Source: a virus | Virus record (IMG/VR): IMGVR_UViG_3300044612_003672 | Span: 1 to 64,000 of that record | Length of the DNA: 64,000 bases | Strand: one strand, 5' to 3' | Shown: positions 1 through 64,000 of the stretch, piece after piece | How positions within the stretch are numbered: position 1 is the first letter of the stretch | Layout: the number at the start of each line of letters is the position of its first letter | Program-made: the position numbers and the translations under genes | The notes under the pieces: generated by a model | Databases searched by the model: none | The model's input: the letters and a program-made list of their open reading frames with translations, nothing else | What the model was told of the DNA's origin: nothing

Positions 1-208
1 TATAGACGATTGGTTTGTCGAAAGATTAGAAGCTACAGATACTTTTTTTGAAATCAAAGTTCCTAGCCAAGAGGAAATTTGCAAAAAAGTTGGAGTGAAT
101 AGGAAAAGGCACATAGCATTAGTTAGTAAGAATGATGTTTTCATTTGTGAAAAGTCAACCAATCGTCCAGTGGCATACATGAAAAAGGCAACCAAAGTTG
201 ATGATTAG
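1..208 (+). CDS. 3' end of an unidentified protein (5' truncated)
   Basis: The second reading frame is open from the left edge to a TAG and gives at least 68 residues, rich in Lys, Val and charged residues; it ends ATKVDD. The start lies outside the window. I see no motif that identifies it. It converges on a small leftward gene seven bases further on. The frame is credible because it is uninterrupted and uses AT-rich codons like its neighbours. Confidence 0.55.
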   Translation, partial: IDDWFVERLEATDTFFEIKVPSQEEICKKVGVNRKRHIALVSKNDVFICEKSTNRPVAYMKKATKVDD

Positions 209-215
209 CCGGGAT

Positions 216-497
216 TCACGGATTAGTTTTATTTTCTTGCACTAATTCAAGAACCTTTGGCTTTTGGCCGATATATGTTTCATAACATTGAATGGCTTTT
301 GTGCCATACAGAGTAAATGTATCTCCATATTTTAACGGTTTGTTCCAGTATGGAATAATAACTTGGACGCTTTTAAGTCCAAGTATTATATTTTCCATGC
401 TGTTTGGCAATGTCTGACTTGCAAGTTCAACAGGATCAATTGGATTGACCCTGAATGTGTACTTGGGTTCTAACTTCATGTTTTTTGGTTTGCCCAC
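216..497 (-). CDS. small hypothetical protein, GTG start
   Basis: A 93-residue protein of unknown function. A longer reading from a TTG fifteen bases upstream is possible, but that TTG sits on the ribosome binding site itself. AAAGGAG at 503-509 lies five bases before the GTG at 495-497, which decides the start. The protein has no membrane segment and no recognised catalytic motif; the middle has alternating hydrophobic stretches (ENIILGLKSVQVIIPYW) suggestive of a small beta-rich fold. It is transcribed away from the sigma gene, so the 498-624 gap holds divergent promoters. Confidence 0.6.
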   Translation of the reverse strand: MGKPKNMKLEPKYTFRVNPIDPVELASQTLPNSMENIILGLKSVQVIIPYWNKPLKYGDTFTLYGTKAIQCYETYIGQKPKVLELVQENKTNP

Positions 498-541
498 GAT
501 TTCTCCTTTCAATATTTAAGTTAAAAAAATCAAATATTGAT

Positions 542-595
542 TTGACATGATCAATTTATGGAAATATTCTTAATATAAATCTGTCATCAAATGAC
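542..595 (+). promoter_or_regulatory. promoter and 5' UTR hairpin before the sigma gene
   Basis: TTGACA at 542-547 is followed after 17 bases by TATTCT (565-570), a plausible sigma-70 promoter. ATATAAAT at 573-580 also resembles a T4-type late box. Just downstream GTCAT (583-587) can pair with ATGAC (591-595), a hairpin ahead of the CGGAGG ribosome binding site. Similar hairpins containing ATGACGG occur before several other genes in this window. Confidence 0.4.
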
Positions 596-624
596 GGATA
601 TTCGTTTAAGAATCGGAGGTCGAT

Positions 625-1539
625 ATGAGCGAGAAAAAGACTGATTCAGTAATTAAATTTTTTTCTGATGAAAATTCTTTCTCAAATCTAAAAATGAGGG
701 TAGCTATACTTGGAAAGATGCCTGATTTTGTTTCTTTTCAAAAAGGCATTCAAAAAATTGAAAAGATCAAGATGGAAAAGATAAATCCTGAAATGATGCC
801 TTGTTACAAATCTCCTCTTTTGACTAAGGAACAAGAGGTTCATTTATTCAGAAAGTTTAATTATCTCAAATATAAAGCCAATAGTCTTTATGGAATTGAA
901 AAAGAATCCAAATTCTTTGATGTAAAGAAGAAATTAGCGGATCACATCTATAAAAAAGCCATCCAAACCAGAAACTTGATTGCTGAAAGTAATTTCAGGC
1001 TGGCTACTCAAATCATGAAACACAAGAAGGGCAATCAAGACTCCAACACAGAATCCGTATTGAGCGATGCTTACTGGGATGTACTCAAAGCGGTAGAATA
1101 TTTCAACTGGACATTGGGACTCAGATTCAGCACTTATGCTACATGGGTAGTTAAGAAGAACTATTTTAGAGAAGCCAAGAACAAACAGACCAACTCGGAA
1201 AAGTTGACATTTCTTGATGATTCAAGAGCCGAAAATATTGAAGATCGAAATGGAATTAGTTCAGAAGAAAAAAATCAAGAAGCTAGGCAATATATGGTCA
1301 ATAAGCTTATAAACTTATTGATTAAAGAAAATATAGGAACAGATAGGGCTAGGCAAGCTTATGTGCTTGAAAACTACTTTGGTGTCAACGGAAGAAAAAA
1401 GCTCACCCTTGAGCAGATTAGCGCACAGATTGGCGTAACAAAAGAAAGAGTGCGTCAATTGAAGGAAAAAGGATTGCAGTGGATAAGGCAAAAGGTAAAC
1501 GATCTTAATCTTAACATGGAAGATGCTAGTTACTTTTGA
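625..1539 (+). CDS. sigma-70 family RNA polymerase sigma factor
   Basis: A 304-residue sigma-70-like protein expected to bind host RNA polymerase core and redirect it to phage promoters. Residues 66-80 resemble region 1.2; 116-190 form region 2, with the core-binding/-10 segment FSTYATWVVKKN at 168-179. Residues 260-291 form region 4 with a helix-turn-helix (TLEQISAQIGVTKERVRQLK at 261-280). Start is ATG after CGGAGG. Its TGA overlaps the TTG start of the next gene (TTGA), so the two are probably coupled. Two more sigma-like proteins lie at about 21.2-22.0 and 27.7-28.7 kb. Which promoter class it reads cannot be told from sequence. Confidence 0.85.
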   Translation: MSEKKTDSVIKFFSDENSFSNLKMRVAILGKMPDFVSFQKGIQKIEKIKMEKINPEMMPCYKSPLLTKEQEVHLFRKFNYLKYKANSLYGIEKESKFFDVKKKLADHIYKKAIQTRNLIAESNFRLATQIMKHKKGNQDSNTESVLSDAYWDVLKAVEYFNWTLGLRFSTYATWVVKKNYFREAKNKQTNSEKLTFLDDSRAENIEDRNGISSEEKNQEARQYMVNKLINLLIKENIGTDRARQAYVLENYFGVNGRKKLTLEQISAQIGVTKERVRQLKEKGLQWIRQKVNDLNLNMEDASYF

Positions 1540-2237
1540 AAAACAACATCCAAAAACTTGATGTTATAATTCTTTCTTATACGAAAGATTTGTGTTACTA
1601 TGGAATAACACAAAGATGCATATCATCTTTGTTTAGAAATAATATAAATTTATCATTGAATGTTATAGTTGTAGAAACAAATAGTAATTTAGAAAATGAA
1701 TATTTGTTTTATAACGGATGTAAGGTTGTTTTACCTTGCGAAGAATTTAATTACAATAAATTTATGAATATAGGACTTCAATATTGTAATTCAGAATTTG
1801 TTATGATGTGTAATAATGATTTGATATTTGGACACAATTCGGCAGAAAACCTTTTACAAACTATGATAAGCAATGACATGAAAAGCGCATGTCCTCTTGA
1901 GCCAAACTGGCATAAAACAAAACTGAGCGAAGTGGAATATCAGTCGCCAATTTTGGAAGGATATGAGGTTGAAAAACATATTGTTGGTTGGTGTATTTGC
2001 GCTGATAGAAAGATGTTGTGTGATAATCAAATTTTGGATGAAAAGTTTTCTTTTTGGTATCAAGATAATGATTATGCCAATACATTGAAGAAATTAAACA
2101 TAAAGCACTTTCTTGTAAAATCCAGTCATGTCTATCATGAATTTAGCATTTCGCACAAACTACTAGGAAACAGAGCGCACGAATTAACACATGGCTTAAA
2201 AAGCGTTTACGAAGAAAAGTGGCAAGGCAACTATTGA
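1536..2237 (+). CDS. GT2-like glycosyltransferase
   Basis: A 233-residue family-2-like (GT-A fold) glycosyltransferase. The N terminus has the usual first strand (LDVIILSYTKD) and a DxD-like metal/nucleotide-sugar site in NNDLIF near residue 94. A C-terminal acidic segment (WYQDNDYANTL) resembles the catalytic-base region of GT2 enzymes. The TTG start overlaps the stop of the sigma gene; no better start lies downstream before the conserved strand. The acceptor is unknown. It is one of at least nine glycosyltransferase-like genes in the window. Confidence 0.7.
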   Translation: MKNNIQKLDVIILSYTKDLCYYGITQRCISSLFRNNINLSLNVIVVETNSNLENEYLFYNGCKVVLPCEEFNYNKFMNIGLQYCNSEFVMMCNNDLIFGHNSAENLLQTMISNDMKSACPLEPNWHKTKLSEVEYQSPILEGYEVEKHIVGWCICADRKMLCDNQILDEKFSFWYQDNDYANTLKKLNIKHFLVKSSHVYHEFSISHKLLGNRAHELTHGLKSVYEEKWQGNY

Positions 2238-2300
2238 CAATTTATTTTGAAATGAGACAATGAGTTTCTAGTAGTTTTGTTGAATATGCAAGGAAGTAAT

Positions 2301-2855
2301 ATGTTACAAGATGGACTTTCTGCTTGTAAATCATGGAAGGGCAAAGCCCTTCTTGTTAACGATTTTTATCAGTCTAGGAGAATTGATAGTTCACTTGAGC
2401 CAATGTGGATTCATGGAGCATATGAAATTGTTAAAAATTATATTGATGATACTTTGCAAAAGGATCAAATTAAATTTTTCTATGATATCATTAGAAGTCA
2501 TGAGTTGCCTGATGGATTTGAAGTCCCATCCATGCCCAATGTTCCAAGTAGCCCAATTAGGATTATGCACGAAGGCTGGAAGATAGGTAGTCCAACTTGG
2601 ATATTTATGGGTCGTAACCAACCGGGAGCAGCAGTCCATGTTAATGGAGATTGGATCGCAGTAAAAAGAACAATTCCTGCCGAAATGTACAAATTTTTCG
2701 ATCCTCAACTCCCAGATTCTATTTGGATGGCTTACAGCACTAAAAATCAAATGGCGAGTATGAATTCTTCTCAAGATGATGGTGGAATAGGTCCGGCCAT
2801 GGATTTTGAAGACCTAGTTGAAGCAATTGAAAAGAAGATTGCACAGAAAGTTTGA
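2301..2855 (+). CDS. hypothetical protein
   Basis: A 184-residue protein I do not recognise. The frame is open from TTG 2277, but AAGGA at 2290-2294 is six bases before ATG 2301, so I chose that start. The protein is soluble, with aromatic/Pro-rich segments (WKIGSPTWIFMGRNQPGAA) and an acidic C terminus. A bidirectional terminator follows. Confidence 0.65.
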   Translation: MLQDGLSACKSWKGKALLVNDFYQSRRIDSSLEPMWIHGAYEIVKNYIDDTLQKDQIKFFYDIIRSHELPDGFEVPSMPNVPSSPIRIMHEGWKIGSPTWIFMGRNQPGAAVHVNGDWIAVKRTIPAEMYKFFDPQLPDSIWMAYSTKNQMASMNSSQDDGGIGPAMDFEDLVEAIEKKIAQKV

Positions 2856-2896
2856 TTTTAGAAATCATTAAAATTAGGATTATTCTTATCAAAATG

Positions 2897-2936
2897 ATAA
2901 GCCCCTTGTTGAAAAAAGGGGCTTATTTGAATTTTT
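2897..2936. terminator. bidirectional rho-independent terminator
   Basis: ATAAGCCCC (2897-2905) pairs with GGGGCTTAT (2918-2926), with T-rich tails on both sides. It separates the rightward gene ending at 2855 from the leftward DUF1559 gene ending at 2951 and can serve both. Confidence 0.8.
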
Positions 2937-2950
2937 ACTTATATGTAAGA

Positions 2951-4027
2951 TCAATCAAGGTTTGTAATAATACCATCTGTTGCGCCAACAATTGCCTTCA
3001 ATGTTAATGCGTTTGTGGTGTCTTTGATAGCTCTAACAGATCCGTCACACATGACTGCATTAGCAACGCCACTGTGGAAACTAAAAGGTTCATCGTTAGG
3101 ACCACAGTTGTTTACGCTCCAAGGACAGCTAGAAGGACCGCCAATTGGTGTTTGATTATTGTTAATTCTAGCCGTTTTATCAGAAGTGCTATTACTCGGA
3201 CCAGACAAGCCGTTTCCGCTCGCATCGGGGTCAGCCCACGCATAAACACGACGAGCAGTTGTTAGGCTTAAATCACCAATTACGGGATGACCGGGAGCAG
3301 ATACAGGTGAACTTCTTGCAGAACCAGCACCGAACATAGTCATTGTTGGATGCGCTCTACCAGCATCTTCAATTACAAGCAAAGTATTGCTTGTTCCATC
3401 TAAAATACTTGTAATAGTAGATCCTTGAGCAGTTAAAGGTCCATAATATTTTCCTTTATAGCTAGCAGAACCAGTTCCAGATACTCTTGAATTTGTGCCT
3501 TCATCAATATCGCTAACACAAGCAACCATATAGTCAATAACACCAAGATTTTCACCATTTGATCGAGCAGTAGATCCAAGTGGTGTAGAAGGACAAACAA
3601 ATGTCTTTACTTGTGTTTGAGAGGCAGTCCAACCGCTAGGATAAGCTGGATCATCATAATCTCTTCCTTTTGCCAATGCGTGTAAAAGCGTTGTGTTGTA
3701 TCCAGTCCAGTTTGTGTTCGTGTGATCAAACATTTTATATGTTGATTCTTGTTCGATGTAAGGAAGAATTTGCGTACACCAAGAATGAATCATATAAGTA
3801 GTAGTATTAGATCCAGTGCTATCAATTTGACCGGGATGAGGCAACTTGCTATATCCTGATTCAAATGCGTGAAATCCTAGACCAATTTGTTTCAAGTTGT
3901 TAGTGCAACTCATGCGATTAGCTGCTTCACGAACCTTTTGTACTGCTGGGACAAGAAGTCCGATAAGCACAGCAATGATGGCAATAACAACTAACAATTC
4001 AATCAATGTAAAACCCTTGCGCTTCAT
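2951..4027 (-). CDS. DUF1559 prepilin-like protein (Planctomycete type)
   Basis: 358 residues. The N terminus is a type IV prepilin leader and hydrophobic helix (KGFTLIELLVVIAIIAVLI), normally cleaved after G by a prepilin peptidase, followed by the family block QKVREAANRMSCTNNLKQIG and the C-terminal FHSGVANAVMCDGSVR signature of DUF1559. Planctomycete genomes carry dozens to hundreds of such genes; they are unusual in phages. Base composition is richer in GC than its neighbours, which suggests acquisition from a host. GGAGGAG precedes the ATG, and a CCGTCA/TGGCGG hairpin lies just upstream. Its role in a phage is unknown; it may be displayed on the host surface or modify pili. Confidence 0.9.
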   Translation of the reverse strand: MKRKGFTLIELLVVIAIIAVLIGLLVPAVQKVREAANRMSCTNNLKQIGLGFHAFESGYSKLPHPGQIDSTGSNTTTYMIHSWCTQILPYIEQESTYKMFDHTNTNWTGYNTTLLHALAKGRDYDDPAYPSGWTASQTQVKTFVCPSTPLGSTARSNGENLGVIDYMVACVSDIDEGTNSRVSGTGSASYKGKYYGPLTAQGSTITSILDGTSNTLLVIEDAGRAHPTMTMFGAGSARSSPVSAPGHPVIGDLSLTTARRVYAWADPDASGNGLSGPSNSTSDKTARINNNQTPIGGPSSCPWSVNNCGPNDEPFSFHSGVANAVMCDGSVRAIKDTTNALTLKAIVGATDGIITNLD

Positions 4028-4042
4028 TTTCTATTTCTCCTC

Positions 4043-4059
4043 CCGCCATATAATGACGG
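4043..4059 (-). promoter_or_regulatory. 5' UTR hairpin, CCGTCA/TGGCGG type
   Basis: On the minus strand CCGTCA-TTATA-TGGCGG forms six pairs, including one G-U, ending beside the GGAGGAG ribosome binding site of the DUF1559 gene. The same kind of hairpin recurs near 16.4, 22.55, 30.68 and 40.53 kb. Confidence 0.5.
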
Positions 4060-4241
4060 ATTTTTCCCAATAAAGTAACGATGATATAGTAGCCAATAAA
4101 AATATAGGATTAAAAGTGTTTTCGGAGAATAAAAATTGAAGATTTGATGAAGAAAATTTTTCCAAAATAACACTTTGTTTCAATTAAAATGTTTGCTAAA
4201 ATTAAAATGAAAGAAAAATATTGTCGATGAGGTGTTTTCAA

Positions 4242-4715
4242 ATGAAAGTGAAATTTTTCAAAAATATACTTCGCAATGGCGGTAAAGTTAGCTTTTTATT
4301 GCCAGAAAAAAAGTATTTTCCCGGTCATTTCCATGTGACTGAAGTCGCAAAAGTGACAAAAAATTGCATTGATTGCGGCGGAGAATCAAGGCAATTTAAT
4401 TTTGTAACATTGCAGCTATGGCTTGGAGATGATTTTGATCATAGGATTAATTCCCAAACCATGAAAAATATCATGGAAAATATTGAATCTTGTTGTGATG
4501 AATGGGACATAAAAGTTGAACTAGACAGCGGAACAACTGGTTTATACGATATAGAGGAGGTTATCCTTTACTCAAACCAAATTAACAACTCTAATAAAAC
4601 TGGTTACGACAACGAGAACATTACTTTTCAACTAGAAAGAACTTATACCAACTGTCTTGCTCCACAAAAGTGTGGCTTGAAAGACCAAAGAGAATGCAGC
4701 GATTCTTGCTTCTGA
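4242..4715 (+). CDS. DUF6428 family protein
   Basis: 157 residues. The order of motifs PGHFHVTEVAKV, IDCGGESRQ, LQLWLGDDFDHRI and a late TNCLAPQKCG with further Cys residues matches the DUF6428 family as I know it, seen in bacteria and often near arsenic-resistance genes; function unknown. The clustered Cys and His suggest metal binding. A TTG start seven codons earlier exists, but GAGGT seven bases before ATG 4242 decides the start. Confidence 0.7.
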   Translation: MKVKFFKNILRNGGKVSFLLPEKKYFPGHFHVTEVAKVTKNCIDCGGESRQFNFVTLQLWLGDDFDHRINSQTMKNIMENIESCCDEWDIKVELDSGTTGLYDIEEVILYSNQINNSNKTGYDNENITFQLERTYTNCLAPQKCGLKDQRECSDSCF

Positions 4716-4740
4716 AAAGAATACTGCTAGGGAGTGAAAA

Positions 4741-4998
4741 ATGCTTGATGCCATCATGCCAGTTGTGCAACCAGAAATTTGCTTTTCAATCGAAGATGAA
4801 TGCAAAGATTTTTCAGACGCTGATACAGTTAAAAGACTTTATAAAAAAGTCAAAGATGAAAATCCAATTGTTGCCATGTGGATAAAGAATTGGGCAAAGC
4901 AAACCAAGGATCGAATTGGTTCTATGGCATGCGCTTTGATTACCTATCGTCTCATTCAAAGCCAAATTGAAGCAGACATCATGAATAGCAACTACTAA
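4741..4998 (+). CDS. small hypothetical protein
   Basis: 85 residues, unrecognised. Good ribosome binding site (AGGGAG) before the ATG. Acidic N-terminal half, helical C-terminal half (MACALITYRLIQSQIEADIM). It follows the DUF6428 gene by 25 bases and is probably co-transcribed. Confidence 0.55.
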   Translation: MLDAIMPVVQPEICFSIEDECKDFSDADTVKRLYKKVKDENPIVAMWIKNWAKQTKDRIGSMACALITYRLIQSQIEADIMNSNY

Positions 4999-5068
4999 AA
5001 TTCTTGGTTATCGATACATTTTTGATCTGTTTATACATATCTAAATGTGTCAATAACCAAGGAGCATG

Positions 5069-5470
5069 ATGGAACAAGACTGCCGAACCTTGGGCGAAAA
5101 AGTGAGTGACGGAGTAGCCAAATTTGGCGGGTCTTGGTATTTTATCATAACTGGTTTTTTTGTTATTCTTTTTTGGGTTTTTTTCAACACAATACCTTTC
5201 TTTTACCATTATGATGGTTATCCTTTTATTTTACTCAATTTGTTACTTTCGCTTATAGCAGCTTTTCAAGCTCCATTCATTTTGATGGCGCAAAGAAGAG
5301 TTGAAGTCAAACAAGATGCCATTTACAGGGCCTTGTTTAGGGAAATAAAAGAACTAGTCGAAATTGATCTAAGTCTTGAAAATGAGGTATTGGAAACAAA
5401 CAAGAAAATGGAGCAAGAAATACAAGTTTTGAAAGAAATGCTCAAGCAACAACAAAAAGAGAGCCAATGA
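5069..5470 (+). CDS. DUF1003-like membrane protein
   Basis: 133 residues. GEKVSDGVAKFGGSWYFII, the second helix and YPFILLNLLLSLIAAFQAPF match the DUF1003 family of small bacterial inner-membrane proteins with two helices. A charged coiled-coil tail (about residues 85-130) follows. Two ATGs are adjacent; AAGGAG is one base from the first and four from the second, so I chose the second. Its last codons overlap the start of the HNH gene (ATGA). Confidence 0.8.
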   Translation: MEQDCRTLGEKVSDGVAKFGGSWYFIITGFFVILFWVFFNTIPFFYHYDGYPFILLNLLLSLIAAFQAPFILMAQRRVEVKQDAIYRALFREIKELVEIDLSLENEVLETNKKMEQEIQVLKEMLKQQQKESQ

Positions 5471-6366
5471 AATACCGTTGCACATCTACTATAATTTTTG
5501 ATTTTGAAACTGATTTGCCTTATGAGCAAGCAATCAACTTGGCCAAGAATTATCTCGATGAGATACCAATCAAAGAAGGCCTAGAAAACACCAGAACAGT
5601 TTTGCAACTCGATAAATTGAAATCAAAAGTAGAAAAAATTAAATTGGGCGAATTCAAACTTGATGAAGTATTTCCTTTTCTTACAGAAGAAAATTCTAAA
5701 AAACAATTCATAGTAGACGATAAAACTTATGATGTTAAGATGAATACTGACAGGTATCATCTTTTCAAAAACAATTTATCTTGTGTTTCCTGCGGACTAA
5801 CCGGAACCAGACTTTTCCTTGAATGTCATCCAGCAGATATGAAACCTCATTTTAATCTATATGGGGAAGAGGACAGAAAATTGGTTCTCTTTACCAAAGA
5901 TCATATTACCGCAAGGGCATTCGGAGGAGAAAACACATTAGAAAATTATCAAACCATGTGCAGCACATGCAATAGCTTGAAAGCTCACAGCAACTTATCG
6001 TTAGAATCAGTATCAAAACTGAGGAAAATTTACAACGATAATAGGAAAAAAATCACCAAGAAAAAATTGCATGTTCTGATTGAAGATGAAAGAAAAAAAC
6101 TTGAATTACCTTGGCCTCATTTGATATATGAGCAAAAAAACATCATACCAAAAAATGGAATACAAGTTAATTGTGACTTGGCTATTATTGAAGAGGATGC
6201 AAATTTGATCTGCATTCCAGAAAAACAATTGCCAGAATCAATATTGTCAAGAGGTTATATAAAGGATCAGTCTTATCTGGAAGAAATTGTTGAAATAAAC
6301 GGAATGATTATTTGTAAATTGACAGATGGAAGAATTGTTCGCTTGAATAAGAAATATATGAAATAA
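5467..6366 (+). CDS. HNH endonuclease
   Basis: 299 residues. An HNH nuclease domain occupies roughly residues 100-175: C106-x2-C109, the D145-H146 pair in KDHITARAFGG, N160 in LENYQ, and C165-x2-C168, which together form the metal-binding beta-beta-alpha fold and its zinc knuckle. The N-terminal 90 residues and C-terminal 120 are not recognised. It could be a free-standing homing nuclease or a phage DNA-processing enzyme. It overlaps the preceding gene by four bases. Confidence 0.8.
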   Translation: MKYRCTSTIIFDFETDLPYEQAINLAKNYLDEIPIKEGLENTRTVLQLDKLKSKVEKIKLGEFKLDEVFPFLTEENSKKQFIVDDKTYDVKMNTDRYHLFKNNLSCVSCGLTGTRLFLECHPADMKPHFNLYGEEDRKLVLFTKDHITARAFGGENTLENYQTMCSTCNSLKAHSNLSLESVSKLRKIYNDNRKKITKKKLHVLIEDERKKLELPWPHLIYEQKNIIPKNGIQVNCDLAIIEEDANLICIPEKQLPESILSRGYIKDQSYLEEIVEINGMIICKLTDGRIVRLNKKYMK

Positions 6367-6378
6367 TAAATAACTGGT

Positions 6379-6385
6379 CTAAATA
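6379..6385 (+). promoter_or_regulatory. T4-type late promoter box CTAAATA
   Basis: CTAAATA lies 23 bases before the ATG of the following gene, leaving room for a short leader with GAGGTGAG. It matches the cyanophage/T4 late -10 element. Confidence 0.45.
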
Positions 6386-6408
6386 TCTGTGTAAAATAGA
6401 GGTGAGTT

Positions 6409-7035
6409 ATGAAAATAGAAGATTGGGAGAAAGAACTAAAAAAACAAATTATGGATGAGCCACAGACCGTGACTCCAAATGTAAATAATAATCCAGTCAA
6501 TAATGAACAACCCAATCTCAGTCAGCAGCCTAAAGTTAATGAAGACCCAAAATCTTTGCCACCACCAGTTCAGTTGGTCGTAAATAACCAACAACAAGAT
6601 GGAAGTGGCACATGGATGTTCGTTCTGATGCTTATTGCCTTGGCTGCGGCAACTTTGTATGTTTATGATGACAAGACAGGAGGTAAACTTAAGTCGTCTA
6701 TCACCTCTTCTTTTCACTCTAAAACAGAATCAAAGACGATAATTGAAAGATCAGATGCTGAAGTTGCAAAGTTGAAGGCCGAACTTGATAAATTTAGATC
6801 TGAAAACAAAGCATCTATTGATTCTATTCAGGCAAAACTCAATACCAATTCCACCAAGATTGGTTTGATGGGCATTCTTTTGAATGAAAATTTCACCATG
6901 ATCATGCGTGGAGAAAATTTAAGTGACTTTATATTCTTTAATCGGGACTGGACTTTGGACAGAATGCCGAAGCATATTGAGATTACTGAAGATGACAGGG
7001 AATATCTGAAGAAAATGGTTAGGTCGGGTCAGTAA
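6409..7035 (+). CDS. single-pass membrane protein with coiled coil
   Basis: 208 residues. An Asn/Gln/Pro-rich N-terminal region (1-60), one transmembrane helix (about 65-85, MFVLMLIALAAATLYVY), then a coiled coil (about 105-150) and a C-terminal domain. No enzyme motif. GAGGTGAG precedes the ATG and a late box lies upstream. The stop overlaps the end of the convergent gene by seven bases. Confidence 0.65.
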   Translation: MKIEDWEKELKKQIMDEPQTVTPNVNNNPVNNEQPNLSQQPKVNEDPKSLPPPVQLVVNNQQQDGSGTWMFVLMLIALAAATLYVYDDKTGGKLKSSITSSFHSKTESKTIIERSDAEVAKLKAELDKFRSENKASIDSIQAKLNTNSTKIGLMGILLNENFTMIMRGENLSDFIFFNRDWTLDRMPKHIEITEDDREYLKKMVRSGQ

Positions 7036-7766
7036 CACTTAAATGTAGATCCTCCTTGGTAACTTGATGCTTTCATGACATCATTAATCGACATGGAAAT
7101 GTAGTCAGAAGCAATTTCAGCCAAGTCTTTATCTTTTCTTAAATCATATATGATCTCAACTTGCATCGATGAGACATTTGCATCGTAATCCCATTTCCGA
7201 AAATATTGGTTGAGGTTCTGCCTTGACCATCCGCTCATTTGACCGCCAGCTTTACCCTCGTATGCAGTTATTCCACATTGATTAAGGGAATTAAGAAAAT
7301 AATTTTTTTGCCATAAGTCGCATGAAAGGCTGTTTGGACTACCTGCTCCATATCCAACAACTACATCAAGGCGAGGATCTTTAGATATTTTTCTGTGACG
7401 ATTACTCATGCCGTGAATATAAAAAATATAGGCAATTTGGTGGCGTGTCAGAATCCTGTTCTTAAACCTAATGATCGGATCAAGGAATTCTTCTCTAACA
7501 ACATCTTCCTTGCAATGATAAACATTGTTGCAATCAGCTTTATCTTTCATGAAATCAACGGATTCTGCTCTTTCCCATCCACGATTGATTACAGCATAAC
7601 AATCAATATTTTTAGCAATGTGTTCCACTATCAAATCCGTATTTTCATCGTCCTGCCCGTAGCCGTGTGGGGCCACTAAGATGACGGGATTGAGCCCTTC
7701 AATAATGCTCACTCTTTCCATACTGTTATTATAGATGAGATTTTTTAGATTACTGCAAATATTCAA
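7029..7766 (-). CDS. N-formylglutamate amidohydrolase-like hydrolase
   Basis: 245 residues. VILVAPHGYGQDDENTD near the N terminus, an internal FYIHGMSNR and the C-terminal SSMQVEIIYDLR resemble the metal-site motifs of the N-formylglutamate amidohydrolase / zinc-peptidase-like family. In the family this cleaves formyl-glutamate; in a phage the substrate may differ, possibly a cell-wall amide. The longest frame starts at TTG; ATG 7721 is an alternative, and TATAAT lies just before it, so the start is uncertain. Confidence 0.6.
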   Translation of the reverse strand: MNICSNLKNLIYNNSMERVSIIEGLNPVILVAPHGYGQDDENTDLIVEHIAKNIDCYAVINRGWERAESVDFMKDKADCNNVYHCKEDVVREEFLDPIIRFKNRILTRHQIAYIFYIHGMSNRHRKISKDPRLDVVVGYGAGSPNSLSCDLWQKNYFLNSLNQCGITAYEGKAGGQMSGWSRQNLNQYFRKWDYDANVSSMQVEIIYDLRKDKDLAEIASDYISMSINDVMKASSYQGGSTFKCY

Positions 7767-7833
7767 GAACTAATTTTTTTCTTCAAACGATAAATAGTTT
7801 CTGTGTTCTATTTGTTCCCTTTTAAGGAGATTG

Positions 7834-7998
7834 ATGATTACTGATAAATTATTGTTGGACTTATCATCCAAAAACCCAGATGTCGTTAAAAATTATCTAG
7901 AGGCAATTCTTGCAGTTAAATACATACTGAATAAAAAAGGTATGCTCATGGAAATCAAAAAGATCAAATCAAAGAAGAAAACTAGTTTTTTAGCTTGA
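7834..7998 (+). CDS. small basic hypothetical protein
   Basis: 54 residues beginning MITDKLLLDLSSKNPDVV and ending in a Lys-rich tail (KKIKSKKKTSFLA). AAGGAG at 7824-7829 is four bases before the ATG, and ATAAATA lies upstream near 7792. No homologue recognised. The strong ribosome binding site is the main evidence that it is real. Confidence 0.6.
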   Translation: MITDKLLLDLSSKNPDVVKNYLEAILAVKYILNKKGMLMEIKKIKSKKKTSFLA

Positions 7999-8090
7999 AT
8001 ATAAAAAATTTTATTGTTCAGAAAAATTAAAAATTTTTACTTGCCAAAATAAAAACATTATTTTAGAATTCATTATCAAGTCATTAAATC

Positions 8091-9101
8091 ATGACGGATT
8101 GTTCAAATATGCATGTTGCTACAATTGAGAAAGTGGTGTCTGTTAGGGAACATCCAAATGCAGACTTGCTACAAATAGCTACTATTTTAGGATGGGATGT
8201 GGTTTGTAAAAAACAAGATTGCCAAAAAGACGAACTTGTTGTTTTTATAAACATTGATAGTGTTGTTGATCCTCATCCATTTTTTCATTTCCTTAAAGCA
8301 AAAAGTTATCAAATAAAACCAATCAAAATCAGAGGACACATCAGTCAGGGACTTATTGTCCCCATAAAAGATTTACAACAATTTGGTTTCACCAAAATAC
8401 AAGAATTGTCAATTGGCAGTGATGTTAGCAAAATAGTAGGAGCCAAACACTACGAGAAAATCGAACCATCAAGAACAACAGGAAAATCAAAAGGTCTATT
8501 CCCTAGTTTTCTTTTCAAAACAAATGAAAACAATCTCAGAAATTTTCCATTAGCCATCGAAGAGATAAAAGACAAGGAAGTTTACATAACACAAAAAATA
8601 GATGGAACAAGTGCTACTTTTTATGTGAAATCTGGTAGGTTCGGAGTTTGTAGCAGGACTCTTGATCTTCAAGAAGATGAAAATCATTACTGGAATATGG
8701 TAAAAAAATATGATCTTGCATTCAAAATGTTGAATTTAGATGACGATATAGCTATTCAAGGAGAAATATATGGGCCAAGCATACAAAACAACTCTTCTGG
8801 TATAAAACAAATATCATTCGCAGCATTTAATATATTTGATATAAAAAGATTAAATTATGGATCTTTGCAAGAATTGACTGATTTTTGCAGCACAAATGAT
8901 ATACCGCAAGCTAAAATAATTTATCGTGGAAAAATGAATTTTGAATTAAAAGATTTAATTAGAATGGCAAGTGAGCAATTTTATGATAATAACAACCCTT
9001 GTGAGGGAATCGTAATAAGGACTGTTGAGCCAATAAATTCAAAATGTATGGCTCTTAATAGATGGAGTGCCAAAGTTTTGAATGAAAACTACGATATATA
9101 G
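8091..9101 (+). CDS. RNA ligase, DRB0094/Rnl5-like
   Basis: 336 residues. The N-terminal ~130 residues form an OB-like domain (HPNADLLQIATILGW), followed by a nucleotidyltransferase domain: motif I K169-I-D-G172 with the adenylated lysine, GEIYG at 224-228, EGIVIRT at 305-311 and SAKVL at 326-330. This is the order in the Deinococcus DRB0094 RNA ligase family, which seals nicked RNA; phages use such enzymes to repair tRNAs cut by host defences. No clear ribosome binding site is seen: the ATG lies in a GTCAT/ATGAC hairpin (8080-8095), and the Met at residue 7 is an alternative start. Confidence 0.85.
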   Translation: MTDCSNMHVATIEKVVSVREHPNADLLQIATILGWDVVCKKQDCQKDELVVFINIDSVVDPHPFFHFLKAKSYQIKPIKIRGHISQGLIVPIKDLQQFGFTKIQELSIGSDVSKIVGAKHYEKIEPSRTTGKSKGLFPSFLFKTNENNLRNFPLAIEEIKDKEVYITQKIDGTSATFYVKSGRFGVCSRTLDLQEDENHYWNMVKKYDLAFKMLNLDDDIAIQGEIYGPSIQNNSSGIKQISFAAFNIFDIKRLNYGSLQELTDFCSTNDIPQAKIIYRGKMNFELKDLIRMASEQFYDNNNPCEGIVIRTVEPINSKCMALNRWSAKVLNENYDI

Positions 9102-9132
9102 TTGGAAAAGCTCAAATTAGGGAAAGGTAAAC

Positions 9133-9552
9133 ATGAACGAAAGCAATCTTATGCCACCAATCGGTTTCAATGAGGCGACAAACTCTACTGGTGGCAAATC
9201 CATATCGGTACTTTTCAGCAAGTTGTTTGAAGCAAGGGATTTTGCTCATTACGCCCATTTACAAACAAAGTCTTATAGCCAACACAAAGCACTAGGTTCT
9301 TTCTATGAAGAGATAGTTGATTTAGCAGACACACTATTTGAAACTTATGCTGGTCAATATGGAATCATCAAATTTAACATGGCCTCCGCTCCAGTTAATC
9401 AAGATGTAATTTCTTACTTTGAAAACTTGGCAAAGACAGTTGCAGATTCTCATAATATTATTGACAAGAAAGACACTCATCTTCATAACATTCTTGATGA
9501 AGCTACCGCTTTAGTCTATCACACTATCTATAAGCTGAAAAACCTTAAGTAG
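9133..9552 (+). CDS. DUF5856-like phage protein
   Basis: 139 residues, helical. The pattern HYAHLQTKSYSQHKALGSFY followed by EEIVDLADTLFETYAG matches a phage family (DUF5856) with a ferritin/Dps-like four-helix look; conserved His and Glu could bind metal. AAAGG precedes the ATG. It is placed after the RNA ligase on the same strand. The family function is unknown. Confidence 0.65.
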   Translation: MNESNLMPPIGFNEATNSTGGKSISVLFSKLFEARDFAHYAHLQTKSYSQHKALGSFYEEIVDLADTLFETYAGQYGIIKFNMASAPVNQDVISYFENLAKTVADSHNIIDKKDTHLHNILDEATALVYHTIYKLKNLK

Positions 9553-10545
9553 TCAATCTGCTTCGTAATAGTAAATAGTCCTGAGCGGAGTTGGATGTAA
9601 TTCTAACTCCGTTCCTTCTTTTATGAACAATAATATTGCGTTCAAACTCCTGTCAACTGAAGGAGATACTTCCGAATATTCAACAAATTGTCTTGTCTTC
9701 TGGCCCCACATCATCTGAACACTCGCTGCTCCAGAAGAATAAAACCAGTCTGTATCTGTTCCAGAACCATGAGCGTTTTCAATTCTTTCAGTCTTGTAAC
9801 CATTTAATCCAGTCATCTTGGCTATGATTCCAGAAATCTTGTCTCCATCTTCTTTCTTGCATATTTCAGGTGGATAAATTGATTCTCCCGGTGTGTGCAT
9901 GTTCAATACAGCTTTGAATTTCATATTATTCATCATGCTCATCATGAGCTTGATTGGAGAAGGAGATGCATTGTTAGGCCTCTTTGGATAAGGAAAGCTT
10001 GTATGTGGATTGTATCCTTCAATTTTATCTGGCTTAAGATATGTATCTGGACTTGCAACAGGAATAAAGTAAATGTCACGATTATCAACTATCCATGTAA
10101 TGTCATCATTCTTTCCGTAACTACTTAAAATCTTTTCAATTAAATTCATGGTTGCTAGTATTGAAAACTCCTCGTCTCCATACAATCCAGATTGAATCAA
10201 AACTTTTGGTTTTTCTTTGTTTCCAATTCTAAAGTAATTACATTCAGTGCCTTGAGATGTTTTTCCATATGCTGTCACTTCAGTTACTGAAGGAGCTTCC
10301 AAATTCCACTTCTTAAGTTGTTCTATAATGTCGCCATATCCCTTATAAAATTGCATCACTGGACTTATTGTAAATGAGTGATCTGCTACTTTAGAAGGAC
10401 TTGAATGAGATTGGGGCAAAGAATCGTTATTTTTAATGATTACTTGTTTATTTTTTGATGTAATATTTTTCTTGTATATGAGAATTCCTTCTGACACCAA
10501 GAGAAGTGGAACAAGAAGAATTAAAATAGTTCTTGAATTCACCAT
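9553..10545 (-). CDS. M14 zinc carboxypeptidase-like protein with altered metal site
   Basis: 330 residues with an N-terminal signal anchor (ILILLVPLLLV). The M14 layout is visible: SGLYGDEE around residue 121 (120 from this start), where the family normally has G-x-H-G-x-E, then NMHTPGE with the second zinc His near 217, and FVEYSE near the position of the catalytic Glu. The first zinc His appears replaced by Tyr, so it may be a non-catalytic binder or use a different metal set. It is probably exported. GGAG is eight bases from the chosen ATG; another ATG six bases earlier is too close. Confidence 0.65.
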   Translation of the reverse strand: MVNSRTILILLVPLLLVSEGILIYKKNITSKNKQVIIKNNDSLPQSHSSPSKVADHSFTISPVMQFYKGYGDIIEQLKKWNLEAPSVTEVTAYGKTSQGTECNYFRIGNKEKPKVLIQSGLYGDEEFSILATMNLIEKILSSYGKNDDITWIVDNRDIYFIPVASPDTYLKPDKIEGYNPHTSFPYPKRPNNASPSPIKLMMSMMNNMKFKAVLNMHTPGESIYPPEICKKEDGDKISGIIAKMTGLNGYKTERIENAHGSGTDTDWFYSSGAASVQMMWGQKTRQFVEYSEVSPSVDRSLNAILLFIKEGTELELHPTPLRTIYYYEAD

Positions 10546-10610
10546 AATCATTTCTCCATATTGTTATATATGCGTAACAATTCGTGATTAAAATTTCGTT
10601 GATCAACTGG

Positions 10611-10620
10611 TAAATAAATT
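10611..10620 (+). promoter_or_regulatory. late-promoter-like box TAAATAAATT abutting a start codon
   Basis: GGTAAATAAATT is followed directly by the ATG of a leader-bearing gene. There is no Shine-Dalgarno sequence, consistent with a leaderless late transcript. Confidence 0.4.
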
Positions 10621-11391
10621 ATGAAGAATTTCAAAGCATGGTTATTTGAATCGGAAAGTTATATCGATGATAAAACAGTGTCTTACTCAGATTGTTTTGG
10701 CATTATAAGAGATGCCATAAAACTAAGAGATTCAGGAATTAGTGCATCAAGTTTAATTGATGCTAGAATTGGCATGGACACTAAACCATTTTTTTATTTG
10801 GAAGATATCAATAAAGTTTTTCTTGGAAATTTTGGCTCATATCATAGATCAATAATCGATAATCTTAGAATTAGAAATTCTGAAGATGAAAATTTGCGAA
10901 ATGAACTAGCAAGGCTTTATTACGGTCTTTCTGGCGCAAATTCCCCCATGGGAGTAGTTGGTAGAATTGCATATGGAATAAACTACAACAATATTAATAT
11001 TTATATTCCTCGTGATTTGAGAGTTGATTTGGAAAGAAAAAATATGCAAGAACTCAAAGATAAAATGAGGGGCATGGATATCATTGCTTTTTACAAATCA
11101 AAGAGTGGTTCTAAAACTGACGAGAATGTTAAAAAGTGTCTTAAAAAGCTTGAACAAGATGGCCATGTCAGAAATAAAGACAAAACAATTGTAATTAATG
11201 AGAATAAAGTCACCATTTTTGATTCCCTTGAAGATGATTATAAATCTCCTGAAAATGAAAAAGAAGAAATTAAGCTTACAATGCAACAATCAAAAGAAAA
11301 AAGTCGTAGATTTATTCCTAAGCCTCAAACAATGAGACAGGCAGCATACCAAGCTGGTATTCCAATGGGTGATTGGAACACAAATCTTTAG
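10621..11391 (+). CDS. leader-bearing internal-protein candidate, tandem paralogue 1
   Basis: 256 residues. The first 12 residues (MKNFKAWLFESE) form the class-1 leader resembling T4 capsid-targeting sequences. Then comes a domain shared with the next two genes: KPFFYLEDINKVFLGNFGSYH, then GVVGRIAYGINY. A basic tail follows: SRRFIPKPQTMRQAAYQAG, then IPMGDW. I infer capsid packaging. The domain is not recognised; the repeated FIYL-x5-VYLG pattern might be a small sensor or enzyme fold. Confidence 0.7.
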   Translation: MKNFKAWLFESESYIDDKTVSYSDCFGIIRDAIKLRDSGISASSLIDARIGMDTKPFFYLEDINKVFLGNFGSYHRSIIDNLRIRNSEDENLRNELARLYYGLSGANSPMGVVGRIAYGINYNNINIYIPRDLRVDLERKNMQELKDKMRGMDIIAFYKSKSGSKTDENVKKCLKKLEQDGHVRNKDKTIVINENKVTIFDSLEDDYKSPENEKEEIKLTMQQSKEKSRRFIPKPQTMRQAAYQAGIPMGDWNTNL

Positions 11392-11405
11392 TGAATAATA
11401 AAAAT

Positions 11406-12227
11406 ATGAGTAATTTATCTTTTAAGAAATGGTTTAATTTGCGAGAATCTGATGATTATTCTCCTGATATGAAAAATGCTTTAGAAATATTCATGAAACC
11501 AGAAGAAATTTTTGAAATTTCGCCTGCTTCAATTGCAGATGGTAATCTCACAAACACTCACAAGCCATTCATTTATCTAGAATCTACAGATACAGTTTAT
11601 TTGGGCATAGATGAAGGCTATCATAATAATTTAATTTTTCAAAAAATTAAGCAAGATCCAAATATAGGACTGGAACTTCGGAAAGCTTATGATGGAATTC
11701 ACCAATCAGATTCCGATGTTGCTGCTGCTGTTGGCAGAATAGGCTATAAGGTTAATTTTGCCAAATTACAATATAGACTTCCAGCAAATAATATCAAAAA
11801 GTTTTTATATGGAGATGACGAGACAAATTGGCCTGAAATTATAAAAAAGCTAGCCGTTATTCCCTATCCAATTAAACAAATTTTCGATCAAATTGATTTA
11901 ATATCAATTTATCAAACACCGATACCAATCGCAGCATCATCCTGCAAAAAATTACAAGAAAACGGAGAAATTCGTGACCCATTAAAAACCGTTGTATTTC
12001 TTAACAATAAAGTGCATATGTTTAATGAATTAATTACTCATGCATCTTCTCCATCCAGCGAAGAAGAACAATTAGATAAAAAAGAAGAACCTAAAATTAC
12101 AACTCAGCAATCAAAAGAAAGAAGTCGTAGATTTATTCCTAAGCCTGAAACAATGAGACAGGCAGCATACCAAGCTGGTATTCCAATGGGTGATTGGACA
12201 AATTATATTGGCAAAATTTTTCGGTAG
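11406..12227 (+). CDS. leader-bearing internal-protein candidate, tandem paralogue 2
   Basis: 273 residues starting MSNLSFKKWFNLRES, a class-1 leader with LRE|S as a possible protease site. The middle domain shares KPFIYLESTDTVYLG and VGRIGYKVN with its neighbours. The last ~55 residues, including SRRFIPKPETMRQAAYQAG, are nearly identical at DNA level to paralogue 3. A TTG 33 bases upstream extends the frame into the previous gene, but the leader fixes the ATG. No Shine-Dalgarno is visible. Confidence 0.7.
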   Translation: MSNLSFKKWFNLRESDDYSPDMKNALEIFMKPEEIFEISPASIADGNLTNTHKPFIYLESTDTVYLGIDEGYHNNLIFQKIKQDPNIGLELRKAYDGIHQSDSDVAAAVGRIGYKVNFAKLQYRLPANNIKKFLYGDDETNWPEIIKKLAVIPYPIKQIFDQIDLISIYQTPIPIAASSCKKLQENGEIRDPLKTVVFLNNKVHMFNELITHASSPSSEEEQLDKKEEPKITTQQSKERSRRFIPKPETMRQAAYQAGIPMGDWTNYIGKIFR

Positions 12228-12230
12228 ATT

Positions 12231-12240
12231 CTAAATAATA
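12231..12240 (+). promoter_or_regulatory. late-promoter-like box CTAAATAATA
   Basis: CTAAATAATA ends one base before the ATG of the third paralogue, the same geometry as at 47.85, 49.63, 51.35 and 63.19 kb. Confidence 0.5.
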
Positions 12241-12241
12241 T

Positions 12242-13099
12242 ATGTTAAATTTCAAAAAATGGATTGAATTTTTTGAGGCATCTTTGACTAATGAGTTATC
12301 AATTGAAGATGCTGTAAATGCATTTGTTGAACCAAGACCAGAATATGAATTGACAGCATCTACACTTATCGATGCAAACTTGTGTCCAAGCAATAAGTCA
12401 TTTATTTATCTCAGTTCAAAAGACAAAATCTATGTTGGACAAAATGGCGAATATCATAGAGAAATAATCGCAAGAGAAAAAACAATAGATCCCATCTTGG
12501 CATCGGAGCTTCAAAGATCTTACGAGACATCATATGGAGGAGAATCTTATACTGCGCCAGAAAACGCTGTTGGTAGGATTGGCTATGGAGTCAATTATGA
12601 TAGACTTAAAAAAATATTACCACTTGCAAATATCAAAGGTTTTTTGAGCAATGAAAAAGAAATTAGTGATGGAGAAGCAGCAATGCATATTTTTATGCCA
12701 ACATCATTTCCTATCAAAAAATTGTTCAGCGAAATTGATGTCATAGCAATTTATTCTGGAGTCAAAACCCCAATTTCTGTTGCTGCAAGAGCAGTGCAAT
12801 TATTGATGGAGAATTCATCATATTCGCCAAGAAATATAGACAACACAATAGTCATGTATGACAATAAGGCCCATTTTGGCAAAGAATTCATTACTCACGC
12901 ATCTTCTCCATCCAGCGAAGAAGAACAATTAGATAAAAAAGAAGAACCTAAAATTACAACTCAGCAATCAAAAGAAAGAAGTCGTAGATTTATTCCCAAG
13001 CCTCAAACAATAAGACAGGCAGCTTATCAAGCTGGTATTCCAATGGGTGATTGGACAAACTACCCCTACATTTTTAGAGGAAATAATTATAATGGATAA
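12242..13099 (+). CDS. leader-bearing internal-protein candidate, tandem paralogue 3
   Basis: 285 residues. Leader MLNFKKWIEFFEAS; shared domain with KSFIYLSSKDKIYVG and NAVGRIGYGVNYD; shared tail (SRRFIPKPQTIRQAAYQAG, then IPMGDW). The C-terminal ~170 bases match paralogue 2 almost perfectly, a sign of recent duplication or gene conversion. It overlaps the start of the intein gene by eight bases. Function unknown. Confidence 0.7.
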   Translation: MLNFKKWIEFFEASLTNELSIEDAVNAFVEPRPEYELTASTLIDANLCPSNKSFIYLSSKDKIYVGQNGEYHREIIAREKTIDPILASELQRSYETSYGGESYTAPENAVGRIGYGVNYDRLKKILPLANIKGFLSNEKEISDGEAAMHIFMPTSFPIKKLFSEIDVIAIYSGVKTPISVAARAVQLLMENSSYSPRNIDNTIVMYDNKAHFGKEFITHASSPSSEEEQLDKKEEPKITTQQSKERSRRFIPKPQTIRQAAYQAGIPMGDWTNYPYIFRGNNYNG

Positions 13100-14753
13100 G
13101 GTTAATTTTTCAGAATGGCTTGAACTTCGTGAAGAAAAAGATGCCTGTTACCATAAGGTAAAAAGACGATACAAAGTATGGCCATCAGCCTACGCCTGTG
13201 TTCCTACAAAAACTTCAAAAGCACTTACAAAAGAAGGCTGGAAGCATTACGAAGAATTAAGTGTAGGAGATGAAATACTTACATACAGTATGGCAAAGGA
13301 TTCCTTAGAATTTCAACCAATTAAAAATTTGTATTCTTATCAAGACGCTGAAACATATGTAGTTCAAAATGGCAATAAAGGTTTGAAGTTTGAGTGTACT
13401 CCAAATCATAAGTGGGTTGTTAAATATAATTCATGCAAAGAGAATATAGGAACAAAAAAATACACAGATTTAGTTAATGATATGAGGCTTGTCACAACTG
13501 AAGAGTTATTGGCAGACTCTGAAAGCAATGGAAAATTAGTAATAAGTTCAAATTATAGTGACGATAATATTGTAGAATTAGAAAATTTCAATCTTATTGA
13601 GGAAAGAAAAGCTGATGTGTGGTGTCCTGAAACAGATAATGGCACTTGGTTAATGATGCAAGAAAATGATGGACATGAAATTATAACAATTACTGGAAAC
13701 TCAGGCGCACTTGTCCGTTGTCGAAAAGTTGGAGCAAAGAATTGGGGAATATCTGAAAATGTTGATAAAATTGCAATCAGATATTTTCATGAAGATGGTC
13801 GTGGATTAATGAATAATTCATCTTTGAATTATGACAAATTAGATGATGAAGAATATTCCGATGTAGAAGATGAGTATCTAGGATTAAGTCAACCACCATC
13901 AGACTTACACAATAAAAAAATAGTTTTTGCATTTACGCCTGAAGGCGAACAAAAACACAATAGACTAATCGAACTCTTATCTAAAGCATCAAAAAAAGGT
14001 GTTCGTCGTGAAGTCTTAGATTTATCAGATTATCAAATAGAGTGGCAAAGTGGAGATGGTCAACTGGGATTAAAAAAATTAAGAAATCAAAGAGATGAAT
14101 TTCATGAAGGAACTTTTGATTTAGAAAAAGAGAGAGGTCTTCGTGGTTGGTTTGATCGCAACAAAGGAAAAGGATGGATTGATTGCAAAGCCAGTAAAAA
14201 AGGACATCTGGTGCCATGCGGCAGAAAAAAAGCAGGAAAAGGCACTGAACGAAAATATCCTGCTTGCAGACCAACATTAAGTGCCTGCAACAAATCGAAA
14301 CATAAAAAGAAAACTAGTAAGGCAATAAGTTGGAAAACCAAAAGTGAAACTTATTATCACACCACAAACTGCATTTTGGAGGGCATGATGAACAATTATT
14401 ATGAATGGATGAATTCCATAACACACTTTTTTGAAAATCAAGAAAATTATGGGTCTTCATGGGGAGAGATCGAAAATTTTCTAAAAAGAAGCACATGCAA
14501 TGAAAAAAGAGTTCACGGTTTTTGTAGCCACCCAAGATGTGATAAGGCTCAAAATTTGATGGACACCGCAAGTGATGGTTCAGCTATGTCGCCAAATGAC
14601 ATGGAGAGAATTCAAAAATTTATTCATGAAAAATCTTGTTTTTCGATGAGAAAAGAAGGAATGTGTTTTCATCCTGCTTGTCGCACAAATCAAAGACACG
14701 CTGAATGGATTCAGGATCAAATCAATCAAAATTACGGAAGCGAAGCGATCTAG
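13092..14753 (+). CDS. leader-bearing Cys/Lys-rich phage protein interrupted by an intein
   Basis: 553 residues before splicing. Leader MDKVNFSEWLELREE, then the phage motif CYHKVKRRYKVWPSAYA, which continues as SGALVRCRKVGAKNWG after a 168-residue intein (residues 36-203). Later segments are GLRGWFDRNKGKGWIDCKA, PCGRKK, YPACRPTLSAC and paired FCSHPRC / CFHPAC motifs that look like zinc knuckles. The KVWPSAYASGALV module occurs in many T4-like and large phages; its function is unknown. The start is set by the leader; AAATAATTAT precedes it. An overlapping upstream ATG is not used. Confidence 0.75.
   Translation: MDKVNFSEWLELREEKDACYHKVKRRYKVWPSAYACVPTKTSKALTKEGWKHYEELSVGDEILTYSMAKDSLEFQPIKNLYSYQDAETYVVQNGNKGLKFECTPNHKWVVKYNSCKENIGTKKYTDLVNDMRLVTTEELLADSESNGKLVISSNYSDDNIVELENFNLIEERKADVWCPETDNGTWLMMQENDGHEIITITGNSGALVRCRKVGAKNWGISENVDKIAIRYFHEDGRGLMNNSSLNYDKLDDEEYSDVEDEYLGLSQPPSDLHNKKIVFAFTPEGEQKHNRLIELLSKASKKGVRREVLDLSDYQIEWQSGDGQLGLKKLRNQRDEFHEGTFDLEKERGLRGWFDRNKGKGWIDCKASKKGHLVPCGRKKAGKGTERKYPACRPTLSACNKSKHKKKTSKAISWKTKSETYYHTTNCILEGMMNNYYEWMNSITHFFENQENYGSSWGEIENFLKRSTCNEKRVHGFCSHPRCDKAQNLMDTASDGSAMSPNDMERIQKFIHEKSCFSMRKEGMCFHPACRTNQRHAEWIQDQINQNYGSEAI
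13197..13700 (+). other. mini-intein (168 residues, no homing nuclease)
   Basis: It begins with Cys (CVPTKTSKALTKEGWKHYEE, then LSVGDEIL, block A). Block B is ECTPNHKW with the TxxH motif. Block F is ADVWCPETDNGTWLM, and block G ends ITGN followed by extein Ser. Removing it restores the uninterrupted extein PSAYA-SGALV. The size leaves no room for a LAGLIDADG or HNH domain. The usual penultimate His is Gly, as in some phage inteins, so splicing ability should be tested. The presence of all blocks makes the call strong. Confidence 0.88.
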
Positions 14754-14755
14754 TC

Positions 14756-14971
14756 TTATTTTTTTGGATGATCTATTTCAATCATGCATTCTTTTCCTCC
14801 TTCCACAAAAGGCCAAGGATCGTGAATGCAGCTTGTTATTTCAACCGACTTGTCTGCAATCCAATCATTCATCTTTGGATCAAAATCTGGCATCTTAGGA
14901 TGCCAGACTAATCTTCCTTTAAGGCCTTTGGTTATGTAACCGGGATAAAGGAAAATGGTTGTTGGCTTCAT
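14756..14971 (-). CDS. small hypothetical protein
   Basis: 71 residues, convergent with the intein gene, two bases apart. Rich in Pro, Trp and charged residues (GRLVWHPKMPDFDPKMNDW). A weak GGGGA lies before the ATG. No family recognised. Kept because the gap is otherwise empty and the composition looks protein-like. Confidence 0.45.
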   Translation of the reverse strand: MKPTTIFLYPGYITKGLKGRLVWHPKMPDFDPKMNDWIADKSVEITSCIHDPWPFVEGGKECMIEIDHPKK

Positions 14972-15106
14972 CTTGTTTCCCCAAGGCTCTTCTTGTTTCG
15001 ATTCAATTTAATGTTTTTATTACCGATAGTCAAGTATTTGATCGAGAATGGTCGATCAAAATAATAAATAGAATTGGCAGCAAAACAATTTTAAGCAAGG
15101 AGGCTT

Positions 15107-15271
15107 ATGTTTATTGTCTTATCTTTGATATCCATGTTTTTTGTTTTCATAGGTTTCTCTTTGATTATCGTGTCACTTTTCATGATATTCAGTCAAGAAT
15201 ATACCGAAGACTGCAATAAATTAAATTCTACGCACATCCGCATGATTATAAGGATTTTGAGAAAAAAGTAG
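15107..15271 (+). CDS. small membrane protein
   Basis: 54 residues: a long hydrophobic helix (about residues 1-30, with SLISMFFVFIGFSLIIVSLF) and a basic C-terminal tail. AAGGAGG is four bases before the ATG, one of the best ribosome binding sites in the window, which decides this frame over the longer overlapping frame. Could be a holin-like or regulatory membrane peptide; no homologue recognised. It converges on the next leftward gene. Confidence 0.65.
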   Translation: MFIVLSLISMFFVFIGFSLIIVSLFMIFSQEYTEDCNKLNSTHIRMIIRILRKK

Positions 15272-15274
15272 AGA

Positions 15275-15532
15275 TTAAAAACTTTGCAAGAATATGGGGG
15301 TGTTAGGCCCCATCCAAGAACCACTAACATTAAATTCAAAAAATTCCTCTGCCTCTTCAAGATTCATTTCACGGCAGAGGATTTCTATACATTTATCTCT
15401 GTCGTAGATGGCAAGTGTTGGTTGGCTTATTCTTCTTCCGATTCCAATTAAAGCTTCATCATATCCATCTGCCAGTAAGGCATCTGGATTTTCATCAATA
15501 AGTTGTTCTTTGATTGCTTCGCATGAACGCAT
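15275..15532 (-). CDS. conserved small hypothetical protein (DGYDEALIGI family)
   Basis: 85 residues. DALLADGYDEALIGIG, a central YDRDKCIEIL and the C-terminal EEAEEFFEFNVSGSWMGPNT followed by PIF match a small family found in phages and bacteria that I know only as uncharacterised. GAGGGA is five bases from the ATG. Acidic and soluble. Confidence 0.7.
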   Translation of the reverse strand: MRSCEAIKEQLIDENPDALLADGYDEALIGIGRRISQPTLAIYDRDKCIEILCREMNLEEAEEFFEFNVSGSWMGPNTPIFLQSF

Positions 15533-15607
15533 CGCATTCCCTCGTGTTGCTCATAATCTCTTTTGGCAATCATAAAGCAAAAAAGGTGAAAATCAATTAC
15601 AAAAAAT

Positions 15608-15636
15608 AACCGCCAGAGCAAAATACTCTGGCGGTT
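15608..15636 (-). terminator. rho-independent terminator
   Basis: AACCGCCAGAG pairs with CTCTGGCGGTT over 11 bases, with a T-rich run on the minus-strand side. It ends the leftward gene at 15667. Confidence 0.8.
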
Positions 15637-15666
15637 CAAGTTTTAATTTCTTTTTAGAAAATAAAA

Positions 15667-16389
15667 TTAGTTGGTTTCATCGGGTACAGTTATGGTATTG
15701 ATTCTCTTTACCTTGAAGCCGGGAATAGAGTCATCAATTGTTTCAACAGTCACTTGTCTAGTCCGCACAGGAGGCTTGCTAGATTCAGTTTGTGAATTGC
15801 TTTTTGGGCGATTCACGATTGCCTTCACCTCAACAACCCCACTCTTGTTGTTGCTCTTGGGGGGCACACGACGACGAACGCTTTCGTAATCATCATCTGC
15901 ACCTTCATTTGGAGAAGAAGGTGAGTTTGGAAGTCTGTTCTTGGCGTAAAAAATACGCCACAGGTTAGCCGAATCAGACTTGTGGGCAGGGTTGGAATTA
16001 GGATAAGGTCCGAAATCAACACGCCTATTAAGTTGCACTACAGCGATATAAGTCAAAGCTTCACGGGCTGCTTGAGAGACGAGAGGATCGGTGTCCTCCA
16101 GAAGCATGAAAAGTGTTTCATCAGGCTTATAAGCCATTCCTGCTGCAAAGGCAGCGGCAACCCTGTGAGTAGTATCTCCAGAAGTAATGGCTGGCATCAG
16201 CATGTCCGTATTGCTACGGAGATTACGGGCCAATCCAGTTGCGTGAAGCCTCATCTGAGTAATGCTTTCAGGCGTATTAAAATAGCTCGTTCTCGATGGA
16301 GAACAATTTCCACTTTGGCATCCCACCGCTTGACACATTGCATCAAGACCGTTTTGTCCACCCACGAAAAGCAATGTCATTAACAACAT
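15667..16389 (-). CDS. exported HEAT-like repeat protein
   Basis: 240 residues. A short hydrophobic N terminus suggests export; Cys residues follow (MCQAVGCQSGNCSPS). Residues ~65-120 look like one or two HEAT-type helices (HRVAAAFAAGMAYKPDETLF, then EDTDPLVSQAAREAL). The C-terminal half is disordered, basic and Ser/Pro-rich. Higher GC than its neighbours and resembles host-type secreted proteins, so it may be host-derived. AAGGAG precedes the ATG and a CCGTCA hairpin lies upstream (16412-16428). Confidence 0.6.
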   Translation of the reverse strand: MLLMTLLFVGGQNGLDAMCQAVGCQSGNCSPSRTSYFNTPESITQMRLHATGLARNLRSNTDMLMPAITSGDTTHRVAAAFAAGMAYKPDETLFMLLEDTDPLVSQAAREALTYIAVVQLNRRVDFGPYPNSNPAHKSDSANLWRIFYAKNRLPNSPSSPNEGADDDYESVRRRVPPKSNNKSGVVEVKAIVNRPKSNSQTESSKPPVRTRQVTVETIDDSIPGFKVKRINTITVPDETN

Positions 16390-16411
16390 TTGTTGAACTC
16401 CTTGTTTTATG

Positions 16412-16428
16412 CCGCCAATTTTTGACGG
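16412..16428 (-). promoter_or_regulatory. 5' UTR hairpin, CCGTCA/TGGCGG type
   Basis: On the minus strand CCGTCA-AAAAT-TGGCGG forms a six-pair stem upstream of the AAGGAG of the HEAT-like gene, matching the hairpin before the DUF1559 gene with a different loop. Confidence 0.5.
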
Positions 16429-16438
16429 AATACTAAAA

Positions 16439-16467
16439 AACTGTGGCGAATAAATATCGCCACAGTT
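16439..16467 (-). terminator. rho-independent terminator
   Basis: AACTGTGGCGA pairs with TCGCCACAGTT, followed on the minus strand by TTTTTT. It lies about 140 bases after the leftward gene ending at 16610; nothing else is seen between. Confidence 0.75.
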
Positions 16468-16609
16468 AAACTAATCTGTTTACTTGTTTTTGTAAAGTGT
16501 TGAACTACAAGGGCCTTTCTTGAAAACTAAACCAAACTTTCTATTTGTTGATATCTTGTGATAGAAAATTAAACATATTTTGTTTTTATTGTCAAGAAAA
16601 TTATTTAAT

Positions 16610-18175
16610 TCAAGACATGCCTAAAAGATTCTTGGCTTTAGCTTTCACTTCTTCGGCTATTTTCTGACCTGCATCGCTTTTAGCAAGTAGATCAACAACT
16701 TGGGAAAAGTAAAAATAGACTAGAGAAACAAACTTGAATTTACCAGCTATTTCAAGGAAATCTGTGAATCCTGCTCCGTATGCCGTCAGGCCAGCAACTG
16801 TAGGACCAAGTATCGGATTTTTGATTGTGTGCTTTGCCATTCCAAGCATTGTTCCAAGTATCTTATTCAAAGATTCCAATTTCAACTTGTCCCTATCACC
16901 AGATCCAATTCCCTTTATTATTTCGTAAATCGCCAATGCTGCGGCGATTTTCTTACCAGTCAATTCAATCATCTTTGAATAACCAAACAAGAAATCAGCG
17001 CCCTTAATTGTTTTGCTTATTGTTGGATTTTTAGTGGCAAGATCGTAAACATTGGATATTTGAAGGTTTGAAAACATATCTCCAATTACATCATGCAAAG
17101 AATCAACATCTGAAAACATATGATGAGCAGCATCTGCATAACTATGTTCCATAGCCTTGATTCGAGGCGTTCGCCAATCGCCAGATTGTGTTATCGCAGT
17201 TAAGTGGCCAAGGCTGACCCCTGTTCCAATAGTAGTTGGATCAATTATCCCCATATGTTCTTTTTCCTTGCCTATCATCTTCAATAAGTTTTTCTTAGGT
17301 CTGTATGGATTAATTTTGAACTCTTGATTGTTCACACTAAGAACGATCTCATCGCCACTACCAGACTTAACTATTTTGTTGCCAACAATTTGGCACCAGT
17401 CATTCCAAAGAACCTTTGAAATATCATCGCCATACAAATCTTGCAAAGTATCCAAGAATGCTGCATAGCCTCTCATTCCTACATTGCTGTCTTTTGCGAC
17501 AACATCAAGAATTGGGTTTCCTTCTTTGTCCAAAACAACTTTCTTATTTTTTTTCCTCTTTTGCAAAGTAAATCCAGATTTTTTTTCTTTTGCTTTAATG
17601 TCTGCTCTTAACATTGTGTCATATGCTCTGGTATTCACAGAATCGATACAACCGAATTTACCAACTATCAATTGTGTTGCGAAAGCAGCCTTTGTAATTC
17701 CCAATCCCTCCACATTTTGGTAAATGTACTTCCATATTTCAAATTCAGATGAAGTGCTAAGTGATGTGGTTTCACCTTTCATGAGTCGCATGATATTGCT
17801 AAAAATGGAATTTTTATTTTTCCACAAATCAGCGATATAGAAAGCTTGATTTGGTCTTTTTTTGTTTGCGCCTATCATGTTTGCATATTTGTGGAAAGGC
17901 TGTAATTTATAATTCCAATTGTCGGTCCTTACTGCATCTTCAAAAATCCATTTCAAGAATTCAGGGAATGTTTGCCTTACAATCTGCCACTCTTTCTGAA
18001 TTGTATAAAACACGAAAGCAAACACGATGAACATGTTCGTAGAATTGCTTTTTGCAAATTCATTTATTTTTGGGTTATGCAAGCAAAAACCGCTTACTTC
18101 TGAATCTCTTTTTTGACCCAAAGTGATTAAAGTATCTTCTTCGGCAATTAGCCAATCTTTGAAATTAATGTTCAT
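16610..18175 (-). CDS. large leader-bearing protein with C-terminal hydrophobic segments
   Basis: 521 residues. Leader MNINFKDWLIAEE, with IAE|E matching the T4 prohead-protease pattern. A central stretch, GLGITKAAFATQLIVGKFG followed by CIDSVN, is reminiscent of a helix-hairpin region. Two or three hydrophobic segments lie in the last 150 residues (AALAIYEIIKGIG; PTVAGLTAYGAGF; SLVYFYFSQVVDLL). I do not recognise the family; an injected protein that enters the membrane is possible. The ATG overlaps the stop of the upstream exostosin gene and CTAAATA lies just before it. Confidence 0.65.
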   Translation of the reverse strand: MNINFKDWLIAEEDTLITLGQKRDSEVSGFCLHNPKINEFAKSNSTNMFIVFAFVFYTIQKEWQIVRQTFPEFLKWIFEDAVRTDNWNYKLQPFHKYANMIGANKKRPNQAFYIADLWKNKNSIFSNIMRLMKGETTSLSTSSEFEIWKYIYQNVEGLGITKAAFATQLIVGKFGCIDSVNTRAYDTMLRADIKAKEKKSGFTLQKRKKNKKVVLDKEGNPILDVVAKDSNVGMRGYAAFLDTLQDLYGDDISKVLWNDWCQIVGNKIVKSGSGDEIVLSVNNQEFKINPYRPKKNLLKMIGKEKEHMGIIDPTTIGTGVSLGHLTAITQSGDWRTPRIKAMEHSYADAAHHMFSDVDSLHDVIGDMFSNLQISNVYDLATKNPTISKTIKGADFLFGYSKMIELTGKKIAAALAIYEIIKGIGSGDRDKLKLESLNKILGTMLGMAKHTIKNPILGPTVAGLTAYGAGFTDFLEIAGKFKFVSLVYFYFSQVVDLLAKSDAGQKIAEEVKAKAKNLLGMS

Positions 18176-19098
18176 GAAATATTTAGCGATTCTTTTAGAA
18201 AATTATGGAAATTTTCAGGGCAAAACCATTTTTCCCATGTTTGTCTTGCAGCTATTGAAGCTTGTATCAAATTCCTTTTTTCTTTGAATTCATATATTTT
18301 CTGAGGTATTGAATCTATTTCGCTTTCTTTTACTCTTAAAACAAATTCGTCGTAATTAATTTTATGCTCAATCGGCAGTTTTGTTTCATCAGAGATTAAA
18401 ATAGGAATCCTGCCAGAAGCGATTGTTTCAAAAAATCTTACAGATGACATGCCAAACCCTTTTGGGCATAGAACGAATTTGCTCATTTGTATCAAGCCGA
18501 TATAATTTCTTTCTATTTCTTCTGTTTCTCTTCCCATAAATTTTTCAAACCAATAGCGTTTATTTATCACGACATTTTTCAAGCCAGAAACAGAATTGGC
18601 AGCTTTTTTCCTGATTTCATTGCAAAAGTATCCTTGAAAAGAAACATCGTAGTGGGCAAGGTCTATAGAAGAAATTAATTTCGGCACTTCAACAATTGGC
18701 TGATAATACAAACACTTGTTTTTACTTGATTTGTTTACAGAAAAGGCAAAGACAATTGAATTTTCTAATGTTTTGATTGGTCTTGTTTCATCAGATCCAA
18801 CAAAAAATATGTGCTTCTCGGGTTTGTGTTTGAAAAAAGCCAGATTTTCAGACAAGTGATTAAAAAGTTCTTTTTCGTCTTTTAGATGATGTGTGTGGAT
18901 TATTAAATAAGGCACAAGGAAATAATCACATTCAGATGGACTGTAGTTGGGTATTGAACTAATTTTTCCTATGTGGTGATAAGAATTGTTGAGTTTTGGC
19001 TTTTTTCCAATGTTTTTTTCATCAAATGGAGTGCAACACCATTCAGAGTTGTGGGTTCTTTCATTTAGGGATAAGCGATCATAGACATGAAATTTCAT
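18172..19098 (-). CDS. exostosin-family (GT47-like) glycosyltransferase
   Basis: 308 residues. The C-terminal block SKFVLCPKGFGMSSVRFFET, followed by IASGRIPILISD, is the hallmark of exostosin glycosyltransferases, which add sugars to a growing polysaccharide. The N-terminal half carries DYFLVPYLI, also typical. TATAAT lies upstream on the same strand, and the ATG sits in a perfect palindrome CATGAAATTTCATG (19087-19100). It overlaps the next gene by four bases. The acceptor is unknown. Confidence 0.8.
   Translation of the reverse strand: MKFHVYDRLSLNERTHNSEWCCTPFDEKNIGKKPKLNNSYHHIGKISSIPNYSPSECDYFLVPYLIIHTHHLKDEKELFNHLSENLAFFKHKPEKHIFFVGSDETRPIKTLENSIVFAFSVNKSSKNKCLYYQPIVEVPKLISSIDLAHYDVSFQGYFCNEIRKKAANSVSGLKNVVINKRYWFEKFMGRETEEIERNYIGLIQMSKFVLCPKGFGMSSVRFFETIASGRIPILISDETKLPIEHKINYDEFVLRVKESEIDSIPQKIYEFKEKRNLIQASIAARQTWEKWFCPENFHNFLKESLNIS
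18177..18186 (-). promoter_or_regulatory. late-promoter-like box CTAAATATTT
   Basis: On the minus strand CGCTAAATATTTC directly precedes the ATG of the 521-residue leader protein, inside the 3' end of the upstream gene. It would allow separate late expression. Confidence 0.4.
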
Positions 19099-19121
19099 GT
19101 CTTATTATAGTATGTTGACAT

Positions 19122-19278
19122 GCTAGATGACGGCGCAGGCATCGAGGCCGTAATCCTGCCTCGATTGTGTTGGTATGGTCATCTCAGGCAAGGAGCAGCC
19201 CTCAACAACGACCATCGTGTTAGATACAAGGGCCAATGGACAAAACCCATGATCTCAACCCGCACTCTGTCATCTAGC
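19122..19278. ncRNA. structured RNA candidate closed by a 10-bp stem
   Basis: GCTAGATGAC (19122-19131) pairs perfectly with GTCATCTAGC (19269-19278) and encloses 137 bases. Inside, ATCGAGGC (19141-19148) pairs with GCCTCGAT (19158-19165) and ATGGTC (19175-19180) with GACCAT (19210-19215). This is a multi-branch fold with higher GC than its surroundings and no good frame. The strand is undecided. It sits between the exostosin gene and the tRNA. Confidence 0.5.
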
Positions 19279-19318
19279 TTTTAAGAAGCTACTATGATTT
19301 GCTATTGGAATAAAGAAA

Positions 19319-19342
19319 AACCCCTTCATTTCTGAAGGGGTT
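19319..19342 (-). terminator. terminator after the tRNA
   Basis: On the minus strand CCCCTTCA-GAAA-TGAAGGGG is followed by TTTTTC, three bases after the tRNA 3' end. It ends the tRNA transcript. Confidence 0.8.
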
Positions 19343-19344
19343 TA

Positions 19345-19645
19345 TGGGATCGGTGGGGATTGCACCCACGACCTAAGCGTTATCATACCACTTCGGCTTT
19401 CGCCGCCATCTTGCGATGTTCGTGGTCTGGACTATGTCACAACCATGCCTTGCGGTTTAGGTCCACCCCCCATAGTCTCTACACACGCCAGACGATTTCT
19501 CGTCCGCTTGGCTCGGCGTTGCCACGGGATTGATCCCAGAGGTTTCACCGAATTCGGGGCGATCCGATAGGCAGTTTCCCAACCTATCGCTCATAAGGTC
19601 TGAAGACCATTCAAGCACTCCGCTCTCCTACTGAGCTACGATCCC
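19345..19645 (-). tRNA. tRNA-Ile (anticodon UAU) split by a group I intron
   Basis: Exons 19613-19645 and 19345-19383 fold into a full cloverleaf: acceptor GGGATCG/CGATCCC, D stem GCTC/GAGC, anticodon stem GAGTG/CGCTT, loop CU-UAU-AA, variable AGGTC, T stem GTGGG/CCCAC, and discriminator A. CCA is not encoded. Position 55 is G instead of the usual U. The 229-base insert lies between anticodon positions 34 and 35. UAU would read AUA codons, common in this AT-rich genome. An alternative cut giving GAU is less consistent with the splice-site rules. Confidence 0.85.
19384..19612 (-). other. group I intron (IC3-like) in the tRNA anticodon loop
   Basis: The 5' exon ends GCTT and pairs with intron GAGC (about 20 bases in), giving the required U-G at the splice site. 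The intron ends in G (GTATG before ATAA). Core elements are visible in order: GCCGAGCCAAGC (P), GTAGAGACTATGGGGGG (R), GACATAGTCC (S) and a 3' GGCGGCGAAAGCCGAAG stem. Order, insertion point and 3' end match the cyanobacterial tRNA-Leu intron. No reading frame inside, so it relies on self-splicing. Confidence 0.85.
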
Positions 19646-19722
19646 AATAGTCAATCCAGAGCAGATTGAATTGACTACAACCCTATTATTGTTAATTCAA
19701 AACAAAAGTCAAGCGAGATTAT

Positions 19723-19730
19723 ATATAAAT
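19723..19730 (+). promoter_or_regulatory. late-promoter-like box ATATAAAT
   Basis: TATATAAATC abuts the ATGATG start of the nucleotidyltransferase gene. There is no Shine-Dalgarno between them. Confidence 0.45.
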
Positions 19731-19731
19731 C

Positions 19732-20457
19732 ATGATGAATTTCAGGGCATATTTTGAAAAAGTCGAATTGACTCTCAAATACCACGATGATTTGAATCCA
19801 TCTTTTTGGAAGAATGGAATTCTTGACTCAGATGTTAGGGATCATTTGCTCGACATAGCTGAATTCTTTCGTGATTATGCTAATATTCCCAAAGATGCGG
19901 TCAAGGACATAATCTTCACTGGAGGCAACGCAAACTACAATTACACCGAGTTTTCCGATGTTGATGTTCATCTGATAATTGACAAGAAAAAGCTCAAGGT
20001 TTGCGATCCTGAAATCATGGATGATTATCTTAGTGATAAAAAAGCCTTAATAGCTCTTACTCACAATATCAAGATAAAAGGATTTCCTGTTGAGTTGTAT
20101 GCACAAGATGAGAAACAAGCCACATCATCTGACCAAGGAGTATTCAGTTTGAAAGACAATAAATGGATTAAAAAACCAGCCAAGAAACAAATTAATCTAA
20201 GAGATCCCTATCTTGTTAAAAAGATAAAAGATATTGAAAATCAAATTAAAAGATTCATTGACGGTAAATCAAAAGATGTTAAAGAGATGGATGACTATAA
20301 AGAAAAATTGAGAAAAATGCGAGGATCAGCAGTTCAGCATGGAGGAGAATTCAGTTTGGAAAATTTGGCATTCAAAGAATTGAGAAATAGAGGACTTCTT
20401 GAGAAGTTTTCTGACTATATTAAGGATGTCGAAGACAACAGGCTCACTCTTAAATAA
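19732..20457 (+). CDS. leader-bearing nucleotidyltransferase-fold protein
   Basis: 241 residues. Leader MMNFRAYFEKVE, then KYHDDLNPSFW and a nucleotidyltransferase signature: GGNANYNYTEFSDVDVHLII (about 64-83), with the two metal Asp in DVD and a third acid possibly in FPVELYAQD. Related proteins occur in T4-like phages. It could transfer a nucleotide to tRNA, protein or a small molecule; the target cannot be read from sequence. Two adjacent ATGs are possible starts. Confidence 0.75.
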   Translation: MMNFRAYFEKVELTLKYHDDLNPSFWKNGILDSDVRDHLLDIAEFFRDYANIPKDAVKDIIFTGGNANYNYTEFSDVDVHLIIDKKKLKVCDPEIMDDYLSDKKALIALTHNIKIKGFPVELYAQDEKQATSSDQGVFSLKDNKWIKKPAKKQINLRDPYLVKKIKDIENQIKRFIDGKSKDVKEMDDYKEKLRKMRGSAVQHGGEFSLENLAFKELRNRGLLEKFSDYIKDVEDNRLTLK

Positions 20458-20482
20458 TTTATTTTAATCACATAGAGGTAAA

Positions 20483-21160
20483 ATGTTAACTAATTATCGA
20501 GATTGGAGAAGAAAATTTAGGGAAGATTTTGCATCTTCTTTCCCCAATTCAAAAAGAAAATGGGTTTCCATAGAAAAGTCCCATATAATCGAAGATCCTG
20601 ATTTGGCTCAACAAATTTTTGATCTTATTGATGATGCCTACAAAGGAATAGGCGGAAATGCCAATATTAGGTCGAAACATGATTTAACTAGCGAGTTTTT
20701 GAAGGGCGATCTTTCAGTAGTGAAGGCTATTGATTTGGATGACGATTCTGATCCAGATGCTGTGATTGGCTATAAGCGCACAGACAAAGGCAATAAGGCT
20801 GTTCTTTCGGCAGCTAAAGGATCGAGCGAAGAAGCTAAAAAATTATTGATTGACAAAAAGAAAGAGGAATTCAATAAAGGTGACGCTTATGGCGAAGTGT
20901 CTGGACCTCTTGCTAAGAAATTAATTGATGCTACAGTTCCTGTGATAGAGGACGAGGAAACTGTTAGGAGCATGTTGCCCGGCAAAAATATCATATGGCA
21001 CGGTGAACATCCAGAGCTTGCAACTTTGCCACCTAAAATAGCAGCAACATTTGGCAAGCATAAAGGTTGGTACACTAGGTTGATTGGTGGACACCCTCAT
21101 ACAAAATTGATGATAGGCTTGAGAAATAAGCCCGGCCAAGTAACTGAAATTGGCGACTGA
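20483..21160 (+). CDS. GNAT-like phage protein, possible leader
   Basis: 225 residues beginning MLTNYRDWRRKFRED, a looser version of the class-1 leader. The body, with DLAQQIFDLIDDAYKGIGGN and a later DDDSDPDAVIGYKRTDKG, resembles a T4-like phage family with an acetyltransferase-like fold. The C terminus has GWYTRLIGGHPHTKLMIGL. AGAGGT precedes the ATG. It follows the nucleotidyltransferase gene by 25 bases. Enzyme activity is uncertain. Confidence 0.6.
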   Translation: MLTNYRDWRRKFREDFASSFPNSKRKWVSIEKSHIIEDPDLAQQIFDLIDDAYKGIGGNANIRSKHDLTSEFLKGDLSVVKAIDLDDDSDPDAVIGYKRTDKGNKAVLSAAKGSSEEAKKLLIDKKKEEFNKGDAYGEVSGPLAKKLIDATVPVIEDEETVRSMLPGKNIIWHGEHPELATLPPKIAATFGKHKGWYTRLIGGHPHTKLMIGLRNKPGQVTEIGD

Positions 21161-21180
21161 TTACCAATTTTCTAAAATTA

Positions 21181-22032
21181 TCATCGTAAGTCTCCGTAAT
21201 GTGTGGTCGGAACTGTAAATTTTGGATCAATGAAATTGTTAGATCTCATGTGTTTTGCGATTTTGTTTTGAACAGCTAAAAGTTGATTGTAAATACTTTG
21301 CCTGCTGAATGGCTTATTTGTTTTCGTATTTATAAATTGCCTTTGGTATTCTTCGTACCAAAGGCAATCTATTCTTCTGTTTACGAAACAGCGCAACATG
21401 CATTCTTCTTTAGGACTTAGTTTGCATTTATAAATCAGATTGTTAAGTTCGCTATCAAAGTTATTACCGCATTCAGTTTCGATATGCTTTGAGAAATTAT
21501 TGAAGTTGAATGTTTCTGAATCAAAACTTGATTCATAATAAAGATTAAAGTTTTTTCTTCTTTCTTTCTTTAGTTTATTCTTATTGAGTTGCCCTTTGAT
21601 TCTCATAAAGATTGCTTTATGGACGAATGTAGTAAATGATGCTTTGATCTTATAAGTGCGATATTGCCATGTGGCAGAACGAATTGCTAGAAATCCATCT
21701 GTAACAAATTCATCAAACTTTTCAAAATCAATTCGCATTTTATGCATGATATTAAAAATCATGGCATGATACTGTTCAGCAAGCAAGTTTTCAATTTGCT
21801 GTGCGTAAAACATGTTTTGAATATCTTTTTTGTACTCGGTTAAGTATCTCGGTTTGATTTTTTCTATTATGGATTCTGGATTCTTGTATATGCTCAGGAT
21901 GAATTTCATGTAATCACGACGAGATATTTTCATTCTTTTGCTCCATTTGAAGCAAAGATCGTTGCTTTTTTTAAGTTTTTCAAAGTCAACTAGTTCTTTG
22001 ATGTTTTTCCGCATCCTGCTTACATATTCCAT
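21181..22032 (-). CDS. divergent sigma-like protein
   Basis: 283 residues, basic. Residues ~95-160 resemble sigma region 2: FDEFVTDGFLAIRSATWQYR followed by SFTTFVHKAIFMRIKG, with the order of a core-binding helix and a -10-reading helix. A C-terminal stretch (KPFSRQSIYNQLLAVQNKIA) could be a region-4-like helix-turn-helix. It is weaker than the other two sigma genes. Being divergent, it is a candidate for the late sigma (gp55-like) that would read the CTAAATA boxes; this is inference. Confidence 0.6.
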   Translation of the reverse strand: MEYVSRMRKNIKELVDFEKLKKSNDLCFKWSKRMKISRRDYMKFILSIYKNPESIIEKIKPRYLTEYKKDIQNMFYAQQIENLLAEQYHAMIFNIMHKMRIDFEKFDEFVTDGFLAIRSATWQYRTYKIKASFTTFVHKAIFMRIKGQLNKNKLKKERRKNFNLYYESSFDSETFNFNNFSKHIETECGNNFDSELNNLIYKCKLSPKEECMLRCFVNRRIDCLWYEEYQRQFINTKTNKPFSRQSIYNQLLAVQNKIAKHMRSNNFIDPKFTVPTTHYGDLR

Positions 22033-22074
22033 GATATTCCTCGCTCTCTCTCATAGAGTGCAGATTTTGAGTTA

Positions 22075-22524
22075 TCACGCTTCGGATTGGATTAGTTCTT
22101 CCAAACCAAAGTGAAATGGCCAGTTAGCCCTTGATGATTCTATCTCGTCGATAATTTTTTTCAAGTAATTTCTTTTGGTGGTGTAGTAATCCATACCTCT
22201 TTGTATTTGCAATTCCTTAGGATCTTTGGCTAATCCATAAATCAATGCCCCATGTAATTCAATCATGGTATTTGATGATGAATTAATTCTATGTTCAACA
22301 TCACCAACTACATGGTTTTTAATCTGTTCATCCGTCAATTCAGACTGTTGCTTAAATCTTTCGTAGTTCATGCAACGAACAATACTCAAAACTTGAGTTA
22401 AATTCAATTCAAGTAAAATCTTTGTGTCATCGGTTTCTCTTTCAATGAATATTGACTTTTCATCAAAACACTCTTGATAAATATGGTTCTTGCCGTCCCA
22501 GAAAATACTCAGTTTAGTAGACAT
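22075..22524 (-). CDS. hypothetical protein
   Basis: 149 residues, acidic and helical, unrecognised. A GAGGTGATTT-type ribosome binding site precedes the ATG, and a TCCGTC/GGCGGA hairpin (22544-22562) lies just upstream. Confidence 0.6.
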   Translation of the reverse strand: MSTKLSIFWDGKNHIYQECFDEKSIFIERETDDTKILLELNLTQVLSIVRCMNYERFKQQSELTDEQIKNHVVGDVEHRINSSSNTMIELHGALIYGLAKDPKELQIQRGMDYYTTKRNYLKKIIDEIESSRANWPFHFGLEELIQSEA

Positions 22525-22543
22525 AAATCACCTCAACAATCAG

Positions 22544-22562
22544 TCCGCCACAATGAGACGGA
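22544..22562 (-). promoter_or_regulatory. 5' UTR hairpin, TCCGTC/GGCGGA type
   Basis: On the minus strand TCCGTC-TCATTGT-GGCGGA forms six pairs with one G-U, located 10-20 bases before the GAGGTG of the following leftward gene. Same family as the hairpins at 4.05 and 16.42 kb. Confidence 0.45.
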
Positions 22563-22573
22563 TTTGTTTTTAA

Positions 22574-22888
22574 TTATACATCACTTTTCATGTTCTCTTT
22601 AATGCTTTTCACCTTGGAAAGCAAAGAAATAATTTTATCAATTTTCTCCTCGTTGAGAATGATGTCTCCAAAACCGTCATTTGAGTTGTGATGATTAAAA
22701 ACATACTTGATTGCATGCCAAATCCTCATCCAGATAGATTGATCTGGATTGAAGTTGATATGGAAAGATACATCGACATCAACGATTTTATCGTTTTTTT
22801 TCCACTCAAACAATTCAATGATTGCTATGTGACCGGGGCTTCCACATTCACATGTCAGGAATTCTTGGGTCGAATCACTCATGCTCAT
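22574..22888 (-). CDS. small conserved phage protein (FLTCECGSPGH type)
   Basis: 104 residues. FLTCECGSPGHIAIIELFEW followed by WMRIWHAIKYVF and an acidic C terminus match a small family common in tailed phages, with a possible metal site in CECGSPGH. AGAAGGA is eight bases before ATG 22888. The frame extends to a TTG at 23008, but no ribosome binding site supports that. Function unknown. Confidence 0.65.
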   Translation of the reverse strand: MSMSDSTQEFLTCECGSPGHIAIIELFEWKKNDKIVDVDVSFHINFNPDQSIWMRIWHAIKYVFNHHNSNDGFGDIILNEEKIDKIISLLSKVKSIKENMKSDV

Positions 22889-23063
22889 TTTTTTGATCCT
22901 TCTAATAGAGTTGACGGGTTTCCAAGGCATTGTAAATTCATACTTCGCAATGGAATTTGGGTAAAACCTTTTATTTTTGAGGAAAAACTGGGTATTCTGG
23001 AAAGACAAGATGAGTCATGGTGGCTCTTATAGATGGCTATAAAATTATAGCGTGGAGATTGAA

Positions 23064-23387
23064 ATGAATAATGCTGTTAATGATGATAAGGAACACATGG
23101 AATTGTTTATCAGTAGAGTCAAAAGGATAGTCAAGATGGTGAAGCTTAATGCGCCACGCATTTTAATTTCCGGCGATATTCAGCAGGTTTACTCGATGAT
23201 TCCATCGATTTTGAAAGAAATAAGCGAAGAAAATCATGTTGATAAAAATAAAATAGCATTCAATGTCGCTTGTCAGAAAAACAAACTAAGGATTTGCGCC
23301 AAAGAAGAATGCGTCAATGAAATTGCACATCTGGAAAAAAATAAAATTGGCATCCAGTTGTGTTATATTTGTCAAAGCAAAAAATAA
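23064..23387 (+). CDS. hypothetical protein
   Basis: 107 residues with paired Cys near the C terminus (NVACQKNKLRICAKEEC; QLCYICQSKK). GGAG is six bases before ATG 23064; an upstream GTG overlaps that site. Unrecognised. Confidence 0.6.
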   Translation: MNNAVNDDKEHMELFISRVKRIVKMVKLNAPRILISGDIQQVYSMIPSILKEISEENHVDKNKIAFNVACQKNKLRICAKEECVNEIAHLEKNKIGIQLCYICQSKK

Positions 23388-23417
23388 GCAAAAAATCTAT
23401 CTTTGCTTGTGAATAAT

Positions 23418-23462
23418 TCTCTCCACATTCCTAAATAATTAGAAATGTGGAGAGATTTTTTT
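23418..23462 (+). promoter_or_regulatory. terminator hairpin with a late promoter in its loop and a ribosome binding site in its arm
   Basis: TCTCTCCACATT (23418-23429) pairs with AATGTGGAGAGA (23444-23455), followed by seven T. The 14-base loop contains CTAAATAATT (23431-23440). The 3' arm contains the GGAGAGA site of the next gene. A read-through transcript would be terminated or have its ribosome site masked; a transcript starting from the loop promoter lacks the 5' arm and leaves the site free, as known for T4 lysozyme gene e. Confidence 0.6.
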
Positions 23463-24515
23463 ATGAATAAGTTCAAAAGCTGGTTGTTAGATCGTGACAC
23501 TAATCTTCTGGAAACCATGTCCAGAGAAAAAATGATGGAAGATGATCTTGATGCCTTGAATTATGCAAAAAAGCAAAAAAGACAAGAAAAAGAACTTGAT
23601 GAAAAAATTCGTATAATTAAGTATCTTGCTAAAATTAAGAAAAAAATAGAACAATTCGTTGACGCACACGACAAAGGCGCTCAAGCTCTTAAGCTGATAG
23701 CAGCATCTTTGTTGACTCACGAAAAGGGCAGAGAAGGCATTAAAACCCATGTTCGTCATGTTTATAGCAAGGATTTGAAAAGCCTCAAAGACTTGCAGAA
23801 GATTTTCACTCATGAAAACTTGATCAAGCTTTTCCACGATGTTGATGCTCTCCACTCTTTGAGCATGATATTGGATTCCGATTTTGAAAGTCATGTCGGC
23901 AATTTGGAAAAAGATTCTCAACACGGTCATATTGATCATTCACATGGCGAGTTGGGCAAAAAATTTGCAAGTTTTGTTGTGAGCCATATCAAGCATGCTG
24001 CTGACGATGTTTTAGCATCATTCCTTCAAGATCATAATAAAGATGAAGGTCAAGACGACGATGTTCCTCAAGATCAGGAATCTGGCGATGAAGCCGTTCC
24101 AGATATGTCTGCTGATGAAATGAATCCTGATATGGAAGTAGGCGGTTCAGCACAAGATGCAGGTCAAATGGGTCAGGATGCAGGTCAAATGGGCCAAGAT
24201 GCAGGTCAAATGGGTCAGGATGCAGGTCAAATGGGTCAAGATGCAGGTCAAATGGGCCAAGATGCAGGCCAAATGGGTCAGGATGCAGGCCAAATGGGCC
24301 AAGATGCAGGCCAAATGGGCCAAGATGCAGGCCAAATGGATCAGGATGCAGGCCAAATGGATCAGGATGGATCTTCAGAAGACAATGCTTTGATGCCACC
24401 TGTTGGTATGGCCGCTCCTCAAAGACCTGCTGGCGCAGAAGGTGCAGAAGGTGCAGAAGGTGCAGAAGGTGCAGAAGAAGATGAAACGCAAACAGCAGCA
24501 GCACCATCTGTGTAA
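23463..24515 (+). CDS. leader-bearing protein with QDAGQMG repeats
   Basis: 350 residues. Leader MNKFKSWLLDRDT; a charged helical N-terminal half with coiled-coil character (to about 190); then acidic, low-complexity C-terminal parts: ten tandem QDAGQM(G/D) heptads and a GAEGAEGAEGAE stretch. The acidic disordered tail recalls scaffold or head-core proteins of T4-like phages, which are acidic and processed; this is inference. The gene has the special terminator/late-promoter leader described just upstream. Confidence 0.65.
   Translation: MNKFKSWLLDRDTNLLETMSREKMMEDDLDALNYAKKQKRQEKELDEKIRIIKYLAKIKKKIEQFVDAHDKGAQALKLIAASLLTHEKGREGIKTHVRHVYSKDLKSLKDLQKIFTHENLIKLFHDVDALHSLSMILDSDFESHVGNLEKDSQHGHIDHSHGELGKKFASFVVSHIKHAADDVLASFLQDHNKDEGQDDDVPQDQESGDEAVPDMSADEMNPDMEVGGSAQDAGQMGQDAGQMGQDAGQMGQDAGQMGQDAGQMGQDAGQMGQDAGQMGQDAGQMGQDAGQMDQDAGQMDQDGSSEDNALMPPVGMAAPQRPAGAEGAEGAEGAEGAEEDETQTAAAPSV
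24153..24362 (+). repeat. ten tandem 21-bp repeats
   Basis: Ten copies of CAAGATGCAGGTCAAATGGGT with small variations, each coding for QDAGQM(G/D). All are in frame, so copy number can change by slippage without breaking the protein. Confidence 0.9.
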
Positions 24516-24536
24516 TTTGTGACATAAAGGAGAAAA

Positions 24537-24797
24537 ATGAAGGAACTACTCTATCTTTCTGGCGTTATCAATGAAAGCCAGTTTCATGAATCTAAGGGAA
24601 AAGATGGAATCAAGCATTACATGTTTTTTTCCAATCTTAAAACAATCAAAGATATGGTTGATGAAATCTTAAAAATGGATCAAAAGATGATCGACAAATC
24701 TTTGGATGATGGACATGATTGGGCTAGCGATCACATTACAAGCAGCAGGGACGACATTGAAGAAGTTCATAATTGGGTTAAAAGCAGAATAAAGTAG
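24537..24797 (+). CDS. class-2 leader protein
   Basis: 86 residues beginning MKELLYLSGVINESQFHE. The LYLSGVINE|S segment matches the second leader type seen in four other proteins here, with INE|S as a likely protease site. The rest is a short helical acidic domain. AAGGAG precedes the ATG. It lies 21 bases after the repeat protein, probably in the same late operon. Confidence 0.65.
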   Translation: MKELLYLSGVINESQFHESKGKDGIKHYMFFSNLKTIKDMVDEILKMDQKMIDKSLDDGHDWASDHITSSRDDIEEVHNWVKSRIK

Positions 24798-24829
24798 TTG
24801 TGAAAAATGTCTCATAACTATAACAATTT

Positions 24830-24966
24830 GTTGGTTGTTCCGATAATGGTAGTCGTTTTAGCACTTTCCTGACTCGGTATCGGTTTATGTGAGAGGCGAA
24901 GATTAAGTGCGCCAGCCACACAACAGCCAACTAAAACATCGCTCTAAAAAGAGCGATGTTTTTTTA
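24830..24966 (+). ncRNA. pseudoknotted RNA candidate with its own terminator
   Basis: GTTGGTTGTT (24830-24839) pairs with AACAGCCAAC (24922-24931). CCGATA (24840-24845) pairs with TATCGG (24878-24883). GCACTT in that loop (24861-24866) can pair with AAGTGC (24905-24910), a pseudoknot. A terminator, ACATCGCTC/GAGCGATGT plus seven T, follows at once. No reading frame fits the interval. I cannot match it to a named RNA class; it may be a small phage RNA or a leader of the next gene. Confidence 0.55.
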
Positions 24967-24989
24967 TGTCTTTTTTACTTTATTATGCC

Positions 24990-25922
24990 ATGAAAAAGAA
25001 AATTTTAATCACAGGTGTCACAGGAACAGTAGCCAAGTCATTCATAAAAGAATTTTATGATCATTATGAGTTTCACGGCATTTCAAGAAATGATTCATCA
25101 CAACAGATATTATCATATGATTTTCCAAAAGTGACTTGTTACTTGGGTGGAATTGATGATCAAAAATTCCTTTACGGTGTCTTTGAAAAAGTAAGACCAG
25201 ACATTGTTGTTCATGCTGCCGCAATAAAACATGTTGACTTGGCAGAAGAAAATCCGATTCAAACTTGTGTGGTTAATTTGGATGGAAGCATTAATGTAAT
25301 TGCCTCATCAATAAAATATAATGTTCCTATTACAGTAGGAATTAGTACAGATAAGGCTTGCTCTCCAACAAATGTCTATGGAATGTCAAAATATTTGATG
25401 GAGAAGTGCTTTTTGTCGTCAAATGGTTATGAATCCAAGTTTTGTTGTACTCGTTTTGCGAATGTGGCAGGAAGCACAGGATCAGTCATACCGAAATGGG
25501 ATGATATGAGAAAGAAGGGAATCCCTCTTACAGTTACAGATATGGACATGAGTAGACTCATGTTTTCTCCAAAAGAAGCTGCCGAATTGATACAAAAATC
25601 AATTAATTTGATGGAAAATGGACAATCAGCATTTATCCTCACAAAGAAAATGAAAACCGTGAAAATCTATGATTTAGCAAAATTTTTGTCAGATCAAGTT
25701 GTCGTCACAGGGATTAGACAAGGCGAAAAATTATACGAAAATTTGATTTCTGAAAAAGAAGTTTCTTACACAGAATTGATTGACAATGATTATGTAATTA
25801 TCAGAAAAAATCAAACCCCTGAAGGTAAAAGGGTTGATGGAGTTCTTAATTCAATGACTGCGGAATTGATGAATGAAGAACAAATCAAGGAATTACTAAA
25901 TAATTGTGGTGTCATCTTATGA
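24990..25922 (+). CDS. NAD-dependent sugar 4,6-dehydratase/epimerase-like
   Basis: 310 residues, extended SDR fold of the CapD/FlaA1/PseB type. KILITGVTGTVAKSF is the NAD-binding glycine motif; ISTDKACSPTNVYGMSK carries the TDK and Y-x3-K catalytic residues. Such enzymes act on UDP-GlcNAc at the start of amino-sugar pathways. With the DegT aminotransferase and the GNAT gene at 43.9-45.5 kb this could make an acetylated amino-sugar nucleotide. The frame opens 24 bases earlier inside the terminator tail; I prefer the Met beginning the first strand. Confidence 0.8.
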   Translation: MKKKILITGVTGTVAKSFIKEFYDHYEFHGISRNDSSQQILSYDFPKVTCYLGGIDDQKFLYGVFEKVRPDIVVHAAAIKHVDLAEENPIQTCVVNLDGSINVIASSIKYNVPITVGISTDKACSPTNVYGMSKYLMEKCFLSSNGYESKFCCTRFANVAGSTGSVIPKWDDMRKKGIPLTVTDMDMSRLMFSPKEAAELIQKSINLMENGQSAFILTKKMKTVKIYDLAKFLSDQVVVTGIRQGEKLYENLISEKEVSYTELIDNDYVIIRKNQTPEGKRVDGVLNSMTAELMNEEQIKELLNNCGVIL

Positions 25923-25931
25923 GGCAAAAAA

Positions 25932-26744
25932 ATGCAATTAGATAAATCGAAATTCCCAGAAGAAACCCATCAATTAATTGATTTGCTGGAAAGCTCCGAA
26001 TGGCCAGAAGCAGTCCCAGATTTCCTTATTTGCAGCGAAACCGAGGAAGACAAGATTGAGAGGGCGATGGGTGTTGTCGAGTATATGAAATTTGATTTTG
26101 CAGGTAAAAAAATTCTTGATTACGGTTGTGGCGAGGGTCACCTTGCTATGGAAGTTGCAAATACAGCATCCACTGCTTCATGTGAAAAAAGTGTCGGATT
26201 TGACATAGTTCAGTCTGGTATTCATCAATGGGAAAAAGAAGATAGGTTCTTGTTGACAACTAGCTTTGATAAAGTCAAAGAAAATGGTCCTTATGATTTT
26301 GTTGTTTTATATGATGTTTTAGATCATTGTGTTCAGCCTGTTGATGTGATGAGTAATATTATAAAAGTTTGCCACAAAGACACAAAGATTTTTGTCCGTT
26401 GTCATTCTTGGATGAGTAGGCATGGAGGTCATATTTATCGGCAACTCAACAAAGCATGGGCTCACCTCGTTTTCACTAAAGACGAGCTTTCTCTTATGGG
26501 AATTGATTTGCCATTCGTTTATAAGGTTTACACTCCTGTTCGCACACAATCATTGTGGTTTCAAGTTTTCAATTTACATGTAGAAAAACAAGATATAGTT
26601 AAAACCATTGTTGAAGATTTTTTCAAAAAACCAGAGATATCTGCTAGATTACCTTTGGCGAGATTTAACAACAAATTCCCAGAACACCAAATGGCGCAAT
26701 CATTCAACGATTACTTTTTGAACACTCAATTTGCTATCCAATAG
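25932..26744 (+). CDS. class I SAM-dependent methyltransferase
   Basis: 270 residues. KKILDYGCGEGHLAMEVA (about 56-73) is motif I for SAM; SVGFDI is the acidic motif II and YDFVVLYDVLDHCVQPVDV the post-I/IV region. Substrate unknown; the placement beside a sugar dehydratase suggests a glycan. GAGG precedes the ATG. It converges on the sulfotransferase-like gene three bases away. Confidence 0.8.
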   Translation: MQLDKSKFPEETHQLIDLLESSEWPEAVPDFLICSETEEDKIERAMGVVEYMKFDFAGKKILDYGCGEGHLAMEVANTASTASCEKSVGFDIVQSGIHQWEKEDRFLLTTSFDKVKENGPYDFVVLYDVLDHCVQPVDVMSNIIKVCHKDTKIFVRCHSWMSRHGGHIYRQLNKAWAHLVFTKDELSLMGIDLPFVYKVYTPVRTQSLWFQVFNLHVEKQDIVKTIVEDFFKKPEISARLPLARFNNKFPEHQMAQSFNDYFLNTQFAIQ

Positions 26745-26747
26745 TAC

Positions 26748-27521
26748 TTACATGGTGATCAGCTTTTTGTCAAAAAACTCTTCAATAATCCAATCGCAGT
26801 CCATAATGTGAAATTCATGGCTTCTTTCCTTTTTTGTTTTAATTATTTCATCTGACCAAGATTCTAAGTCCAGATGAGCAAATGTACGAATCACGCCGTG
26901 AGAAGATTCGAGGTATTGAATCAGTTTACTTTTTTCCAAAGAAGAAATTAATTTCCAGTCTAGAATCGGTATGTGAAAATGTTTACAGATCATTATGAGC
27001 AATTCTTGATAAAGGCAAAAACAAAAGACAACCTTCTCATCCATTTTGGTTGGAAGCTTAGAAAATAGTTCTAACTTTTTAACAATCTTCTTGGGCAAAG
27101 AGTCTTTGTTCAAAATAAGTGATTCGTATATTGAGAGATACCAAGATGTGACAGAAGTTCTTCTTTTAGCTGGCAGAGAATCACGAACATCTCTTGTTAA
27201 AGCAAAACAATTAAATTCCTTCACAAAAAATGGTATCTTCATGCATGAATAGTTTTCTTTCGTAAAATTATATTCTTCTTTTTCCCATGTAAGCTTGAAT
27301 ATTTTTTCGCATATATCTTGATTCATATCTGCTATTTTTTGATAACATGTAATATATTCGCATCCAAATCCTTTTGCTAATATTTCGCAGTATTTGTGGT
27401 TATTGGCTGGGTTGAAAAATTCTCGTGAATAGTTGATTCCTTTCTGCGAATCACATAAGGTAGTGGCGAGCCAATCTGATCCGCAGTTTGGGCTCGATAT
27501 TAAAAGCATGGGTTTTTTCAT
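26748..27521 (-). CDS. sulfotransferase-like P-loop protein
   Basis: 257 residues. LLISSPNCGSDWLATTL resembles the 5'-phosphosulfate loop and CFALTRDVRDSLPAKR the 3'-phosphate motif of PAPS-dependent sulfotransferases. It would transfer sulfate to a sugar or other acceptor. The loop is not fully canonical, so binding of PAPS is likely but not certain. Its promoter region lies back to back with the leader of the third sigma gene. Confidence 0.6.
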   Translation of the reverse strand: MKKPMLLISSPNCGSDWLATTLCDSQKGINYSREFFNPANNHKYCEILAKGFGCEYITCYQKIADMNQDICEKIFKLTWEKEEYNFTKENYSCMKIPFFVKEFNCFALTRDVRDSLPAKRRTSVTSWYLSIYESLILNKDSLPKKIVKKLELFSKLPTKMDEKVVFCFCLYQELLIMICKHFHIPILDWKLISSLEKSKLIQYLESSHGVIRTFAHLDLESWSDEIIKTKKERSHEFHIMDCDWIIEEFFDKKLITM

Positions 27522-27569
27522 GGTTTTTGTCCTTTCGTCATATGGAATCCCATCAAATTATGGTGAAGG

Positions 27570-27649
27570 GAAACTGCTTCGGATTTCCGAGAAGCAAAGC
27601 CGATAATATGTTTGGTCGTCAGTCGCCGCCATCAGAAGCGTTGACTGAC
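27570..27649 (+). promoter_or_regulatory. repeated structured RNA element, copy 3, in a sigma-gene leader
   Basis: The segment AAACTGCTTCGG, a short loop, TCCGAGAAGCAAAGCCGATA recurs almost unchanged twice near 30.54 and 30.62 kb. CTTCGG pairs with CCGAG. A 7-pair hairpin GTCAGTC/GACTGAC (27618-27624/27643-27649) follows before the start codon. Confidence 0.5.
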
Positions 27650-27673
27650 TTTAAGCTTAATGGAGTAAGGCTC

Positions 27674-28669
27674 ATGAACTTCAAGTCTTATAAGTATCGC
27701 AAGCTTAATGGTTTTGAAGAGAAGTTTGTTTGCAGCGTATTAAGTGATATCAATTCAATCATCAAAAAGTGGCATGGCATTTTCCCTAACATCAAGTTCG
27801 TCAAGGTAAAACAGCATCTTTTCGATTCTCCTTCTGAATTACCTGTTGCCAATGATGCACACAGGGCTGAATTGGCGGCTGATGTTGAAATAATTGCTAA
27901 TCTCCGACAGCCTCACCAGCAGTTGGGAAATAGGACTGTTGATAATGCTGTTCTTGAAGGATACTGTGGTATAGTATATCACTTTGCCAGTAGTTGGTTC
28001 AAATCTGATATCAATGGTATCACCAAGAATGACATCATGCAAGAGCTATACCTGAAGATCTGGGAAATCATGTACAGGTGGAATTCTGATCGTGGATCTT
28101 TGTCAACATTTATTTGGAAGAGTGTGCAGAATCGAATCTATACGGTTCTCAACACTCAAGGTCGCCCATTGGGTCATCTTCGCACAACCGGATTGTTGTT
28201 AATGGCCAAGTTTGACAAATTAAGGAAGGCAATGCCTAATTCTGACACATCTGAGATTATTGATTCTATGGACCTGACTGCCAAAAAGAAGCAGCATCTT
28301 TTGGACATTCTTGCATCAGTTAAACTCAATTCGCAAATGCAGAATTCTGGTCAGAATTCTGATTCTTATGGCGATGACTATTCAGTTCTTGGCAATATTC
28401 CCAAGAAAACCGAGAACGATGAATTGACACAAAAAATTTATGTCAAAGACATACTTGACAAAAGTAATTTGACACTCAATGAAAGGAAACTTATTGATGC
28501 TTCCATGGAACCTTATCATGGTTGGCAAACTGATATGGCCAGTAAAATCGTTTCCGAAAAAACAGGCAAGAAATACACTAAAATGAGAATCACGCAAATT
28601 CTGCAAAAAGCCAGAGAGAAGGTTGCTAATACAATTGAGCAGCAAAGAGCAGTTGAGAATGGAGTTTGA
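27674..28669 (+). CDS. sigma-70 family sigma factor
   Basis: 331 residues. Region 2 is visible at about 115-185: NDIMQELYLKIWEIMYRWNS then GSLSTFIWKSVQNRIY. Region 4 is C-terminal: LNERKLIDASMEPYHGW then KMRITQILQKAREKV. The frame is open for 186 bases further upstream, but AAGG before ATG 27674 and the structured leader there favour this start. It is the third sigma-like gene of the window. Confidence 0.75.
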   Translation: MNFKSYKYRKLNGFEEKFVCSVLSDINSIIKKWHGIFPNIKFVKVKQHLFDSPSELPVANDAHRAELAADVEIIANLRQPHQQLGNRTVDNAVLEGYCGIVYHFASSWFKSDINGITKNDIMQELYLKIWEIMYRWNSDRGSLSTFIWKSVQNRIYTVLNTQGRPLGHLRTTGLLLMAKFDKLRKAMPNSDTSEIIDSMDLTAKKKQHLLDILASVKLNSQMQNSGQNSDSYGDDYSVLGNIPKKTENDELTQKIYVKDILDKSNLTLNERKLIDASMEPYHGWQTDMASKIVSEKTGKKYTKMRITQILQKAREKVANTIEQQRAVENGV

Positions 28670-28791
28670 CAAATAATCGTCTTATCTTGTTAGGGCAGAA
28701 GATTTTACGATGGTTAACCAAAGAAGTATTTTGGTAAAGTTGATTTTGGTCATTCACCGAAAACTGTTACAAGATGACAAGAAAGGCTTTC

Positions 28792-29733
28792 ATGTCTTAT
28801 AGCATCAGTAGTGTAGCTTCTTTCATGAAGTCGCAAAAAGAGCGGGAATTAGCCAAGGACAGTGATGATGCAGACTTAGGCCCTCATATCATTGTGGAGA
28901 AGGATGGCAACCCTGCTGCAATCTTTATTGCTCCCAAAACAACAGACAAAATTCAGGCTTGCAAAGCAGCCATGATGTGCAAGATAGGTTTTGACCCCGA
29001 CAGCATTACTCTTGGTTTCGATGCTATCATTAGTAGTTTTGGAGATCAAAAAGTTGAAAAAGAATGTATAGTTTTGCAAAAGATCGACAAGGAAAATAAG
29101 ATTGAAATGGCAACAATGCCTTATGAAGTATATGGAGATAAACTTGTTTGGGACGAAGATTTACAACAGGAGTTGGATAATCCAATTGGTATTTTTGGAG
29201 ATATAGCTGATAAGCTCATGGCAATTATGAATATCTCGACTGATCATGTTTCTGTTGAAGAAGTTCTTAATGGAGTTTTGTCAAAAGAAGAAATCAGCGA
29301 ATTTAGTCGTGATAAGTTCGTGTTTTATACGAGTCGTGCCGCCATGGGATATCTAATGGGAATGGGCTTCAAAATTATTGATCTCATTTCCTATAAGCAT
29401 CCCGAATGGACTGACGCAAAAGAAAATGGAGAGAAAATACTGGACAAAATGGTTGAAGCAGAAATCATTTCTGAAGAACAAAAGAAAAAGCTTTTTGATA
29501 TTGTGAAGAATCATGTCGGCACTATTGTTTTCAAGGAAAGATTTGAACATGAGCTTACCGTGGCTAAGTGCAAGTTGCCAAAGAAGATGAAAATCTTTAC
29601 TTTTGTAAGCATTTTTGAGCAGATGTGTATCCAGCCAAAGGCAAATGAGTCTTTTATTGATTCTTTGAAAGTTAAAAGCGACAGTGATGATGACTATGAT
29701 GATGACTATGATGATGACTATGATGATGAGTGA
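28792..29733 (+). CDS. hypothetical protein with acidic repeat tail
   Basis: 313 residues, unrecognised. GAAAGG five bases before ATG 28792 sets the start over an ATG 18 bases earlier. The body is mixed alpha/beta with a hydrophobic segment (AAMGYLMGMGFKIIDLI). It ends in a DDDYDDDYDDDYDDE tail from a tandem GATGATGACTAT repeat. Phage acidic tails of this kind often mimic DNA or contact polymerase, but there is no direct evidence. Confidence 0.6.
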   Translation: MSYSISSVASFMKSQKERELAKDSDDADLGPHIIVEKDGNPAAIFIAPKTTDKIQACKAAMMCKIGFDPDSITLGFDAIISSFGDQKVEKECIVLQKIDKENKIEMATMPYEVYGDKLVWDEDLQQELDNPIGIFGDIADKLMAIMNISTDHVSVEEVLNGVLSKEEISEFSRDKFVFYTSRAAMGYLMGMGFKIIDLISYKHPEWTDAKENGEKILDKMVEAEIISEEQKKKLFDIVKNHVGTIVFKERFEHELTVAKCKLPKKMKIFTFVSIFEQMCIQPKANESFIDSLKVKSDSDDDYDDDYDDDYDDE

Positions 29734-29766
29734 CGAGTATTTGATTTCACTAAATGGAGACAAGAC

Positions 29767-30000
29767 ATGGACGAACTGAGCAAGGAAGTCTCAGATGTCA
29801 TGTGCCGAAGACTTCAGATTGATAATATCGAGGATGAAAAGGATTGGGAACGAGAATTCCAATCCTTAGATAGTCTTGATTTGATTGATTTGATATTTGT
29901 CCTTGAGGATAATTTTCATGTAAAGTTTCCAGATAAAATTAAAAACGCATCTTTCAAAAATCTAGTTGAATTCATTGGCCTCAATCGTGTTGGTCGTTGA
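29767..30000 (+). CDS. acyl carrier protein-like
   Basis: 77 residues. LDSLDLIDLIFVLEDNFHVK contains the D-S-L phosphopantetheine site (Ser36) and the acidic helix II of acyl carrier proteins; length and charge fit. It would carry acyl or aminoacyl groups on a thioester after modification by a host transferase. GGAG precedes the ATG. A carrier protein in a phage is unusual; it may feed an acylation of the sugar made by nearby genes. Confidence 0.8.
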   Translation: MDELSKEVSDVMCRRLQIDNIEDEKDWEREFQSLDSLDLIDLIFVLEDNFHVKFPDKIKNASFKNLVEFIGLNRVGR

Positions 30001-30044
30001 TTTTTGACCTTTATTTTTTTGAGTAGTTGGTGTACTTTTTGTTT

Positions 30045-30083
30045 GTGCCATAAATGTCAAGGTTGACCTCTGGCACTTTTTTT
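30045..30083 (+). terminator. terminator-like nested hairpin
   Basis: GTGCCA (30045-30050) pairs with TGGCAC (30071-30076) and encloses GTCAA/TTGAC; seven T follow, and the GGAG of the next gene begins immediately. It may attenuate the signal-peptide gene. Confidence 0.6.
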
Positions 30084-30093
30084 GGAGTCTGAA

Positions 30094-30378
30094 ATGAAGA
30101 ATTTTTTCGCATTAGCCTCTCTTGCTCTGGTTGGATCATCCTTGGCTTTTGCTGGTGATGAGAAGGCTCAGGCATCCAAGGATCAGACTGCTGTTGTAGT
30201 AGTCGCCAAGCCATCCCGTTTTCGTGTTGTGGCAACTCCCGTCCAAGTCGTGAAGACTGAGTTGGTTGCAAAGACAAGTACGATTCCAGCAACTATGGTT
30301 GTTGAAGAGAGGAAGGGTCTTTTCGGAAAATGGAAGACCGTGAATAGCGCCATCGTCATTAAGGAAGGCGCAAAGTAA
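30094..30378 (+). CDS. small exported protein
   Basis: 94 residues with a clear signal peptide (MKNFFALASLALVGSSLAFA, cut probably after AFA), then a Val/Ala/Lys-rich mature part. GGAG precedes the ATG; a TTG four codons earlier overlaps that site. Composition and codon use are more host-like than most of the window. Function unknown. Confidence 0.7.
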   Translation: MKNFFALASLALVGSSLAFAGDEKAQASKDQTAVVVVAKPSRFRVVATPVQVVKTELVAKTSTIPATMVVEERKGLFGKWKTVNSAIVIKEGAK

Positions 30379-30401
30379 AATTAATTTTTGTTCGACCTAA
30401 A

Positions 30402-30437
30402 AACGCAGACAGGATAAAACCTGTCTGTGTTTTTTTA
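30402..30437 (+). terminator. rho-independent terminator
   Basis: AACGCAGACAGG pairs with CCTGTCTGTGTT and is followed by TTTTTT, ending the exported-protein transcript. Confidence 0.85.
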
Positions 30438-30515
30438 TAAAATTATTTTTCATGTTAAAAACTGATATCATAAAAAATCATTTGTATCCAAATCAATACA
30501 AGGTATGCGTGGAAT

Positions 30516-30597
30516 TCAAGATGACGGTGTGGATCAAAACTGCTTCGGAATCCCGAGAAGCAAAGCCGAATAGTAGTCATGAAGGTTGTCATCTTGA
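30516..30597 (+). promoter_or_regulatory. repeated structured RNA element, copy 1
   Basis: A 10-pair outer stem, TCAAGATGAC (30516-30525) with GTCATCTTGA (30588-30597), encloses the core ATCAAAACTGCTTCGG...AAGCAAAGCCGAATA. Part of a 342-base gene-free stretch (30379-30720) that holds a terminator and two such elements before the helicase gene. Confidence 0.6.
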
Positions 30598-30601
30598 TCA
30601 A

Positions 30602-30696
30602 TGACGGATAATGATGACAATCAAAACTGCTTCGGAATCCGAAGAAGCAAAGCCGATAACTAGTTGTGAGTGAAACTATCCGTCACAAGATGACGG
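30602..30696 (+). promoter_or_regulatory. repeated structured RNA element, copy 2, with switch-like hairpin
   Basis: TGACGGATA (30602-30610) pairs with TATCCGTCA (30677-30685) around a second copy of the core. The CCGTCA at 30680-30685 can instead pair with TGACGG at 30691-30696, next to the AAGGAG of the helicase gene. The two pairings exclude each other, the layout of a riboswitch expression platform. Confidence 0.6.
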
Positions 30697-30720
30697 AAAT
30701 TCGTCCCAAGGAGACAAGTG

Positions 30721-32919
30721 ATGAGCAAGCTTTTCCCTAACCGTTTCAATGTTCGTTGCAACAAGTGCAAGACCTCTCTCGCTATTGGCGCTGGCCTGAC
30801 TGAGAGGCAAGAGAATTCTGTTTCCAATTTGCCGACCAAGTCCGTATTCATCAACTGGTGCAAAGAATGCTGTCCTCACCGCATTTCGGCACCTTTATCT
30901 CAACCACAGGTTCGAGTTCTAACAAGTGATCTTAAGATCATGATGCCTTACGAGAAGGAAAACCTTCCTCTTGTGAAGAGCCTTCCCGGCGCAAGATGGA
31001 ATCCTGCTGATAAGACTTGGTCTGTCAGCAATAAGCCTGAAGATCGTCGTCGTATTTTGGAAGTTGCAGATAAGATTGGATTGGAGGTTGCTCCTTCTCT
31101 CCGTCAAGTCGAATTGTCGCAGGAAGCTCAATTCGCCAAGTCCTGTGGCCTTTATGACTTTCAGGTAGAAGGAGTTGATTGGCTTGCCAAGAAAGATCGA
31201 GCCCTTCTTGGCGACGAGATGGGACTTGGGAAGACCGCTCAAGCCCTTTTCAGCATTCCTCGCAATGGTTCTGGTCTTGTTATCTGCCGTGCTAGCTTGA
31301 TCTATAACTGGAAAAATGAGTGTGCCAGATGGCGCAAGGATTTGACCCCTGTTGTGATTCGGGGTCGTGGAAACTTCCGTTTCCCCAAGGCTGGTGAGCT
31401 TGTAATCATCAATCCAGAAATCCTTCCTAATGACTTTGCAACCCGTCCTAACAAGAACGGCAACGAACAATTGGAGCAATACTTTGCTCGCCTTAACGAT
31501 TGGCGCAATGAAATAAGGTCCAAGTATCCTGATGCTTGCAACACTAATCTTGTGATTGATGAAGCTCACGACTTCAAAAATCGTAAGGCAGCGAGAACCC
31601 GCAAGGTTCGTGAAATCGGTATGGTGGCCGAGAGGGTGACTGGCCTCACAGGAAGTCCTCTGACAAATCGACCAGATGATCTTTACGGTGTTCTGGACAC
31701 ACTTGGATTGTCCAAAGAGGTCTTTGGCAGTTTTGGAAGATTCCAAGAACTGTTCAATGCCTTCCACAATGGTTTTGGCTATCAGTATGGCAAGCCAAAT
31801 GCCATTGTTCCAGAACTTCTAAGAAGGTCGATGATTCGTCGTCTTCGCAAGGATGTTCTCCAACAACTTCCAAGCAAGTTCTACACGAACATGGTTGTTG
31901 GCAACGACAACACCAAGCTTAAGGCCCGTCTTGATGAGATGTGGTCTAAGTGGGAAGGTAGTCTTGTTGATGTTGGCGATCTTCCTCCTTTCGAGGAATT
32001 TGCAAGTATTCGTGCTGAACTTGCAGCTTCCCGAATAGATGCCATGGTTGAGTATGTAGAAAACTGTGAGGAGCAGGAATGCCCCTTGCTTGTTTTCTCC
32101 GCTCACCTTGCCCCTCTCGACGCTTTACTTTGCCGTGATGGTTGGGCAGTCATCTCTGGAGAAACCAAGCCTGAACGCCGTCAACAAATTGTTGACGATT
32201 TCCAAGCTGGTCGCCTCAAGGGTGTCGGCTTGACAATCCGTGCAGGTGGTGTTGGTCTTACTCTGACCCATGCCGCCAAAGCACTCTTTGTCGATTTGGA
32301 TTGGACTCCCGCTGCAAACTGGCAGGCAGAGGACCGAATCTGCCGAATCGGCCAAACAAAGTCCAGCGTGGAAATCATTCGCATGGTTTCCGACCATGAG
32401 CTTGATCTGCATATCCAAAATATGCTGATCGACAAGATCGACACAATTGTCAAGGCAATTGACAATACGGTGTCTGGTCAGGTCAACCCCGGTCGCTCTA
32501 TCCACGATGAGCCTAAAGGCGAAACCGAGGAAGAGTATCAGGCTCGCATGCAGCGTCTTGCCAACTTTGAGCAAGAGCAAGATGCCAAGCTCAAAGAAGA
32601 AGCAAAGCAAAGGGCTAAGTCAAAGGTTGATGGTATTCATCGTCGTGAATCAGCGAAGGTGAAGTCTCAGCCTCTGCCACTCACTCCAGAGCGTTCCGAA
32701 CAGGTACGCCGAGCATTCAAGTACATGCTCGGTGTATGTGATGGCGCTCAGGAAAGAGATGGTCAGGGATTCAATAAGCCCGATGCTTCAGTTGCTCATT
32801 GTCTTTTGACTGCTGGTCTAGAAAACCAGCAGGAACTTGAGGCGGCTCAAATGATGCTTTGCCGATACCATAGGCAGCTTTCGGCAAGTTATCCTTTGAT
32901 TTTCCGAAACGCAGCCTGA
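30721..32919 (+). CDS. SNF2-family helicase, SMARCAL1/HARP-like
   Basis: 732 residues. A Cys-rich N terminus (CNKCK; WCKECC) resembles a zinc finger. Residues ~65-125 (RVLTSDLKIMMPYEKENLPL, then GARWNPADKTWSV) look like a HARP-type DNA-annealing domain. The SNF2 motor has Walker A DEMGLGKT (165-172), the DEAH box IDEAHDF and C-terminal RAGGVGLTLTHA and QAEDRICRIGQ. Such enzymes anneal or remodel forked DNA, so a replication or repair role is likely. AAGGAG lies seven bases from the ATG. GC content is clearly higher than most of the window. Confidence 0.9.
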   Translation: MSKLFPNRFNVRCNKCKTSLAIGAGLTERQENSVSNLPTKSVFINWCKECCPHRISAPLSQPQVRVLTSDLKIMMPYEKENLPLVKSLPGARWNPADKTWSVSNKPEDRRRILEVADKIGLEVAPSLRQVELSQEAQFAKSCGLYDFQVEGVDWLAKKDRALLGDEMGLGKTAQALFSIPRNGSGLVICRASLIYNWKNECARWRKDLTPVVIRGRGNFRFPKAGELVIINPEILPNDFATRPNKNGNEQLEQYFARLNDWRNEIRSKYPDACNTNLVIDEAHDFKNRKAARTRKVREIGMVAERVTGLTGSPLTNRPDDLYGVLDTLGLSKEVFGSFGRFQELFNAFHNGFGYQYGKPNAIVPELLRRSMIRRLRKDVLQQLPSKFYTNMVVGNDNTKLKARLDEMWSKWEGSLVDVGDLPPFEEFASIRAELAASRIDAMVEYVENCEEQECPLLVFSAHLAPLDALLCRDGWAVISGETKPERRQQIVDDFQAGRLKGVGLTIRAGGVGLTLTHAAKALFVDLDWTPAANWQAEDRICRIGQTKSSVEIIRMVSDHELDLHIQNMLIDKIDTIVKAIDNTVSGQVNPGRSIHDEPKGETEEEYQARMQRLANFEQEQDAKLKEEAKQRAKSKVDGIHRRESAKVKSQPLPLTPERSEQVRRAFKYMLGVCDGAQERDGQGFNKPDASVAHCLLTAGLENQQELEAAQMMLCRYHRQLSASYPLIFRNAA

Positions 32920-32930
32920 TTTTCCAAAAA

Positions 32931-32976
32931 GATGGGGGTCGTCACTTAAATGTGACGGCCCCCATCTTTTTTTTTG
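32931..32976 (+). terminator. strong rho-independent terminator
   Basis: GATGGGGGTCGTCAC pairs with GTGACGGCCCCCATC (internal TC/GG mismatch), followed by nine T, after the helicase gene. Confidence 0.9.
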
Positions 32977-33055
32977 GTTTTTTTCCCCAATCTTGAGACA
33001 ATGTTTACATTCATGCTTTTTCAAGATAATTTGAACTCACAAGGAGAATTTGATT

Positions 33056-33265
33056 GTGATCAAGGCTAAGAATTTTGTATGCCCCCGTTGTGGAGGGTCT
33101 GTTCCAAATGACCAAAATAAGGGCGATTATCCCGGTGCTTTGTCAAGAGTCACAAACCATGAAATATGCTCCCAATGTGGAATGGAAGAGGCAATCAGAG
33201 ATTTCAACAAACTCGCTCCAATCGGACTTGGAGACTGGTACATTAACAAAAACAGGAATAAATAA
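33056..33265 (+). CDS. small zinc-ribbon protein
   Basis: 69 residues. CPRCGG near the N terminus and CSQCGMEEAIRDF in the middle are the two knuckles of a zinc ribbon, separated by ALSRVTNHEI, a layout common in small phage and bacterial proteins. AAGGAG is nine bases before GTG 33056 and three before TTG 33050; the former spacing is better. Role unknown, possibly DNA or RNA binding. Confidence 0.65.
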   Translation: MIKAKNFVCPRCGGSVPNDQNKGDYPGALSRVTNHEICSQCGMEEAIRDFNKLAPIGLGDWYINKNRNK

Positions 33266-33267
33266 TT
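33258..33267 (+). promoter_or_regulatory. late-promoter-like box ATAAATAATT abutting a start codon
   Basis: ATAAATAATT runs directly into the ATG of the next gene, within the end of the zinc-ribbon frame. Confidence 0.45.
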
Positions 33268-34065
33268 ATGTTGATTAATGATGATTATCCCCCAAATAAA
33301 AACCACAACATCTCTTCCCTAGATCTTTCCTACCAACTCTCTATTCAAGAAATGGCTCTAAGCTTTCTGTCAAAACACTTTCTAAATCTTATTTTTGAAA
33401 ATATGGAACATTACCTCCAAAATAAGGGTTTTGTTCCATATTTTTTGAACATGCATTTTTCTTCATCAAAAGAACATAGTAAAAATTGGGCTAGTCAGGC
33501 CATTCCTGAATTTGGCGAAAGGATGCATGACAGCTTTTCTTCCTCAGTATGCAAGTATTTGAAGAGAGACGCAAAGTTAGAAATTGACAGCTTGATTACA
33601 TTTTCAAGTTGGATGATTGATGCTGAAAAGAGAAAAATTGTCACAGGAAAATATGACAAATTAGAAGCCGAAGCTAATATGCGCCGAAGCCTTGCTGATT
33701 GCATCTCTTGGCTGATGATTTCAATTTTGCCTTCTTATTGGAAGATTTATTTTGCTGATTCAGCAAGATATGCCACAATGGATGATCTCGACATCCCTAT
33801 GACCATGATGGAAGAATTTACTCTGGAAAATAAAATCAACATTAAAACAAATATGCAAGAATCTTTTCTAAATTTCAGCAGCCCTAAAGAAGCTTTGAGG
33901 ATTAGAAATGTGATTAACACTCAATATGAATTTTTGCAAATGAAACCTCCAAATACAGAAGTTCATTGCTTTCGTAAATCAGACGACAAACTAATTACTT
34001 GGGCTAATTTCCCAAATGAATTTACACATAAGATTTTAGACCCTAAAAATCTAATTCAAAGTTAA
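33268..34065 (+). CDS. hypothetical protein
   Basis: 265 residues, helical, unrecognised. Segments such as DCISWLMISILPSYWKIYFA may be a buried helix. The next gene contains a related EKFPEKWRIFFITGKRYALE stretch, so the two share a small module (PSYWKIYFADSARYA versus PEKWRIFFITGKRYA). No Shine-Dalgarno; a late box abuts the ATG. Confidence 0.6.
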   Translation: MLINDDYPPNKNHNISSLDLSYQLSIQEMALSFLSKHFLNLIFENMEHYLQNKGFVPYFLNMHFSSSKEHSKNWASQAIPEFGERMHDSFSSSVCKYLKRDAKLEIDSLITFSSWMIDAEKRKIVTGKYDKLEAEANMRRSLADCISWLMISILPSYWKIYFADSARYATMDDLDIPMTMMEEFTLENKINIKTNMQESFLNFSSPKEALRIRNVINTQYEFLQMKPPNTEVHCFRKSDDKLITWANFPNEFTHKILDPKNLIQS

Positions 34066-34070
34066 CCATC

Positions 34071-34574
34071 ATGAAAAATGACAATCAAAATCACGAAATT
34101 GCCAAGTCTTTGCTTTCAAAGCATGGACATGCTATTCTGAGGCAAAACATTCATAAGTGGACTGATTTGAGAGAAGTGCAAAGATGTTCGGTCATTATTC
34201 CAAAAGTAGTCAAGAATAAAATTGCAAAACTAAATCCCGAAATAAGTTGGAAAGTAAGTGATGAATTGAAGAAATTAATTTTTGAAAAATTCCCAGAAAA
34301 ATGGCGGATTTTCTTTATAACAGGAAAAAGATATGCTCTTGAAAGTGATCTAATTCTTGAATCTCCTCCTTGGGATGATTATGAAAACATCTACGAGGGA
34401 ATTCATGCTTATCAAATGATTTCTTATGCCAAGGAATTTTTCAAGAGTACCGAATCTCTTGGCATTAACATTGATGTTGAAATTCAGGGAATTGATCCTG
34501 ATGGAAATGTCAATCCTTACTTGAAGCTTTACAAGTCTCAAATTAAATCAATTCGCATGGGGTTTTCTATATGA
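34071..34574 (+). CDS. hypothetical protein sharing a module with its upstream neighbour
   Basis: 167 residues. PEKWRIFFITGKRYALESDL parallels a segment in the preceding gene. The rest is unrecognised. It ends in an ATGA overlap with the next gene, so translation is coupled. Confidence 0.6.
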   Translation: MKNDNQNHEIAKSLLSKHGHAILRQNIHKWTDLREVQRCSVIIPKVVKNKIAKLNPEISWKVSDELKKLIFEKFPEKWRIFFITGKRYALESDLILESPPWDDYENIYEGIHAYQMISYAKEFFKSTESLGINIDVEIQGIDPDGNVNPYLKLYKSQIKSIRMGFSI

Positions 34575-34993
34575 AGAATGAATTTGATATGATTGGTGTT
34601 ACTGCTATCAAGTGTTGTCTAAAAAAAAATAGATGGGGATTTGATTATGAAGGCAAGTTTTATGACATGGCACCAGCTAATTTTACCGATTATATGCTGA
34701 ATCCACTTGTAATCGGAGTTGACAGGCTTATAAATGTGGGTTGCAGCAAAAAGGGAATTGAAAACCCGGAAAAAGGAATAAACATTCTTTTTTCCCAAAA
34801 TTATTTTCCTAATGCTGATGTTAAGTTCACTTATGATGAAATGAAGTTTGATGGTTGGATTTACAAGGTTGAAGAATTAAACCTGAAGGGTCTATTGCCG
34901 GGACAATGTGCTTGGATTTGCCCCTACATGGGCTTTTATTTTAAGAATCCTCCTGATATTATGTATATCAAGATGGAATCTGTTAATCCTTAA
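34571..34993 (+). CDS. hypothetical protein
   Basis: 140 residues, mixed alpha/beta, unrecognised; contains LKGLLPGQCAWICPYMGFYF. Overlaps the previous stop by four bases. Confidence 0.6.
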   Translation: MKNEFDMIGVTAIKCCLKKNRWGFDYEGKFYDMAPANFTDYMLNPLVIGVDRLINVGCSKKGIENPEKGINILFSQNYFPNADVKFTYDEMKFDGWIYKVEELNLKGLLPGQCAWICPYMGFYFKNPPDIMYIKMESVNP

Positions 34994-35011
34994 CCCTCAC
35001 GGGTCGATGAC

Positions 35012-35281
35012 ATGAAAATAATTTATGAAGATTCCACCAAGATGCACCAATGCATCTTCTGTAGGAATTGGGATAATTCATGTGTTAGATTCAAGATATT
35101 TATTTCAGAAAATTCAGATCATTTTGTGGATCATGTAAAAAAGAATATTCACCCATCTTATAGAACACTTGAGACATTCAAGTGTTCTATTTGTGATCAT
35201 TGTCGCAAAAAGGGAGAAGATTCAGTTATCAGAGAAATTCATGCCTACATGGATGAATACATTGGCAACGAGCATAAATAA
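35012..35281 (+). CDS. small Cys-rich hypothetical protein
   Basis: 89 residues. CIFCRNW and CSICDHCRKK suggest one zinc-binding site. Unrecognised. It starts shortly after the previous gene and looks like part of the same operon. Confidence 0.6.
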   Translation: MKIIYEDSTKMHQCIFCRNWDNSCVRFKIFISENSDHFVDHVKKNIHPSYRTLETFKCSICDHCRKKGEDSVIREIHAYMDEYIGNEHK

Positions 35282-35303
35282 CTTTAACCACGATGGGGGA
35301 AAC

Positions 35304-35726
35304 ATGAAGTGCTTTGTACATCTAGGTTTCGATCCTCTTCCAAAACAAGTTGATTCACCAGCTAAAGCAATTAATCTTGCAGAAGCTGTTCTTAAAGCAG
35401 AAAGCGAAGAAGAGCCTGACAGTAAAATGTTCATTCAATGGAGAAGGGACGAATTTTATCCGAATAATTTTCATGAATACAATATTGAAATATTACAAAA
35501 AGAATTGTCTTCAAAGGGATCAGTCGTTTTGCAGCTTGTTGACATCAACAATGAATTGCCATCATTAGGAAGATCAATCACAATTTTCACAGAAGAAGTT
35601 GAAAAAAAGTATGCAGAAGAAGCTGAAAACGCACTAGAAGAAGCCGAAGATGGCATGGAAATAAAAGCTTTAGATTTGCACGGTGAATCATTCTTGAGGC
35701 GTAGAACCCACTACAAAAAAAAATAA
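35304..35726 (+). CDS. hypothetical protein
   Basis: 140 residues. The frame is open far upstream, overlapping the previous gene, but GGGGG before ATG 35304 marks the start. Acidic middle (EEAENALEEAEDGMEIKAL) and basic end (RRRTHYKKK). Unrecognised. Confidence 0.6.
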   Translation: MKCFVHLGFDPLPKQVDSPAKAINLAEAVLKAESEEEPDSKMFIQWRRDEFYPNNFHEYNIEILQKELSSKGSVVLQLVDINNELPSLGRSITIFTEEVEKKYAEEAENALEEAEDGMEIKALDLHGESFLRRRTHYKKK

Positions 35727-35780
35727 ATTTTTCAAATTAGACCTTGCAATCGAACAATAAAATTATAGATTATCTTCATA

Positions 35781-35800
35781 GACGGCACTGGGCCGTTTTT
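35781..35800 (+). terminator. weak rho-independent terminator
   Basis: ACGGC-ACTGG-GCCGT followed by TTTT. A second hairpin (ACCCGT/ACGGGT, about 35805-35837) follows before the next gene. Confidence 0.5.
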
Positions 35801-35861
35801 GGCCACCCGTACTTGACAGATGGAATCTAGACGGGTAAAGATCGCAAGAGAGGGAATTCGC

Positions 35862-36497
35862 ATGAATCGTTTCTCTTCAGTATTTGGAAATTGGGTAGGC
35901 ATAGCATCAGCTTTTGCCGTGACATGTAGCATCGGCTACAACATTTTCCAAACAAATCAAATTACCAGATTGAAAGAAATCAACGAAATCTTCAAAGCGA
36001 AGGATTCGTTGATGAATGACAGTCTTAACGAAATTCTGATGGCCAGAATCAGCGAAATTCGTGACAACATGTCCGAAATTAATCGCAATCAGGGTAAAGT
36101 AGAAGGCATGGTCGCAGCCTCAATGAATATTGCTCCCGAACAAAATCAGACAAGCGCAATTTGGCACGAAGGTTACTATCGTGGCTTGAAGCAGGTTGGC
36201 GAAGTGGAAGAATCTGCTTACATTGCTGGTTACCATCGTGCTACTGACGACATGGGTTGCCCAGCAAGCGTTCGTGATAAAATGAACGCAGAAGCCCCTC
36301 GTAAATATCAACTCGACAAGCAAATTGATGCTGAGAGCGAACAATTTAATATGGCCTTGGAAGAAGCCGAAAAGCGCCGTAAGAACATTGAGAATATGAA
36401 AAAGAACAGTCAGGCTAATCCTAACCCTCAGGAAAAAGAATCAAAGCCTGAGTCGAAGCCTGAAACTAAACCAAGCAGCGAAACCCAAACCAAGTAG
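35862..36497 (+). CDS. membrane-anchored coiled-coil protein
   Basis: 211 residues. An N-terminal membrane anchor (VGIASAFAVTCSIGYNIF), a coiled coil (about 30-85), a conserved-looking centre (HEGYYRGLKQVGEVEESAYI, then AGYHRA) and a Lys/Pro/Ser-rich disordered tail. GAGGGA seven bases before ATG 35862 sets the start. GC and codon use are more host-like. Role unknown. Confidence 0.6.
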   Translation: MNRFSSVFGNWVGIASAFAVTCSIGYNIFQTNQITRLKEINEIFKAKDSLMNDSLNEILMARISEIRDNMSEINRNQGKVEGMVAASMNIAPEQNQTSAIWHEGYYRGLKQVGEVEESAYIAGYHRATDDMGCPASVRDKMNAEAPRKYQLDKQIDAESEQFNMALEEAEKRRKNIENMKKNSQANPNPQEKESKPESKPETKPSSETQTK

Positions 36498-36507
36498 AGG
36501 AATCGAC

Positions 36508-36768
36508 ATGGCCAAGGTCACTATTACTTTTGAAGACAAGAACGAAGGTGTCAGTGTTGAGGTTCAATCTGACCCTCCATTTCCCGAGAAGATGGAAGAA
36601 AACGCCATGGAATTGACAGATGCCCAGCAAATGGCTTTGTCTTTGACTATGATGTTCGATCAACAAATGCAAGAAGAAAACCAGAACCAGCAAGATTCGG
36701 AAGAAACAGTCAAAAATCAGTGCTGCGGTGGTGGAAAGTGTCAAAGACCAAAGCAGACTGAAACTTGA
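36508..36768 (+). CDS. small acidic protein (KVTITFEDKNEGV family)
   Basis: 86 residues. MAKVTITFEDKNEGVSVEVQ then SDPPFPEK resembles a small family seen in phages; the tail has a CCGGGKC cluster. GAGGAA precedes the ATG, and it follows the coiled-coil gene by ten bases. Confidence 0.6.
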   Translation: MAKVTITFEDKNEGVSVEVQSDPPFPEKMEENAMELTDAQQMALSLTMMFDQQMQEENQNQQDSEETVKNQCCGGGKCQRPKQTET

Positions 36769-36789
36769 AATCCACACCAAAATGGTTAA

Positions 36790-36830
36790 GGGGGAAGATC
36801 CGATGATCTTCCCCCTCTTATTTTTTTTAA
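36790..36830 (+). terminator. rho-independent terminator
   Basis: GGGGGAAGATC-CGAT-GATCTTCCCCC followed by a run of T. Confidence 0.85.
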
Positions 36831-36884
36831 TTATTTAACTTTAATGATGAAGGCATTATCTATTATTTTTAAGAGAAAATTATC

Positions 36885-37265
36885 ATGATAACTAATTTCA
36901 TGTATCCAGATAAAAAGAAAGTCAAATACACAATTGAAATTCCTCCAGAACCTCAACTTTTTGATAATTTTGAATTATTTAGACTTTTCACATGTTTAGG
37001 ATGCTTCACAAGCCTCATAATTTTTGAAAATTATTTACTTGCTTTTTTTATCTTAGCAGTATGTGGTTTTTTGGCTACATGCATTTGGATAAGCACAATC
37101 AGAATAATGAGAATTAAGAAAAGAATATCATACCTCAAAATCATGAAAAAAATTTACGACACTCCTGTTCTCACCCAAGATGAAAATATTGCCACTTACA
37201 AATTTCTAGCACCATCAGAAAAGCTGGTAAAGGAAATTCTCTATCTCAATAAAATATTGGACTAA
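36885..37265 (+). CDS. two-helix membrane protein
   Basis: 126 residues with two adjacent transmembrane helices (FTCLGCFTSLIIF and LLAFFILAVCGFLATCIWI) and a basic loop after them. No Shine-Dalgarno is obvious. Converges on the next gene with a four-base overlap. Unrecognised. Confidence 0.55.
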   Translation: MITNFMYPDKKKVKYTIEIPPEPQLFDNFELFRLFTCLGCFTSLIIFENYLLAFFILAVCGFLATCIWISTIRIMRIKKRISYLKIMKKIYDTPVLTQDENIATYKFLAPSEKLVKEILYLNKILD

Positions 37266-37618
37266 TTTTGGCTGTCTTTGCTTTTAATCAACAACTCACC
37301 AAGAACTTCAAGCTTTCCGACAAGCTCTTGAAACTTAGTCTGATTCATTTCTTCAATATTTTCCATGTGGCCATGCAATTCAGTGCATGTCTTGACATAT
37401 TCTTTTTTCATGTTGTCGAAATCAAAAACACCATTCGCTACTTTTGAATAAACTGGTAATTTAACCTTGAAATGATGATAAGTCAGCATTGCTGCTCCAC
37501 CCTTTTCCTTTGCACCATTAACAATCTTTTCAGCACCAGATCCACGCTTCTCGGCAAAATCTTGCATTTGCTCAGATGCGCTTTCATTCAAACCACTCAA
37601 TTTTAACCATGCGTACAT
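37262..37618 (-). CDS. class-2 leader protein
   Basis: 118 residues starting MYAWLKLSGLNESASEQ. LKLSGLNE|S matches the class-2 leader and LNE|S the T4 prohead-protease pattern. The remainder is helical (FQELVGKLEVLGELLIK). GAGG and TAAATA both precede the ATG. Overlaps the upstream membrane gene by one base. Confidence 0.65.
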   Translation of the reverse strand: MYAWLKLSGLNESASEQMQDFAEKRGSGAEKIVNGAKEKGGAAMLTYHHFKVKLPVYSKVANGVFDFDNMKKEYVKTCTELHGHMENIEEMNQTKFQELVGKLEVLGELLIKSKDSQN

Positions 37619-37860
37619 TATTTACCTCTTCTTTTTTTGATTGCTGAAAAGCAAAATAAAATAGGAATTAAACCAAGAAAATTAACAGGAAATGTCGGAA
37701 CAACCGAAATCCACCATATTCCAACTAAAATAACAGGAACAGATAAAAACCAAACAATCCAATTAGGCACAATTGAAACAAAACTTAGGCAATATAAAAA
37801 TGGGCCAGAAAAAATTACAATTAGAAAAATCAAGGCAACCAATAATGCCAAACTTGCCAT
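37618..37860 (-). CDS. small two- to three-helix membrane protein
   Basis: 80 residues, almost all hydrophobic: LALLVALIFLIVIFSGPFLY, PNWIVWFLSVPVILVGIWW, and LGLIPILFCFSAI. Similar small proteins occur in large phages. GGAG lies six bases from the ATG. Could be holin-like; no proof. Confidence 0.65.
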   Translation of the reverse strand: MASLALLVALIFLIVIFSGPFLYCLSFVSIVPNWIVWFLSVPVILVGIWWISVVPTFPVNFLGLIPILFCFSAIKKRRGK

Positions 37861-37930
37861 AAATACTCCAAAAAATTAATTTCTTGCCACTCTATTTATG
37901 TGGCAAAAAATATTTTAGTTTGGGTAAAAC

Positions 37931-38509
37931 ATGACACCAAAATTCACATCAGATTGGTTTTCTCATCATATTTCAGATTGGGAAATGTGGCTTCGTGATT
38001 TCAAGAATTTACCTCATTTAGATTTTTTAGAAATTGGCAGTTACGAAGGAAGGTCGGCAGTTTGGCTACTGGACAATATAATTCAAAATGAAACATGTAA
38101 AATAACATGCATTGATCAATTCGTTGATGACGATTATGAAAAAATTAACAATAAACCACTTAGAAAACAGTTTATGGAAAATTTAGGGCCATATATTGAA
38201 AAAGGTAAGATTACAATTTTTCAAAATCAAAGTTTTGATGCTCTCTCGGAACTCATAAGATCAGGAAAGCAATATGATTTCATCTACATTGATGGATGTC
38301 ATATGGCCAAATCTGTAATGGAAGATGCCATCTTATCTTTCAAACTTCTTAAAAAAAATGGAATTATGATCTTTGATGATAATAATTGGAATGTAAAACA
38401 AAATATACATGAATGTCCAAGATTAGCAATAAACTCTTTCATGAGTGTTTATTCTTGGTACACTAAAATAATTTACTGTGGCGATCAATTAGTAGTAAGA
38501 AAAATATGA
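37931..38509 (+). CDS. class I methyltransferase (Methyltransf_24-like)
   Basis: 192 residues. LDFLEIGSYEGRSAVWLL is the SAM glycine motif, KITCIDQF the acidic loop and YDFIYIDGCHMAKSVMED the post motif of the Methyltransf_24 family, often found among glycan genes. Its last four bases overlap the start of a glycosyltransferase, so it likely acts on the same glycan. Confidence 0.8.
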   Translation: MTPKFTSDWFSHHISDWEMWLRDFKNLPHLDFLEIGSYEGRSAVWLLDNIIQNETCKITCIDQFVDDDYEKINNKPLRKQFMENLGPYIEKGKITIFQNQSFDALSELIRSGKQYDFIYIDGCHMAKSVMEDAILSFKLLKKNGIMIFDDNNWNVKQNIHECPRLAINSFMSVYSWYTKIIYCGDQLVVRKI

Positions 38510-39216
38510 TTAGTTTAATTGTACCTGTAATGAATAGAACAGATAGGATTGTTCCCTGTCTTTCAACTTGGATTGAACAAGAAGAAATAGACGAAGTATT
38601 AATCGTTGACTGGTCGTCAACACATCCAATCAACCAAGATCAATCTGTAAAAGAAATTACAGATCACCCTAAGACCAAGATTGTTCGTGTCGATGATGAA
38701 GAATATTTTATCTCAATGAGCTTTTCTCTCAATGTTGGGTTAGAAAATGCCACTCATGACCATGTCTTAAAATGCGATATTGACTATAAATTGACAAACC
38801 CAGAAATTCTTAAAATATTCAAAAGAGAACAAAATAAAAACCAATTTTATTGCGGAACCGTTCCAAAAAAGTGGGACTTTCATGGTTTTTCTTTTTTCAA
38901 TAAACAACACGCTTTGAATATTGAAGGATATAATGAAAAAATCCGTGGATGGGGATGGGACGATGAAGACTTCTATAGAAGAATGGAAAAACAAGGACTA
39001 GAAAGAATAGTCATCATGAATATTGAAGAATTTCTTTACCATATTCCACATGATGATTCGCTTAGAACAGCCAATTATCCCCAAGATCAACAAAATAAAA
39101 ATCAAACAAATAGGCAAAATTCACTTATATCCCAAGAATTTAGTTGTGGCTGTCTATCAACATACCAAATACTTATTGACACACCAAAATACAAGGAAAT
39201 TATCAGAAAAAAATGA
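38506..39216 (+). CDS. galactosyltransferase-like GT (GT2/GT7 type)
   Basis: 236 residues. MISLIVPVMNRTDRI opens a GT-A fold; HVLKCDIDY near residue 88 carries the DxD; IRGWGWDDEDFYRRM matches the GWGxEDxD motif of the beta-galactosyltransferase C-terminal domain. It would transfer a hexose to an unknown acceptor. It overlaps both neighbours by four bases in an operon. Confidence 0.8.
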   Translation: MISLIVPVMNRTDRIVPCLSTWIEQEEIDEVLIVDWSSTHPINQDQSVKEITDHPKTKIVRVDDEEYFISMSFSLNVGLENATHDHVLKCDIDYKLTNPEILKIFKREQNKNQFYCGTVPKKWDFHGFSFFNKQHALNIEGYNEKIRGWGWDDEDFYRRMEKQGLERIVIMNIEEFLYHIPHDDSLRTANYPQDQQNKNQTNRQNSLISQEFSCGCLSTYQILIDTPKYKEIIRKK

Positions 39217-40067
39217 AACCCCTTCTCGTTACAGTAACTGGACACAGAACCAATACTCTCAAACATCAACTCATGCACTACAAGAATGAAATCAAAGATG
39301 CATTCATTGTCGCATATGAACATGAAAATTCTGACAAATCAACAAAAGAAGAAGTAGAAGAAATAGCAAAAGAACAAGGATTCAAAATCCACACAGTCAG
39401 AACTCATAGACCATTCGACTGGGAACAAGTTACAAATATATACAATGAAATAAAAGATAAGTATCCAGATGATTGGTGGATAATATCTGATGATGATGAG
39501 CTTCAAATTTATTGGGAGCCTATAGAAGATCTTATCCAAGACTGTGAAAAACATGGATGGGAATATGTATCAGGAGGATTCGTTGATAGAATCGGCCTAG
39601 AAGGCACTTTTCCTGAAATCAATCCTGAATCAAACCTTTGGGAAACATTCCCAGTAGCAGCCTTTTTTCGCTATCCATTAAGCAAAGCATGTCCCAACAA
39701 GACCTGCTTGGCAAAAGGCAGAATAAAAGTGTCTAACGGCCAACATTACATCAAGGAAGGCCAAAATGTAGTATGGGGAGCTAAAGGATGGCTTCACCCG
39801 AAAAGATACCCTGTCAATCGAAATTTCGTCCAAGTTCACCACTTCAAGTGGGACGACACAGTATTTCAAAGACTTCTCGATGTTGCCAATGTCAAACAAA
39901 AATATGCATACTCAGAAGAATATCAACTGATGTATGATTCTATCAAGAACAACAACTTTAGGATCGATATAAATAATTCTAATTTCTTTGCTATGAACAT
40001 TCCTGAGAAAAATTATCAAGCATACACGCATTGGGGAAGGCTGAAAAACCTCATTTTACATATTTGA
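39213..40067 (+). CDS. glycosyltransferase-like protein
   Basis: 284 residues. WWIISDDDEL near residue 88 is a DxD-type site after an N-terminal Rossmann-like half; a His-rich end (FVQVHHFKWDD) may place the acceptor. Overlap with the previous gene (ATGA). GT class is less certain than for its neighbour. Confidence 0.7.
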   Translation: MKPLLVTVTGHRTNTLKHQLMHYKNEIKDAFIVAYEHENSDKSTKEEVEEIAKEQGFKIHTVRTHRPFDWEQVTNIYNEIKDKYPDDWWIISDDDELQIYWEPIEDLIQDCEKHGWEYVSGGFVDRIGLEGTFPEINPESNLWETFPVAAFFRYPLSKACPNKTCLAKGRIKVSNGQHYIKEGQNVVWGAKGWLHPKRYPVNRNFVQVHHFKWDDTVFQRLLDVANVKQKYAYSEEYQLMYDSIKNNNFRIDINNSNFFAMNIPEKNYQAYTHWGRLKNLILHI

Positions 40068-40121
40068 CAAACAGAAGTATGTCGTGAAAGAGTCAATTCA
40101 ACAAACCAAGAGTAATTAAAA

Positions 40122-40490
40122 ATGGTTTACCCATCAATCGGAATCGACATCGACGGCTGCATCACCGATTTCCCAATCTTCTTCCAAGTTTTGTCAAGTT
40201 CTTGGCCGGGCAAGGTATTTATCATTACGATGAGATTCAGAAAAGATGATACAGAATTATTCCTCAAAAATAAAAATATACGATTCGACCAAATACACAT
40301 GGTCAATTCATTTGCTGAAAAAGGCAATATTATCAGAAACTATGGAATATCAGCTTTCTTTGATGATCAGCCAGAAATCCTAAAGTCAATTACTCCAAAC
40401 TGTGCATGCTTCCTCGTCAGAAACGAAGGGAACTTTGACTTTGAAAGAAATAAATTCACCATGTCTAGCAACACAGCAGATGTGATCTAA
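40122..40490 (+). CDS. HAD-like hydrolase, short form
   Basis: 122 residues. IGIDIDGCITDFP is HAD motif I (D-x-D), FIITMR motif II-like and SAFFDDQPEI motif IV. Such small HAD proteins remove phosphate from sugars or nucleotides; here possibly sugar phosphates for the glycan genes upstream. No ribosome binding site seen. Confidence 0.7.
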   Translation: MVYPSIGIDIDGCITDFPIFFQVLSSSWPGKVFIITMRFRKDDTELFLKNKNIRFDQIHMVNSFAEKGNIIRNYGISAFFDDQPEILKSITPNCACFLVRNEGNFDFERNKFTMSSNTADVI

Positions 40491-40521
40491 ATTATTTTCC
40501 AGCAAATCAAATTTTACAAAC

Positions 40522-40542
40522 CCGTCCTTGTTTGAAGGACGG
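40522..40542 (+). promoter_or_regulatory. 5' UTR hairpin, CCGTCC/GGACGG type
   Basis: CCGTCCTT-GTTTG-AAGGACGG forms eight pairs directly before AAGGAG of the next gene. Related in position and core to the CCGTCA hairpins. Confidence 0.55.
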
Positions 40543-40560
40543 AAGGAGAGAAAGCACACC

Positions 40561-41613
40561 ATGAAGAGTATTTTTGTCAAATGGCTTGAAATTTATAGTC
40601 GAGACGAAAAAAAGTTTAACTTATTGGCCAAAAAAATTATTGGTCAAGATGCACCGCCAATTCAAGCATATGGTTGGGTTTACACAGACCCAGAAAAAGA
40701 CTCAAAAACACATATAATTGGTTACATGAACAAAAGGTCAAGCAACAAAGCTATGACCGGAAATATAAGTTTTATGGCAGCATGCCGAGCCCTTTTGGAA
40801 ATATCTGGCAATCGTGATGCACAAGCCGAAATCAGGAATATCGTATACCTTCATGAATTACGCAAATTTGGCTTTCATGAATTGAATCTAAGCATCGATC
40901 AGGCTGTTGGTCTTATCAATACAGATGTCAATCTAGATGTAGATGAATTCACATCCATGTTTCCTCTCATGGTTGTCAATTTCCCAGATGAACTTAGGCA
41001 AGTTTATTTGGAAAAAAATCAATTTTTTCCAAGCATCGCATTTGTTCGACATGAACCACAACAGGGAATGCTCCTCATAGAATTTATCCACCATTTTCAA
41101 GATTGGGACAATGTATCAAACGGTTGCCTTACCTTTTTCAGCAAGAAAAACAATAACATTTTTGATACAATTCAGGAAAAACTGAATTGGGATGAGACAA
41201 AATCCGTCATGAGGCCAGAAAGTATAGATGCTGCAAAACTTGCCATCAACAGCATTCTTCTCGCCCAAAGAACCAATAACATGGTCAGAATCGATAAAAA
41301 TCAAAACGATCCAATACAACAACAATTCAAACGCACCATGAGGGGAACTGGAAACCTTGGTAAAATTACAGAAGCAACATTTTGGTCATTCCAGCCAAAC
41401 CTAAAGACTTTCAACTCCCAGCAAGAATCTAGGTCTGGAGAAGAAAAGGGCAAAATTGTTCGTCCACACTGGAGGAGAGGACATTGGAGAAGAGTTGCAC
41501 ATGGAGAGAAAAGAATCGAAAGAAAATGGATGCACTTTCCAGCAGTTTTTGTAAACGCAGAAAGATTCGATGGGAAAATGAATCAGACTTTCACATCACA
41601 TAATCTAAATTGA
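40561..41613 (+). CDS. leader-bearing hypothetical protein
   Basis: 350 residues. MKSIFVKWLEIYSRDEK is a variant class-1 leader. The body is unrecognised; basic, Arg/Trp-rich near the end (RPHWRRGHWRRVAHGEKRIE), which may bind nucleic acid or cell wall. AAGGAGAG lies ten or more bases before the ATG, after a strong hairpin. Confidence 0.6.
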   Translation: MKSIFVKWLEIYSRDEKKFNLLAKKIIGQDAPPIQAYGWVYTDPEKDSKTHIIGYMNKRSSNKAMTGNISFMAACRALLEISGNRDAQAEIRNIVYLHELRKFGFHELNLSIDQAVGLINTDVNLDVDEFTSMFPLMVVNFPDELRQVYLEKNQFFPSIAFVRHEPQQGMLLIEFIHHFQDWDNVSNGCLTFFSKKNNNIFDTIQEKLNWDETKSVMRPESIDAAKLAINSILLAQRTNNMVRIDKNQNDPIQQQFKRTMRGTGNLGKITEATFWSFQPNLKTFNSQQESRSGEEKGKIVRPHWRRGHWRRVAHGEKRIERKWMHFPAVFVNAERFDGKMNQTFTSHNLN

Positions 41614-41616
41614 CAA

Positions 41617-42411
41617 TCAAACGCTCTTCCATCTTGGAAGTCCAATCTTTGCACGATTTTTTTGAATCTGAGCCAGAGCGGACAAAGGATCAAATCCCTT
41701 TGGCTCATTAGGTCCAAGGTCTGGTATTACAACCCGTCCTTTGTACATTCCTATATTTGTCGGACCTGCATCATCATGCTTGAAACCAGTAGCCCCGTAC
41801 AACATTGACAAAGTATCCATCATGACAAGCATGTGTGGAAGCAAATCATCATTTCCACCATTATCACGCAAAGTTTTCAAACACAAATCTTCCCTCTCTT
41901 TTTCCGATGAAGGAAATCCGTCCATTTCAGGATTTTCATCTATAAGAACAGTCATGAAATCTGCTGCTTTACGCATTTCTTGTGGAACACCAATTGTATC
42001 AACCCAATGCTGTAAAATAGCGTAAATGTTGTCTCCAAGATATTTGACAGCAACAATTGGCGCTGGGACATCATCCCTTCCAGCAACCATTGTCGCCACA
42101 TTCGCCTCAACCCTATTGGCAGACATCTTGACAACATGGTCAATTAGAAAATAACAACGACCTGCACCACCATCAGCATATGAAGGAGGAATTTCATCCG
42201 GCAATTCAACATTTAGACTTTTAAGCCAAGGAATTAAAGGGGAATTAGGATCAGTCCAATACTTCAAAGTCTCATCATGAGCTTTTCCCTCAGTTTTCAT
42301 CTTGGACTTGCTAAACTTTGGAATGACAAATAAATTGCTCATCAACTTGGACAATTTTCCAACCTTGTCCTTCATCTCGCTTTTTGCAACGAATTCTCTG
42401 AATGTAGTCAT
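41617..42411 (-). CDS. leader-bearing protein kinase-like protein
   Basis: 264 residues. Leader MTTFREFVAKSE. Kinase-fold marks: glycine-rich GGAGRCYFL (81-89), VVKMS with Lys95, EANVA with Glu102, hinge-like ILQHWVD, catalytic H212-D-D-x4-N219 and D231-L-G in VIPDLG for metal. This order matches aminoglycoside/protein-kinase-like enzymes. If packaged, it could phosphorylate host targets at once after injection. A longer frame upstream is ignored because the leader and TAAATAAAATT box fix the ATG. Confidence 0.65.
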   Translation of the reverse strand: MTTFREFVAKSEMKDKVGKLSKLMSNLFVIPKFSKSKMKTEGKAHDETLKYWTDPNSPLIPWLKSLNVELPDEIPPSYADGGAGRCYFLIDHVVKMSANRVEANVATMVAGRDDVPAPIVAVKYLGDNIYAILQHWVDTIGVPQEMRKAADFMTVLIDENPEMDGFPSSEKEREDLCLKTLRDNGGNDDLLPHMLVMMDTLSMLYGATGFKHDDAGPTNIGMYKGRVVIPDLGPNEPKGFDPLSALAQIQKNRAKIGLPRWKSV

Positions 42412-42489
42412 AATTTTATTTACTAAATAATAACCAATTTCTTCACATAAAACCTTATATAATACAATCATATTCATCAAGGATTATTC

Positions 42490-43122
42490 ATGTCGCAAGA
42501 AAGTCTTCATTATATTCAGTATCTTTCAGGAATTATTTCTGAAGAAAAATTCTACGAAATTGAAGAACAATTTAATGAAGGATTGGCCAGAAATCTTTTG
42601 GGGGCAGGCGCTCTTGCAATGGGAAGTCTTTTCGGAGGCGAAGCTTCAGCCCAAAGCGGAAGAGATCAAATTGATGCCATAAAGAACAAAATCTCTGATC
42701 ATGAAGCGACTGAAAATGCAATAGAACTATTAAAGGATGGAAAATTAGATTTTCTTTTAATTAAAACTAATTTGACAGATAAAGAAAATAATTTTATCAA
42801 TAAGATTGAGTATATCGTAAAAAAAAATCCACATGTTGCATTAGACATATTAAAAGAAAAACAGAAACAATTTTATTTGCAGTCTACACAAAAGGAAATA
42901 GATCAAGGTGGACTTGATCTAAATGATCCTGTTGTCAAATTGATATTTAAGCTATTTCCACAGTTCAAAAAAGCTATGGAAAAAGGTGGAAAAAATTGGG
43001 TTGAACTTGAAGGTCCAAGCACTTTATATGATCTTCAAAAGGAAAAAGACATAAAATGGAAGCAAGAAGATTTAGGTAAACTTTTAAGAAAATCAATAGA
43101 AGGCAATTTGCCTAATCGTTAA
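42490..43122 (+). CDS. class-2 leader protein with glycine-rich hydrophobic segment, copy A
   Basis: 210 residues. MSQESLHYIQYLSGIISEEK is a class-2 leader, followed by FNEGLARNLLGAGALAMGSL and FGGEASAQ, a small-residue hydrophobic helix. The first ~53 residues are almost the same as in the next gene, but the rest is unrelated (helical, Lys-rich), a module swap. Probably an internal virion protein; the helix may enter a membrane. Confidence 0.7.
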   Translation: MSQESLHYIQYLSGIISEEKFYEIEEQFNEGLARNLLGAGALAMGSLFGGEASAQSGRDQIDAIKNKISDHEATENAIELLKDGKLDFLLIKTNLTDKENNFINKIEYIVKKNPHVALDILKEKQKQFYLQSTQKEIDQGGLDLNDPVVKLIFKLFPQFKKAMEKGGKNWVELEGPSTLYDLQKEKDIKWKQEDLGKLLRKSIEGNLPNR

Positions 43123-43159
43123 AATTTTAATTTAGCACAATTAAAATTAAAAAAAAACC

Positions 43160-43166
43160 CTAAATA
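43160..43166 (+). promoter_or_regulatory. T4-type late promoter box CTAAATA
   Basis: CCCTAAATATAAC lies 27 bases before the ATG of the next gene, leaving a leader with GAGGG. Confidence 0.5.
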
Positions 43167-43193
43167 TAACAAACCTATTTACGAGGGTAAAAA

Positions 43194-43802
43194 ATGTCAC
43201 AAGAAAGCATGCATTATATTCAGTATCTTTCAGGAATTATTTCTGAAGAAAGATTCTATGAAATTGAAGAACAATTTAATGAAGGATTGGCCAGAAATCT
43301 TATGGGAGCAGGCGCTCTTGCAATGGGAAGTCTTTTCGGAGGACCATCTGCTTCAGCCCAAACACCACCTCCAGCAGCAATAACGAAGAGTGTCGATGAA
43401 TTCGGTGTTGATGATGATGAAACCGTTCATCATGATGCAAAACAATACACAAAAGAACTAGTTGCCAAATTAAGGATTCACAGAAATGGTTTTGAAGACA
43501 AATATGGCAGAGAAGGAGCGGATTTAGGAAGAATGACAATCAATAAAATTATCAAAGCTGAATCTTCACCAAATGGAAAAAAAGTTATTGTGACTATTTC
43601 TGGAATGGCAAGAGGTACTAAAGGATCATTACCCGGAAAATCAGAAGAAGCGATTAAGTCTTTAATGGGTCAAGCAGGATCTGTGAGAGTTTTTGGAGTA
43701 GAAAATAGCGGCAAATGGATGGGAGAAGTTCCTGAAGACATCGTCTCTCCCGGTTCTAAATTATACCCATTTACTGCCCAAGTTGTAATCACGGGCAAAT
43801 GA
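43194..43802 (+). CDS. class-2 leader protein with glycine-rich hydrophobic segment, copy B
   Basis: 202 residues. N terminus as in copy A (MSQESMHYIQYLSGIISEER; GLARNLMGAGALAMGSLFGG), then a different C-terminal domain from about residue 60: an alpha/beta unit with YTKELVAKLRIHRNGFEDKY, VIVTISGMARGTKG and a final AQVVITGK. Unrecognised. GAGGG precedes the ATG. Confidence 0.7.
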   Translation: MSQESMHYIQYLSGIISEERFYEIEEQFNEGLARNLMGAGALAMGSLFGGPSASAQTPPPAAITKSVDEFGVDDDETVHHDAKQYTKELVAKLRIHRNGFEDKYGREGADLGRMTINKIIKAESSPNGKKVIVTISGMARGTKGSLPGKSEEAIKSLMGQAGSVRVFGVENSGKWMGEVPEDIVSPGSKLYPFTAQVVITGK

Positions 43803-43828
43803 AAAAATTAATTTATATTTGAAATTCA

Positions 43829-43856
43829 AAAGCCAGTTGTTATGACAACTGGCTTT
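43829..43856 (+). terminator. rho-independent terminator
   Basis: AAAGCCAGTTGT-TATG-ACAACTGGCTTT, 12 pairs; the T run is short (TTTAATC). Confidence 0.7.
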
Positions 43857-43924
43857 AATCATTTAATGGCTGGTGAAAAATATAGACGAAAATTATAATA
43901 TAATCAATAATAGATATTTTAATT

Positions 43925-45046
43925 ATGCAAAATATACCTCTATTCAAAGTTTTTATAGAAGAAAATTGCCATAAAGAAATATCTAAAACAATACAATCTG
44001 GATTCATTGGTCAAGGACAAAAGGTAGAAGATTTTGAAGTCGAATTGCAGAATCTCCTTAAATCTCCTTTCATAAATACAACGAATTCAGCAACATCCGC
44101 AATTCATTTAGCTCTCCATCTAATAAAAGAATTTTCAACTAAAACAAGAAATCAAGTCATCACAACACCATTGACATGCACAGCCACAAACATACCAATT
44201 CTTCACTACGAAATGAATCCAGTTTGGGCAGACATTAACCCAATGAACTGCAATATAGACATTGATGATGTTCATAAGAAAATAGACAAAAACACATTAG
44301 CAGTCATGGTTGTTCATTGGGCAGGTTATCCAGTCGATATGGATAAAATTAACGACATACTTGATCATCACCAAAGCAAAAACAAATTCAGACCATTCCT
44401 AATAGAAGACTGCTCCCACGCCATCGCAACAAGATCACATTATCCAACTGATAATAACTTCGCTGTATACAGTTTTGGACCAATCAAACACCTCACAACA
44501 GGAGATGGAGGATGCCTAGTTTCTCCAAACGAATACTTCCACAAAAAAGCCAAATTACTTAGATGGTACGGACTTGACAGAACATCTAAAAAAGACTTCA
44601 GATGCGAACAAAATATCGAGGAACCCGGATACAAATTCCACATGAATGACATCAATGCAACAATAGGACTTCAAAACATTAAAAAAATTCACGATATCGT
44701 CAACAAACATAGAAAAAATGCTGATTATCTCAGGAACAAAATAACCCAAGTGACACACCTTGAACACGAAAAACAATCATCAGACTGGATTCTCACAGTC
44801 CATGTGAAAAATAGAGATCAATTCGTTAATCACATGTCTGAAAATGGAATCCAAACAAGCAGAGTCCATGATAGAAATGATAAACATACAATTTTCAACA
44901 AATATAAAACAGAATTACCTAAAACAACACAAACTTGTGATACAATGATTTGCATACCTTGCGGATGGTGGCTCAATCAAGAAAACCTCGAACACATTGT
45001 CAACAAGGCAAATGAAGGAGATTGGAAATGTTCTCTTACGAATTGA
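43925..45046 (+). CDS. DegT/DnrJ/EryC1/StrS sugar aminotransferase
   Basis: 373 residues. The PLP lysine is K188 in SFGPIKHLTTGDGG; NTTNSATSAIHLAL (about 51-64) binds the cofactor phosphate; EDCSHAI (161-167) holds the ring Asp. The family transfers an amino group to a keto-sugar nucleotide, the step after a 4,6-dehydratase such as the one at 25 kb. The stop overlaps the next gene, a GNAT acetyltransferase, suggesting amination then N-acetylation. Confidence 0.88.
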   Translation: MQNIPLFKVFIEENCHKEISKTIQSGFIGQGQKVEDFEVELQNLLKSPFINTTNSATSAIHLALHLIKEFSTKTRNQVITTPLTCTATNIPILHYEMNPVWADINPMNCNIDIDDVHKKIDKNTLAVMVVHWAGYPVDMDKINDILDHHQSKNKFRPFLIEDCSHAIATRSHYPTDNNFAVYSFGPIKHLTTGDGGCLVSPNEYFHKKAKLLRWYGLDRTSKKDFRCEQNIEEPGYKFHMNDINATIGLQNIKKIHDIVNKHRKNADYLRNKITQVTHLEHEKQSSDWILTVHVKNRDQFVNHMSENGIQTSRVHDRNDKHTIFNKYKTELPKTTQTCDTMICIPCGWWLNQENLEHIVNKANEGDWKCSLTN

Positions 45047-45531
45047 ATCTAAGGAAATTAGATCAAAAAGATTTGAATTTTTTACTCAAACTCAAAATGT
45101 CATCTCAAGAATATCATCACAGAACAGCAATAATAAACGAGACAGATCAAAATTTATGGTTCAATTCAATTCATCTTGATTCACATCATCCAAAAAGTGT
45201 TTACCTTGTGGGTTATTCAGAAGATGAAATGGATGTTGGTGTATTCGGACTCGCAAACATCAATTACATAAACGGCACAGCAGAAATACTATGTGACATA
45301 ATTCCAGAACTAAGAAATCAAGGATATGGAGGAAAACTACTCAGATCTGGAATCAAATTTTCAAAATCAATACTTAATCTTAGAAAACTTGGATGCGAAG
45401 TACTCGAAAATAACAACCCTTGTATGAAAATGCTTACCAAAAATGGTTTCTCCCAAGAGGGAATCAAAGTTAAACAAGTTTTCAAAAATGGAGATTATCT
45501 AGACAGCGTTATATTTGGACTAATGCTGTAA
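45028..45531 (+). CDS. GNAT acetyltransferase
   Basis: 167 residues. IIPELRNQGYGGKLLRSGIK is the acetyl-CoA (Q/R-x2-G-x-G) loop; the C terminus CEVLENNNPCMKMLTKNGF is typical of RimJ/PseH-like enzymes. GGAG seven bases before ATG 45028. It overlaps the aminotransferase by 19 bases; the likely acceptor is the amino sugar it makes. Confidence 0.8.
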   Translation: MFSYELNLRKLDQKDLNFLLKLKMSSQEYHHRTAIINETDQNLWFNSIHLDSHHPKSVYLVGYSEDEMDVGVFGLANINYINGTAEILCDIIPELRNQGYGGKLLRSGIKFSKSILNLRKLGCEVLENNNPCMKMLTKNGFSQEGIKVKQVFKNGDYLDSVIFGLML

Positions 45532-45543
45532 ATTTTTTCAAAT

Positions 45544-47853
45544 TTAATTTCTAGCCCATCTATCCGACTTTCCACTATAATAATCTATTTTGCCCTTTCT
45601 TCTTGAACCAAAATTAAACTTCCCAGCAATATCCTCAACATCTCTTCCCTTTTCAACCCTTATCTTTAGATTGACTATATCTTTTTTAAGATCGCTAATC
45701 ATGTTCGACAATATTGGCAATTTTTCCAAGAAATTTTCTTTCTCTTTTTCGCTAAGATTTTTTTCTTTACTTAGAACATTATAAACATTTTTTAATTTGA
45801 TCAATTCATTTACAATATTTTTCACCTTATCAGATAAAACATTGACTCCCAACTCTCCTGATCTGTTGAAATTATCACGCATCTTTTCAATCAACTTTTC
45901 AAGCAAATCAAAATTTTTAATCTCTGACCTAGCAAAAGAAGTATGTGTTATGACATCAGACAAAATCATATTATAATCAGCACCAGCATCGAGAAGCTTT
46001 TCAATATATTTAATTTTTAAGGAATGACTTAAACCATTAGTGCTTAAAATACTTTCTCCCATTTCGCTCAAATGAATGCCACTCATAAGAGAATGACGAG
46101 AATCAGTATCATTCTTATCAGATTCAATTTGTTTTATCTCATGATCTAAAATATGATCGGCAATTTCCTCTTTACCCATATGCAAAGATTTTACCAATAA
46201 ATTTATATTATTGGTACGAGCATTTTGCCAATTTTCATTATTTGAATAATCTTTGTCGTAATAATCTTCTCCAGAAAAATCAAATTCCCTGTCTTTCATT
46301 CCTTTAGGACGACCATACTTGCCTCCAGAATCGAAATGCTTCTTGAAGCTATCATCATCGCCTTTATCCAAACTTATGACCATTTTGGCGTGAGGATGTA
46401 ATTTTTCTATATCTGAATTTTCCAAAGATGATAATTCATTTCCGGCAATATCAATACCAGCATGACTGTTTTGAATTATAACTGACTTATAAAGATTAAA
46501 ATCTTTTTCTCTCAAAATTTCTCTTTCATCTACACACAAAGGAACAATATAACCTTTGCGACCAAGAGTAGCATTGATTTTTTTAGACATTCTTTTCCAT
46601 AATTCATCAACCAATTCTTTATCCCCATTGTCAAGCAAAGTCCTCATTAAAAAGCCTTCTCCAATTTTTCCATAAACTCCCATTTGAGTAATATTATCGG
46701 CAAATTTAGAAATAACTTTTTTTCTCTCATCCCTCATGTTCTTGCTAATGAATTCAAATTCTTCTTCATTTATCGGGTAGGCATGAACATTGGCATCCAC
46801 AGAAATTAAACGAAAATGCATATACTTTTTGCCCAAATCCTTGTCAGACAAAATATAATTTAACTGAGAACCAGTCATATTCAAGCCAGTAGAAACATAT
46901 TGTTCCAACAAATCCCTTAACTTGTGCTTAACCAAGAAATCAAACTGCTCATCACTTAACTTGTGGCCACGACCTATGTAAGAACTCTTTTGAGCAGGAT
47001 TTAATCTTATAAACCAATCATAAGAAAGATTCTCATTTCCCAAAAGTTCATTTTCTTGCTTCTCTAAATCATTGTGAGGATTGTTCTTGAATATCGAAGT
47101 GTCAATTCCTTTGCTTCTCAGATAAATAAAGTATTTTGTGTGATCCACATCTCTTAAATCGGAATTTTCAGGATTTTGACAACTTCCTGTCCTGTTAATC
47201 CTATCAGTCAATAAAATCTTGCCATAACTACCAACATCAACTACCACAATATCCAAATTATCATTCCTATTGGAATCAAAAACGAAATAAAATGTCGCAG
47301 CATGAGAATCACGATATGACTTAAACATTTTGTTTCCCGGCTGAGAAATACAAAATGTCGTTCCACGACCCAATATTATCGCATCAGCAACATTTTCAGC
47401 CTTGAAAACTTTAATACTATTATCACTATTCGCAAAAACAGGACGCAAACGGGAAATATCCTCGTCACTAGGACGATAACGGGAAGCAGATCTGCTCCTC
47501 TCCTCTTCCTCCATTCCATGCATCGCTGCTGTCCATTCCAAATAATTGGAATATTGCCTAAACTGAGTATTCAAATTTCCACTATCATCAAATGTAAACA
47601 ACTTCATCTTGTTCCTGCCAACAAGACGATGATAAACATCAATGTCATTGCCCAATGTTCTTAAATCAGGCTGACTTTTACTAAAATAAGCAGCAACCAA
47701 CAAATACTTGTTCTTCTCTTCAGGTTTGATCCCATCTGGCAATATCTCACCTAACTTAATCAAAAAATTAGTATCACCACCAACCAAATTCAACGCAATC
47801 TCAGAAGGCTTCTTAGCCTCATTAAAATAAAACCATTCACTAAAGTTTAACAT
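45544..47853 (-). CDS. large leader-bearing protein with FCISQPGN domain
   Basis: 769 residues. Leader MLNFSEWFYFNEA. Residues ~40-225 form a domain shared with the next two-thirds-size gene: an ILGRGTTFCISQPGN core (160-174), then KSYRDSHAATFYFVFD and DIVVVDVGSYGKILLTDRIN. I do not know its activity; related segments with a K-G-T-x-[FW]-C motif occur in large-phage and giant-virus proteins. The C-terminal part contains helical, ankyrin-like stretches (NNINLLVKSLHMGKEEIADH; LLDAGADYNMILSDVI). CTAAATAATT abuts the ATG. Confidence 0.65.
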   Translation of the reverse strand: MLNFSEWFYFNEAKKPSEIALNLVGGDTNFLIKLGEILPDGIKPEEKNKYLLVAAYFSKSQPDLRTLGNDIDVYHRLVGRNKMKLFTFDDSGNLNTQFRQYSNYLEWTAAMHGMEEEERSRSASRYRPSDEDISRLRPVFANSDNSIKVFKAENVADAIILGRGTTFCISQPGNKMFKSYRDSHAATFYFVFDSNRNDNLDIVVVDVGSYGKILLTDRINRTGSCQNPENSDLRDVDHTKYFIYLRSKGIDTSIFKNNPHNDLEKQENELLGNENLSYDWFIRLNPAQKSSYIGRGHKLSDEQFDFLVKHKLRDLLEQYVSTGLNMTGSQLNYILSDKDLGKKYMHFRLISVDANVHAYPINEEEFEFISKNMRDERKKVISKFADNITQMGVYGKIGEGFLMRTLLDNGDKELVDELWKRMSKKINATLGRKGYIVPLCVDEREILREKDFNLYKSVIIQNSHAGIDIAGNELSSLENSDIEKLHPHAKMVISLDKGDDDSFKKHFDSGGKYGRPKGMKDREFDFSGEDYYDKDYSNNENWQNARTNNINLLVKSLHMGKEEIADHILDHEIKQIESDKNDTDSRHSLMSGIHLSEMGESILSTNGLSHSLKIKYIEKLLDAGADYNMILSDVITHTSFARSEIKNFDLLEKLIEKMRDNFNRSGELGVNVLSDKVKNIVNELIKLKNVYNVLSKEKNLSEKEKENFLEKLPILSNMISDLKKDIVNLKIRVEKGRDVEDIAGKFNFGSRRKGKIDYYSGKSDRWARN

Positions 47854-47854
47854 G

Positions 47855-47864
47855 AATTATTTAG
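47855..47864 (-). promoter_or_regulatory. late promoter CTAAATAATT abutting a start codon
   Basis: CTCTAAATAATTC then ATGTTAAACTTT. The same ~30-base block precedes the genes at 49.62 and 51.35 kb. Confidence 0.6.
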
Positions 47865-47955
47865 AGAATATCAACGAAATTTATTCTCTTTCCTTGACTA
47901 TTTCAAATAGTCAACAACATCATCACCAATTTGTGCTTATTCATAAAATACATCT

Positions 47956-49623
47956 CTAACTATAAGAATATTCACTACTTCTTCTCGCTTGCAAATAATC
48001 AACTATATCCTTATGACCATTTTGTTCTGCACCAGCAATTGCATAATTATAATTACTTATTTCTGCGCCTTTGAATAAAAGATATTTAACAAGATTCAAA
48101 TTACCAGCCGATGCTGCATTAGCAACTGCGTTTTTACCTATTTCTATTGGAAATTTATTTATTTCTTCGGCTTTATCAATAAGATCTTTAACAAAATCTA
48201 AATCACCAGTTGCCGATGCAGAAGAAATTAATTTTTCGCTAATTGGGACACCTTTTTTTACAAGATATCTAACAAGATCAAAATTTTTATCTCTTGTTGC
48301 TACAAGGACTGCGTCATGGCTAACTGGGGCACCTTTTTCTACAAGATATCTAACAATATCAAAATTTTTATCTTTTCCCGACCTCACTGTTTGCCATATT
48401 GCTACAAGGACTGCGTTTTCGCTAATTTTAGCACCACTTTCTACAAAATGCTTAACAGTATCAAAATCATTAAATTCAATTGCCATGTTTATTTTGTTAT
48501 AATCTTCACTATCATTTATTTTCTCATAATAGCTTTCTTTCTGTTTAGAACTCAATAAATAATATTCTTTAGCAGTTAAATTTCTACTATTCTGATCAGA
48601 AATTAATCTATTATGAATATAATTGTCCTTCAAATCACGAATTTTTGCTATTTTATCAATTTGATAATCATCTAATGGCAACCCAGTTTTAACATATTGA
48701 GTCAGCAGAGAATTAAACTTGTTATCCAATAAAAAATCAAATTGCTGATTAGTCAATGGATGCCCTCTTCCAATATATTTTGACTTATAATCAGGAGACA
48801 AAGAAATAAACCAATTCAAATCACCTTTAGCTTCTCCTAATTTTTCATCTTCTTCTTTTTCTTCTGGCGACTTGGGAATATTTACAATTTTTGATAAATC
48901 AATACCCTTCTCCTTAAGATATTTCATATAAGACTTAGGATCAGTAGTCAATTCTCCAGTATATGGATCTAATGTTTTGCCAGTCGTATTGACCTTGTCT
49001 GTGAGAACAGTTTTATATTGTGTTTGATCAACAACCACAATACCCAATCTGTCATCCCTCGTATCATCATACACAAAATAAAAGGTGCTAGTCTGATTGT
49101 CACGATAACTTTGCCACATTCTGTTTCCGGGTTGACTTATGCAAAAACTCTGACCTTTTCCAAGTATAATACATTGTTCTGTATTGTTAGCTTTATAAAC
49201 CCTTATCTTGCCACCTGAGCCAGTCAAAATTGGCTTCTCATTCTGGAAATCAATATCGCTAGGCTTAAAATTAGATTTTTCCTTATTTGATTCTTCTCCT
49301 TTATTTCCATGAATAATCTGAGTCCAATAAAGATAATTATCCCAAGGACTAGGTGGTTTTTTAGAAACTAAATCCACAGATATCATTTTCATCTTGTCTC
49401 TGTTCAAATAACCAATATAATCCTTTATATCGATTTTAATTTGATTCAAATCTTTAGTTTTACTGTAATAATATGCTGCTAGCAATAATAACTTATCTGC
49501 ATTTTTATTGTTTTGTGGAATAACTGTGGATAAAGCATTCAAAACAGCACCAGCCAACTCTGATGCCAAAGCCTTCTCTTCTTTGGTTTCATTTATCAAT
49601 AACCATTCACGAAAGTTTAACAT
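47956..49623 (-). CDS. leader-bearing FCISQPGN-domain protein with ankyrin repeats
   Basis: 555 residues. Leader MLNFREWLLINETKEE, with INE|T as cut site. Shared domain with ILGKGQSFCISQPGN, YRDNQTSTFYFVYDD and IVVVDQTQYKTVLTDKVN. From about 385 onward there are five or six ankyrin repeats (NFDIVRYLVEKGAPVSHDAV; LNLVKYLLFKGAEI). Ankyrins bind proteins, so the cargo may target a host factor. CTAAATAATT abuts the ATG. Confidence 0.75.
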   Translation of the reverse strand: MLNFREWLLINETKEEKALASELAGAVLNALSTVIPQNNKNADKLLLLAAYYYSKTKDLNQIKIDIKDYIGYLNRDKMKMISVDLVSKKPPSPWDNYLYWTQIIHGNKGEESNKEKSNFKPSDIDFQNEKPILTGSGGKIRVYKANNTEQCIILGKGQSFCISQPGNRMWQSYRDNQTSTFYFVYDDTRDDRLGIVVVDQTQYKTVLTDKVNTTGKTLDPYTGELTTDPKSYMKYLKEKGIDLSKIVNIPKSPEEKEEDEKLGEAKGDLNWFISLSPDYKSKYIGRGHPLTNQQFDFLLDNKFNSLLTQYVKTGLPLDDYQIDKIAKIRDLKDNYIHNRLISDQNSRNLTAKEYYLLSSKQKESYYEKINDSEDYNKINMAIEFNDFDTVKHFVESGAKISENAVLVAIWQTVRSGKDKNFDIVRYLVEKGAPVSHDAVLVATRDKNFDLVRYLVKKGVPISEKLISSASATGDLDFVKDLIDKAEEINKFPIEIGKNAVANAASAGNLNLVKYLLFKGAEISNYNYAIAGAEQNGHKDIVDYLQARRSSEYSYS

Positions 49624-49624
49624 G

Positions 49625-49634
49625 AATTATTTAG
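49625..49634 (-). promoter_or_regulatory. late promoter CTAAATAATT abutting a start codon
   Basis: Same arrangement and flanking bases as at 47.86 kb: GATATTCTCTAAATAATTC before the ATG. Confidence 0.6.
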
Positions 49635-49712
49635 AGAATATCAACGAAAATTTATTGTCTTTTTTTAACTGATTTCAAATAATCAAAAATATCATTACAT
49701 AATTTTTATCAA

Positions 49713-50507
49713 TCAAGACTCAATCCAATCCTGTCCATTATGAACTAAAATTTTAGTCACAGGTAAAGAACTTTCTCCTGTGTACTTCAAAGCCATAGGA
49801 TTCTTTCCATAATTATTCTGGAAAAACCAAGATTCTAACTTTTTATGCAATTCTGGATTACGATCCTGATGAGCATAATAAAAAGGAGCTATATTAGATG
49901 CTGCTCCTGCACTGTAATAAGGGTTATCATTCAACAAAGGATCACGAACACTTCCGATTCTACCGGGAAATTTACCATACAAATTTCTGTATTCAGGATT
50001 CTTCTTGATAGTCGAAAATGGAACTGGCTCGGCATCAATACCAGTCAACTTTTCTCCAACTTCATCCTTTGACAAATATTTTTTTGTCTTGTCTGTTAAA
50101 TTAACATCTCCCAACTTGTTCAGCTTTCCAACTCTTTTAGAAGCATAAGTAAGAATGTCTTTCGCATGATTCTCAATGTCCAAATCCCATTCACCAAAAT
50201 CAATATTTGGAACATCTATTACAACAACTATAGGATTACCCTCTAAAGAACCCTTCAAACCATACAATTCTCTTTTCATACGAGCCAAAGCATGAGTTTT
50301 TGCGCTTTCATCCGATGTCCAAAGAAACAAACCACCTCCCTGACCATGACCATATCCCGAAGACCTAGCACCATCCCTCTTAAATGAATTCAATACCTCA
50401 TCGTCCTTTCCAGAACTAGTTCCATGATAAAACCTGAAAGGACCACTAATAACAAAATCATCAGAATAAACCTCATCATGTCGAAGCCAATCTTTGAAAT
50501 ATATCAT
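49713..50507 (-). CDS. leader-bearing ADP-ribosyltransferase-like protein
   Basis: 264 residues. Leader MIYFKDWLRHDE. FRFYHGTSSGKDDEVLNSF followed by GQGGGLFLWTSDESAKTHA matches the first half of ART folds (Y-H-G-T strand, then GxGLY/F-T-S). His28 would bind NAD. T4 packages an ART, Alt, in its head by a similar N-terminal signal, so this could be a functional counterpart. A catalytic Glu cannot be assigned with confidence. Confidence 0.6.
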   Translation of the reverse strand: MIYFKDWLRHDEVYSDDFVISGPFRFYHGTSSGKDDEVLNSFKRDGARSSGYGHGQGGGLFLWTSDESAKTHALARMKRELYGLKGSLEGNPIVVVIDVPNIDFGEWDLDIENHAKDILTYASKRVGKLNKLGDVNLTDKTKKYLSKDEVGEKLTGIDAEPVPFSTIKKNPEYRNLYGKFPGRIGSVRDPLLNDNPYYSAGAASNIAPFYYAHQDRNPELHKKLESWFFQNNYGKNPMALKYTGESSLPVTKILVHNGQDWIES

Positions 50508-50523
50508 AAATTATTAATCCCAT

Positions 50524-51267
50524 TTATCTATAAATCCACTCACTCTGACGCATATATCCCGGCATTCCTAATCCACGCATCCCAGCTTCCCAATCTCCAC
50601 GACTACTAACCTTCACTCCACCCAATCCTAACTTCTCCATAGCAGCCTTCTTCTCAACTGGATTCATCAAATGTAACCTCTGACGCAATTCCAATTTCTC
50701 ACGATCAGAATCACTCATAGCCACACCAACATTTCCACCCATTACCTTACTTATATGTACCGTTCCCAACAAAGGCGTACTTACAAAAACATCCTTACCT
50801 ACAAAATATTCTTCCATAGACCTCAAACAATCTACCAAATTGCGTGAATATACAGATTTCTCATCATTCCAAAAACTCACTAACAAAAACTTAACCTTCA
50901 TATTATCATCTTTTTTCCTACTATCAAGAAATATAGACCAATTTCCCATCCTTCCCATTAAATCATGCTTAATTCCCTTTACCCTGTAATCATAACTACT
51001 ATCATATCCCAAACTGTCCCGCCTATCCTGCAACTCATCCCTCATATCAATCAAATCTACATGATTCCTAAAATTAATATTGTCAACATCACTAGTATAC
51101 AACTTACCACCAGATACCACTTCCTTACCCAAATATATAAATAGACGCTTAATCTGATTAGAACCTAAACCAAATATGTCATCAGGTATGTCATCAGGAC
51201 TCATATAAGGCCCCTCTAAATCAACATCAAATGACTCCACATAACTCAACCATTCCCTAAAACTCAT
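50524..51267 (-). CDS. leader-bearing hypothetical protein
   Basis: 247 residues. Leader MSFREWLSYVES. Alpha/beta body with KVKFLLVSFWNDEKSVYSRN and a later VSTPLLGTVHISKVMGGNVG; unrecognised. GGAG precedes ATG 51267; a longer reading starts four residues earlier but breaks the leader. It lies 16 bases before the ART-like gene. Confidence 0.6.
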   Translation of the reverse strand: MSFREWLSYVESFDVDLEGPYMSPDDIPDDIFGLGSNQIKRLFIYLGKEVVSGGKLYTSDVDNINFRNHVDLIDMRDELQDRRDSLGYDSSYDYRVKGIKHDLMGRMGNWSIFLDSRKKDDNMKVKFLLVSFWNDEKSVYSRNLVDCLRSMEEYFVGKDVFVSTPLLGTVHISKVMGGNVGVAMSDSDREKLELRQRLHLMNPVEKKAAMEKLGLGGVKVSSRGDWEAGMRGLGMPGYMRQSEWIYR

Positions 51268-51279
51268 AAATAACTCCAC

Positions 51280-51348
51280 TCACTCTGATGCCAAATCCTT
51301 CTCTTGTTTGCTTTCATTAAAATAAAACCATTCACGAAAGTTTAACAT
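51280..51348 (-). CDS. orphan 22-residue leader peptide (truncated paralogue)
   Basis: ATG to TGA gives MLNFREWFYFNESKQEKDLA-SE and then stops. It has its own CTAAATAATT promoter box and matches the first 20 or so residues of the two FCISQPGN proteins, at DNA level too. It looks like the 5' remnant of a third copy, or a free leader peptide. Confidence 0.6.
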   Translation of the reverse strand: MLNFREWFYFNESKQEKDLASE

Positions 51349-51349
51349 G

Positions 51350-51359
51350 AATTATTTAG
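51350..51359 (-). promoter_or_regulatory. late promoter CTAAATAATT before the orphan leader
   Basis: CTCTAAATAATTC before the ATG, the third copy of this block. Confidence 0.55.
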
Positions 51360-51418
51360 AGAATATCTTAAAGATATTGCATTCGATAAATAGATTAAAA
51401 TAAATAAAAAGGAAAATT

Positions 51419-51583
51419 ATGAGCAAATTTTGGCTAGTATGGTGCAGAACTATGGGATGCAAAATAAGCGATGATAAAATAGAATCAGATACTGCCTGCC
51501 TAATTCGCACATTTTGGTGGATCATGCACATAATCACTTGCGGATTCATCATCGCAAACTGCATCAGACATTGGAATAATTGA
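51419..51583 (+). CDS. small membrane protein
   Basis: 54 residues, Trp- and Cys-rich: MSKFWLVWCRTMGCKISDD then a hydrophobic C-terminal helix (FWWIMHIITCGFIIANCI). AAGGA precedes the ATG and GATAAATAG lies upstream. Unrecognised. Confidence 0.6.
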   Translation: MSKFWLVWCRTMGCKISDDKIESDTACLIRTFWWIMHIITCGFIIANCIRHWNN

Positions 51584-51605
51584 AAACAATAAACATAATT
51601 AAATT

Positions 51606-52349
51606 ATGGAAAAACCTAAATGGACGATAGGAACTGTGAATTGGAAATCAATTGAATTCATTGAATATCAATTGAAATATTTTCATGAATACAATCAAGA
51701 CTTTGAATTTATAGTTTGTGATAATGAAAGCAATGTTGAAACTCCTAAATTCAAAGATCTCAAAGAGAAATATCCAAAATTAAAATTGGTGAATTCGCAA
51801 TCGAGGAATTGTGCATGGAGCGCACACGGAATTGGTCTCAATCAATGCATGAAAATCGCAGAAGGAAAATACATCTTGTTAATGGACCCAGACTTTTTCT
51901 GGATGAAGAAAGATATTCTTTCATTTTTTGAAAATTATTTCAAAATGGGATATCACGCTATTGGAACAGAATATGCCGGAACTGACTTTCCAATGCCTTG
52001 GGGAGCAGCTTATATTACTGATGAAATTAATGATTTAGATTTAATCGTAAAAACATCTATTTGTGAAAAATGTAACATTTTGGTTTATGATAAAATGTAT
52101 GACACCGGATGGCAACTCAGAATACGATTAAGCAATAAACCACATCATGCATTCAAACAAGTTTTGAATCAAATTCCAAATCTAGGAAGATACAACACTA
52201 ATTGGTCGCAAACATATATTCATGATAACAAAGCTATAGCTCACCATTTCAAAAGCGGGAGTCAAATAGAAAAAACATATAATGAACAACAAGTTAAAGA
52301 AATAAGAGAAAAATATACAGATTGGATGTGGAATCAATTATATGATTAA
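51606..52349 (+). CDS. tandem glycosyltransferase paralogue 1 of 5
   Basis: 247 residues, GT2-like. WTIGTVNWKSIEFIEYQLKY opens the fold; FEFIVCDNES is the second strand; LLMDPDFFWMKKDIL has the metal-binding D94-P-D96. A Cys pair (CEKC) and DTGWQLRIRL lie in the acceptor half. The first ~70 bases after the start are identical to paralogue 2, a sign of recent duplication. Likely adds a sugar to a shared glycan. Confidence 0.8.
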   Translation: MEKPKWTIGTVNWKSIEFIEYQLKYFHEYNQDFEFIVCDNESNVETPKFKDLKEKYPKLKLVNSQSRNCAWSAHGIGLNQCMKIAEGKYILLMDPDFFWMKKDILSFFENYFKMGYHAIGTEYAGTDFPMPWGAAYITDEINDLDLIVKTSICEKCNILVYDKMYDTGWQLRIRLSNKPHHAFKQVLNQIPNLGRYNTNWSQTYIHDNKAIAHHFKSGSQIEKTYNEQQVKEIREKYTDWMWNQLYD

Positions 52350-52378
52350 TTTTAATTTATATTTTACTAAATTAGTTC

Positions 52379-53125
52379 ATGTCGAACAAATGGACGATAG
52401 GAACTGTGAATTGGAAATCAATTGAATTCATTGAATATCAATTGAAATATTTTCATGAATTTTCTGATGACTTTGAATTCATAGTTTGCGATAATGAAAG
52501 TAGTGTTGAAACTCCTAAATTCAAAGATCTTAAAGAGAAACATCCAAAATTAAAATTGATAAATCAACATTGGAAAAGTGATTCATGGGCCGCACACGGA
52601 ATTGGTCTCAATCAATGCATGAAAATCGCAGAAGGAAAATACATCTTGTTAATGGACCCAGACTTTTTCTGGATAAAGAAAGATATACTTTCATTTTTTG
52701 AACACTATTTCGATCAAGGCTACCATGCAATTGGAGCAAATTACATGCATATGAGAACAAGTTTTCCAATGATTTGGGCAGGAGCTTATATCACTGATGA
52801 AATTAGAGATTTAGATTTGATGACAAGAAATCCTCGATGCGAATCTTGCAAAAATTGTATTTATGATAGAGATTACGATACTGGTTGGCAAATCAAGATA
52901 AGACTTGGTAATAAACCTCACTATTCATTTGAACAAATTCAAAACCAAGTTCCAAATTTCGGCAAATATAATAATAGAGACTCAGAAACATATGTTTATG
53001 ATACAAAAGTTATAGCTCACCACTTAAAAAGTGGAAGTCAAATAGAGGAAGATTATACCCAAGAAAAAATCAAAGAAATAAGAGAAAGATACACAGAATG
53101 GATGTGGAGTCAATTATACGATTGA
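52379..53125 (+). CDS. tandem glycosyltransferase paralogue 2 of 5
   Basis: 248 residues. Same layout as its neighbours with an intact DPDFFW site, CESCKNC and DTGWQIKIRL. The segment after the first strand differs (HWKSDSWAAHG). CTAAATTAG lies just before the ATG, a degraded late box. Confidence 0.8.
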   Translation: MSNKWTIGTVNWKSIEFIEYQLKYFHEFSDDFEFIVCDNESSVETPKFKDLKEKHPKLKLINQHWKSDSWAAHGIGLNQCMKIAEGKYILLMDPDFFWIKKDILSFFEHYFDQGYHAIGANYMHMRTSFPMIWAGAYITDEIRDLDLMTRNPRCESCKNCIYDRDYDTGWQIKIRLGNKPHYSFEQIQNQVPNFGKYNNRDSETYVYDTKVIAHHLKSGSQIEEDYTQEKIKEIRERYTEWMWSQLYD

Positions 53126-53171
53126 TTTTAATTTTCACTGCAATAAATGTCGAAAACAAGATTGAGGATTT

Positions 53172-53918
53172 ATGGATAAATTAAAATGGACGGTAGGAAT
53201 AGTAAACTCAGATTCTTTAGAATTTATTGAACATCAATTGAAATATTTTCACGAATTTTGTAGTGATTTTGAGTTTATTGTTTATGATAAAGATAACATT
53301 AAAAAAAATACTTTTTTAGATGATCTTAGCAAAAAATATAAAAACACAAGAATAATTCAGACTCCTAGTTTATCACATGGAATGCATTCTTATGGACTTG
53401 GATTGAACGCTTGTGTTCAAATGGCTAAAGGAAAATATATCTTGTTAATGAACCCAGACTTTTTCTGGATGAAGAAAGATATACTTTCATTTTTTGAACA
53501 TTATTTCGATCAAGGATATCATGCAATAGGAACAGAATATTGGAGTCATTCTTTTCCAATGCCTTGGGGAGCCTCTTACATCACAGATGAGATTAGAGAT
53601 TTAGATCTAAGAGCAAAAGCCCATCCTTGCGATAAATGTCACACTTGGGCCTCTGATCGTGATCACGATACTGGTTTTCAAATAAAAATAAGACTAAAAA
53701 ATAAACCATTCTTTTTCTTCAGATCTTCTAAAAATAATCAAATTCCTGATTTGGGAAAATCAAACACCATATACGCACAAACATTCGTCTATGACGAAAA
53801 AAACATTGCACATAATTTGAATGGTGGTTGCCAACAAAAAGAAGGACAAAATAAAGATGAACTGATTGCGATTAAAAAGAAGTACGCAGAATGGATGTGG
53901 AGTCAATTATATGATTAA
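53172..53918 (+). CDS. tandem glycosyltransferase paralogue 3 of 5, DxD changed to NPD
   Basis: 248 residues. The metal site reads LLMNPDFFWMKKDIL: the first Asp is Asn. CDKCHTW, DTGFQIKIRL. Closest to paralogue 5, which has the same change. It may be inactive, use the second Asp only, or have changed donor. GAGG precedes the ATG. Confidence 0.8.
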   Translation: MDKLKWTVGIVNSDSLEFIEHQLKYFHEFCSDFEFIVYDKDNIKKNTFLDDLSKKYKNTRIIQTPSLSHGMHSYGLGLNACVQMAKGKYILLMNPDFFWMKKDILSFFEHYFDQGYHAIGTEYWSHSFPMPWGASYITDEIRDLDLRAKAHPCDKCHTWASDRDHDTGFQIKIRLKNKPFFFFRSSKNNQIPDLGKSNTIYAQTFVYDEKNIAHNLNGGCQQKEGQNKDELIAIKKKYAEWMWSQLYD

Positions 53919-53947
53919 TTTTAATTTATATTTTACTAAATTAATTT

Positions 53948-54700
53948 ATGTCGAAAAAATGGACAATAGCTTTAGTTAACTGGAATTCTTTTGAATTCAT
54001 TGAATATCATGCTAAATTTTTCCATTCATTTTGTGATGATTTTGAGTTTTTAGTTTGTGATAATACAAGTCCTTATCAGTCAGAAGAATTAGATGCTATT
54101 GCTGAAAAGTATGAAAAAGTAAAAATTATTTATCCTGATGGTAAAAACTTATCTCACGGAGGTGGAATCAATAATTGTTTAGGTGAGGCATCAGGTAAAT
54201 ATATTTTGATTATGGACCCAGATTTTTTCTGGATGAAGAAGTCTATCTTAAAAATTTTTGAACATTATTTTGATCAGGGTTATCATGCGATTGGAACGGA
54301 ATTTTGGGATCATCCATTTCCGATGCCTTGGGGAGCAGCATACTACACTGATGAAATTCGTGATTTAGATTGTACTGCCAGAGTTGAAAAATATTGTGAT
54401 AAATGTAATAACAAGATTTTGGACAAGTGGTCTGATACTGGCTGGGAGATAAGAGTTAGGTTGCATAATCAGCCTCATTTTGGTTTTAGAAGAGTTATGT
54501 CTACATGTGTTCCTTATATGGGAAATCATTTTTATGCATTTAGGCCGATCAGCTTTGTATATGATGGTAATTTTATTGCTCATCATTTGATGAGGGGAGA
54601 ATACAAGGACACAGATTGGCATAAGGATTTTGTTAATGATGAGATGATTTCTGCGAGAAAAAATTACATTGAATATTTCTGGAACAATTTACAAGATTGA
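53948..54700 (+). CDS. tandem glycosyltransferase paralogue 4 of 5
   Basis: 250 residues, the most divergent copy. LIMDPDFFWMKKSIL keeps the DxD; CDKCNNK and DTGWEIRVRL follow. The intergenic segment before it nearly repeats that before paralogue 2 (ATTTTAATTTATATTTTACT). Confidence 0.8.
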   Translation: MSKKWTIALVNWNSFEFIEYHAKFFHSFCDDFEFLVCDNTSPYQSEELDAIAEKYEKVKIIYPDGKNLSHGGGINNCLGEASGKYILIMDPDFFWMKKSILKIFEHYFDQGYHAIGTEFWDHPFPMPWGAAYYTDEIRDLDCTARVEKYCDKCNNKILDKWSDTGWEIRVRLHNQPHFGFRRVMSTCVPYMGNHFYAFRPISFVYDGNFIAHHLMRGEYKDTDWHKDFVNDEMISARKNYIEYFWNNLQD

Positions 54701-54706
54701 GGATTT

Positions 54707-55453
54707 ATGGCTAGGTTAAAATGGACGATAGGCACGACAAATTGGGATTCTTTGGAATTCATACAATATCATGCAAAATTTTTCCATGAATTTTGTAGTG
54801 ATTTTGAATTTATTGTTTATGACAACGAGAACATTCAAGGAACTGCTTCTTTCGATGATATTCGCAAAAAATATAATAACACAAAAATATTTCAGACTCC
54901 TAGTGTATCGCCGGGATGTCATGGACATGGTTTGGGATTGAATGCATGTGTTCAAATGGCTAAAGGCAAATACATCTTGCTAATGAACCCAGACTTTTTT
55001 TGGATGAAGAAAGATATATTGTCATTTTTTGAAAGTTATTTCAAGATGGGATATCATGCTATTGGCACAGAGTATTGGGGGAATACTTTCCCGATGCCTT
55101 GGGGTGCAGCTTATATTACTGATGAAATTAAAGATTTAGATTTGAGGGCTAAATCACATCCTTGCGATAAATGTAACAATTGGGTTTATGATCGTGATTA
55201 TGACACTGGTTTTCAATTAAGAATAAGACTGAAGAATAAGCCATTCTTTTTCTTTAGAGAGTCTCAAAAAAGTTCAATTCCTGATTTGGGAAAATTAAAT
55301 GACATGTATTCGCAAACATTTGTGTATGATGGGCGTAACATTGCACATCATTTGAAGGGAGGTAGTCAACCAAAAGAAGGCCAGAATAGAGATGAACTGA
55401 TTGCGATTAAAAAGAAGTACGCAGAATGGATGTGGAGTCAATTATATGATTGA
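54707..55453 (+). CDS. tandem glycosyltransferase paralogue 5 of 5, DxD changed to NPD
   Basis: 248 residues. LLMNPDFFWMKKDIL again has Asn for the first Asp. GHGLGLNACVQMAKGKYI and the C terminus KKKYAEWMWSQLYD match paralogue 3. Only six bases separate it from paralogue 4. Confidence 0.8.
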   Translation: MARLKWTIGTTNWDSLEFIQYHAKFFHEFCSDFEFIVYDNENIQGTASFDDIRKKYNNTKIFQTPSVSPGCHGHGLGLNACVQMAKGKYILLMNPDFFWMKKDILSFFESYFKMGYHAIGTEYWGNTFPMPWGAAYITDEIKDLDLRAKSHPCDKCNNWVYDRDYDTGFQLRIRLKNKPFFFFRESQKSSIPDLGKLNDMYSQTFVYDGRNIAHHLKGGSQPKEGQNRDELIAIKKKYAEWMWSQLYD

Positions 55454-55508
55454 AAAAATAAACAAAATCTTGAAATCAAATCCATTCTAATTGAAGCTCA
55501 TCAATTAT

Positions 55509-56585
55509 TTATACCGAAATTTCAGGATCATTTTGGACAATGTTTGGCTGATTAATTTGATTCCTACTATTCTTTGTTCTAAGCCAATCATTAGGAAGTC
55601 CAAGACTTATTCCATATTCCTCTTCACCTTCGTATTTTCTAGCTGCCAACGGATGTCCAGAATAGGCATGTTTTCTTGTGCTCAACCATCTATTTAATAA
55701 TGTTCTATTTGGAGGATAATTACCATTAACTTTGTAATAGTTGGCAAGTTCCTCAATTTTTTGATTATTTTTTTCTTGTAATTTTTCAGTAGTAATTTGT
55801 AGTTTGAGCCAATCATTCGGAAGACCAAGACTTATTCCATATTGCTCTTCTCCTTCATACTTGTTTAATTTTCCTCTTCCTGCATATGTTTGTCTTTTTG
55901 CTTTAATCCAATTATGCAATTTTTCTTCTTCTTTTAATTTGGCAAAAGGGTATCTTTTCCATTTTGTATAAAATTCCGCAAGTTCTTCTACTTTTTTGAA
56001 ATTTTGATTTTTTCTTAATTTGTCAAGTTCTACTGACAAATCTGGATTTATTGGTATCGATTCATCATTAAAAACTTTTTCTCTTTGGTCTCTAACTTTT
56101 TCTGGAACTAAAGGATTTGCGTAATTTTCTTGGAATCCCTCTGACTTAATGAATTCTTTTATGATATTTTCCATATTGTTAATTTCCCAATAAGGAATCA
56201 CAAGAAGAGGAATATTGTTTTCCTTGCAAAAATCATATTTTATTTTGTCTCTTAAAACACTTCCTTTGAAATGTGTAATTTCTCTGTGCCAATGTTTGGT
56301 AAATTTATAATGTTGCGCTCCATGAAATTCAACAACATATCTTCTGTTGTTTTCCTCAACTAAAAATGAAGCATCAAATCTCAAACATTTTTTATTGACA
56401 CATTTATCAAACTGATATTGAACATCATGAGATCCAAATAATCTTTTAAGTATTTCGCCAAGTAAAACTTCACCCTTCGATATTGACGGAACTATTGATT
56501 TATTTTGTCTTATGATTGGAGAAATAGTTGCAGTGCCATCTACAAATTCTGATTCTTCTCGATATAACCAAAGTTTGAAATTCAT
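55509..56585 (-). CDS. leader-bearing PD-(D/E)XK nuclease with HA-like repeats
   Basis: 358 residues. Leader MNFKLWLYREESEF. Nuclease domain at about 40-150: SKGEVLLGEILKRLFG, LRFDASFLVEEN, YVVEFHGAQHY and LRDKIKYDFCKENNIPLLVI, the D...E-x-H/K pattern of Vsr/DUF2726-like restriction folds. Two C-terminal ~65-residue repeats follow, each ending KYEGEE-x-YGISLGLPNDWL, like helicase-associated DNA-binding domains. It may cut host or rival DNA after injection. The TTG before the ATG is ignored. Confidence 0.7.
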   Translation of the reverse strand: MNFKLWLYREESEFVDGTATISPIIRQNKSIVPSISKGEVLLGEILKRLFGSHDVQYQFDKCVNKKCLRFDASFLVEENNRRYVVEFHGAQHYKFTKHWHREITHFKGSVLRDKIKYDFCKENNIPLLVIPYWEINNMENIIKEFIKSEGFQENYANPLVPEKVRDQREKVFNDESIPINPDLSVELDKLRKNQNFKKVEELAEFYTKWKRYPFAKLKEEEKLHNWIKAKRQTYAGRGKLNKYEGEEQYGISLGLPNDWLKLQITTEKLQEKNNQKIEELANYYKVNGNYPPNRTLLNRWLSTRKHAYSGHPLAARKYEGEEEYGISLGLPNDWLRTKNSRNQINQPNIVQNDPEISV

Positions 56586-56703
56586 CAATTATTTATGAAG
56601 AAATAATCGGATTTATGACAATAAAGAATAAATTATTTGCGGTTCTTCTTCATAAATCTTCCAACATTTGGAAGAATCAGGAAAACTTACCGGATATCCC
56701 ATC
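56580..56703. repeat. 124-bp direct repeat, copy 1
   Basis: Nearly identical to 57841-57964. It contains the start of the nuclease gene, its ATAAATAATT box and, on the minus strand, a C-terminal gene fragment (GYPVSFPDSSKCWKIYEEEP), a pseudogene remnant of the gene at 57874-58068. Confidence 0.8.
56587..56596 (-). promoter_or_regulatory. late-promoter-like box ATAAATAATT
   Basis: TTCATAAATAATTG directly before the ATG of the nuclease gene; repeated at 57848-57857. Confidence 0.55.
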
Positions 56704-56745
56704 ATCTTGAAATCAAATCCATTTTAATTGAAGCTCATCAATTAT

Positions 56746-57846
56746 TTATGAAGAAATTTCAGGATCATTTTGGACAATGTTTGGCTGATTAATTTGATTC
56801 ATACTATTCTTTGTTCTAATCCACTTTGTTCTAAGCCAATCATTAGGAAGTCCAAGACTTATTCCATATTCCTTTTCACCTTCGTATTTTGCAACAGCAC
56901 CTCTTCCCTGATATGCTTGTCTTTTGCTACTAAGCCAATTTTTTAATTGTTTTTCTGATTCTATTTTGCTTCTTTCGCTGGGATATTTTCCATTATCCCT
57001 GTAAAATGCAGCAAGTTTTCTTATTCTATCGTAATGTTCTTCTTTTGTAGTAATAATTTGTGGTTTAAGCCAATCATTCGGAAGCCCAAGACTTATTCCA
57101 TATTCCTCTTCACCTTCGTATTTTGCATATTTCCCTCTTCCCAGATATATTTGCCTTTTGTCAGCAAGCCATCTTCCTAATTGATTTTCTGATTCTATCT
57201 TGCTCCCAATACTGGGATATTTTCCACTATCTCTGTAAAATGAAGCAATTTCTTGTATTTTTTGATTATTTTTTTCTTGTAATTTTAATTTTTCATTAGT
57301 AATTTGTAGTTCGAGCCAATCATTAGGAAGTCCAAGACTTATTCCATATTCTTTTTCTCCTTCATATTTTCCAACAGCACTTCTTCCCTGATATGCTTGC
57401 CTTTTGCCATTAAGCCAAATTCCTAATTGTTTTTCTGATTCTATTTTGCTAAATTGTCTGGGATATTTTCCATTATCCTTGTAAAATACAGCAAGTTGTC
57501 TTATTTTTTGATTATTTTTTTCTTGTAATTTTTCTTCACTAAATTGTGGTTTAACCCAATCATTAGGAAGTCCAAGACTTATCCCATATTGCTCTTCACC
57601 TTCGTATTTTGCAGCACCAGACCCTCTTCCCAGATATGCTTGTCTTCTTTTATTAAGCCATCTTCCTAATTGTTTTTCTGATTCTATTTTGCTTACAGTG
57701 CTGGGATATTTTCCATTATCCTTGTAAAATACAGCAAGTTGTCTTATTTTTTGATTATTTTTTTCTTTATTTATGGTTGGATAAATAGTTGCAGTGCCAT
57801 CTGCAAATTCTGATTCTTCTCGATATAACCAAAGTTTGAAATTCAT
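56746..57846 (-). CDS. leader-bearing protein of five HA-like repeats
   Basis: 366 residues. Leader almost the same as the nuclease (MNFKLWLYREESEF), then five ~65-residue repeats: NNQKIRQLAVFYKDNGKYPS, ESEKQLGRWLNKRRQAYLG, KYEGEEQYGISLGLPNDW. There is no nuclease domain. Both proteins end NQINQPNIVQNDPEIS. The repeats resemble helicase-associated domains, which bind DNA. It looks like a duplicate in which the nuclease was replaced by more repeats. Confidence 0.7.
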   Translation of the reverse strand: MNFKLWLYREESEFADGTATIYPTINKEKNNQKIRQLAVFYKDNGKYPSTVSKIESEKQLGRWLNKRRQAYLGRGSGAAKYEGEEQYGISLGLPNDWVKPQFSEEKLQEKNNQKIRQLAVFYKDNGKYPRQFSKIESEKQLGIWLNGKRQAYQGRSAVGKYEGEKEYGISLGLPNDWLELQITNEKLKLQEKNNQKIQEIASFYRDSGKYPSIGSKIESENQLGRWLADKRQIYLGRGKYAKYEGEEEYGISLGLPNDWLKPQIITTKEEHYDRIRKLAAFYRDNGKYPSERSKIESEKQLKNWLSSKRQAYQGRGAVAKYEGEKEYGISLGLPNDWLRTKWIRTKNSMNQINQPNIVQNDPEISS

Positions 57847-57964
57847 CAATTATTTATGAAGAAATAATCGGATTTATGACAATAAAAAATAAATTATTTG
57901 CGGTTCTTCTTCATAAATCTTCCAACATTTGGAAGAATCAGGAAAACTTACCGGATATCCCATC
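57841..57964. repeat. 124-bp direct repeat, copy 2
   Basis: Partner of 56580-56703. Together with a matching ~55-base block at the 3' ends (55470 and 56708) it shows tandem duplication of the whole cassette. Confidence 0.8.
57848..57857 (-). promoter_or_regulatory. late-promoter-like box ATAAATAATT
   Basis: TTCATAAATAATTG before the ATG of the five-repeat protein. Confidence 0.55.
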
Positions 57965-58068
57965 TTCCATTCTAAACTAATTCCAAGCTCATTTTTGCCA
58001 AAAGCACAATGTGTCATATTCTTGTTCCAACATTTTTCTTTGCTGGTGTGATAAATGTTTCTTGTCAT
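57874..58068 (-). CDS. small Cys/Trp-containing protein, last of the leftward operon
   Basis: 64 residues (MTRNIYHTSKEKCWNKNMTH...). The ATG follows the previous stop after one base (TAACATG). The C-terminal 30 residues are duplicated as a remnant at 56.6 kb. Composition resembles the Trp/Ser-rich peptides upstream, but less extreme. Confidence 0.5.
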   Translation of the reverse strand: MTRNIYHTSKEKCWNKNMTHCAFGKNELGISLEWKMGYPVSFPDSSKCWKIYEEEPQIIYFLLS

Positions 58069-58069
58069 G

Positions 58070-58267
58070 TTAAATATCAATTTTTTTCCAATTAAAAGAA
58101 AATGCGTGACTCTTAGACCAGTTGAACGAACAAGGTCTAAATACAAACCAAGAACAGTACCAAGACATTCTCCATGAATTGGATTTACTGGCTATTCTTG
58201 AACTAGATTCCGACCTGCCAGAAGACCAACAGTAATTTTCTGATATGCTTTTAATGAACATGTTCAT
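58070..58267 (-). CDS. Trp/Ser-rich small protein
   Basis: 65 residues, six Trp and many Ser, basic: YCWSSGRSESSSRIAS, SNSWRMSWYCSWFVF. Start ATG comes one base after the previous stop (TAAAATG). Probable member of the same peptide family. Confidence 0.5.
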   Translation of the reverse strand: MNMFIKSISENYCWSSGRSESSSRIASKSNSWRMSWYCSWFVFRPCSFNWSKSHAFSFNWKKIDI

Positions 58268-58268
58268 T

Positions 58269-58463
58269 TTACTTCCCATCTAAAAAACTAATTTTAGAAA
58301 TGTTGCTCCAGTTAACAGATCTTTTTGCATTGAATACATTTGATTCATAAAAATGCAAAATACCATGATCAGATCGACACAATGTGTCAAAACTAAATCT
58401 AGCAAAAGATATAAATCCCGTGAAACAAAAACATGAAGACAAATTATTTTTCTTGAAAATCAT
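58269..58463 (-). CDS. small protein, MIFKKN type
   Basis: 64 residues starting MIFKKNNLSSCFCFTGF. It shares the MI-[LF]-[KR]-x-N opening with the Trp/Ser-rich peptides but has only one Trp. Its ATG overlaps the stop of the preceding gene (ATGA), implying coupled translation. Confidence 0.5.
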   Translation of the reverse strand: MIFKKNNLSSCFCFTGFISFARFSFDTLCRSDHGILHFYESNVFNAKRSVNWSNISKISFLDGK

Positions 58464-58690
58464 GATTCAACCACTCTTCCAGAATCTTGAAAAGGGATTT
58501 TAATCATCCATTCACAACCATTTGCTTCAAGATTTACCACATGAGCAACAATTTCCAATCCAGTTTGATAATGATTACTATCAGAATATCTTAAAGTTTC
58601 TTCAGCTTTTGCAAGAGCCTCATGTCTATTATTCGCAACCACATCAATCGTGTGTGTTTGCGTTGATGTAATCTTTACAGTGTAATTCAT
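58460..58690 (-). CDS. conserved small hypothetical protein
   Basis: 76 residues. MNYTVKITSTQTHTIDVVAN then HEALAKAEETL looks like a small beta-alpha-beta domain found in phages. GGAGGA is seven bases before the ATG. The ATG overlaps the stop of the Trp/Ser-rich gene upstream, supporting that both are translated. Confidence 0.65.
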   Translation of the reverse strand: MNYTVKITSTQTHTIDVVANNRHEALAKAEETLRYSDSNHYQTGLEIVAHVVNLEANGCEWMIKIPFQDSGRVVES

Positions 58691-58857
58691 ATGCTTTTCC
58701 TCCAAGACTTAGACCAAGCCCAAGCCCTAGACCTAGACCACGACCACGACCACGACATGGATTTAGACCAAGACTTAGACTTAAAACCAGAACCAGAACC
58801 AGAGTAAAACAAAGACCAACATTCAATCTGCGAAAAACTATTTGTTCTAAGAATCAT
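58687..58857 (-). CDS. Trp/Ser-rich small protein
   Basis: 56 residues, eight Trp. Starts MILRTNSFSQIECWSLFY and ends in alternating W-S/W-A dipeptides (SMSWSWSWSRSRAWAWSKSW). Both ends overlap neighbours by four bases (ATGA), strong evidence for translation. No homologue recognised. The alternating pattern suggests a membrane-active or surface-sticking peptide; that is inference. Confidence 0.6.
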   Translation of the reverse strand: MILRTNSFSQIECWSLFYSGSGSGFKSKSWSKSMSWSWSWSRSRAWAWSKSWRKSI

Positions 58858-58976
58858 ATATTTTTACTCCAAGACTTAGAAAAAGCCCAAGCCCTAGACC
58901 ACGACCAATACTTAGTCCAACGCTGAAGAACAGACCAGCATTTAGATGACCTGTTGCGATTGTGTTTGAATATCAC
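58854..58976 (-). CDS. Trp/Ser-rich small protein, GTG start
   Basis: 40 residues, six Trp: MIFKHNRNRSSKCWSVLQRW then TKYWSWSRAWAFSKSW. GTG overlaps the stop of the upstream gene (GTGA) and its own stop overlaps the next ATG. Shares RAWA(W/F)SKSW with the next protein. Confidence 0.5.
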   Translation of the reverse strand: MIFKHNRNRSSKCWSVLQRWTKYWSWSRAWAFSKSWSKNI

Positions 58977-59137
58977 AAATCACCATTAAACAAAGTCATG
59001 CAATCTTCTGAAGAATTAACTATATTCTGCGACCAACAAAAAGATTCCCCAAAAGACCAAGAATTATTCCACCAAGACCAAGACCCCCATCTGTTGTCGG
59101 CAAAAGTCCTGCAACAACATTCTCCTGTCCTGAACAT
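58973..59137 (-). CDS. Trp/Ser/Cys-rich small protein
   Basis: 54 residues, six Trp: MFRTGECCCRTFADNRWGSW then SWWNNSWSFGESFCWS. It begins three bases after the previous stop (TGATTTATG). Unrecognised; same composition as its downstream neighbours. Confidence 0.5.
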   Translation of the reverse strand: MFRTGECCCRTFADNRWGSWSWWNNSWSFGESFCWSQNIVNSSEDCMTLFNGDL

Positions 59138-59140
59138 AAA

Positions 59141-59527
59141 TCACCACCAACTACTATAAAAAACATAAAGTCCATCACCTATTGCTCTTCTAGCCTGATA
59201 AATGAAATCAATATCATTCCTGATCGATTCATCATCAGGATGATTGTCTCCAAAGAAAAATCCTTCCGTATGAGGAAGATTTCCCAATCTAACATCTTTT
59301 TCCAAATCTTCTAAATCTTCTAATTTAAGAGAAACATAATCACAATTGAAATCTCCTGTACCACCTTTTCTAAAGAATAGATTTCTCATCCACCCATGAA
59401 GATCATGATGCTTACGCCAGTAAAATAATTGATTCTTATCGAGCCCTTCCACAAAAATCGGATTAATGTCTTTCATTTCAATAAAATCTTCTTTTTTAAT
59501 TGAATAAACAAACATATCAAGTCCCAT
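59141..59527 (-). CDS. conserved hypothetical protein (MGLDMFVY family)
   Basis: 128 residues. MGLDMFVYSIKKED, QLFYWRKHHDLHGWMRNLF and a C-terminal DGLYVFYSSWW match a small family common in phages and bacteria, uncharacterised. Overlaps the upstream stop by one base (TAATG). Confidence 0.7.
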   Translation of the reverse strand: MGLDMFVYSIKKEDFIEMKDINPIFVEGLDKNQLFYWRKHHDLHGWMRNLFFRKGGTGDFNCDYVSLKLEDLEDLEKDVRLGNLPHTEGFFFGDNHPDDESIRNDIDFIYQARRAIGDGLYVFYSSWW

Positions 59528-60174
59528 TATCCACTACCTTTCAAAATCAACTTGGCTTCAGACATATCTAAAAAACAATCATAACCCTCTACCAAAGCAC
59601 AATACTTACCCTGCCTAGAATTGTACTCCCTACGATAATCAATACCTCTCTCTAAATCCATAACAAAAAATTTACCACAACGAATTGCAAAACCCAACAC
59701 AATAGCCTTAGCATCTAACAATTTACCCAACTTATCATGACGAAAATGTATCCTCCCCAAATCAACCCAATATGTCCCCCAATCTACCATCAACTCAACA
59801 GGCCTATCTCCATACCTGAAATCAGTCAAATTACTAATCTTGCCTGAAGGCAAAAATTCCCGATCACTATCAGAACCAGATAAATCCAAACCAAATAAAT
59901 CACCAACAACATCCTCAATCAACCAACCAAGAACAAGATCAGAACCATACTCCAATACCGACCTCTTATCACGATGACTTATATCCAACATCCGATTAAC
60001 ATATGATAACTCAATCTCGTTCAAACTATTAGTCAAAATACCCTTAAATAACTTAAACTTGTCAAGATTAGTACCAGAAAAAACAAGACCACGATATCTG
60101 ACCAGATAATCCAAAAGATCTAATCCCTCTGAAACACAAAAATCACGAAGCAAATTCAACTTCTCGCCTATCAT
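59527..60174 (-). CDS. hypothetical protein
   Basis: 215 residues, mixed alpha/beta, unrecognised; contains KAIVLGFAIRCGKFFVMDLE. GGAG lies about seven bases before ATG 60174; a TTG two codons earlier is worse placed. Confidence 0.6.
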   Translation of the reverse strand: MIGEKLNLLRDFCVSEGLDLLDYLVRYRGLVFSGTNLDKFKLFKGILTNSLNEIELSYVNRMLDISHRDKRSVLEYGSDLVLGWLIEDVVGDLFGLDLSGSDSDREFLPSGKISNLTDFRYGDRPVELMVDWGTYWVDLGRIHFRHDKLGKLLDAKAIVLGFAIRCGKFFVMDLERGIDYRREYNSRQGKYCALVEGYDCFLDMSEAKLILKGSG

Positions 60175-60186
60175 GATCAAACTCCA

Positions 60187-60366
60187 TTAAAATTCGCCTG
60201 ACCAAAACATAGACCAACTCCAAGGCGTAGACCTATATAATTGCTTTCCACGAATCCACCATGTCGAACGAACACGCCTGTATCCCTCGATAGTGCGCCA
60301 ATTGGACATCATTGTCGATCTAGACCATTCTCTGGATTTATTATGCGTATTTGCCCTAAGAATCAT
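60187..60366 (-). CDS. Trp/Ser/Arg-rich small protein
   Basis: 59 residues, seven Trp, strongly basic: MILRANTHNKSREWSRSTMM, later RVRSTWWIRGKQ and PWSWSMFWSGEF. The first five codons match the 58.86 kb gene (MILR-x-N). It overlaps the upstream acetyltransferase by 11 bases. Confidence 0.55.
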   Translation of the reverse strand: MILRANTHNKSREWSRSTMMSNWRTIEGYRRVRSTWWIRGKQLYRSTPWSWSMFWSGEF

Positions 60367-60883
60367 TAGAATATCCATGAATTTCTAAAAAACTACTTAT
60401 ATCTGCAAGAAGATCAATGTTTTGCTCTACTTTTTCTTTTGGCCAATTCCACCATTCTATTTTCATTAACTGATCTATTATATTTTTTTCAAATCTATAT
60501 CTAATTATTTTCGCAGGATTACCCGCAACTATGGCAAAAGGAGGCACATCTTTAGTAACAACTGATCTAGCACCAATTATAGAACCATCACCAATAGTAA
60601 CACCACCAAATATCATCGATTCTGTTCCTATCCAACAATCAGAACCAATTAAAATTGGACCCTTGTCTCTTCCCTTCGGATAACTGGAATTAGGATAATA
60701 TGACCTAAATCGAAAATTGCTCACAGTAGGATTATCCATAGATGCATGATCTATTGGACCACCACACAAAAATGTGACCCTTCTTGCTATCCCTGAATAA
60801 TTACCAACAGTAATTTGGTAATTAGGGAAATGCATGATGCAATCTTGAGCAATACTGGAAAGTGTGCCAAGAGTTATTCCCAT
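60356..60883 (-). CDS. hexapeptide-repeat (CatB/Vat-like) acetyltransferase
   Basis: 175 residues. Left-handed beta-helix repeats (ILIGSDCWIGTESMIFGGVT, IGDGSIIGARSVVT) and PPFAIVAGNPAKIIRYRF, then EWWNWPKEK, match CatB/Vat-type xenobiotic and sugar O-acetyltransferases. It may acetylate a sugar of the glycan set. GAGGTG precedes the ATG. Confidence 0.85.
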   Translation of the reverse strand: MGITLGTLSSIAQDCIMHFPNYQITVGNYSGIARRVTFLCGGPIDHASMDNPTVSNFRFRSYYPNSSYPKGRDKGPILIGSDCWIGTESMIFGGVTIGDGSIIGARSVVTKDVPPFAIVAGNPAKIIRYRFEKNIIDQLMKIEWWNWPKEKVEQNIDLLADISSFLEIHGYSNDS

Positions 60884-60951
60884 GTCGTCACCTCAGCCCC
60901 AATCATACCAAAAAAAAGACGAAAATCAACTCTTTTCTAATATGATTGAGA

Positions 60952-61113
60952 TTATTCGCTGTAAGACCAACACGCACAACAAATGTGACCATTCTGAACA
61001 GAAAAAATAGCAAATCCAGAGTAAGAACAATGATTGTTCCATGATCTGGAAACCGATATTTCTCCAGACCAACACCAATTGGTGTGATTGTAAGAATTTA
61101 TTCTAGTAATCAT
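60952..61113 (-). CDS. Trp/Ser/Cys-rich small protein
   Basis: 53 residues, four Trp and five Cys: MITRINSYNHTNWCWSGEI, SRSWNNHCSYSG, ICCACWSYSE. It begins two bases after the preceding stop (TAACCATG). Same MI-x-R-x-N opening as the others. Confidence 0.5.
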   Translation of the reverse strand: MITRINSYNHTNWCWSGEISVSRSWNNHCSYSGFAIFSVQNGHICCACWSYSE

Positions 61114-61115
61114 GG

Positions 61116-61568
61116 TTAGATTCCATGCTTGATAGGTTTAATTAGATAAACGACACCAGAATCATAATCTATAAAATCGACGACATCCATTTTATACTTA
61201 TTCTTTAACCAAATATCAAAAGAATTATAAAAGTCTACAATCGAATCATCATAATTTTTCAGCTTCTGAATGTGATCAAGAGGAATTTCAAGTTTAACTT
61301 TATGCAATTCCTCTGGTTCTGTGATATTCCACCTATCAACCAGATCAGTTTCATTTTGCCAAAATTCTTTTGCTTCTCTATCACTCAGAGGAATCCAATT
61401 TTTAGCATCATTAACCAATGATGAGAAAAACTCATTGTCTGTTTTTTTATTCTCATTCAACCATTCCGCAAAAGAAAATTTATTTTCTTTAACACAATTT
61501 GGAACTGTTCTTCCACCTTTCTTTTTCATGCCTACTTGCTTATAACCTCTCCAACAAGCCTCATTCAT
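61116..61568 (-). CDS. phage protein with CWRGYKQVGMKKKG motif and internal leader
   Basis: 150 residues. ACWRGYKQVGMKKKGGRTV then PNCV is a motif common in large phages. It is followed by FSFAEWLNENK at about 31-41, a class-1 leader-like segment with LNE|N, here internal. The C-terminal domain (LDHIQKLKNYDDSIVDFY...) is unrecognised. GAGGA precedes the ATG. Confidence 0.65.
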   Translation of the reverse strand: MNEACWRGYKQVGMKKKGGRTVPNCVKENKFSFAEWLNENKKTDNEFFSSLVNDAKNWIPLSDREAKEFWQNETDLVDRWNITEPEELHKVKLEIPLDHIQKLKNYDDSIVDFYNSFDIWLKNKYKMDVVDFIDYDSGVVYLIKPIKHGI

Positions 61569-61619
61569 GATTTTTCCTCACTGACATAAAATACTGGAAT
61601 TTGTTCCTCTTATCAAAAA

Positions 61620-62807
61620 TCACGGTGCCCATTTATCATACTTCTCGTCTTTTTGTTGAACCCAATTACGATCATGACCATGCTGATTGATCCTATATGG
61701 CAATTCAAAACCAAATATTATTTCCATAGGAGAAGAACTAGAATTGTAAATACTACCAGTGTTGTGTATATTAGAAAATAATTTCTTCTGTTCTTCAGGT
61801 AAATTTTTAGCCCAATTATAATAATCTTCCTGAAAATCCAAATACTTCAACTTATATTTCTGAATATCATTAGCATCATCTACAATCTTATGAATATTAT
61901 TTCTTATAAGTTCTATCTTTTCTAAAACATTTTTATACTCTTCTTTCATGCTCTTAAGACGATTAAAAAATTTATCATTTTCCACAGATTTCTTCCACTC
62001 ATCAAAATCCATAGTTGCTACTACATCACTTATTATAACAGAATCATATGACCTATAACCCCTTTCATCTGAACTCAAATATTCACCACCAGTATCGTGA
62101 ACAGTCTTTTTAATCTGCTCAATAACTATATCGTCAATGGCTTCATATCCAGAAAAAGGATTATATAAATTAGGAATCTTCTTCACAAAACTTGTTCTGT
62201 ATTTTATAGGATATATCTCAAATTCATAAGAAATATACTTAGAAGGATTCTCTGGAGCCTTTTTGCCCGGAGGAACCATCACCTCGCCCGGATACTTAGG
62301 AATCTCAATTTCACCAGACCTAAGTTTGGCAATAGTATCTTCAAAAGATACAGAACTTTTCATGTTATTTACAGCATCTTTAACCAAAACATTAATTGAT
62401 ATCATACGACCTTTTTCTACCTTCTGCTCCTTACCTTTATAACGCAAAAATACAGCATTCTTTTCTACCCTATACTCAAAATCATGAGGAATCAAATTGT
62501 GCAAATCCACGCAACCAGCGCAAACACCGGGATCAACTATTATAGCACCACTATTCTTATCGCTAGGCTTAGTGTCAAACTTGAAAATACATTCCTGAAA
62601 ATGAAAAAAACAACATCGACCTTCCTTACCTCTCTCAGGAAATGCTATTTTATGAACACCTTCAATTTCACCAATTATACCTCTTCTACCTTCACTCCAA
62701 CTAACCTTTACCTTCTGCCCCCTCTGCAAATCATGCTCCAATAACTCCTCATATACTGACTCATTCAAAACACCAGCTAACTTCAAGATTTCATATTTTT
62801 CTTTCAT
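61620..62807 (-). CDS. class-2 leader protein
   Basis: 395 residues. MKEKYEILKLAGVLNESVYE is a class-2 leader with LNE|S. Next QRGQKVKVSWSEGRRGIIGE resembles a small beta (KOW-like) fold; VCAGCVDLHNL has a Cys pair; the C-terminal third is a coiled coil. Unrecognised. GGAG is six bases before ATG 62807. Confidence 0.65.
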   Translation of the reverse strand: MKEKYEILKLAGVLNESVYEELLEHDLQRGQKVKVSWSEGRRGIIGEIEGVHKIAFPERGKEGRCCFFHFQECIFKFDTKPSDKNSGAIIVDPGVCAGCVDLHNLIPHDFEYRVEKNAVFLRYKGKEQKVEKGRMISINVLVKDAVNNMKSSVSFEDTIAKLRSGEIEIPKYPGEVMVPPGKKAPENPSKYISYEFEIYPIKYRTSFVKKIPNLYNPFSGYEAIDDIVIEQIKKTVHDTGGEYLSSDERGYRSYDSVIISDVVATMDFDEWKKSVENDKFFNRLKSMKEEYKNVLEKIELIRNNIHKIVDDANDIQKYKLKYLDFQEDYYNWAKNLPEEQKKLFSNIHNTGSIYNSSSSPMEIIFGFELPYRINQHGHDRNWVQQKDEKYDKWAP

Positions 62808-62842
62808 GATATACTCCATAAAACTATAATCTTATATATCAC

Positions 62843-62920
62843 TTATTCAAACTTTGTAACATGTCCACAACCAAGCTTTTCGTATAAATTCCGACCAGAG
62901 ATTATATCATGATCTGTCAT
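62843..62920 (-). CDS. 25-residue peptide gene or remnant
   Basis: MTDHDIISGRNLYEKLGCGH... begins in a TGATG overlap with the upstream gene. It may be translated by coupling, or be the 3' remnant of a larger gene; the sequence CEGCV precedes it in frame. Confidence 0.3.
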   Translation of the reverse strand: MTDHDIISGRNLYEKLGCGHVTKFE

Positions 62921-63123
62921 CACACAACCCTCACAAATATCTCATTAGACCATTGATGATTATCAGAAAAACATTGCGATCTCGTTACCCAAGATCTACT
63001 GAAAAATCTACTCAAATCTTGATAAGATGTGAAAGCACAACTACTTGTATGACTGTTAACACGAACAAGAGATTCTTCCTTCCAGATAGAATGCTTCGGT
63101 GTATTTGCACTAAAATTAATCAT
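62920..63123 (-). CDS. small Ser-rich protein of the leftward operon
   Basis: 67 residues: MINFSANTPKHSIWKEESLV, then SSCAFTSYQDLSRFFSRSW. Three Trp and many Ser; the opening resembles MILRANTHNK of the 60.37 kb gene. Probable first gene of the operon. Confidence 0.5.
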   Translation of the reverse strand: MINFSANTPKHSIWKEESLVRVNSHTSSCAFTSYQDLSRFFSRSWVTRSQCFSDNHQWSNEIFVRVV

Positions 63124-63190
63124 AATCCCACAATACCTCAACCAATCCAAACCGTAAAACCATAAAAAACATTTTTATACACAAAAATAA

Positions 63191-63200
63191 CTAAATAATT
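63191..63200 (+). promoter_or_regulatory. late promoter CTAAATAATT abutting a start codon
   Basis: CTAAATAATT, one C, then ATG. This is the clearest rightward copy. Confidence 0.6.
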
Positions 63201-63201
63201 C

Positions 63202-64000
63202 ATGAATAATTTCAAGTATTGGCTAAACATACAAGAAGGACTAGCTCTAAAAGGAGGATTCAAAGGAAGCTGGTTCCAAAGACTAGTAGCAGCAATGTAT
63301 GTACTAGCACCAGAATCAGAACAAGAAGCAGTCCAACTCTACATAGCACCAAATGGACTAACAAACGCAATCAATCACCAATTCAACCAACTACAAACCA
63401 AATACACCCACCACCTAAGCAAATCCGACCCATTCAAAAGCAGCAAAGAACTCGCCAAACATATAGATGACCAAAAAAAAGCAGGAATCAAAAAACCATC
63501 TGTACCTTCATATGACGCAGAACTAGGTCCAAATATCACACAAGACCAAAAAGGGCACCCAGTCTGGAATAAAGACCAAGACCAAAAATTCGGATGGGTA
63601 CACGACCTCTTAACTCACTATGCCGGTAAATTACCATTCGATGCCCGTGGAGAAGCAAAAGCTTACCTCAAACACCTAAAAACACTACCACCTCATTTAG
63701 CACCAATACTATTCACAGAAATTATCGCCCAAACATCATACTACTACATCTATGGAGACTTCCCTAAACAAAAAGTAACTATACTCAAAGACTTCGATCA
63801 CATCAATGTCGGAAAACTTAACCCACAATCAAAACTAAATCAATTCTTTGAATTCAAAAACAAAGAACTTATACCCAAAAAAAATATAAAATTAGAAGAA
63901 CTAAAATCAGTAAACCCACTACTACCAACTATACTCAAAAACCAAGAATCAAGATGGCATAACAACGACAAACCTAAACACAAACTCGATACACTAAACC
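63202..64000 (+). CDS. leader-bearing protein, 3' end outside the window
   Basis: Open for 266 codons to the right edge. Leader MNNFKYWLNIQEG with IQE|G. Next GGFKGSWFQRLVAAMYVLAP, then a charged alpha/beta body. Unrecognised. The late box and leader confirm the start. Confidence 0.7.
   Translation, partial: MNNFKYWLNIQEGLALKGGFKGSWFQRLVAAMYVLAPESEQEAVQLYIAPNGLTNAINHQFNQLQTKYTHHLSKSDPFKSSKELAKHIDDQKKAGIKKPSVPSYDAELGPNITQDQKGHPVWNKDQDQKFGWVHDLLTHYAGKLPFDARGEAKAYLKHLKTLPPHLAPILFTEIIAQTSYYYIYGDFPKQKVTILKDFDHINVGKLNPQSKLNQFFEFKNKELIPKKNIKLEELKSVNPLLPTILKNQESRWHNNDKPKHKLDTLN

Follow-up and report, generated by a model that had tools for sequence, protein, structure and literature searches.

A short N-terminal leader resembling the T4 capsid-targeting sequence precedes diverse proteins of a large T4-type phage

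INTRODUCTION

The closest described relatives of the system reported here are the internal proteins IPI, IPII and IPIII of bacteriophage T4, which carry a capsid-targeting sequence (Mullaney and Black 1996; PMC3012670, PMC9026906). They have a short N-terminal leader with the order aromatic-aromatic-aliphatic-Glu, a gp21-type protease and basic, diverse cargo. T4 also packages and injects an enzyme, the ADP-ribosyltransferase Alt, whose N-terminal propeptide is cut at ITE-6 (PMC5694885). Giant phages of the phiKZ type (SPN3US, phiKZ and 201phi2-1) contain many inner head proteins that a prohead protease cuts after Glu; their propeptides are long and diverse, and the sites read S/A/G-x-E (PMC5694885). 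Diverse enzymatic domains (ART, Nudix, 2H) are thought to be packaged and injected as polyvalent or MuF-fused effectors, in which the domains are joined within a single large protein or attached to a head protein (PMC5512222, PMC9503650).

Here we describe a 64,000-nt stretch of viral DNA ('the window'; IMG/VR record IMGVR_UViG_3300044612_003672, positions 1 to 64,000) in which many genes begin with a leader sharing the T4 features listed above. In contrast to the handful of internal proteins in T4, the phage has >30 such genes with larger, enzymatic cargo, and these form arrays and are swapped between sister phages. The Alt propeptide is of a different sequence, and ART-like calls in the present work were made by eye only. 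Whereas phiKZ-type phages use varied propeptides, one short leader is shared here, in a T4-type phage; and whereas polyvalent and MuF-fused effectors are joined domains, each cargo here is encoded by a separate gene and bears its own, presumably removable, label. The system is likely to be a variant, enlarged and modular, of the one formed by the T4 internal proteins.

RESULTS

Leader genes in the window

An N terminus of the form M-x-[NT]-F-x-x-[W/F]-L-...-E is present at 17 gene starts in the window, spread over both strands (Table 1), where about one would be expected with shuffled N termini. In the record, where 76 starts were called, a strict regular expression matched 14, compared with 0.58 (maximum 4) after shuffling of the N termini; over six records it matched 50/566 starts versus 5/2425 internal methionines. 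Using a leave-one-out profile at a threshold of 0.2% false positives, the leader was detected at 16 of 83 starts in the window record (0.25 expected). One of these matches, 43925+, is probably a false hit; the start belongs to a protein that by eye resembles a DegT-type aminotransferase. Over the phage as sampled, the leave-one-out profile placed the leader on 33 of 295 genes versus 1.2 expected, and its frequency at internal Met positions was near zero. A related 595-kb phage, LR756511, was kept out of profile training and carries the leader on 37 of 877 genes; 543819+ in that phage, primase/helicase-like by eye, is probably a false positive. The first DNA pattern designed for the leader was too narrow and gave no match in the window record. 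Genes were called with a simple custom caller; starts are approximate, and genes may have been missed (42411- was not called and was found by eye).

The preliminary description had claimed that about seventeen genes share a leader and that the domains behind it are unrelated. The first claim held, the 17 starts lying far above the shuffle and internal-Met controls. The second held in part and was slightly overstated: the 17 genes comprise three paralogous groups (10621/11406/12242, a domain common to 47853/49623 and repeats common to 56585/57846) and therefore represent 13 cargo families. Several starts had been set at the longest open reading frame; the starts are placed at 11406 not 11373, 13092 not 13047 and 42411 not 42480. 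A second N-terminal motif had also been missed. It reads roughly [KY]-L-[SA]-G-[VI]-[IL]-[NS]-E in 24537+, 42490+, 43194+ and 62807-, occurs shortened in 37618-, and was found on five genes in the record versus 0.4 expected.

Table 1. Genes with leader-type N termini in and beside the window (slash, inferred end of the leader; kinase-like, ART-like and nuclease calls by eye only)
Coordinates	Strand	N terminus	Cargo	Remarks
10621..11391	+	Leader MKNFKAWLFE/S		Paralogue family with 11406 and 12242; GTAAATAA box directly 5' of ATG
11406..12227	+	Leader MSNLSFKKWFNLRE/S		Paralogue of 10621
12242..13099	+	Leader MLNFKKWIEFFE/A		Paralogue of 10621; CTAAATAAT box 11 bases 5' of ATG
13092..14753	+	Leader MDKVNFSEWLELRE	CYHKVKRRYKVWPSAYA motif split by Hint/intein-like insert	Insert called from weak profile hits
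16610..18175	-	Leader MNINFKDWLIAE/E	521 aa, no known family	CTAAATA box
19732..20457	+	Leader MMNFRAYFEKVE	Nucleotidyltransferase-like	PHROG 36119
20483..21160	+	Weak leader form MLTNYRDWRRKFRE	Unknown	Shine-Dalgarno present
23463..24515	+	Leader MNKFKSWLLDRD	Gln/Asp-Ala-Gly-rich repeats	
24537..24797	+	Second type MKELLYLSGVINE/S		
37262..37618	-	Shorter second type MYAWLKLSGLNE/S		
40561..41613	+	Weaker leader MKSIFVKWLEIYSRDE	Unknown	Shine-Dalgarno present
41617..42411	-	Leader MTTFREFVAKSE	Kinase-like motifs	GTAAATAA box
42490..43122	+	Second type ...YIQYLSGIISEE...		N-terminal module common with 43194
43194..43802	+	Second type		N-terminal module of 42490 on a different body
45544..47853	-	Leader MLNFSEWFYFNE/A	769 aa, related to 49623	CTAAATAAT box
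47956..49623	-	Leader MLNFREWLLINE/T	Ankyrin repeats	CTAAATAAT box
49713..50507	-	Leader MIYFKDWLRHDE	FYHGT motif, ART-like	
50524..51267	-	Leader MSFREWLSYVE/S	Unknown	
55509..56585	-	Leader MNFKLWLYRE/E	HA-type repeats, possible nuclease domain	ATAAATAAT box
56746..57846	-	Leader MNFKLWLYRE/E	Helicase-associated (HA) repeats, E 2.6e-11	ATAAATAAT box
61116..61568	-	Leader-like FSFAEWLNE about 30 residues in		Behind CWRGYKQVGMKKKGG module; additional to the 17
61620..62807	-	Second type MKEKYEILKLAGVLNE/S		
63202..64000	+	Leader MNNFKYWLNIQE/G		Continues to record base 64008; CTAAATAAT box
66258 (record coordinate)	-	Leader, start MNLSFYDYVFMREA		Additional; just right of the window

Comparison with the T4 capsid-targeting sequence

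The fixed positions of the leader are an aromatic residue at about residue 4, a second aromatic three residues on, in which W is favoured here unlike in T4, then an aliphatic residue and then Glu. Of 102 leaders, 58 have the first aromatic at residue 4 and 20 at residue 3; the spacing to the second is imposed by the profile definition. Mutations in T4 IPIII have shown that residues 4 and 7 matter for targeting and residues 8 and 10 for processing (PMC9026906), and the conserved positions of the leader coincide with those mapped there. When 230 T4 genes were scanned with a profile trained without T4, IPI ranked 2nd, above threshold, and IPII and IPIII ranked 12th-13th, below threshold. The position of the leader Glu peaks at F+5 and F+8, compared with +6 in T4.

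A site of the form [LIFVMYW]-x-E lies near the leader end in 89 of 102 leaders, partly forced by the motif, and is missing in the other 13. At positions not forced by the motif, a hydrophobic residue two before the Glu was enriched 3.2-fold (p 9e-6). Because the leader profile marked none of the gp21 sites inside gp22, gp23 and gp24, the motif is not simply a protease site. The gp23 cleavage region of T4 and of the sister record G007 was not scored by the leader profile.

The phage and its head genes

The window covers part of a large T4-type phage; overlapping records together sample about 255 kb of it. G007 shares a 9.9-kb overlap of 99.99% identity with the window record and carries head genes for a gp21 prohead protease (Peptidase_S77, E about 2.7e-26 to 5e-25), gp20, a gp22-like protein and gp23; the portal matches Portal_T4 (E 5e-75), and the major capsid protein matches Gp23 (E 3e-88). 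No prohead protease was found in the window's own record. Peptidase_S77 is also present in LR756511, and gp23 is flanked by leader genes in both G007 and LR756511. For the DUF1559 gene, 79 of the best 80 genome hits (of 202) were titled planctomycete; the host may possibly be a member of the Planctomycetota.

Late box and cassette exchange

TAAATA occurs within 20 bases in 20 of 33 leader genes versus 7 of 262 other genes (p 7e-17). In those 20 the box sits 10-11 bases 5' of the ATG, and a Shine-Dalgarno is nearly absent from them; this combination recurs in four data sets. The association of leader genes with a late-type promoter box at a fixed distance from the ATG, with the Shine-Dalgarno nearly missing, is new and sets them apart from the T4 internal proteins. 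Because of this spacing and the missing Shine-Dalgarno, we suggest that the late mRNAs of these leader genes may be leaderless, a possibility inferred from sequence alone in the absence of expression data.

Near-identical phages swap leader-gene cassettes, and the breakpoints fall inside the leader or at its end. The promoter-ATG-leader unit is likely to be a joint through which close relatives trade cargo genes.

Cargo proteins

When sequences behind the leader were compared by BLAST, 124 leader proteins grouped into 107 cargo families. The enzymes among them include AdoMet decarboxylase, poly(A)-polymerase/CCA-type and Nudix proteins, for which packaging in the virions of myoviruses has been argued (PMC9503650); ankyrin proteins also occur. 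Some cargo, such as the AdoMet decarboxylase, looks metabolic, unlike an attack protein. The cargo is basic (pI >8 in 58% versus 29%), as are T4 IPII and IPIII, and with a median of 256 aa and a maximum of 769 aa it is far larger than the T4 internal proteins. The S-CRM01 homologue of the 19732+ cargo is without the leader. The 63202+ cargo shows 28% similarity to a portion of gp205 from Rhodococcus phage E3, which is annotated 'structural protein'; the match is distant.

AlphaFold2 gave no usable model for 42411- (pLDDT 47) or 50507- (pLDDT 31), and consequently the kinase-like and ART-like calls remain guesses at the level of motifs. A phmmer search of the PDB found no match for either protein and, for 56585-, a match no better than chance. 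By tblastn, no match was found in isolated phages for 42411-, 50507- or 49623-.

DISCUSSION

The preliminary description had proposed a T4-like capsid-targeting leader, with packaging of the proteins in the head and their injection. This proposal is well supported, and we consider it likely that the leader is a capsid-targeting sequence of the T4 type for head-loaded, injected cargo; packaging, cleavage and injection are inferred, without virion data. Absence of a gp21-like protease would have counted as a refutation, and that check was favourable given the Peptidase_S77 protein in G007, as was the search for the leader elsewhere in the genome. The seventeen proteins described as unrelated amount to 13 families in the window, but leader genes in the phage number >30.

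The leader and its statistics, the match to T4 and the protease and head genes are shown. In the mechanism we infer from them, the leader would dock the protein onto the scaffold core of the prohead under assembly, and the gp21-type protease would then cut behind the leader Glu ([hydrophobic]-x-E) and so remove the leader. The box spacing and the missing Shine-Dalgarno are likewise shown; that the genes are expressed late, mostly each from its own late promoter with an mRNA start at or beside the AUG, is inferred. Cargo diversity and cassette swaps are observed directly. The mature, mostly basic protein is predicted to stay with the packaged DNA and to enter the host at the next infection, and the cargo would then be a large, rapidly changing repertoire of enzymes and other proteins acting on the host before phage gene expression, probably mainly against host defences. 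Against this explanation stand the lack of virion data, a Glu spacing that differs from T4, the 13 leaders with no hydrophobic-x-E site, the large and partly metabolic cargo, a protease outside the window's own record and the unscored gp23 cleavage region.

The strongest of the alternatives, itself unlikely, accepts that the leader targets the head and holds that the proteins are scaffold or maturation parts, degraded or retained in the capsid, and not injected effectors. The T4 core proteins gp22, gp67 and gp68 are likewise cut by gp21 (PMC9026906), and several leader proteins of LR756511 are small, hydrophobic or low in complexity. However, enzyme domains such as AdoMet decarboxylase, the poly(A)-polymerase head and NUDIX are foreign to heads, and rapid exchange among near-identical phages is ill-suited to essential head parts. 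The short, amphipathic, aromatic-rich N terminus could instead send proteins to a membrane or an intracellular compartment. We regard this as very unlikely in view of the position-by-position match to the T4 sequence, the retrieval of T4 internal proteins by the profile, the presumed acidic cut site and the gp21 in the phage.

It could also be argued that the mRNA itself requires the conserved stretch for leaderless or Shine-Dalgarno-free translation and that the peptide is a by-product. The -10 box and the near absence of a Shine-Dalgarno in 20/33 leader genes would fit such a requirement, but eleven codons are used at the L position and both codons for F; the peptide persists in 13 leader genes that lack the box, most of which have a Shine-Dalgarno; 23 genes of LR756511 have the box without the leader; and the T4 internal proteins have the peptide without a close box. 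There is very little room for this reading. Chance selection of a loose motif by eye, or descent from one duplicated family, could draw on the three paralogous groups in the window and on the two probable false positives, but is all but excluded because of the shuffle and internal-Met controls; the number of cargo families also speaks against it.

A bolder version of the capsid-targeting explanation, which taken as a whole may as easily prove wrong as right, is that a huge phage of the T4 type, probably infecting Planctomycetota, has a generalised injection platform for dozens of enzymes, built from single-gene cassettes (a leaderless late promoter plus a removable head address) that stand in arrays and are traded among co-circulating phages through recombination at the promoter-leader joint.

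As a tool, the leader is a candidate for bringing proteins into phage heads. Its profile also predicts an internal head protein in T4, namely gp61.1, to which no function has been assigned. The fixed promoter-to-ATG spacing leads to the testable claim that a T4-type late system yields leaderless mRNAs. If the capsid-targeting explanation is true, about a hundred unknown protein families would become a shortlist of candidates for first-strike effectors or anti-defence proteins, and the injected arsenal of a phage, uncultured huge phages included, could be read from sequence by way of its address label.

The phage population and its host

The virus record to which the window belongs (G000; 71,123 bp, of which the window is bases 1–64,000) is a fragment of a phage genome. 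It is extended to the left by a sister record, G001 (80 kb; 98.6–99.6% identity in the overlap), and to the right by another, G007 (136.7 kb; 99.99% identity across 9.9 kb). Together the three sample ~255 kb from a single phage population, with 295 called genes. G007 contains a T4-type head block consisting of gp20 portal, gp21 protease, a gp22-like gene and gp23. The protease was identified by a Peptidase_S77 profile match, and the gp22-like gene was assigned from its position and composition. The gp23 protein shares 80.9% identity with its counterpart in LR756511, an uncultured phage genome of 595 kb, and <60% with that of every other phage record.

A DUF1559 gene of the window reaches 76% identity with homologues from genome records that carry planctomycete titles, and such titles account for 79 of its best 80 matches. 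The gene points to a planctomycete host, a possibility that is not proven. It lies within a 1.3-kb segment that is missing in G001 and therefore looks like a recent gain. The alignments on either side of this segment overlap by ~22 bases, and a short repeat may bound it.

Occurrence of the leader and its cargo

The preliminary description had proposed that about seventeen unrelated proteins of the window share a capsid-targeting-like leader and are packed in the head and injected. The count of 17 held; the lack of relationship held in part, the 17 genes representing 13 cargo families. The gp21-like protease and the additional leader matches that it had suggested seeking were found, the former in G007 and the latter in both G007 and G001. 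The strict leader pattern was found 14 times in G000, compared with 0.58 for shuffled N termini, and across six records at 50 of 566 starts compared with 5 of 2425 internal methionines. Using a leader profile scored leave-one-out, with the cut-off at 0.2% false positives, we obtained matches in 16 of 83 genes in G000 (0.25 expected), 15 of 137 in G007 (0.45), 2 of 75 in G001 (0.5), and, among other records, 13 of 39 in G006 (0.05), 19 of 234 in G002 (0.7) and 37 of 877 in LR756511 (1.35). The training sequences were first selected by pattern, leaving some bias toward the training records despite leave-one-out scoring. LR756511 is outside the training set, is free of this bias and therefore provides an independent test.

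BLAST of the post-leader parts placed 124 proteins, including some with weak leaders and some with second-type N termini, in 107 families. The cargo is basic (median pI 8.1 versus 6.0). The body of the protein encoded at 63202 (+) is similar (28%, E 8e-9) to a portion of Rhodococcus phage E3 gp205, which carries a structural-protein annotation. Next to the leader-bearing AdoMet decarboxylase gene is an apparent AdoMet synthetase gene, recognized by eye, without a leader; the two would make up a polyamine pair, with one of the enzymes inferred to be packaged. A second N-terminal motif is found on other genes; one of these, in G007, is small and lies between the gp20 and gp21 genes. The end of the motif resembles a gp21 site, and the motif could be a second head address.

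Coordinates of genes and features in the window, other records and T4
Feature	Record	Position	Strand	Basis or remark
DUF1559/N-methylation prepilin-like gene	window	2951-4027	-	planctomycete type
Sigma-factor genes	window	625-1539, 27488-28669, 21181-22032	+, +, -	two by profile, third sigma-like by eye
Portal gp20	G007	12026-14533	-	Portal_T4, E 5e-75; clear intein profile match inside gene
gp61.1	T4, NC_000866	18966-19130	-	adjoins anti-defence gene 61.2 (adfA)
Cargo: ankyrin repeats	window	49623	-	profile
Cargo: HA repeats	window	57846	-	profile
Cargo: AdoMet decarboxylase	G007	83588 (with the synthetase-like neighbour, 83588-85485)	+	profile
Cargo: poly(A)-polymerase/CCA head domain	G007	86966		profile
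Cargo: NUDIX	G006	32922		profile
Cargo: NUDIX	L200	5910	-	profile
Cargo: nucleotidyltransferase	window	19732	+	motif only, unconfirmed
Cargo: kinase-like	window	42411	-	motif only, unconfirmed
Cargo: several YHxT proteins, possible ADP-ribosyltransferases				motif only, unconfirmed
Cargo: HExxH peptidases				motif only, unconfirmed
Cargo: C39-like peptidase + 2H phosphoesterase	LR756511			motif only, unconfirmed
Intein/Hint-type insert in leader cargo gene	window	13092-14753	+	weak profile matches
Second motif (...YLSG[VI]I[NS]E...)	window	24537, 42490, 43194		
Second motif	window	37618, 62807	-	
Second motif	G007	11709	-	
Five tandem paralogous glycosyltransferase-like genes	window	51606-55453	+	~248 aa each
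Annotated serine/threonine kinase PKN8	S-CRM01	101508-103973	-	N terminus MISFDQFLSEKKSE

Comparison with T4

A capsid-targeting sequence common to diverse T-even internal proteins is established, as is an anti-defence role for IPI and probably also IPIII (PMC3012670, PMC9391042). Ten residues of IPIII (MKTYQEFIAE) are enough for packaging, residues 4 and 7 acting in targeting and 8 and 10 in processing, and gp21 cleaves after L/I-X-E (PMC9026906). The leaders described here have F, then W or F three residues on, then L, then Glu. The F is most commonly residue 4 (58 of 102 leaders). Counted from the first aromatic, Glu peaks at +5 (44%) and +8 (43%), whereas in T4 it is at +6. Where the motif itself does not dictate the site (F+7, F+8), hydrophobic residues are enriched 3.2-fold two positions ahead of Glu (p 9e-6). 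When the profile, trained without T4, was run on 230 T4 genes, IPI ranked second and exceeded the threshold, while IPII and IPIII ranked 12 and 13, below it. The top rank went to gp61.1 (MKTFKEFIKED), a hypothetical protein by annotation, which the profile predicts to be an internal head protein. In cyanophage S-CRM01, the annotated PKN8 kinase gave the second-best leader score.

A late box close to the start codon

Twenty of the 33 leader genes of this population have TAAATA no more than 20 bases ahead of the ATG, compared with 7 of the 262 remaining genes (odds ratio 56, p 7e-17). Among the 20, the first T of the box precedes the ATG by exactly 10 bases in 17 genes and by 11 in three; the T4 box peaks at 27–35 bases. 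T4 uses the late promoter TATAAATA, and cyanophages use NATAAATA (PMC2984593). A Shine-Dalgarno sequence precedes one of these 20 genes and none of the close-box leader genes in G006 (0/7), G002 (0/5) or LR756511 (0/9); its frequency in genes without a close box is 50–72%. In T4, late transcription begins a few bases beyond the box, and transcripts of the close-box leader genes should therefore start at the AUG. That these genes have leaderless late mRNA is an inference and has not been shown. Eleven codons are used at the leader L position and the peptide is retained in leader genes lacking the box; thus it is the peptide, not the DNA, that is conserved. One of the sigma factors of the window may read the box. 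In LR756511, 23 genes without the leader also have a box near the ATG, mostly without a Shine-Dalgarno sequence, and these phages may have a broader class of leaderless late genes.

Exchange of cargo at the leader

About 15 leader genes are arrayed at 83.6–97.3 kb of G007. In two sister contigs, L200 and L201, one leader-NUDIX gene replaces four of them (94128-97270) between flanks that are 98–99% identical. The gene at G007 92474 has unrelated DNA upstream, and complete identity starts at leader codon four. For the gene at G007 90977, the leader sequences differ up to the final Asn-Glu, from which point the genes match. The S-CRM01 homologue of the putative nucleotidyltransferase (19732+) has the same domain without a leader. 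In the literature searched, which excluded most subscription journals, we found no report of dozens of leader genes in one phage, of a leaderless-type late box or of a leader as an exchange joint, although absence is unproven. The swaps, the breakpoints at the leader and the leader-free homologue show that the leader can be separated from its cargo as a module and is often the site of crossover.

Follow-up and report, generated by a model that had tools for sequence, protein, structure and literature searches.

A group I intron of the bacterial tRNA-intron family in a phage tRNA-Ile(UAU) gene and its relatives in other phage tRNA genes

The window analyzed here covers the first 64,000 bases (1-64000) of a viral record of 71,123 bases and has a GC content of 35%. 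The record originates from an environmental metagenome and represents a phage that carries an intron-split tRNA-Ile(UAU) gene on the minus strand (19645-19345; Table 1). The interruption lies between anticodon bases 34 (U) and 35 (A), and the spliced anticodon is UAU. The 5' exon reads GGGATCGTAGCTCAGTAGGAGAGCGGAGTGCTT, and the 3' exon reads ATAACGCTTAGG...CGATCCCA. When joined, the exons display a cloverleaf, the 7-nt loop CUUAUAA, and A73; the CCA end is absent from the gene. ARAGORN identified the joined exons as tRNA-Ile(tat), and none of 20,000 shuffles of them was called any tRNA. Run over the window, either without introns or with introns of up to 400 nt, the program missed the gene and reported no tRNA. 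The tRNA-Ile(UAU) is the sole tRNA detected in the 71-kb record, and AUA accounts for 31% of the Ile codons of the phage and for 2.4% of all its codons. The GC content of the tRNA/intron locus is 55% compared to 35% for the phage. A near-identical locus is present on contig L001 of the viral collection.

The terminator directly 3' of the tRNA and the promoter-like sites upstream of it make the locus look like a single-gene unit. The terminator hairpin region (19309-19379, minus strand) additionally gave sub-threshold, chance-like Rfam matches, including one to the Pseudomonas rnk leader. Directly 3' of the terminator, 164 nt (19118-19281, minus strand) are predicted to form a single branched fold, whose closing stem consists of 10 perfect base pairs (GCUAGAUGAC/GUCAUCUAGC). 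None of 200 shuffles was equally stable (z = -5.2), and the fold is kept in L001; it matched no Rfam family, nor was similar DNA found in phages, and the element is possibly a novel structured RNA. Elsewhere in the window, five ORFs of 247-250 amino acids lie in a row on the plus strand (51606-55453), the first of which matches glycosyltransferase family 2. Two sigma-factor-like genes are located at 625-1539 and 27488-28669 (both plus strand), and the only phage match of the latter is in a 595-kb uncultured phage in which a tRNA-Leu intron is present as well.

Table 1 Features of the tRNA-Ile(UAU) locus, listed in the direction of transcription.
Feature	Position	Strand	Description
Second candidate promoter CTGAAA-16-TATAAT	19718-19745	-	consensus scan only
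Possible promoter TTGACT-16-AATAAT	19685-19712	-	10/12 match; consensus scan only
5' exon of tRNA-Ile(UAU)	19613-19645	-	acceptor, D arm, 5' anticodon stem, C32, U33, U34
Group I intron	19384-19612	-	229 nt, no ORF, terminal G; R1 118.6 bits; RF00028 full length, 22.7 bits
P1-loop hairpin GGUC-UUCA-GACC	19597-19608	-	other hairpin sequence in L118
UUAU directly 5' of guide	19593-19596	-	P10 with 3' exon AUAA (19383-19380)
Internal guide GAGCG	19588-19592	-	P1 with exon UGCUU (19617-19613), U.G at 5' splice site
P2 CGAUAGG/CCUAUCG	19565-19589	-	kept in L118
Catalytic core	19464-19561	-	P3 5' strand 19561-19556 to P3 3' strand 19469-19464; encloses P4, P5, P6, P6a
P4	19551-19546/19518-19513	-	inside core
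P6a	19504-19500/19495-19491	-	inside core
P7 GACUA/UAGUC	19430-19477	-	strands 19477-19473 and 19434-19430; pseudoknot with P3; P8 between strands
P9 ACCAC/GUGGU with hairpins P9.1 and P9.2	19387-19426	-	kept in L118
3' exon of tRNA-Ile(UAU)	19345-19383	-	A35, U36, A37, A38, 3' anticodon stem, variable loop, T arm with G55, acceptor, A73
Intrinsic terminator	19318-19343	-	directly after tRNA; 11 pairs, then TTCTTTATTC

In order to classify the intron, we used a covariance model (R1) built from 24 other phage introns, from which the window intron and its counterpart on contig L118 were left out. R1 aligned to the window intron over all of its model positions (1-212 of 212) with 118.6 bits (E = 1.3e-29); at E <= 0.001, it matched nothing else in the 71-kb record. 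The covariance search proposed in an earlier note on this DNA, made from the sequence alone, was thus successful with R1 and fell short with the general group I model: RF00028 (Intron_gpI) matched 19404-19613 (minus strand) over the whole model with 22.7 bits (E = 0.0018), below its gathering cut-off of 50. A default Rfam search misses the intron because its score is below this curated cut-off. The Rfam model is weak on relatives as well, with sub-cut-off scores of 36.8 bits for L007 and 45 bits for L006.

The earlier note had staked its reading on the folding of the P3-P9 core, and here the full P1-P10 architecture was found, with P1, P2, P3, P4, P6, P6a, P7, P8, P9, two P9 hairpins, and P10. 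The hallmarks of group I introns, namely the U.G pair at the 5' splice site in P1, the terminal G, and P10, are present, and the fold of the 301-nt precursor beats 100 of 100 shuffles (z = -3.3). Since ARAGORN misplaces the junctions of related introns, boundaries were re-derived with a U at position -1 and a terminal G. P1 and P10 of the window intron were assigned by hand, because its longer P1 loop causes the R1 alignment to mis-set the 5' exon. At the level of sequence and predicted structure, 19612-19384 is confirmed as a group I intron inside tRNA-Ile(UAU). This bears out the earlier note in its description of a phage tRNA-Ile(UAU) with a group I intron of exactly 229 nt, and its placement of the insertion between positions 34 and 35 agrees to the base with the exon/intron boundaries. 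No homing endonuclease is encoded in the 229-nt intron, which lacks an ORF, and the sole HNH gene identified in the window (5467-6366) is 13 kb away.

The same tRNA is present on the other contig, L118, which represents a second phage lineage, with exons that are 94% identical to those of the window (68 of 72 bases) and an intron that is 77% identical. Every named helix is kept between the two, with nine two-sided compensatory changes, and the P1 loop of L118 also contains a hairpin, which differs in sequence (GGGUU/AACCC). In an alignment of 77 introns, 97.2% of the pair cells are paired compared to 30-40% with the partner slid, and P7 is paired in all cells. Exon base +1 pairs with guide base -1 in 45 of 47 introns, which was matched by none of 20,000 shuffles when relatedness is ignored; for exon +2 and guide -2 the count is 41 of 47, which two of 20,000 shuffles equalled, again with relatedness ignored. 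In each of the five Ile introns whose guide could be read, A or G lies opposite U36, and in 34 of 38 Leu introns U lies opposite A36; the corresponding P10 guide bases are UAU or UGU in the Ile introns and UUU or AUU in most Leu introns. The P10 bases beside the guide covary with the anticodon of each tRNA across the family, as predicted by repeated moves between tRNA genes followed by re-adaptation.

The family is widespread. The earlier note had described group I introns in tRNA genes as rare in phages, a view that does not hold: an exact 18-base core motif occurs in at least 120 stretches of IMG/VR, most of which are tRNA genes. R1 detected 142 introns in the loci listed together with a few named phage and plasmid records. 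Joining of their exons in silico yielded a tRNA from 86, mostly Leu(UAA) interrupted at 34/35. The other isotypes obtained in this way were CAU at 33/34, Asn(GUU) at 35/36, Arg(UCU) at both 33/34 and 34/35, Lys(UUU), Thr(UGU), Tyr(GUA), and Ile(UAU); a probable Glu(UUC) intron was read manually (L063, 1170-1393). By these predictions, phage tRNA genes of about nine kinds carry such introns, which number well over a hundred. IMG/VR contigs possibly include some cellular DNA, and isolated phage records are free of it. Among named phages, Gordonia phage Daredevil has an intron in tRNA-Lys(UUU) at junction 34/35 and Agrobacterium phage Atu_ph07 one in tRNA-Leu, both unannotated in the records. The tRNA-Leu intron of the 595-kb uncultured phage is likewise unannotated and contains an HNH-like gene.

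Strict pattern scans of viral sequences for a similar tRNA-Ile intron gave no match because the patterns were too strict. A looser pattern retrieved L063, L209, L210, and L211; the first three have Ile(UAU) introns at 34/35 whose flanking exons each join in silico to tRNA-Ile(UAU), and L211 provides a fitting 3' half only. tRNA-Ile(UAU) is common in phages, with 32 intron-less ARAGORN calls among the loci listed. Intron-less genes of this kind that accompany relatives of the neighbouring gene were considered as an empty site and rejected, since the sequences are too different.

Several of these loci show further features. L063 harbours 17 intact tRNAs and four with group I introns (Ile-UAU, Leu-UAA, Tyr-GUA, and probably Glu-UUC) at 1170-5740 (minus strand), with HNH/GIY-YIG-like genes between its tRNAs. 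In Daredevil (L002, 1185-1690), the tRNA-Lys intron is near an integrase gene, and an exon-like sequence, ACGGACTTTTAATCCGC, just upstream of it is perhaps an attP core matching the host tRNA-Lys. The conjugative enterobacterial IncL/M plasmid pCTX-M3 (L007, 1330-1556) carries a related intron in tRNA-Leu(UAA) near the resistance gene aac(3)-IId, an arrangement found on conjugative enterobacterial plasmids, and a stretch of the window intron is matched at 80-90% in 1,258 plasmid records. In seven contigs (L009, L017, L069, L070, L096, L108, and L113), an intron of the family splits a conserved protein gene (3' exon AAAGGCACTTGTACAAGGTGA...), which indicates that the family crosses between tRNA and protein genes too.

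Among the closest counterparts found are the tRNA-Leu(UAA) introns of Bradyrhizobium ISRA435 and pCTX-M3. They also match R1 and share with the window intron the 34/35 junction, the architecture, the tree clade, the motifs GTGTAGAGACT and AGTCCAGACCAC, and the 3' end TGGTANG, but their host tRNA is Leu with the 3' exon AAAA instead of Ile with AUAA. Like the window intron, the Daredevil intron resides in a phage tRNA at 34/35, and it is among the nearest by tree, differing in its Lys isotype and its GC-rich actinophage host. The intron of cyanobacterial and plastid tRNA-Leu(UAA) is inserted at 34/35 as well and is similar in its general core; its P9 strands differ from those of the window intron, and its host gene is tRNA-Leu(UAA) rather than tRNA-Ile(UAU). 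A cyanobacterial 3' motif had no match in viral contigs. The designation "cyanobacterial-type" in the earlier note goes further than these data support: the closest introns found are those of proteobacterial plasmids and Daredevil, in a tree that contains no cyanobacterial intron.

Bacterial tRNA introns were already known in Leu(UAA) and fMet in cyanobacteria, and in Ile2(CAU) and others in proteobacteria. tRNA-Ile2(CAU) needs lysidine, and its intron is located after position 36, compared to 34/35 in the window. Small group I introns in this tRNA for AUA have been described in Azoarcus, Acidovorax, and Burkholderia (PMC8450103; PMC3984707), where the anticodon is CAU as opposed to UAU; tRNA-Ile(UAU) itself is known from few bacterial genera only (PMC8450103). 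In reviews, group I introns of bacterial tRNAs are assigned to cyanobacteria and to a small number of proteobacteria (PMC4033280). The introns of T4 td, the SPO1 polymerase gene, Twort, and Cluster J are phage group I ribozymes like the one described here, but they interrupt protein genes, often together with homing endonucleases, whereas the window intron sits in a tRNA gene and encodes none. According to a 2014 review, every phage group I intron known at that time interrupted a protein gene, although phage tRNAs are numerous (PMC3984707). We found no report of phage tRNA introns in the open-access literature searched. What is known is the ribozyme family; new are the Ile-UAU host tRNA and a setting that had been described as empty.

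In order to trace the history of the family, we calculated a tree of the 77 introns from which exon columns were left out. The isotype labels require 21 changes on this tree compared to nine if each isotype formed one clade. The window and L118 introns group with the Daredevil Lys intron and with the Leu introns of Bradyrhizobium and IncL/M plasmids. GC-rich rows cluster on the tree, in part perhaps as an effect of composition. Those of L209 and L210 are next to Leu introns of other phages, and the Ile intron of L063 is next to Leu introns, one of them from L063 itself. A single Ile clade was rejected (p-AU 0.007), but a clade of the window, L118, L209, and L210 was not (p = 0.18). As the four-member clade was not rejected, the tree firmly supports at least two independent Ile lineages and suggests three or more.

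Overall, we consider it very likely that this phage tRNA-Ile(UAU) gene works and forms its own short transcription unit, that a group I ribozyme at 34/35, a member of the family of bacterial tRNA introns, splices to give an AUA-reading tRNA, and that the intron belongs to a large mobile pool and has adapted its guides. Included in this assessment is that small phage-tRNA introns have moved repeatedly between isotypes, most often among U34 tRNAs. From the sequence, we infer both splicing of the intron and use of the tRNA in translation. The transcript would fold such that the end of the 5' exon, UGCUU, pairs with the guide GAGCG to form P1, and an external guanosine bound at P7 would attack after U34. 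In the next step, P10 would hold the 3' exon (AUAA against UUAU) while the freed U34 attacks the junction behind the last base of the intron, a G. Ligation of the exons would yield a tRNA with the anticodon UAU; after addition of CCA by host enzymes, this tRNA would read AUA codons of the AT-rich phage. After entry of an intron into a new tRNA gene, the P1 and P10 guide bases would adapt to the exons. The spread itself may have occurred by recombination or reverse splicing, and endonucleases acting in trans are another candidate route.

Alternatively, the tRNA and its intron might have been captured whole from a bacterial host, as opposed to the intron entering a phage tRNA. The locus GC of 55%, far above that of the phage, and the close relatives on proteobacterial plasmids would fit such an origin. 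However, structured RNA genes are GC-rich in any case, and several unrelated phage tRNA-Ile(UAU) sequences bear such an intron. When 84,980 bacterial and archaeal genomes were scanned with two strict patterns, no tRNA-Ile carrying the window intron or its T arm was found either, and we regard whole capture as rather unlikely.

Use of the tRNA in translation could be questioned on the basis of its T-loop (TGCAATC), in which G55 replaces the canonical U55 both in the window and in L118. Together with the missing CCA and the position of the gene as the lone tRNA of the 71-kb record, this might point to an evolving relic or a tRNA-like decoy with a real intron. Against this, the exons of L118 are retained while its intron has drifted with compensations and G55 is common to both, which argues that the tRNA form is maintained by selection. 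G55 also occurs in other phage tRNAs (13 of the 461 phage-locus tRNAs scored), and we therefore rank a non-translational tRNA as improbable.

As a further alternative, the intron might be kept because it benefits the phage: with the anticodon split until splicing, the precursor could escape anticodon nucleases of the host, or maturation could be coupled to the state of the cell. The insertions lie inside the anticodon loop, four intron-bearing tRNAs occur on L063, the window phage encodes an RNA ligase, and anticodon-loop changes in phage tRNAs have been proposed to evade tRNA-targeting defences (PMC10264068). Yet bacterial tRNA introns occupy the anticodon loop without any phage, and the tRNA is exposed once spliced; we consider retention for such a benefit unlikely. 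Chance resemblance or a decayed intron, to which the Rfam score below cut-off might be taken to point, is practically untenable in view of the independent model (E ~1e-29), the complete set of helices, the splice-site rules, and the compensatory changes.

The above results have consequences for the annotation of phage genomes. Detection of group I introns is stated to lie outside the design of tRNAscan-SE 2.0 (PMC8450103), and ARAGORN without its intron option misses these genes, so that phage tRNA counts, analyses of codon compensation, and intron histories are incomplete. The earlier note had proposed a route by which such introns move among bacteria; related introns in phages and conjugative plasmids fit this idea, whereas direction and mechanism go beyond the evidence. 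Tentatively, phage tRNA genes might be a main natural reservoir and exchange ground of small group I tRNA introns, which would jump between isotypes at the anticodon loop with a preference for U34 and without an encoded endonuclease and would retune their P1 and P10 to the anticodon at hand; this pool may have seeded the tRNA introns of bacteria and plasmids. The intron set makes an old question testable, namely whether reverse splicing can carry a group I intron from one gene into a different one, as the P1 and P10 guide bases represent a record of the target and tRNA-Ile(UAU) exists in phages both with and without the intron.
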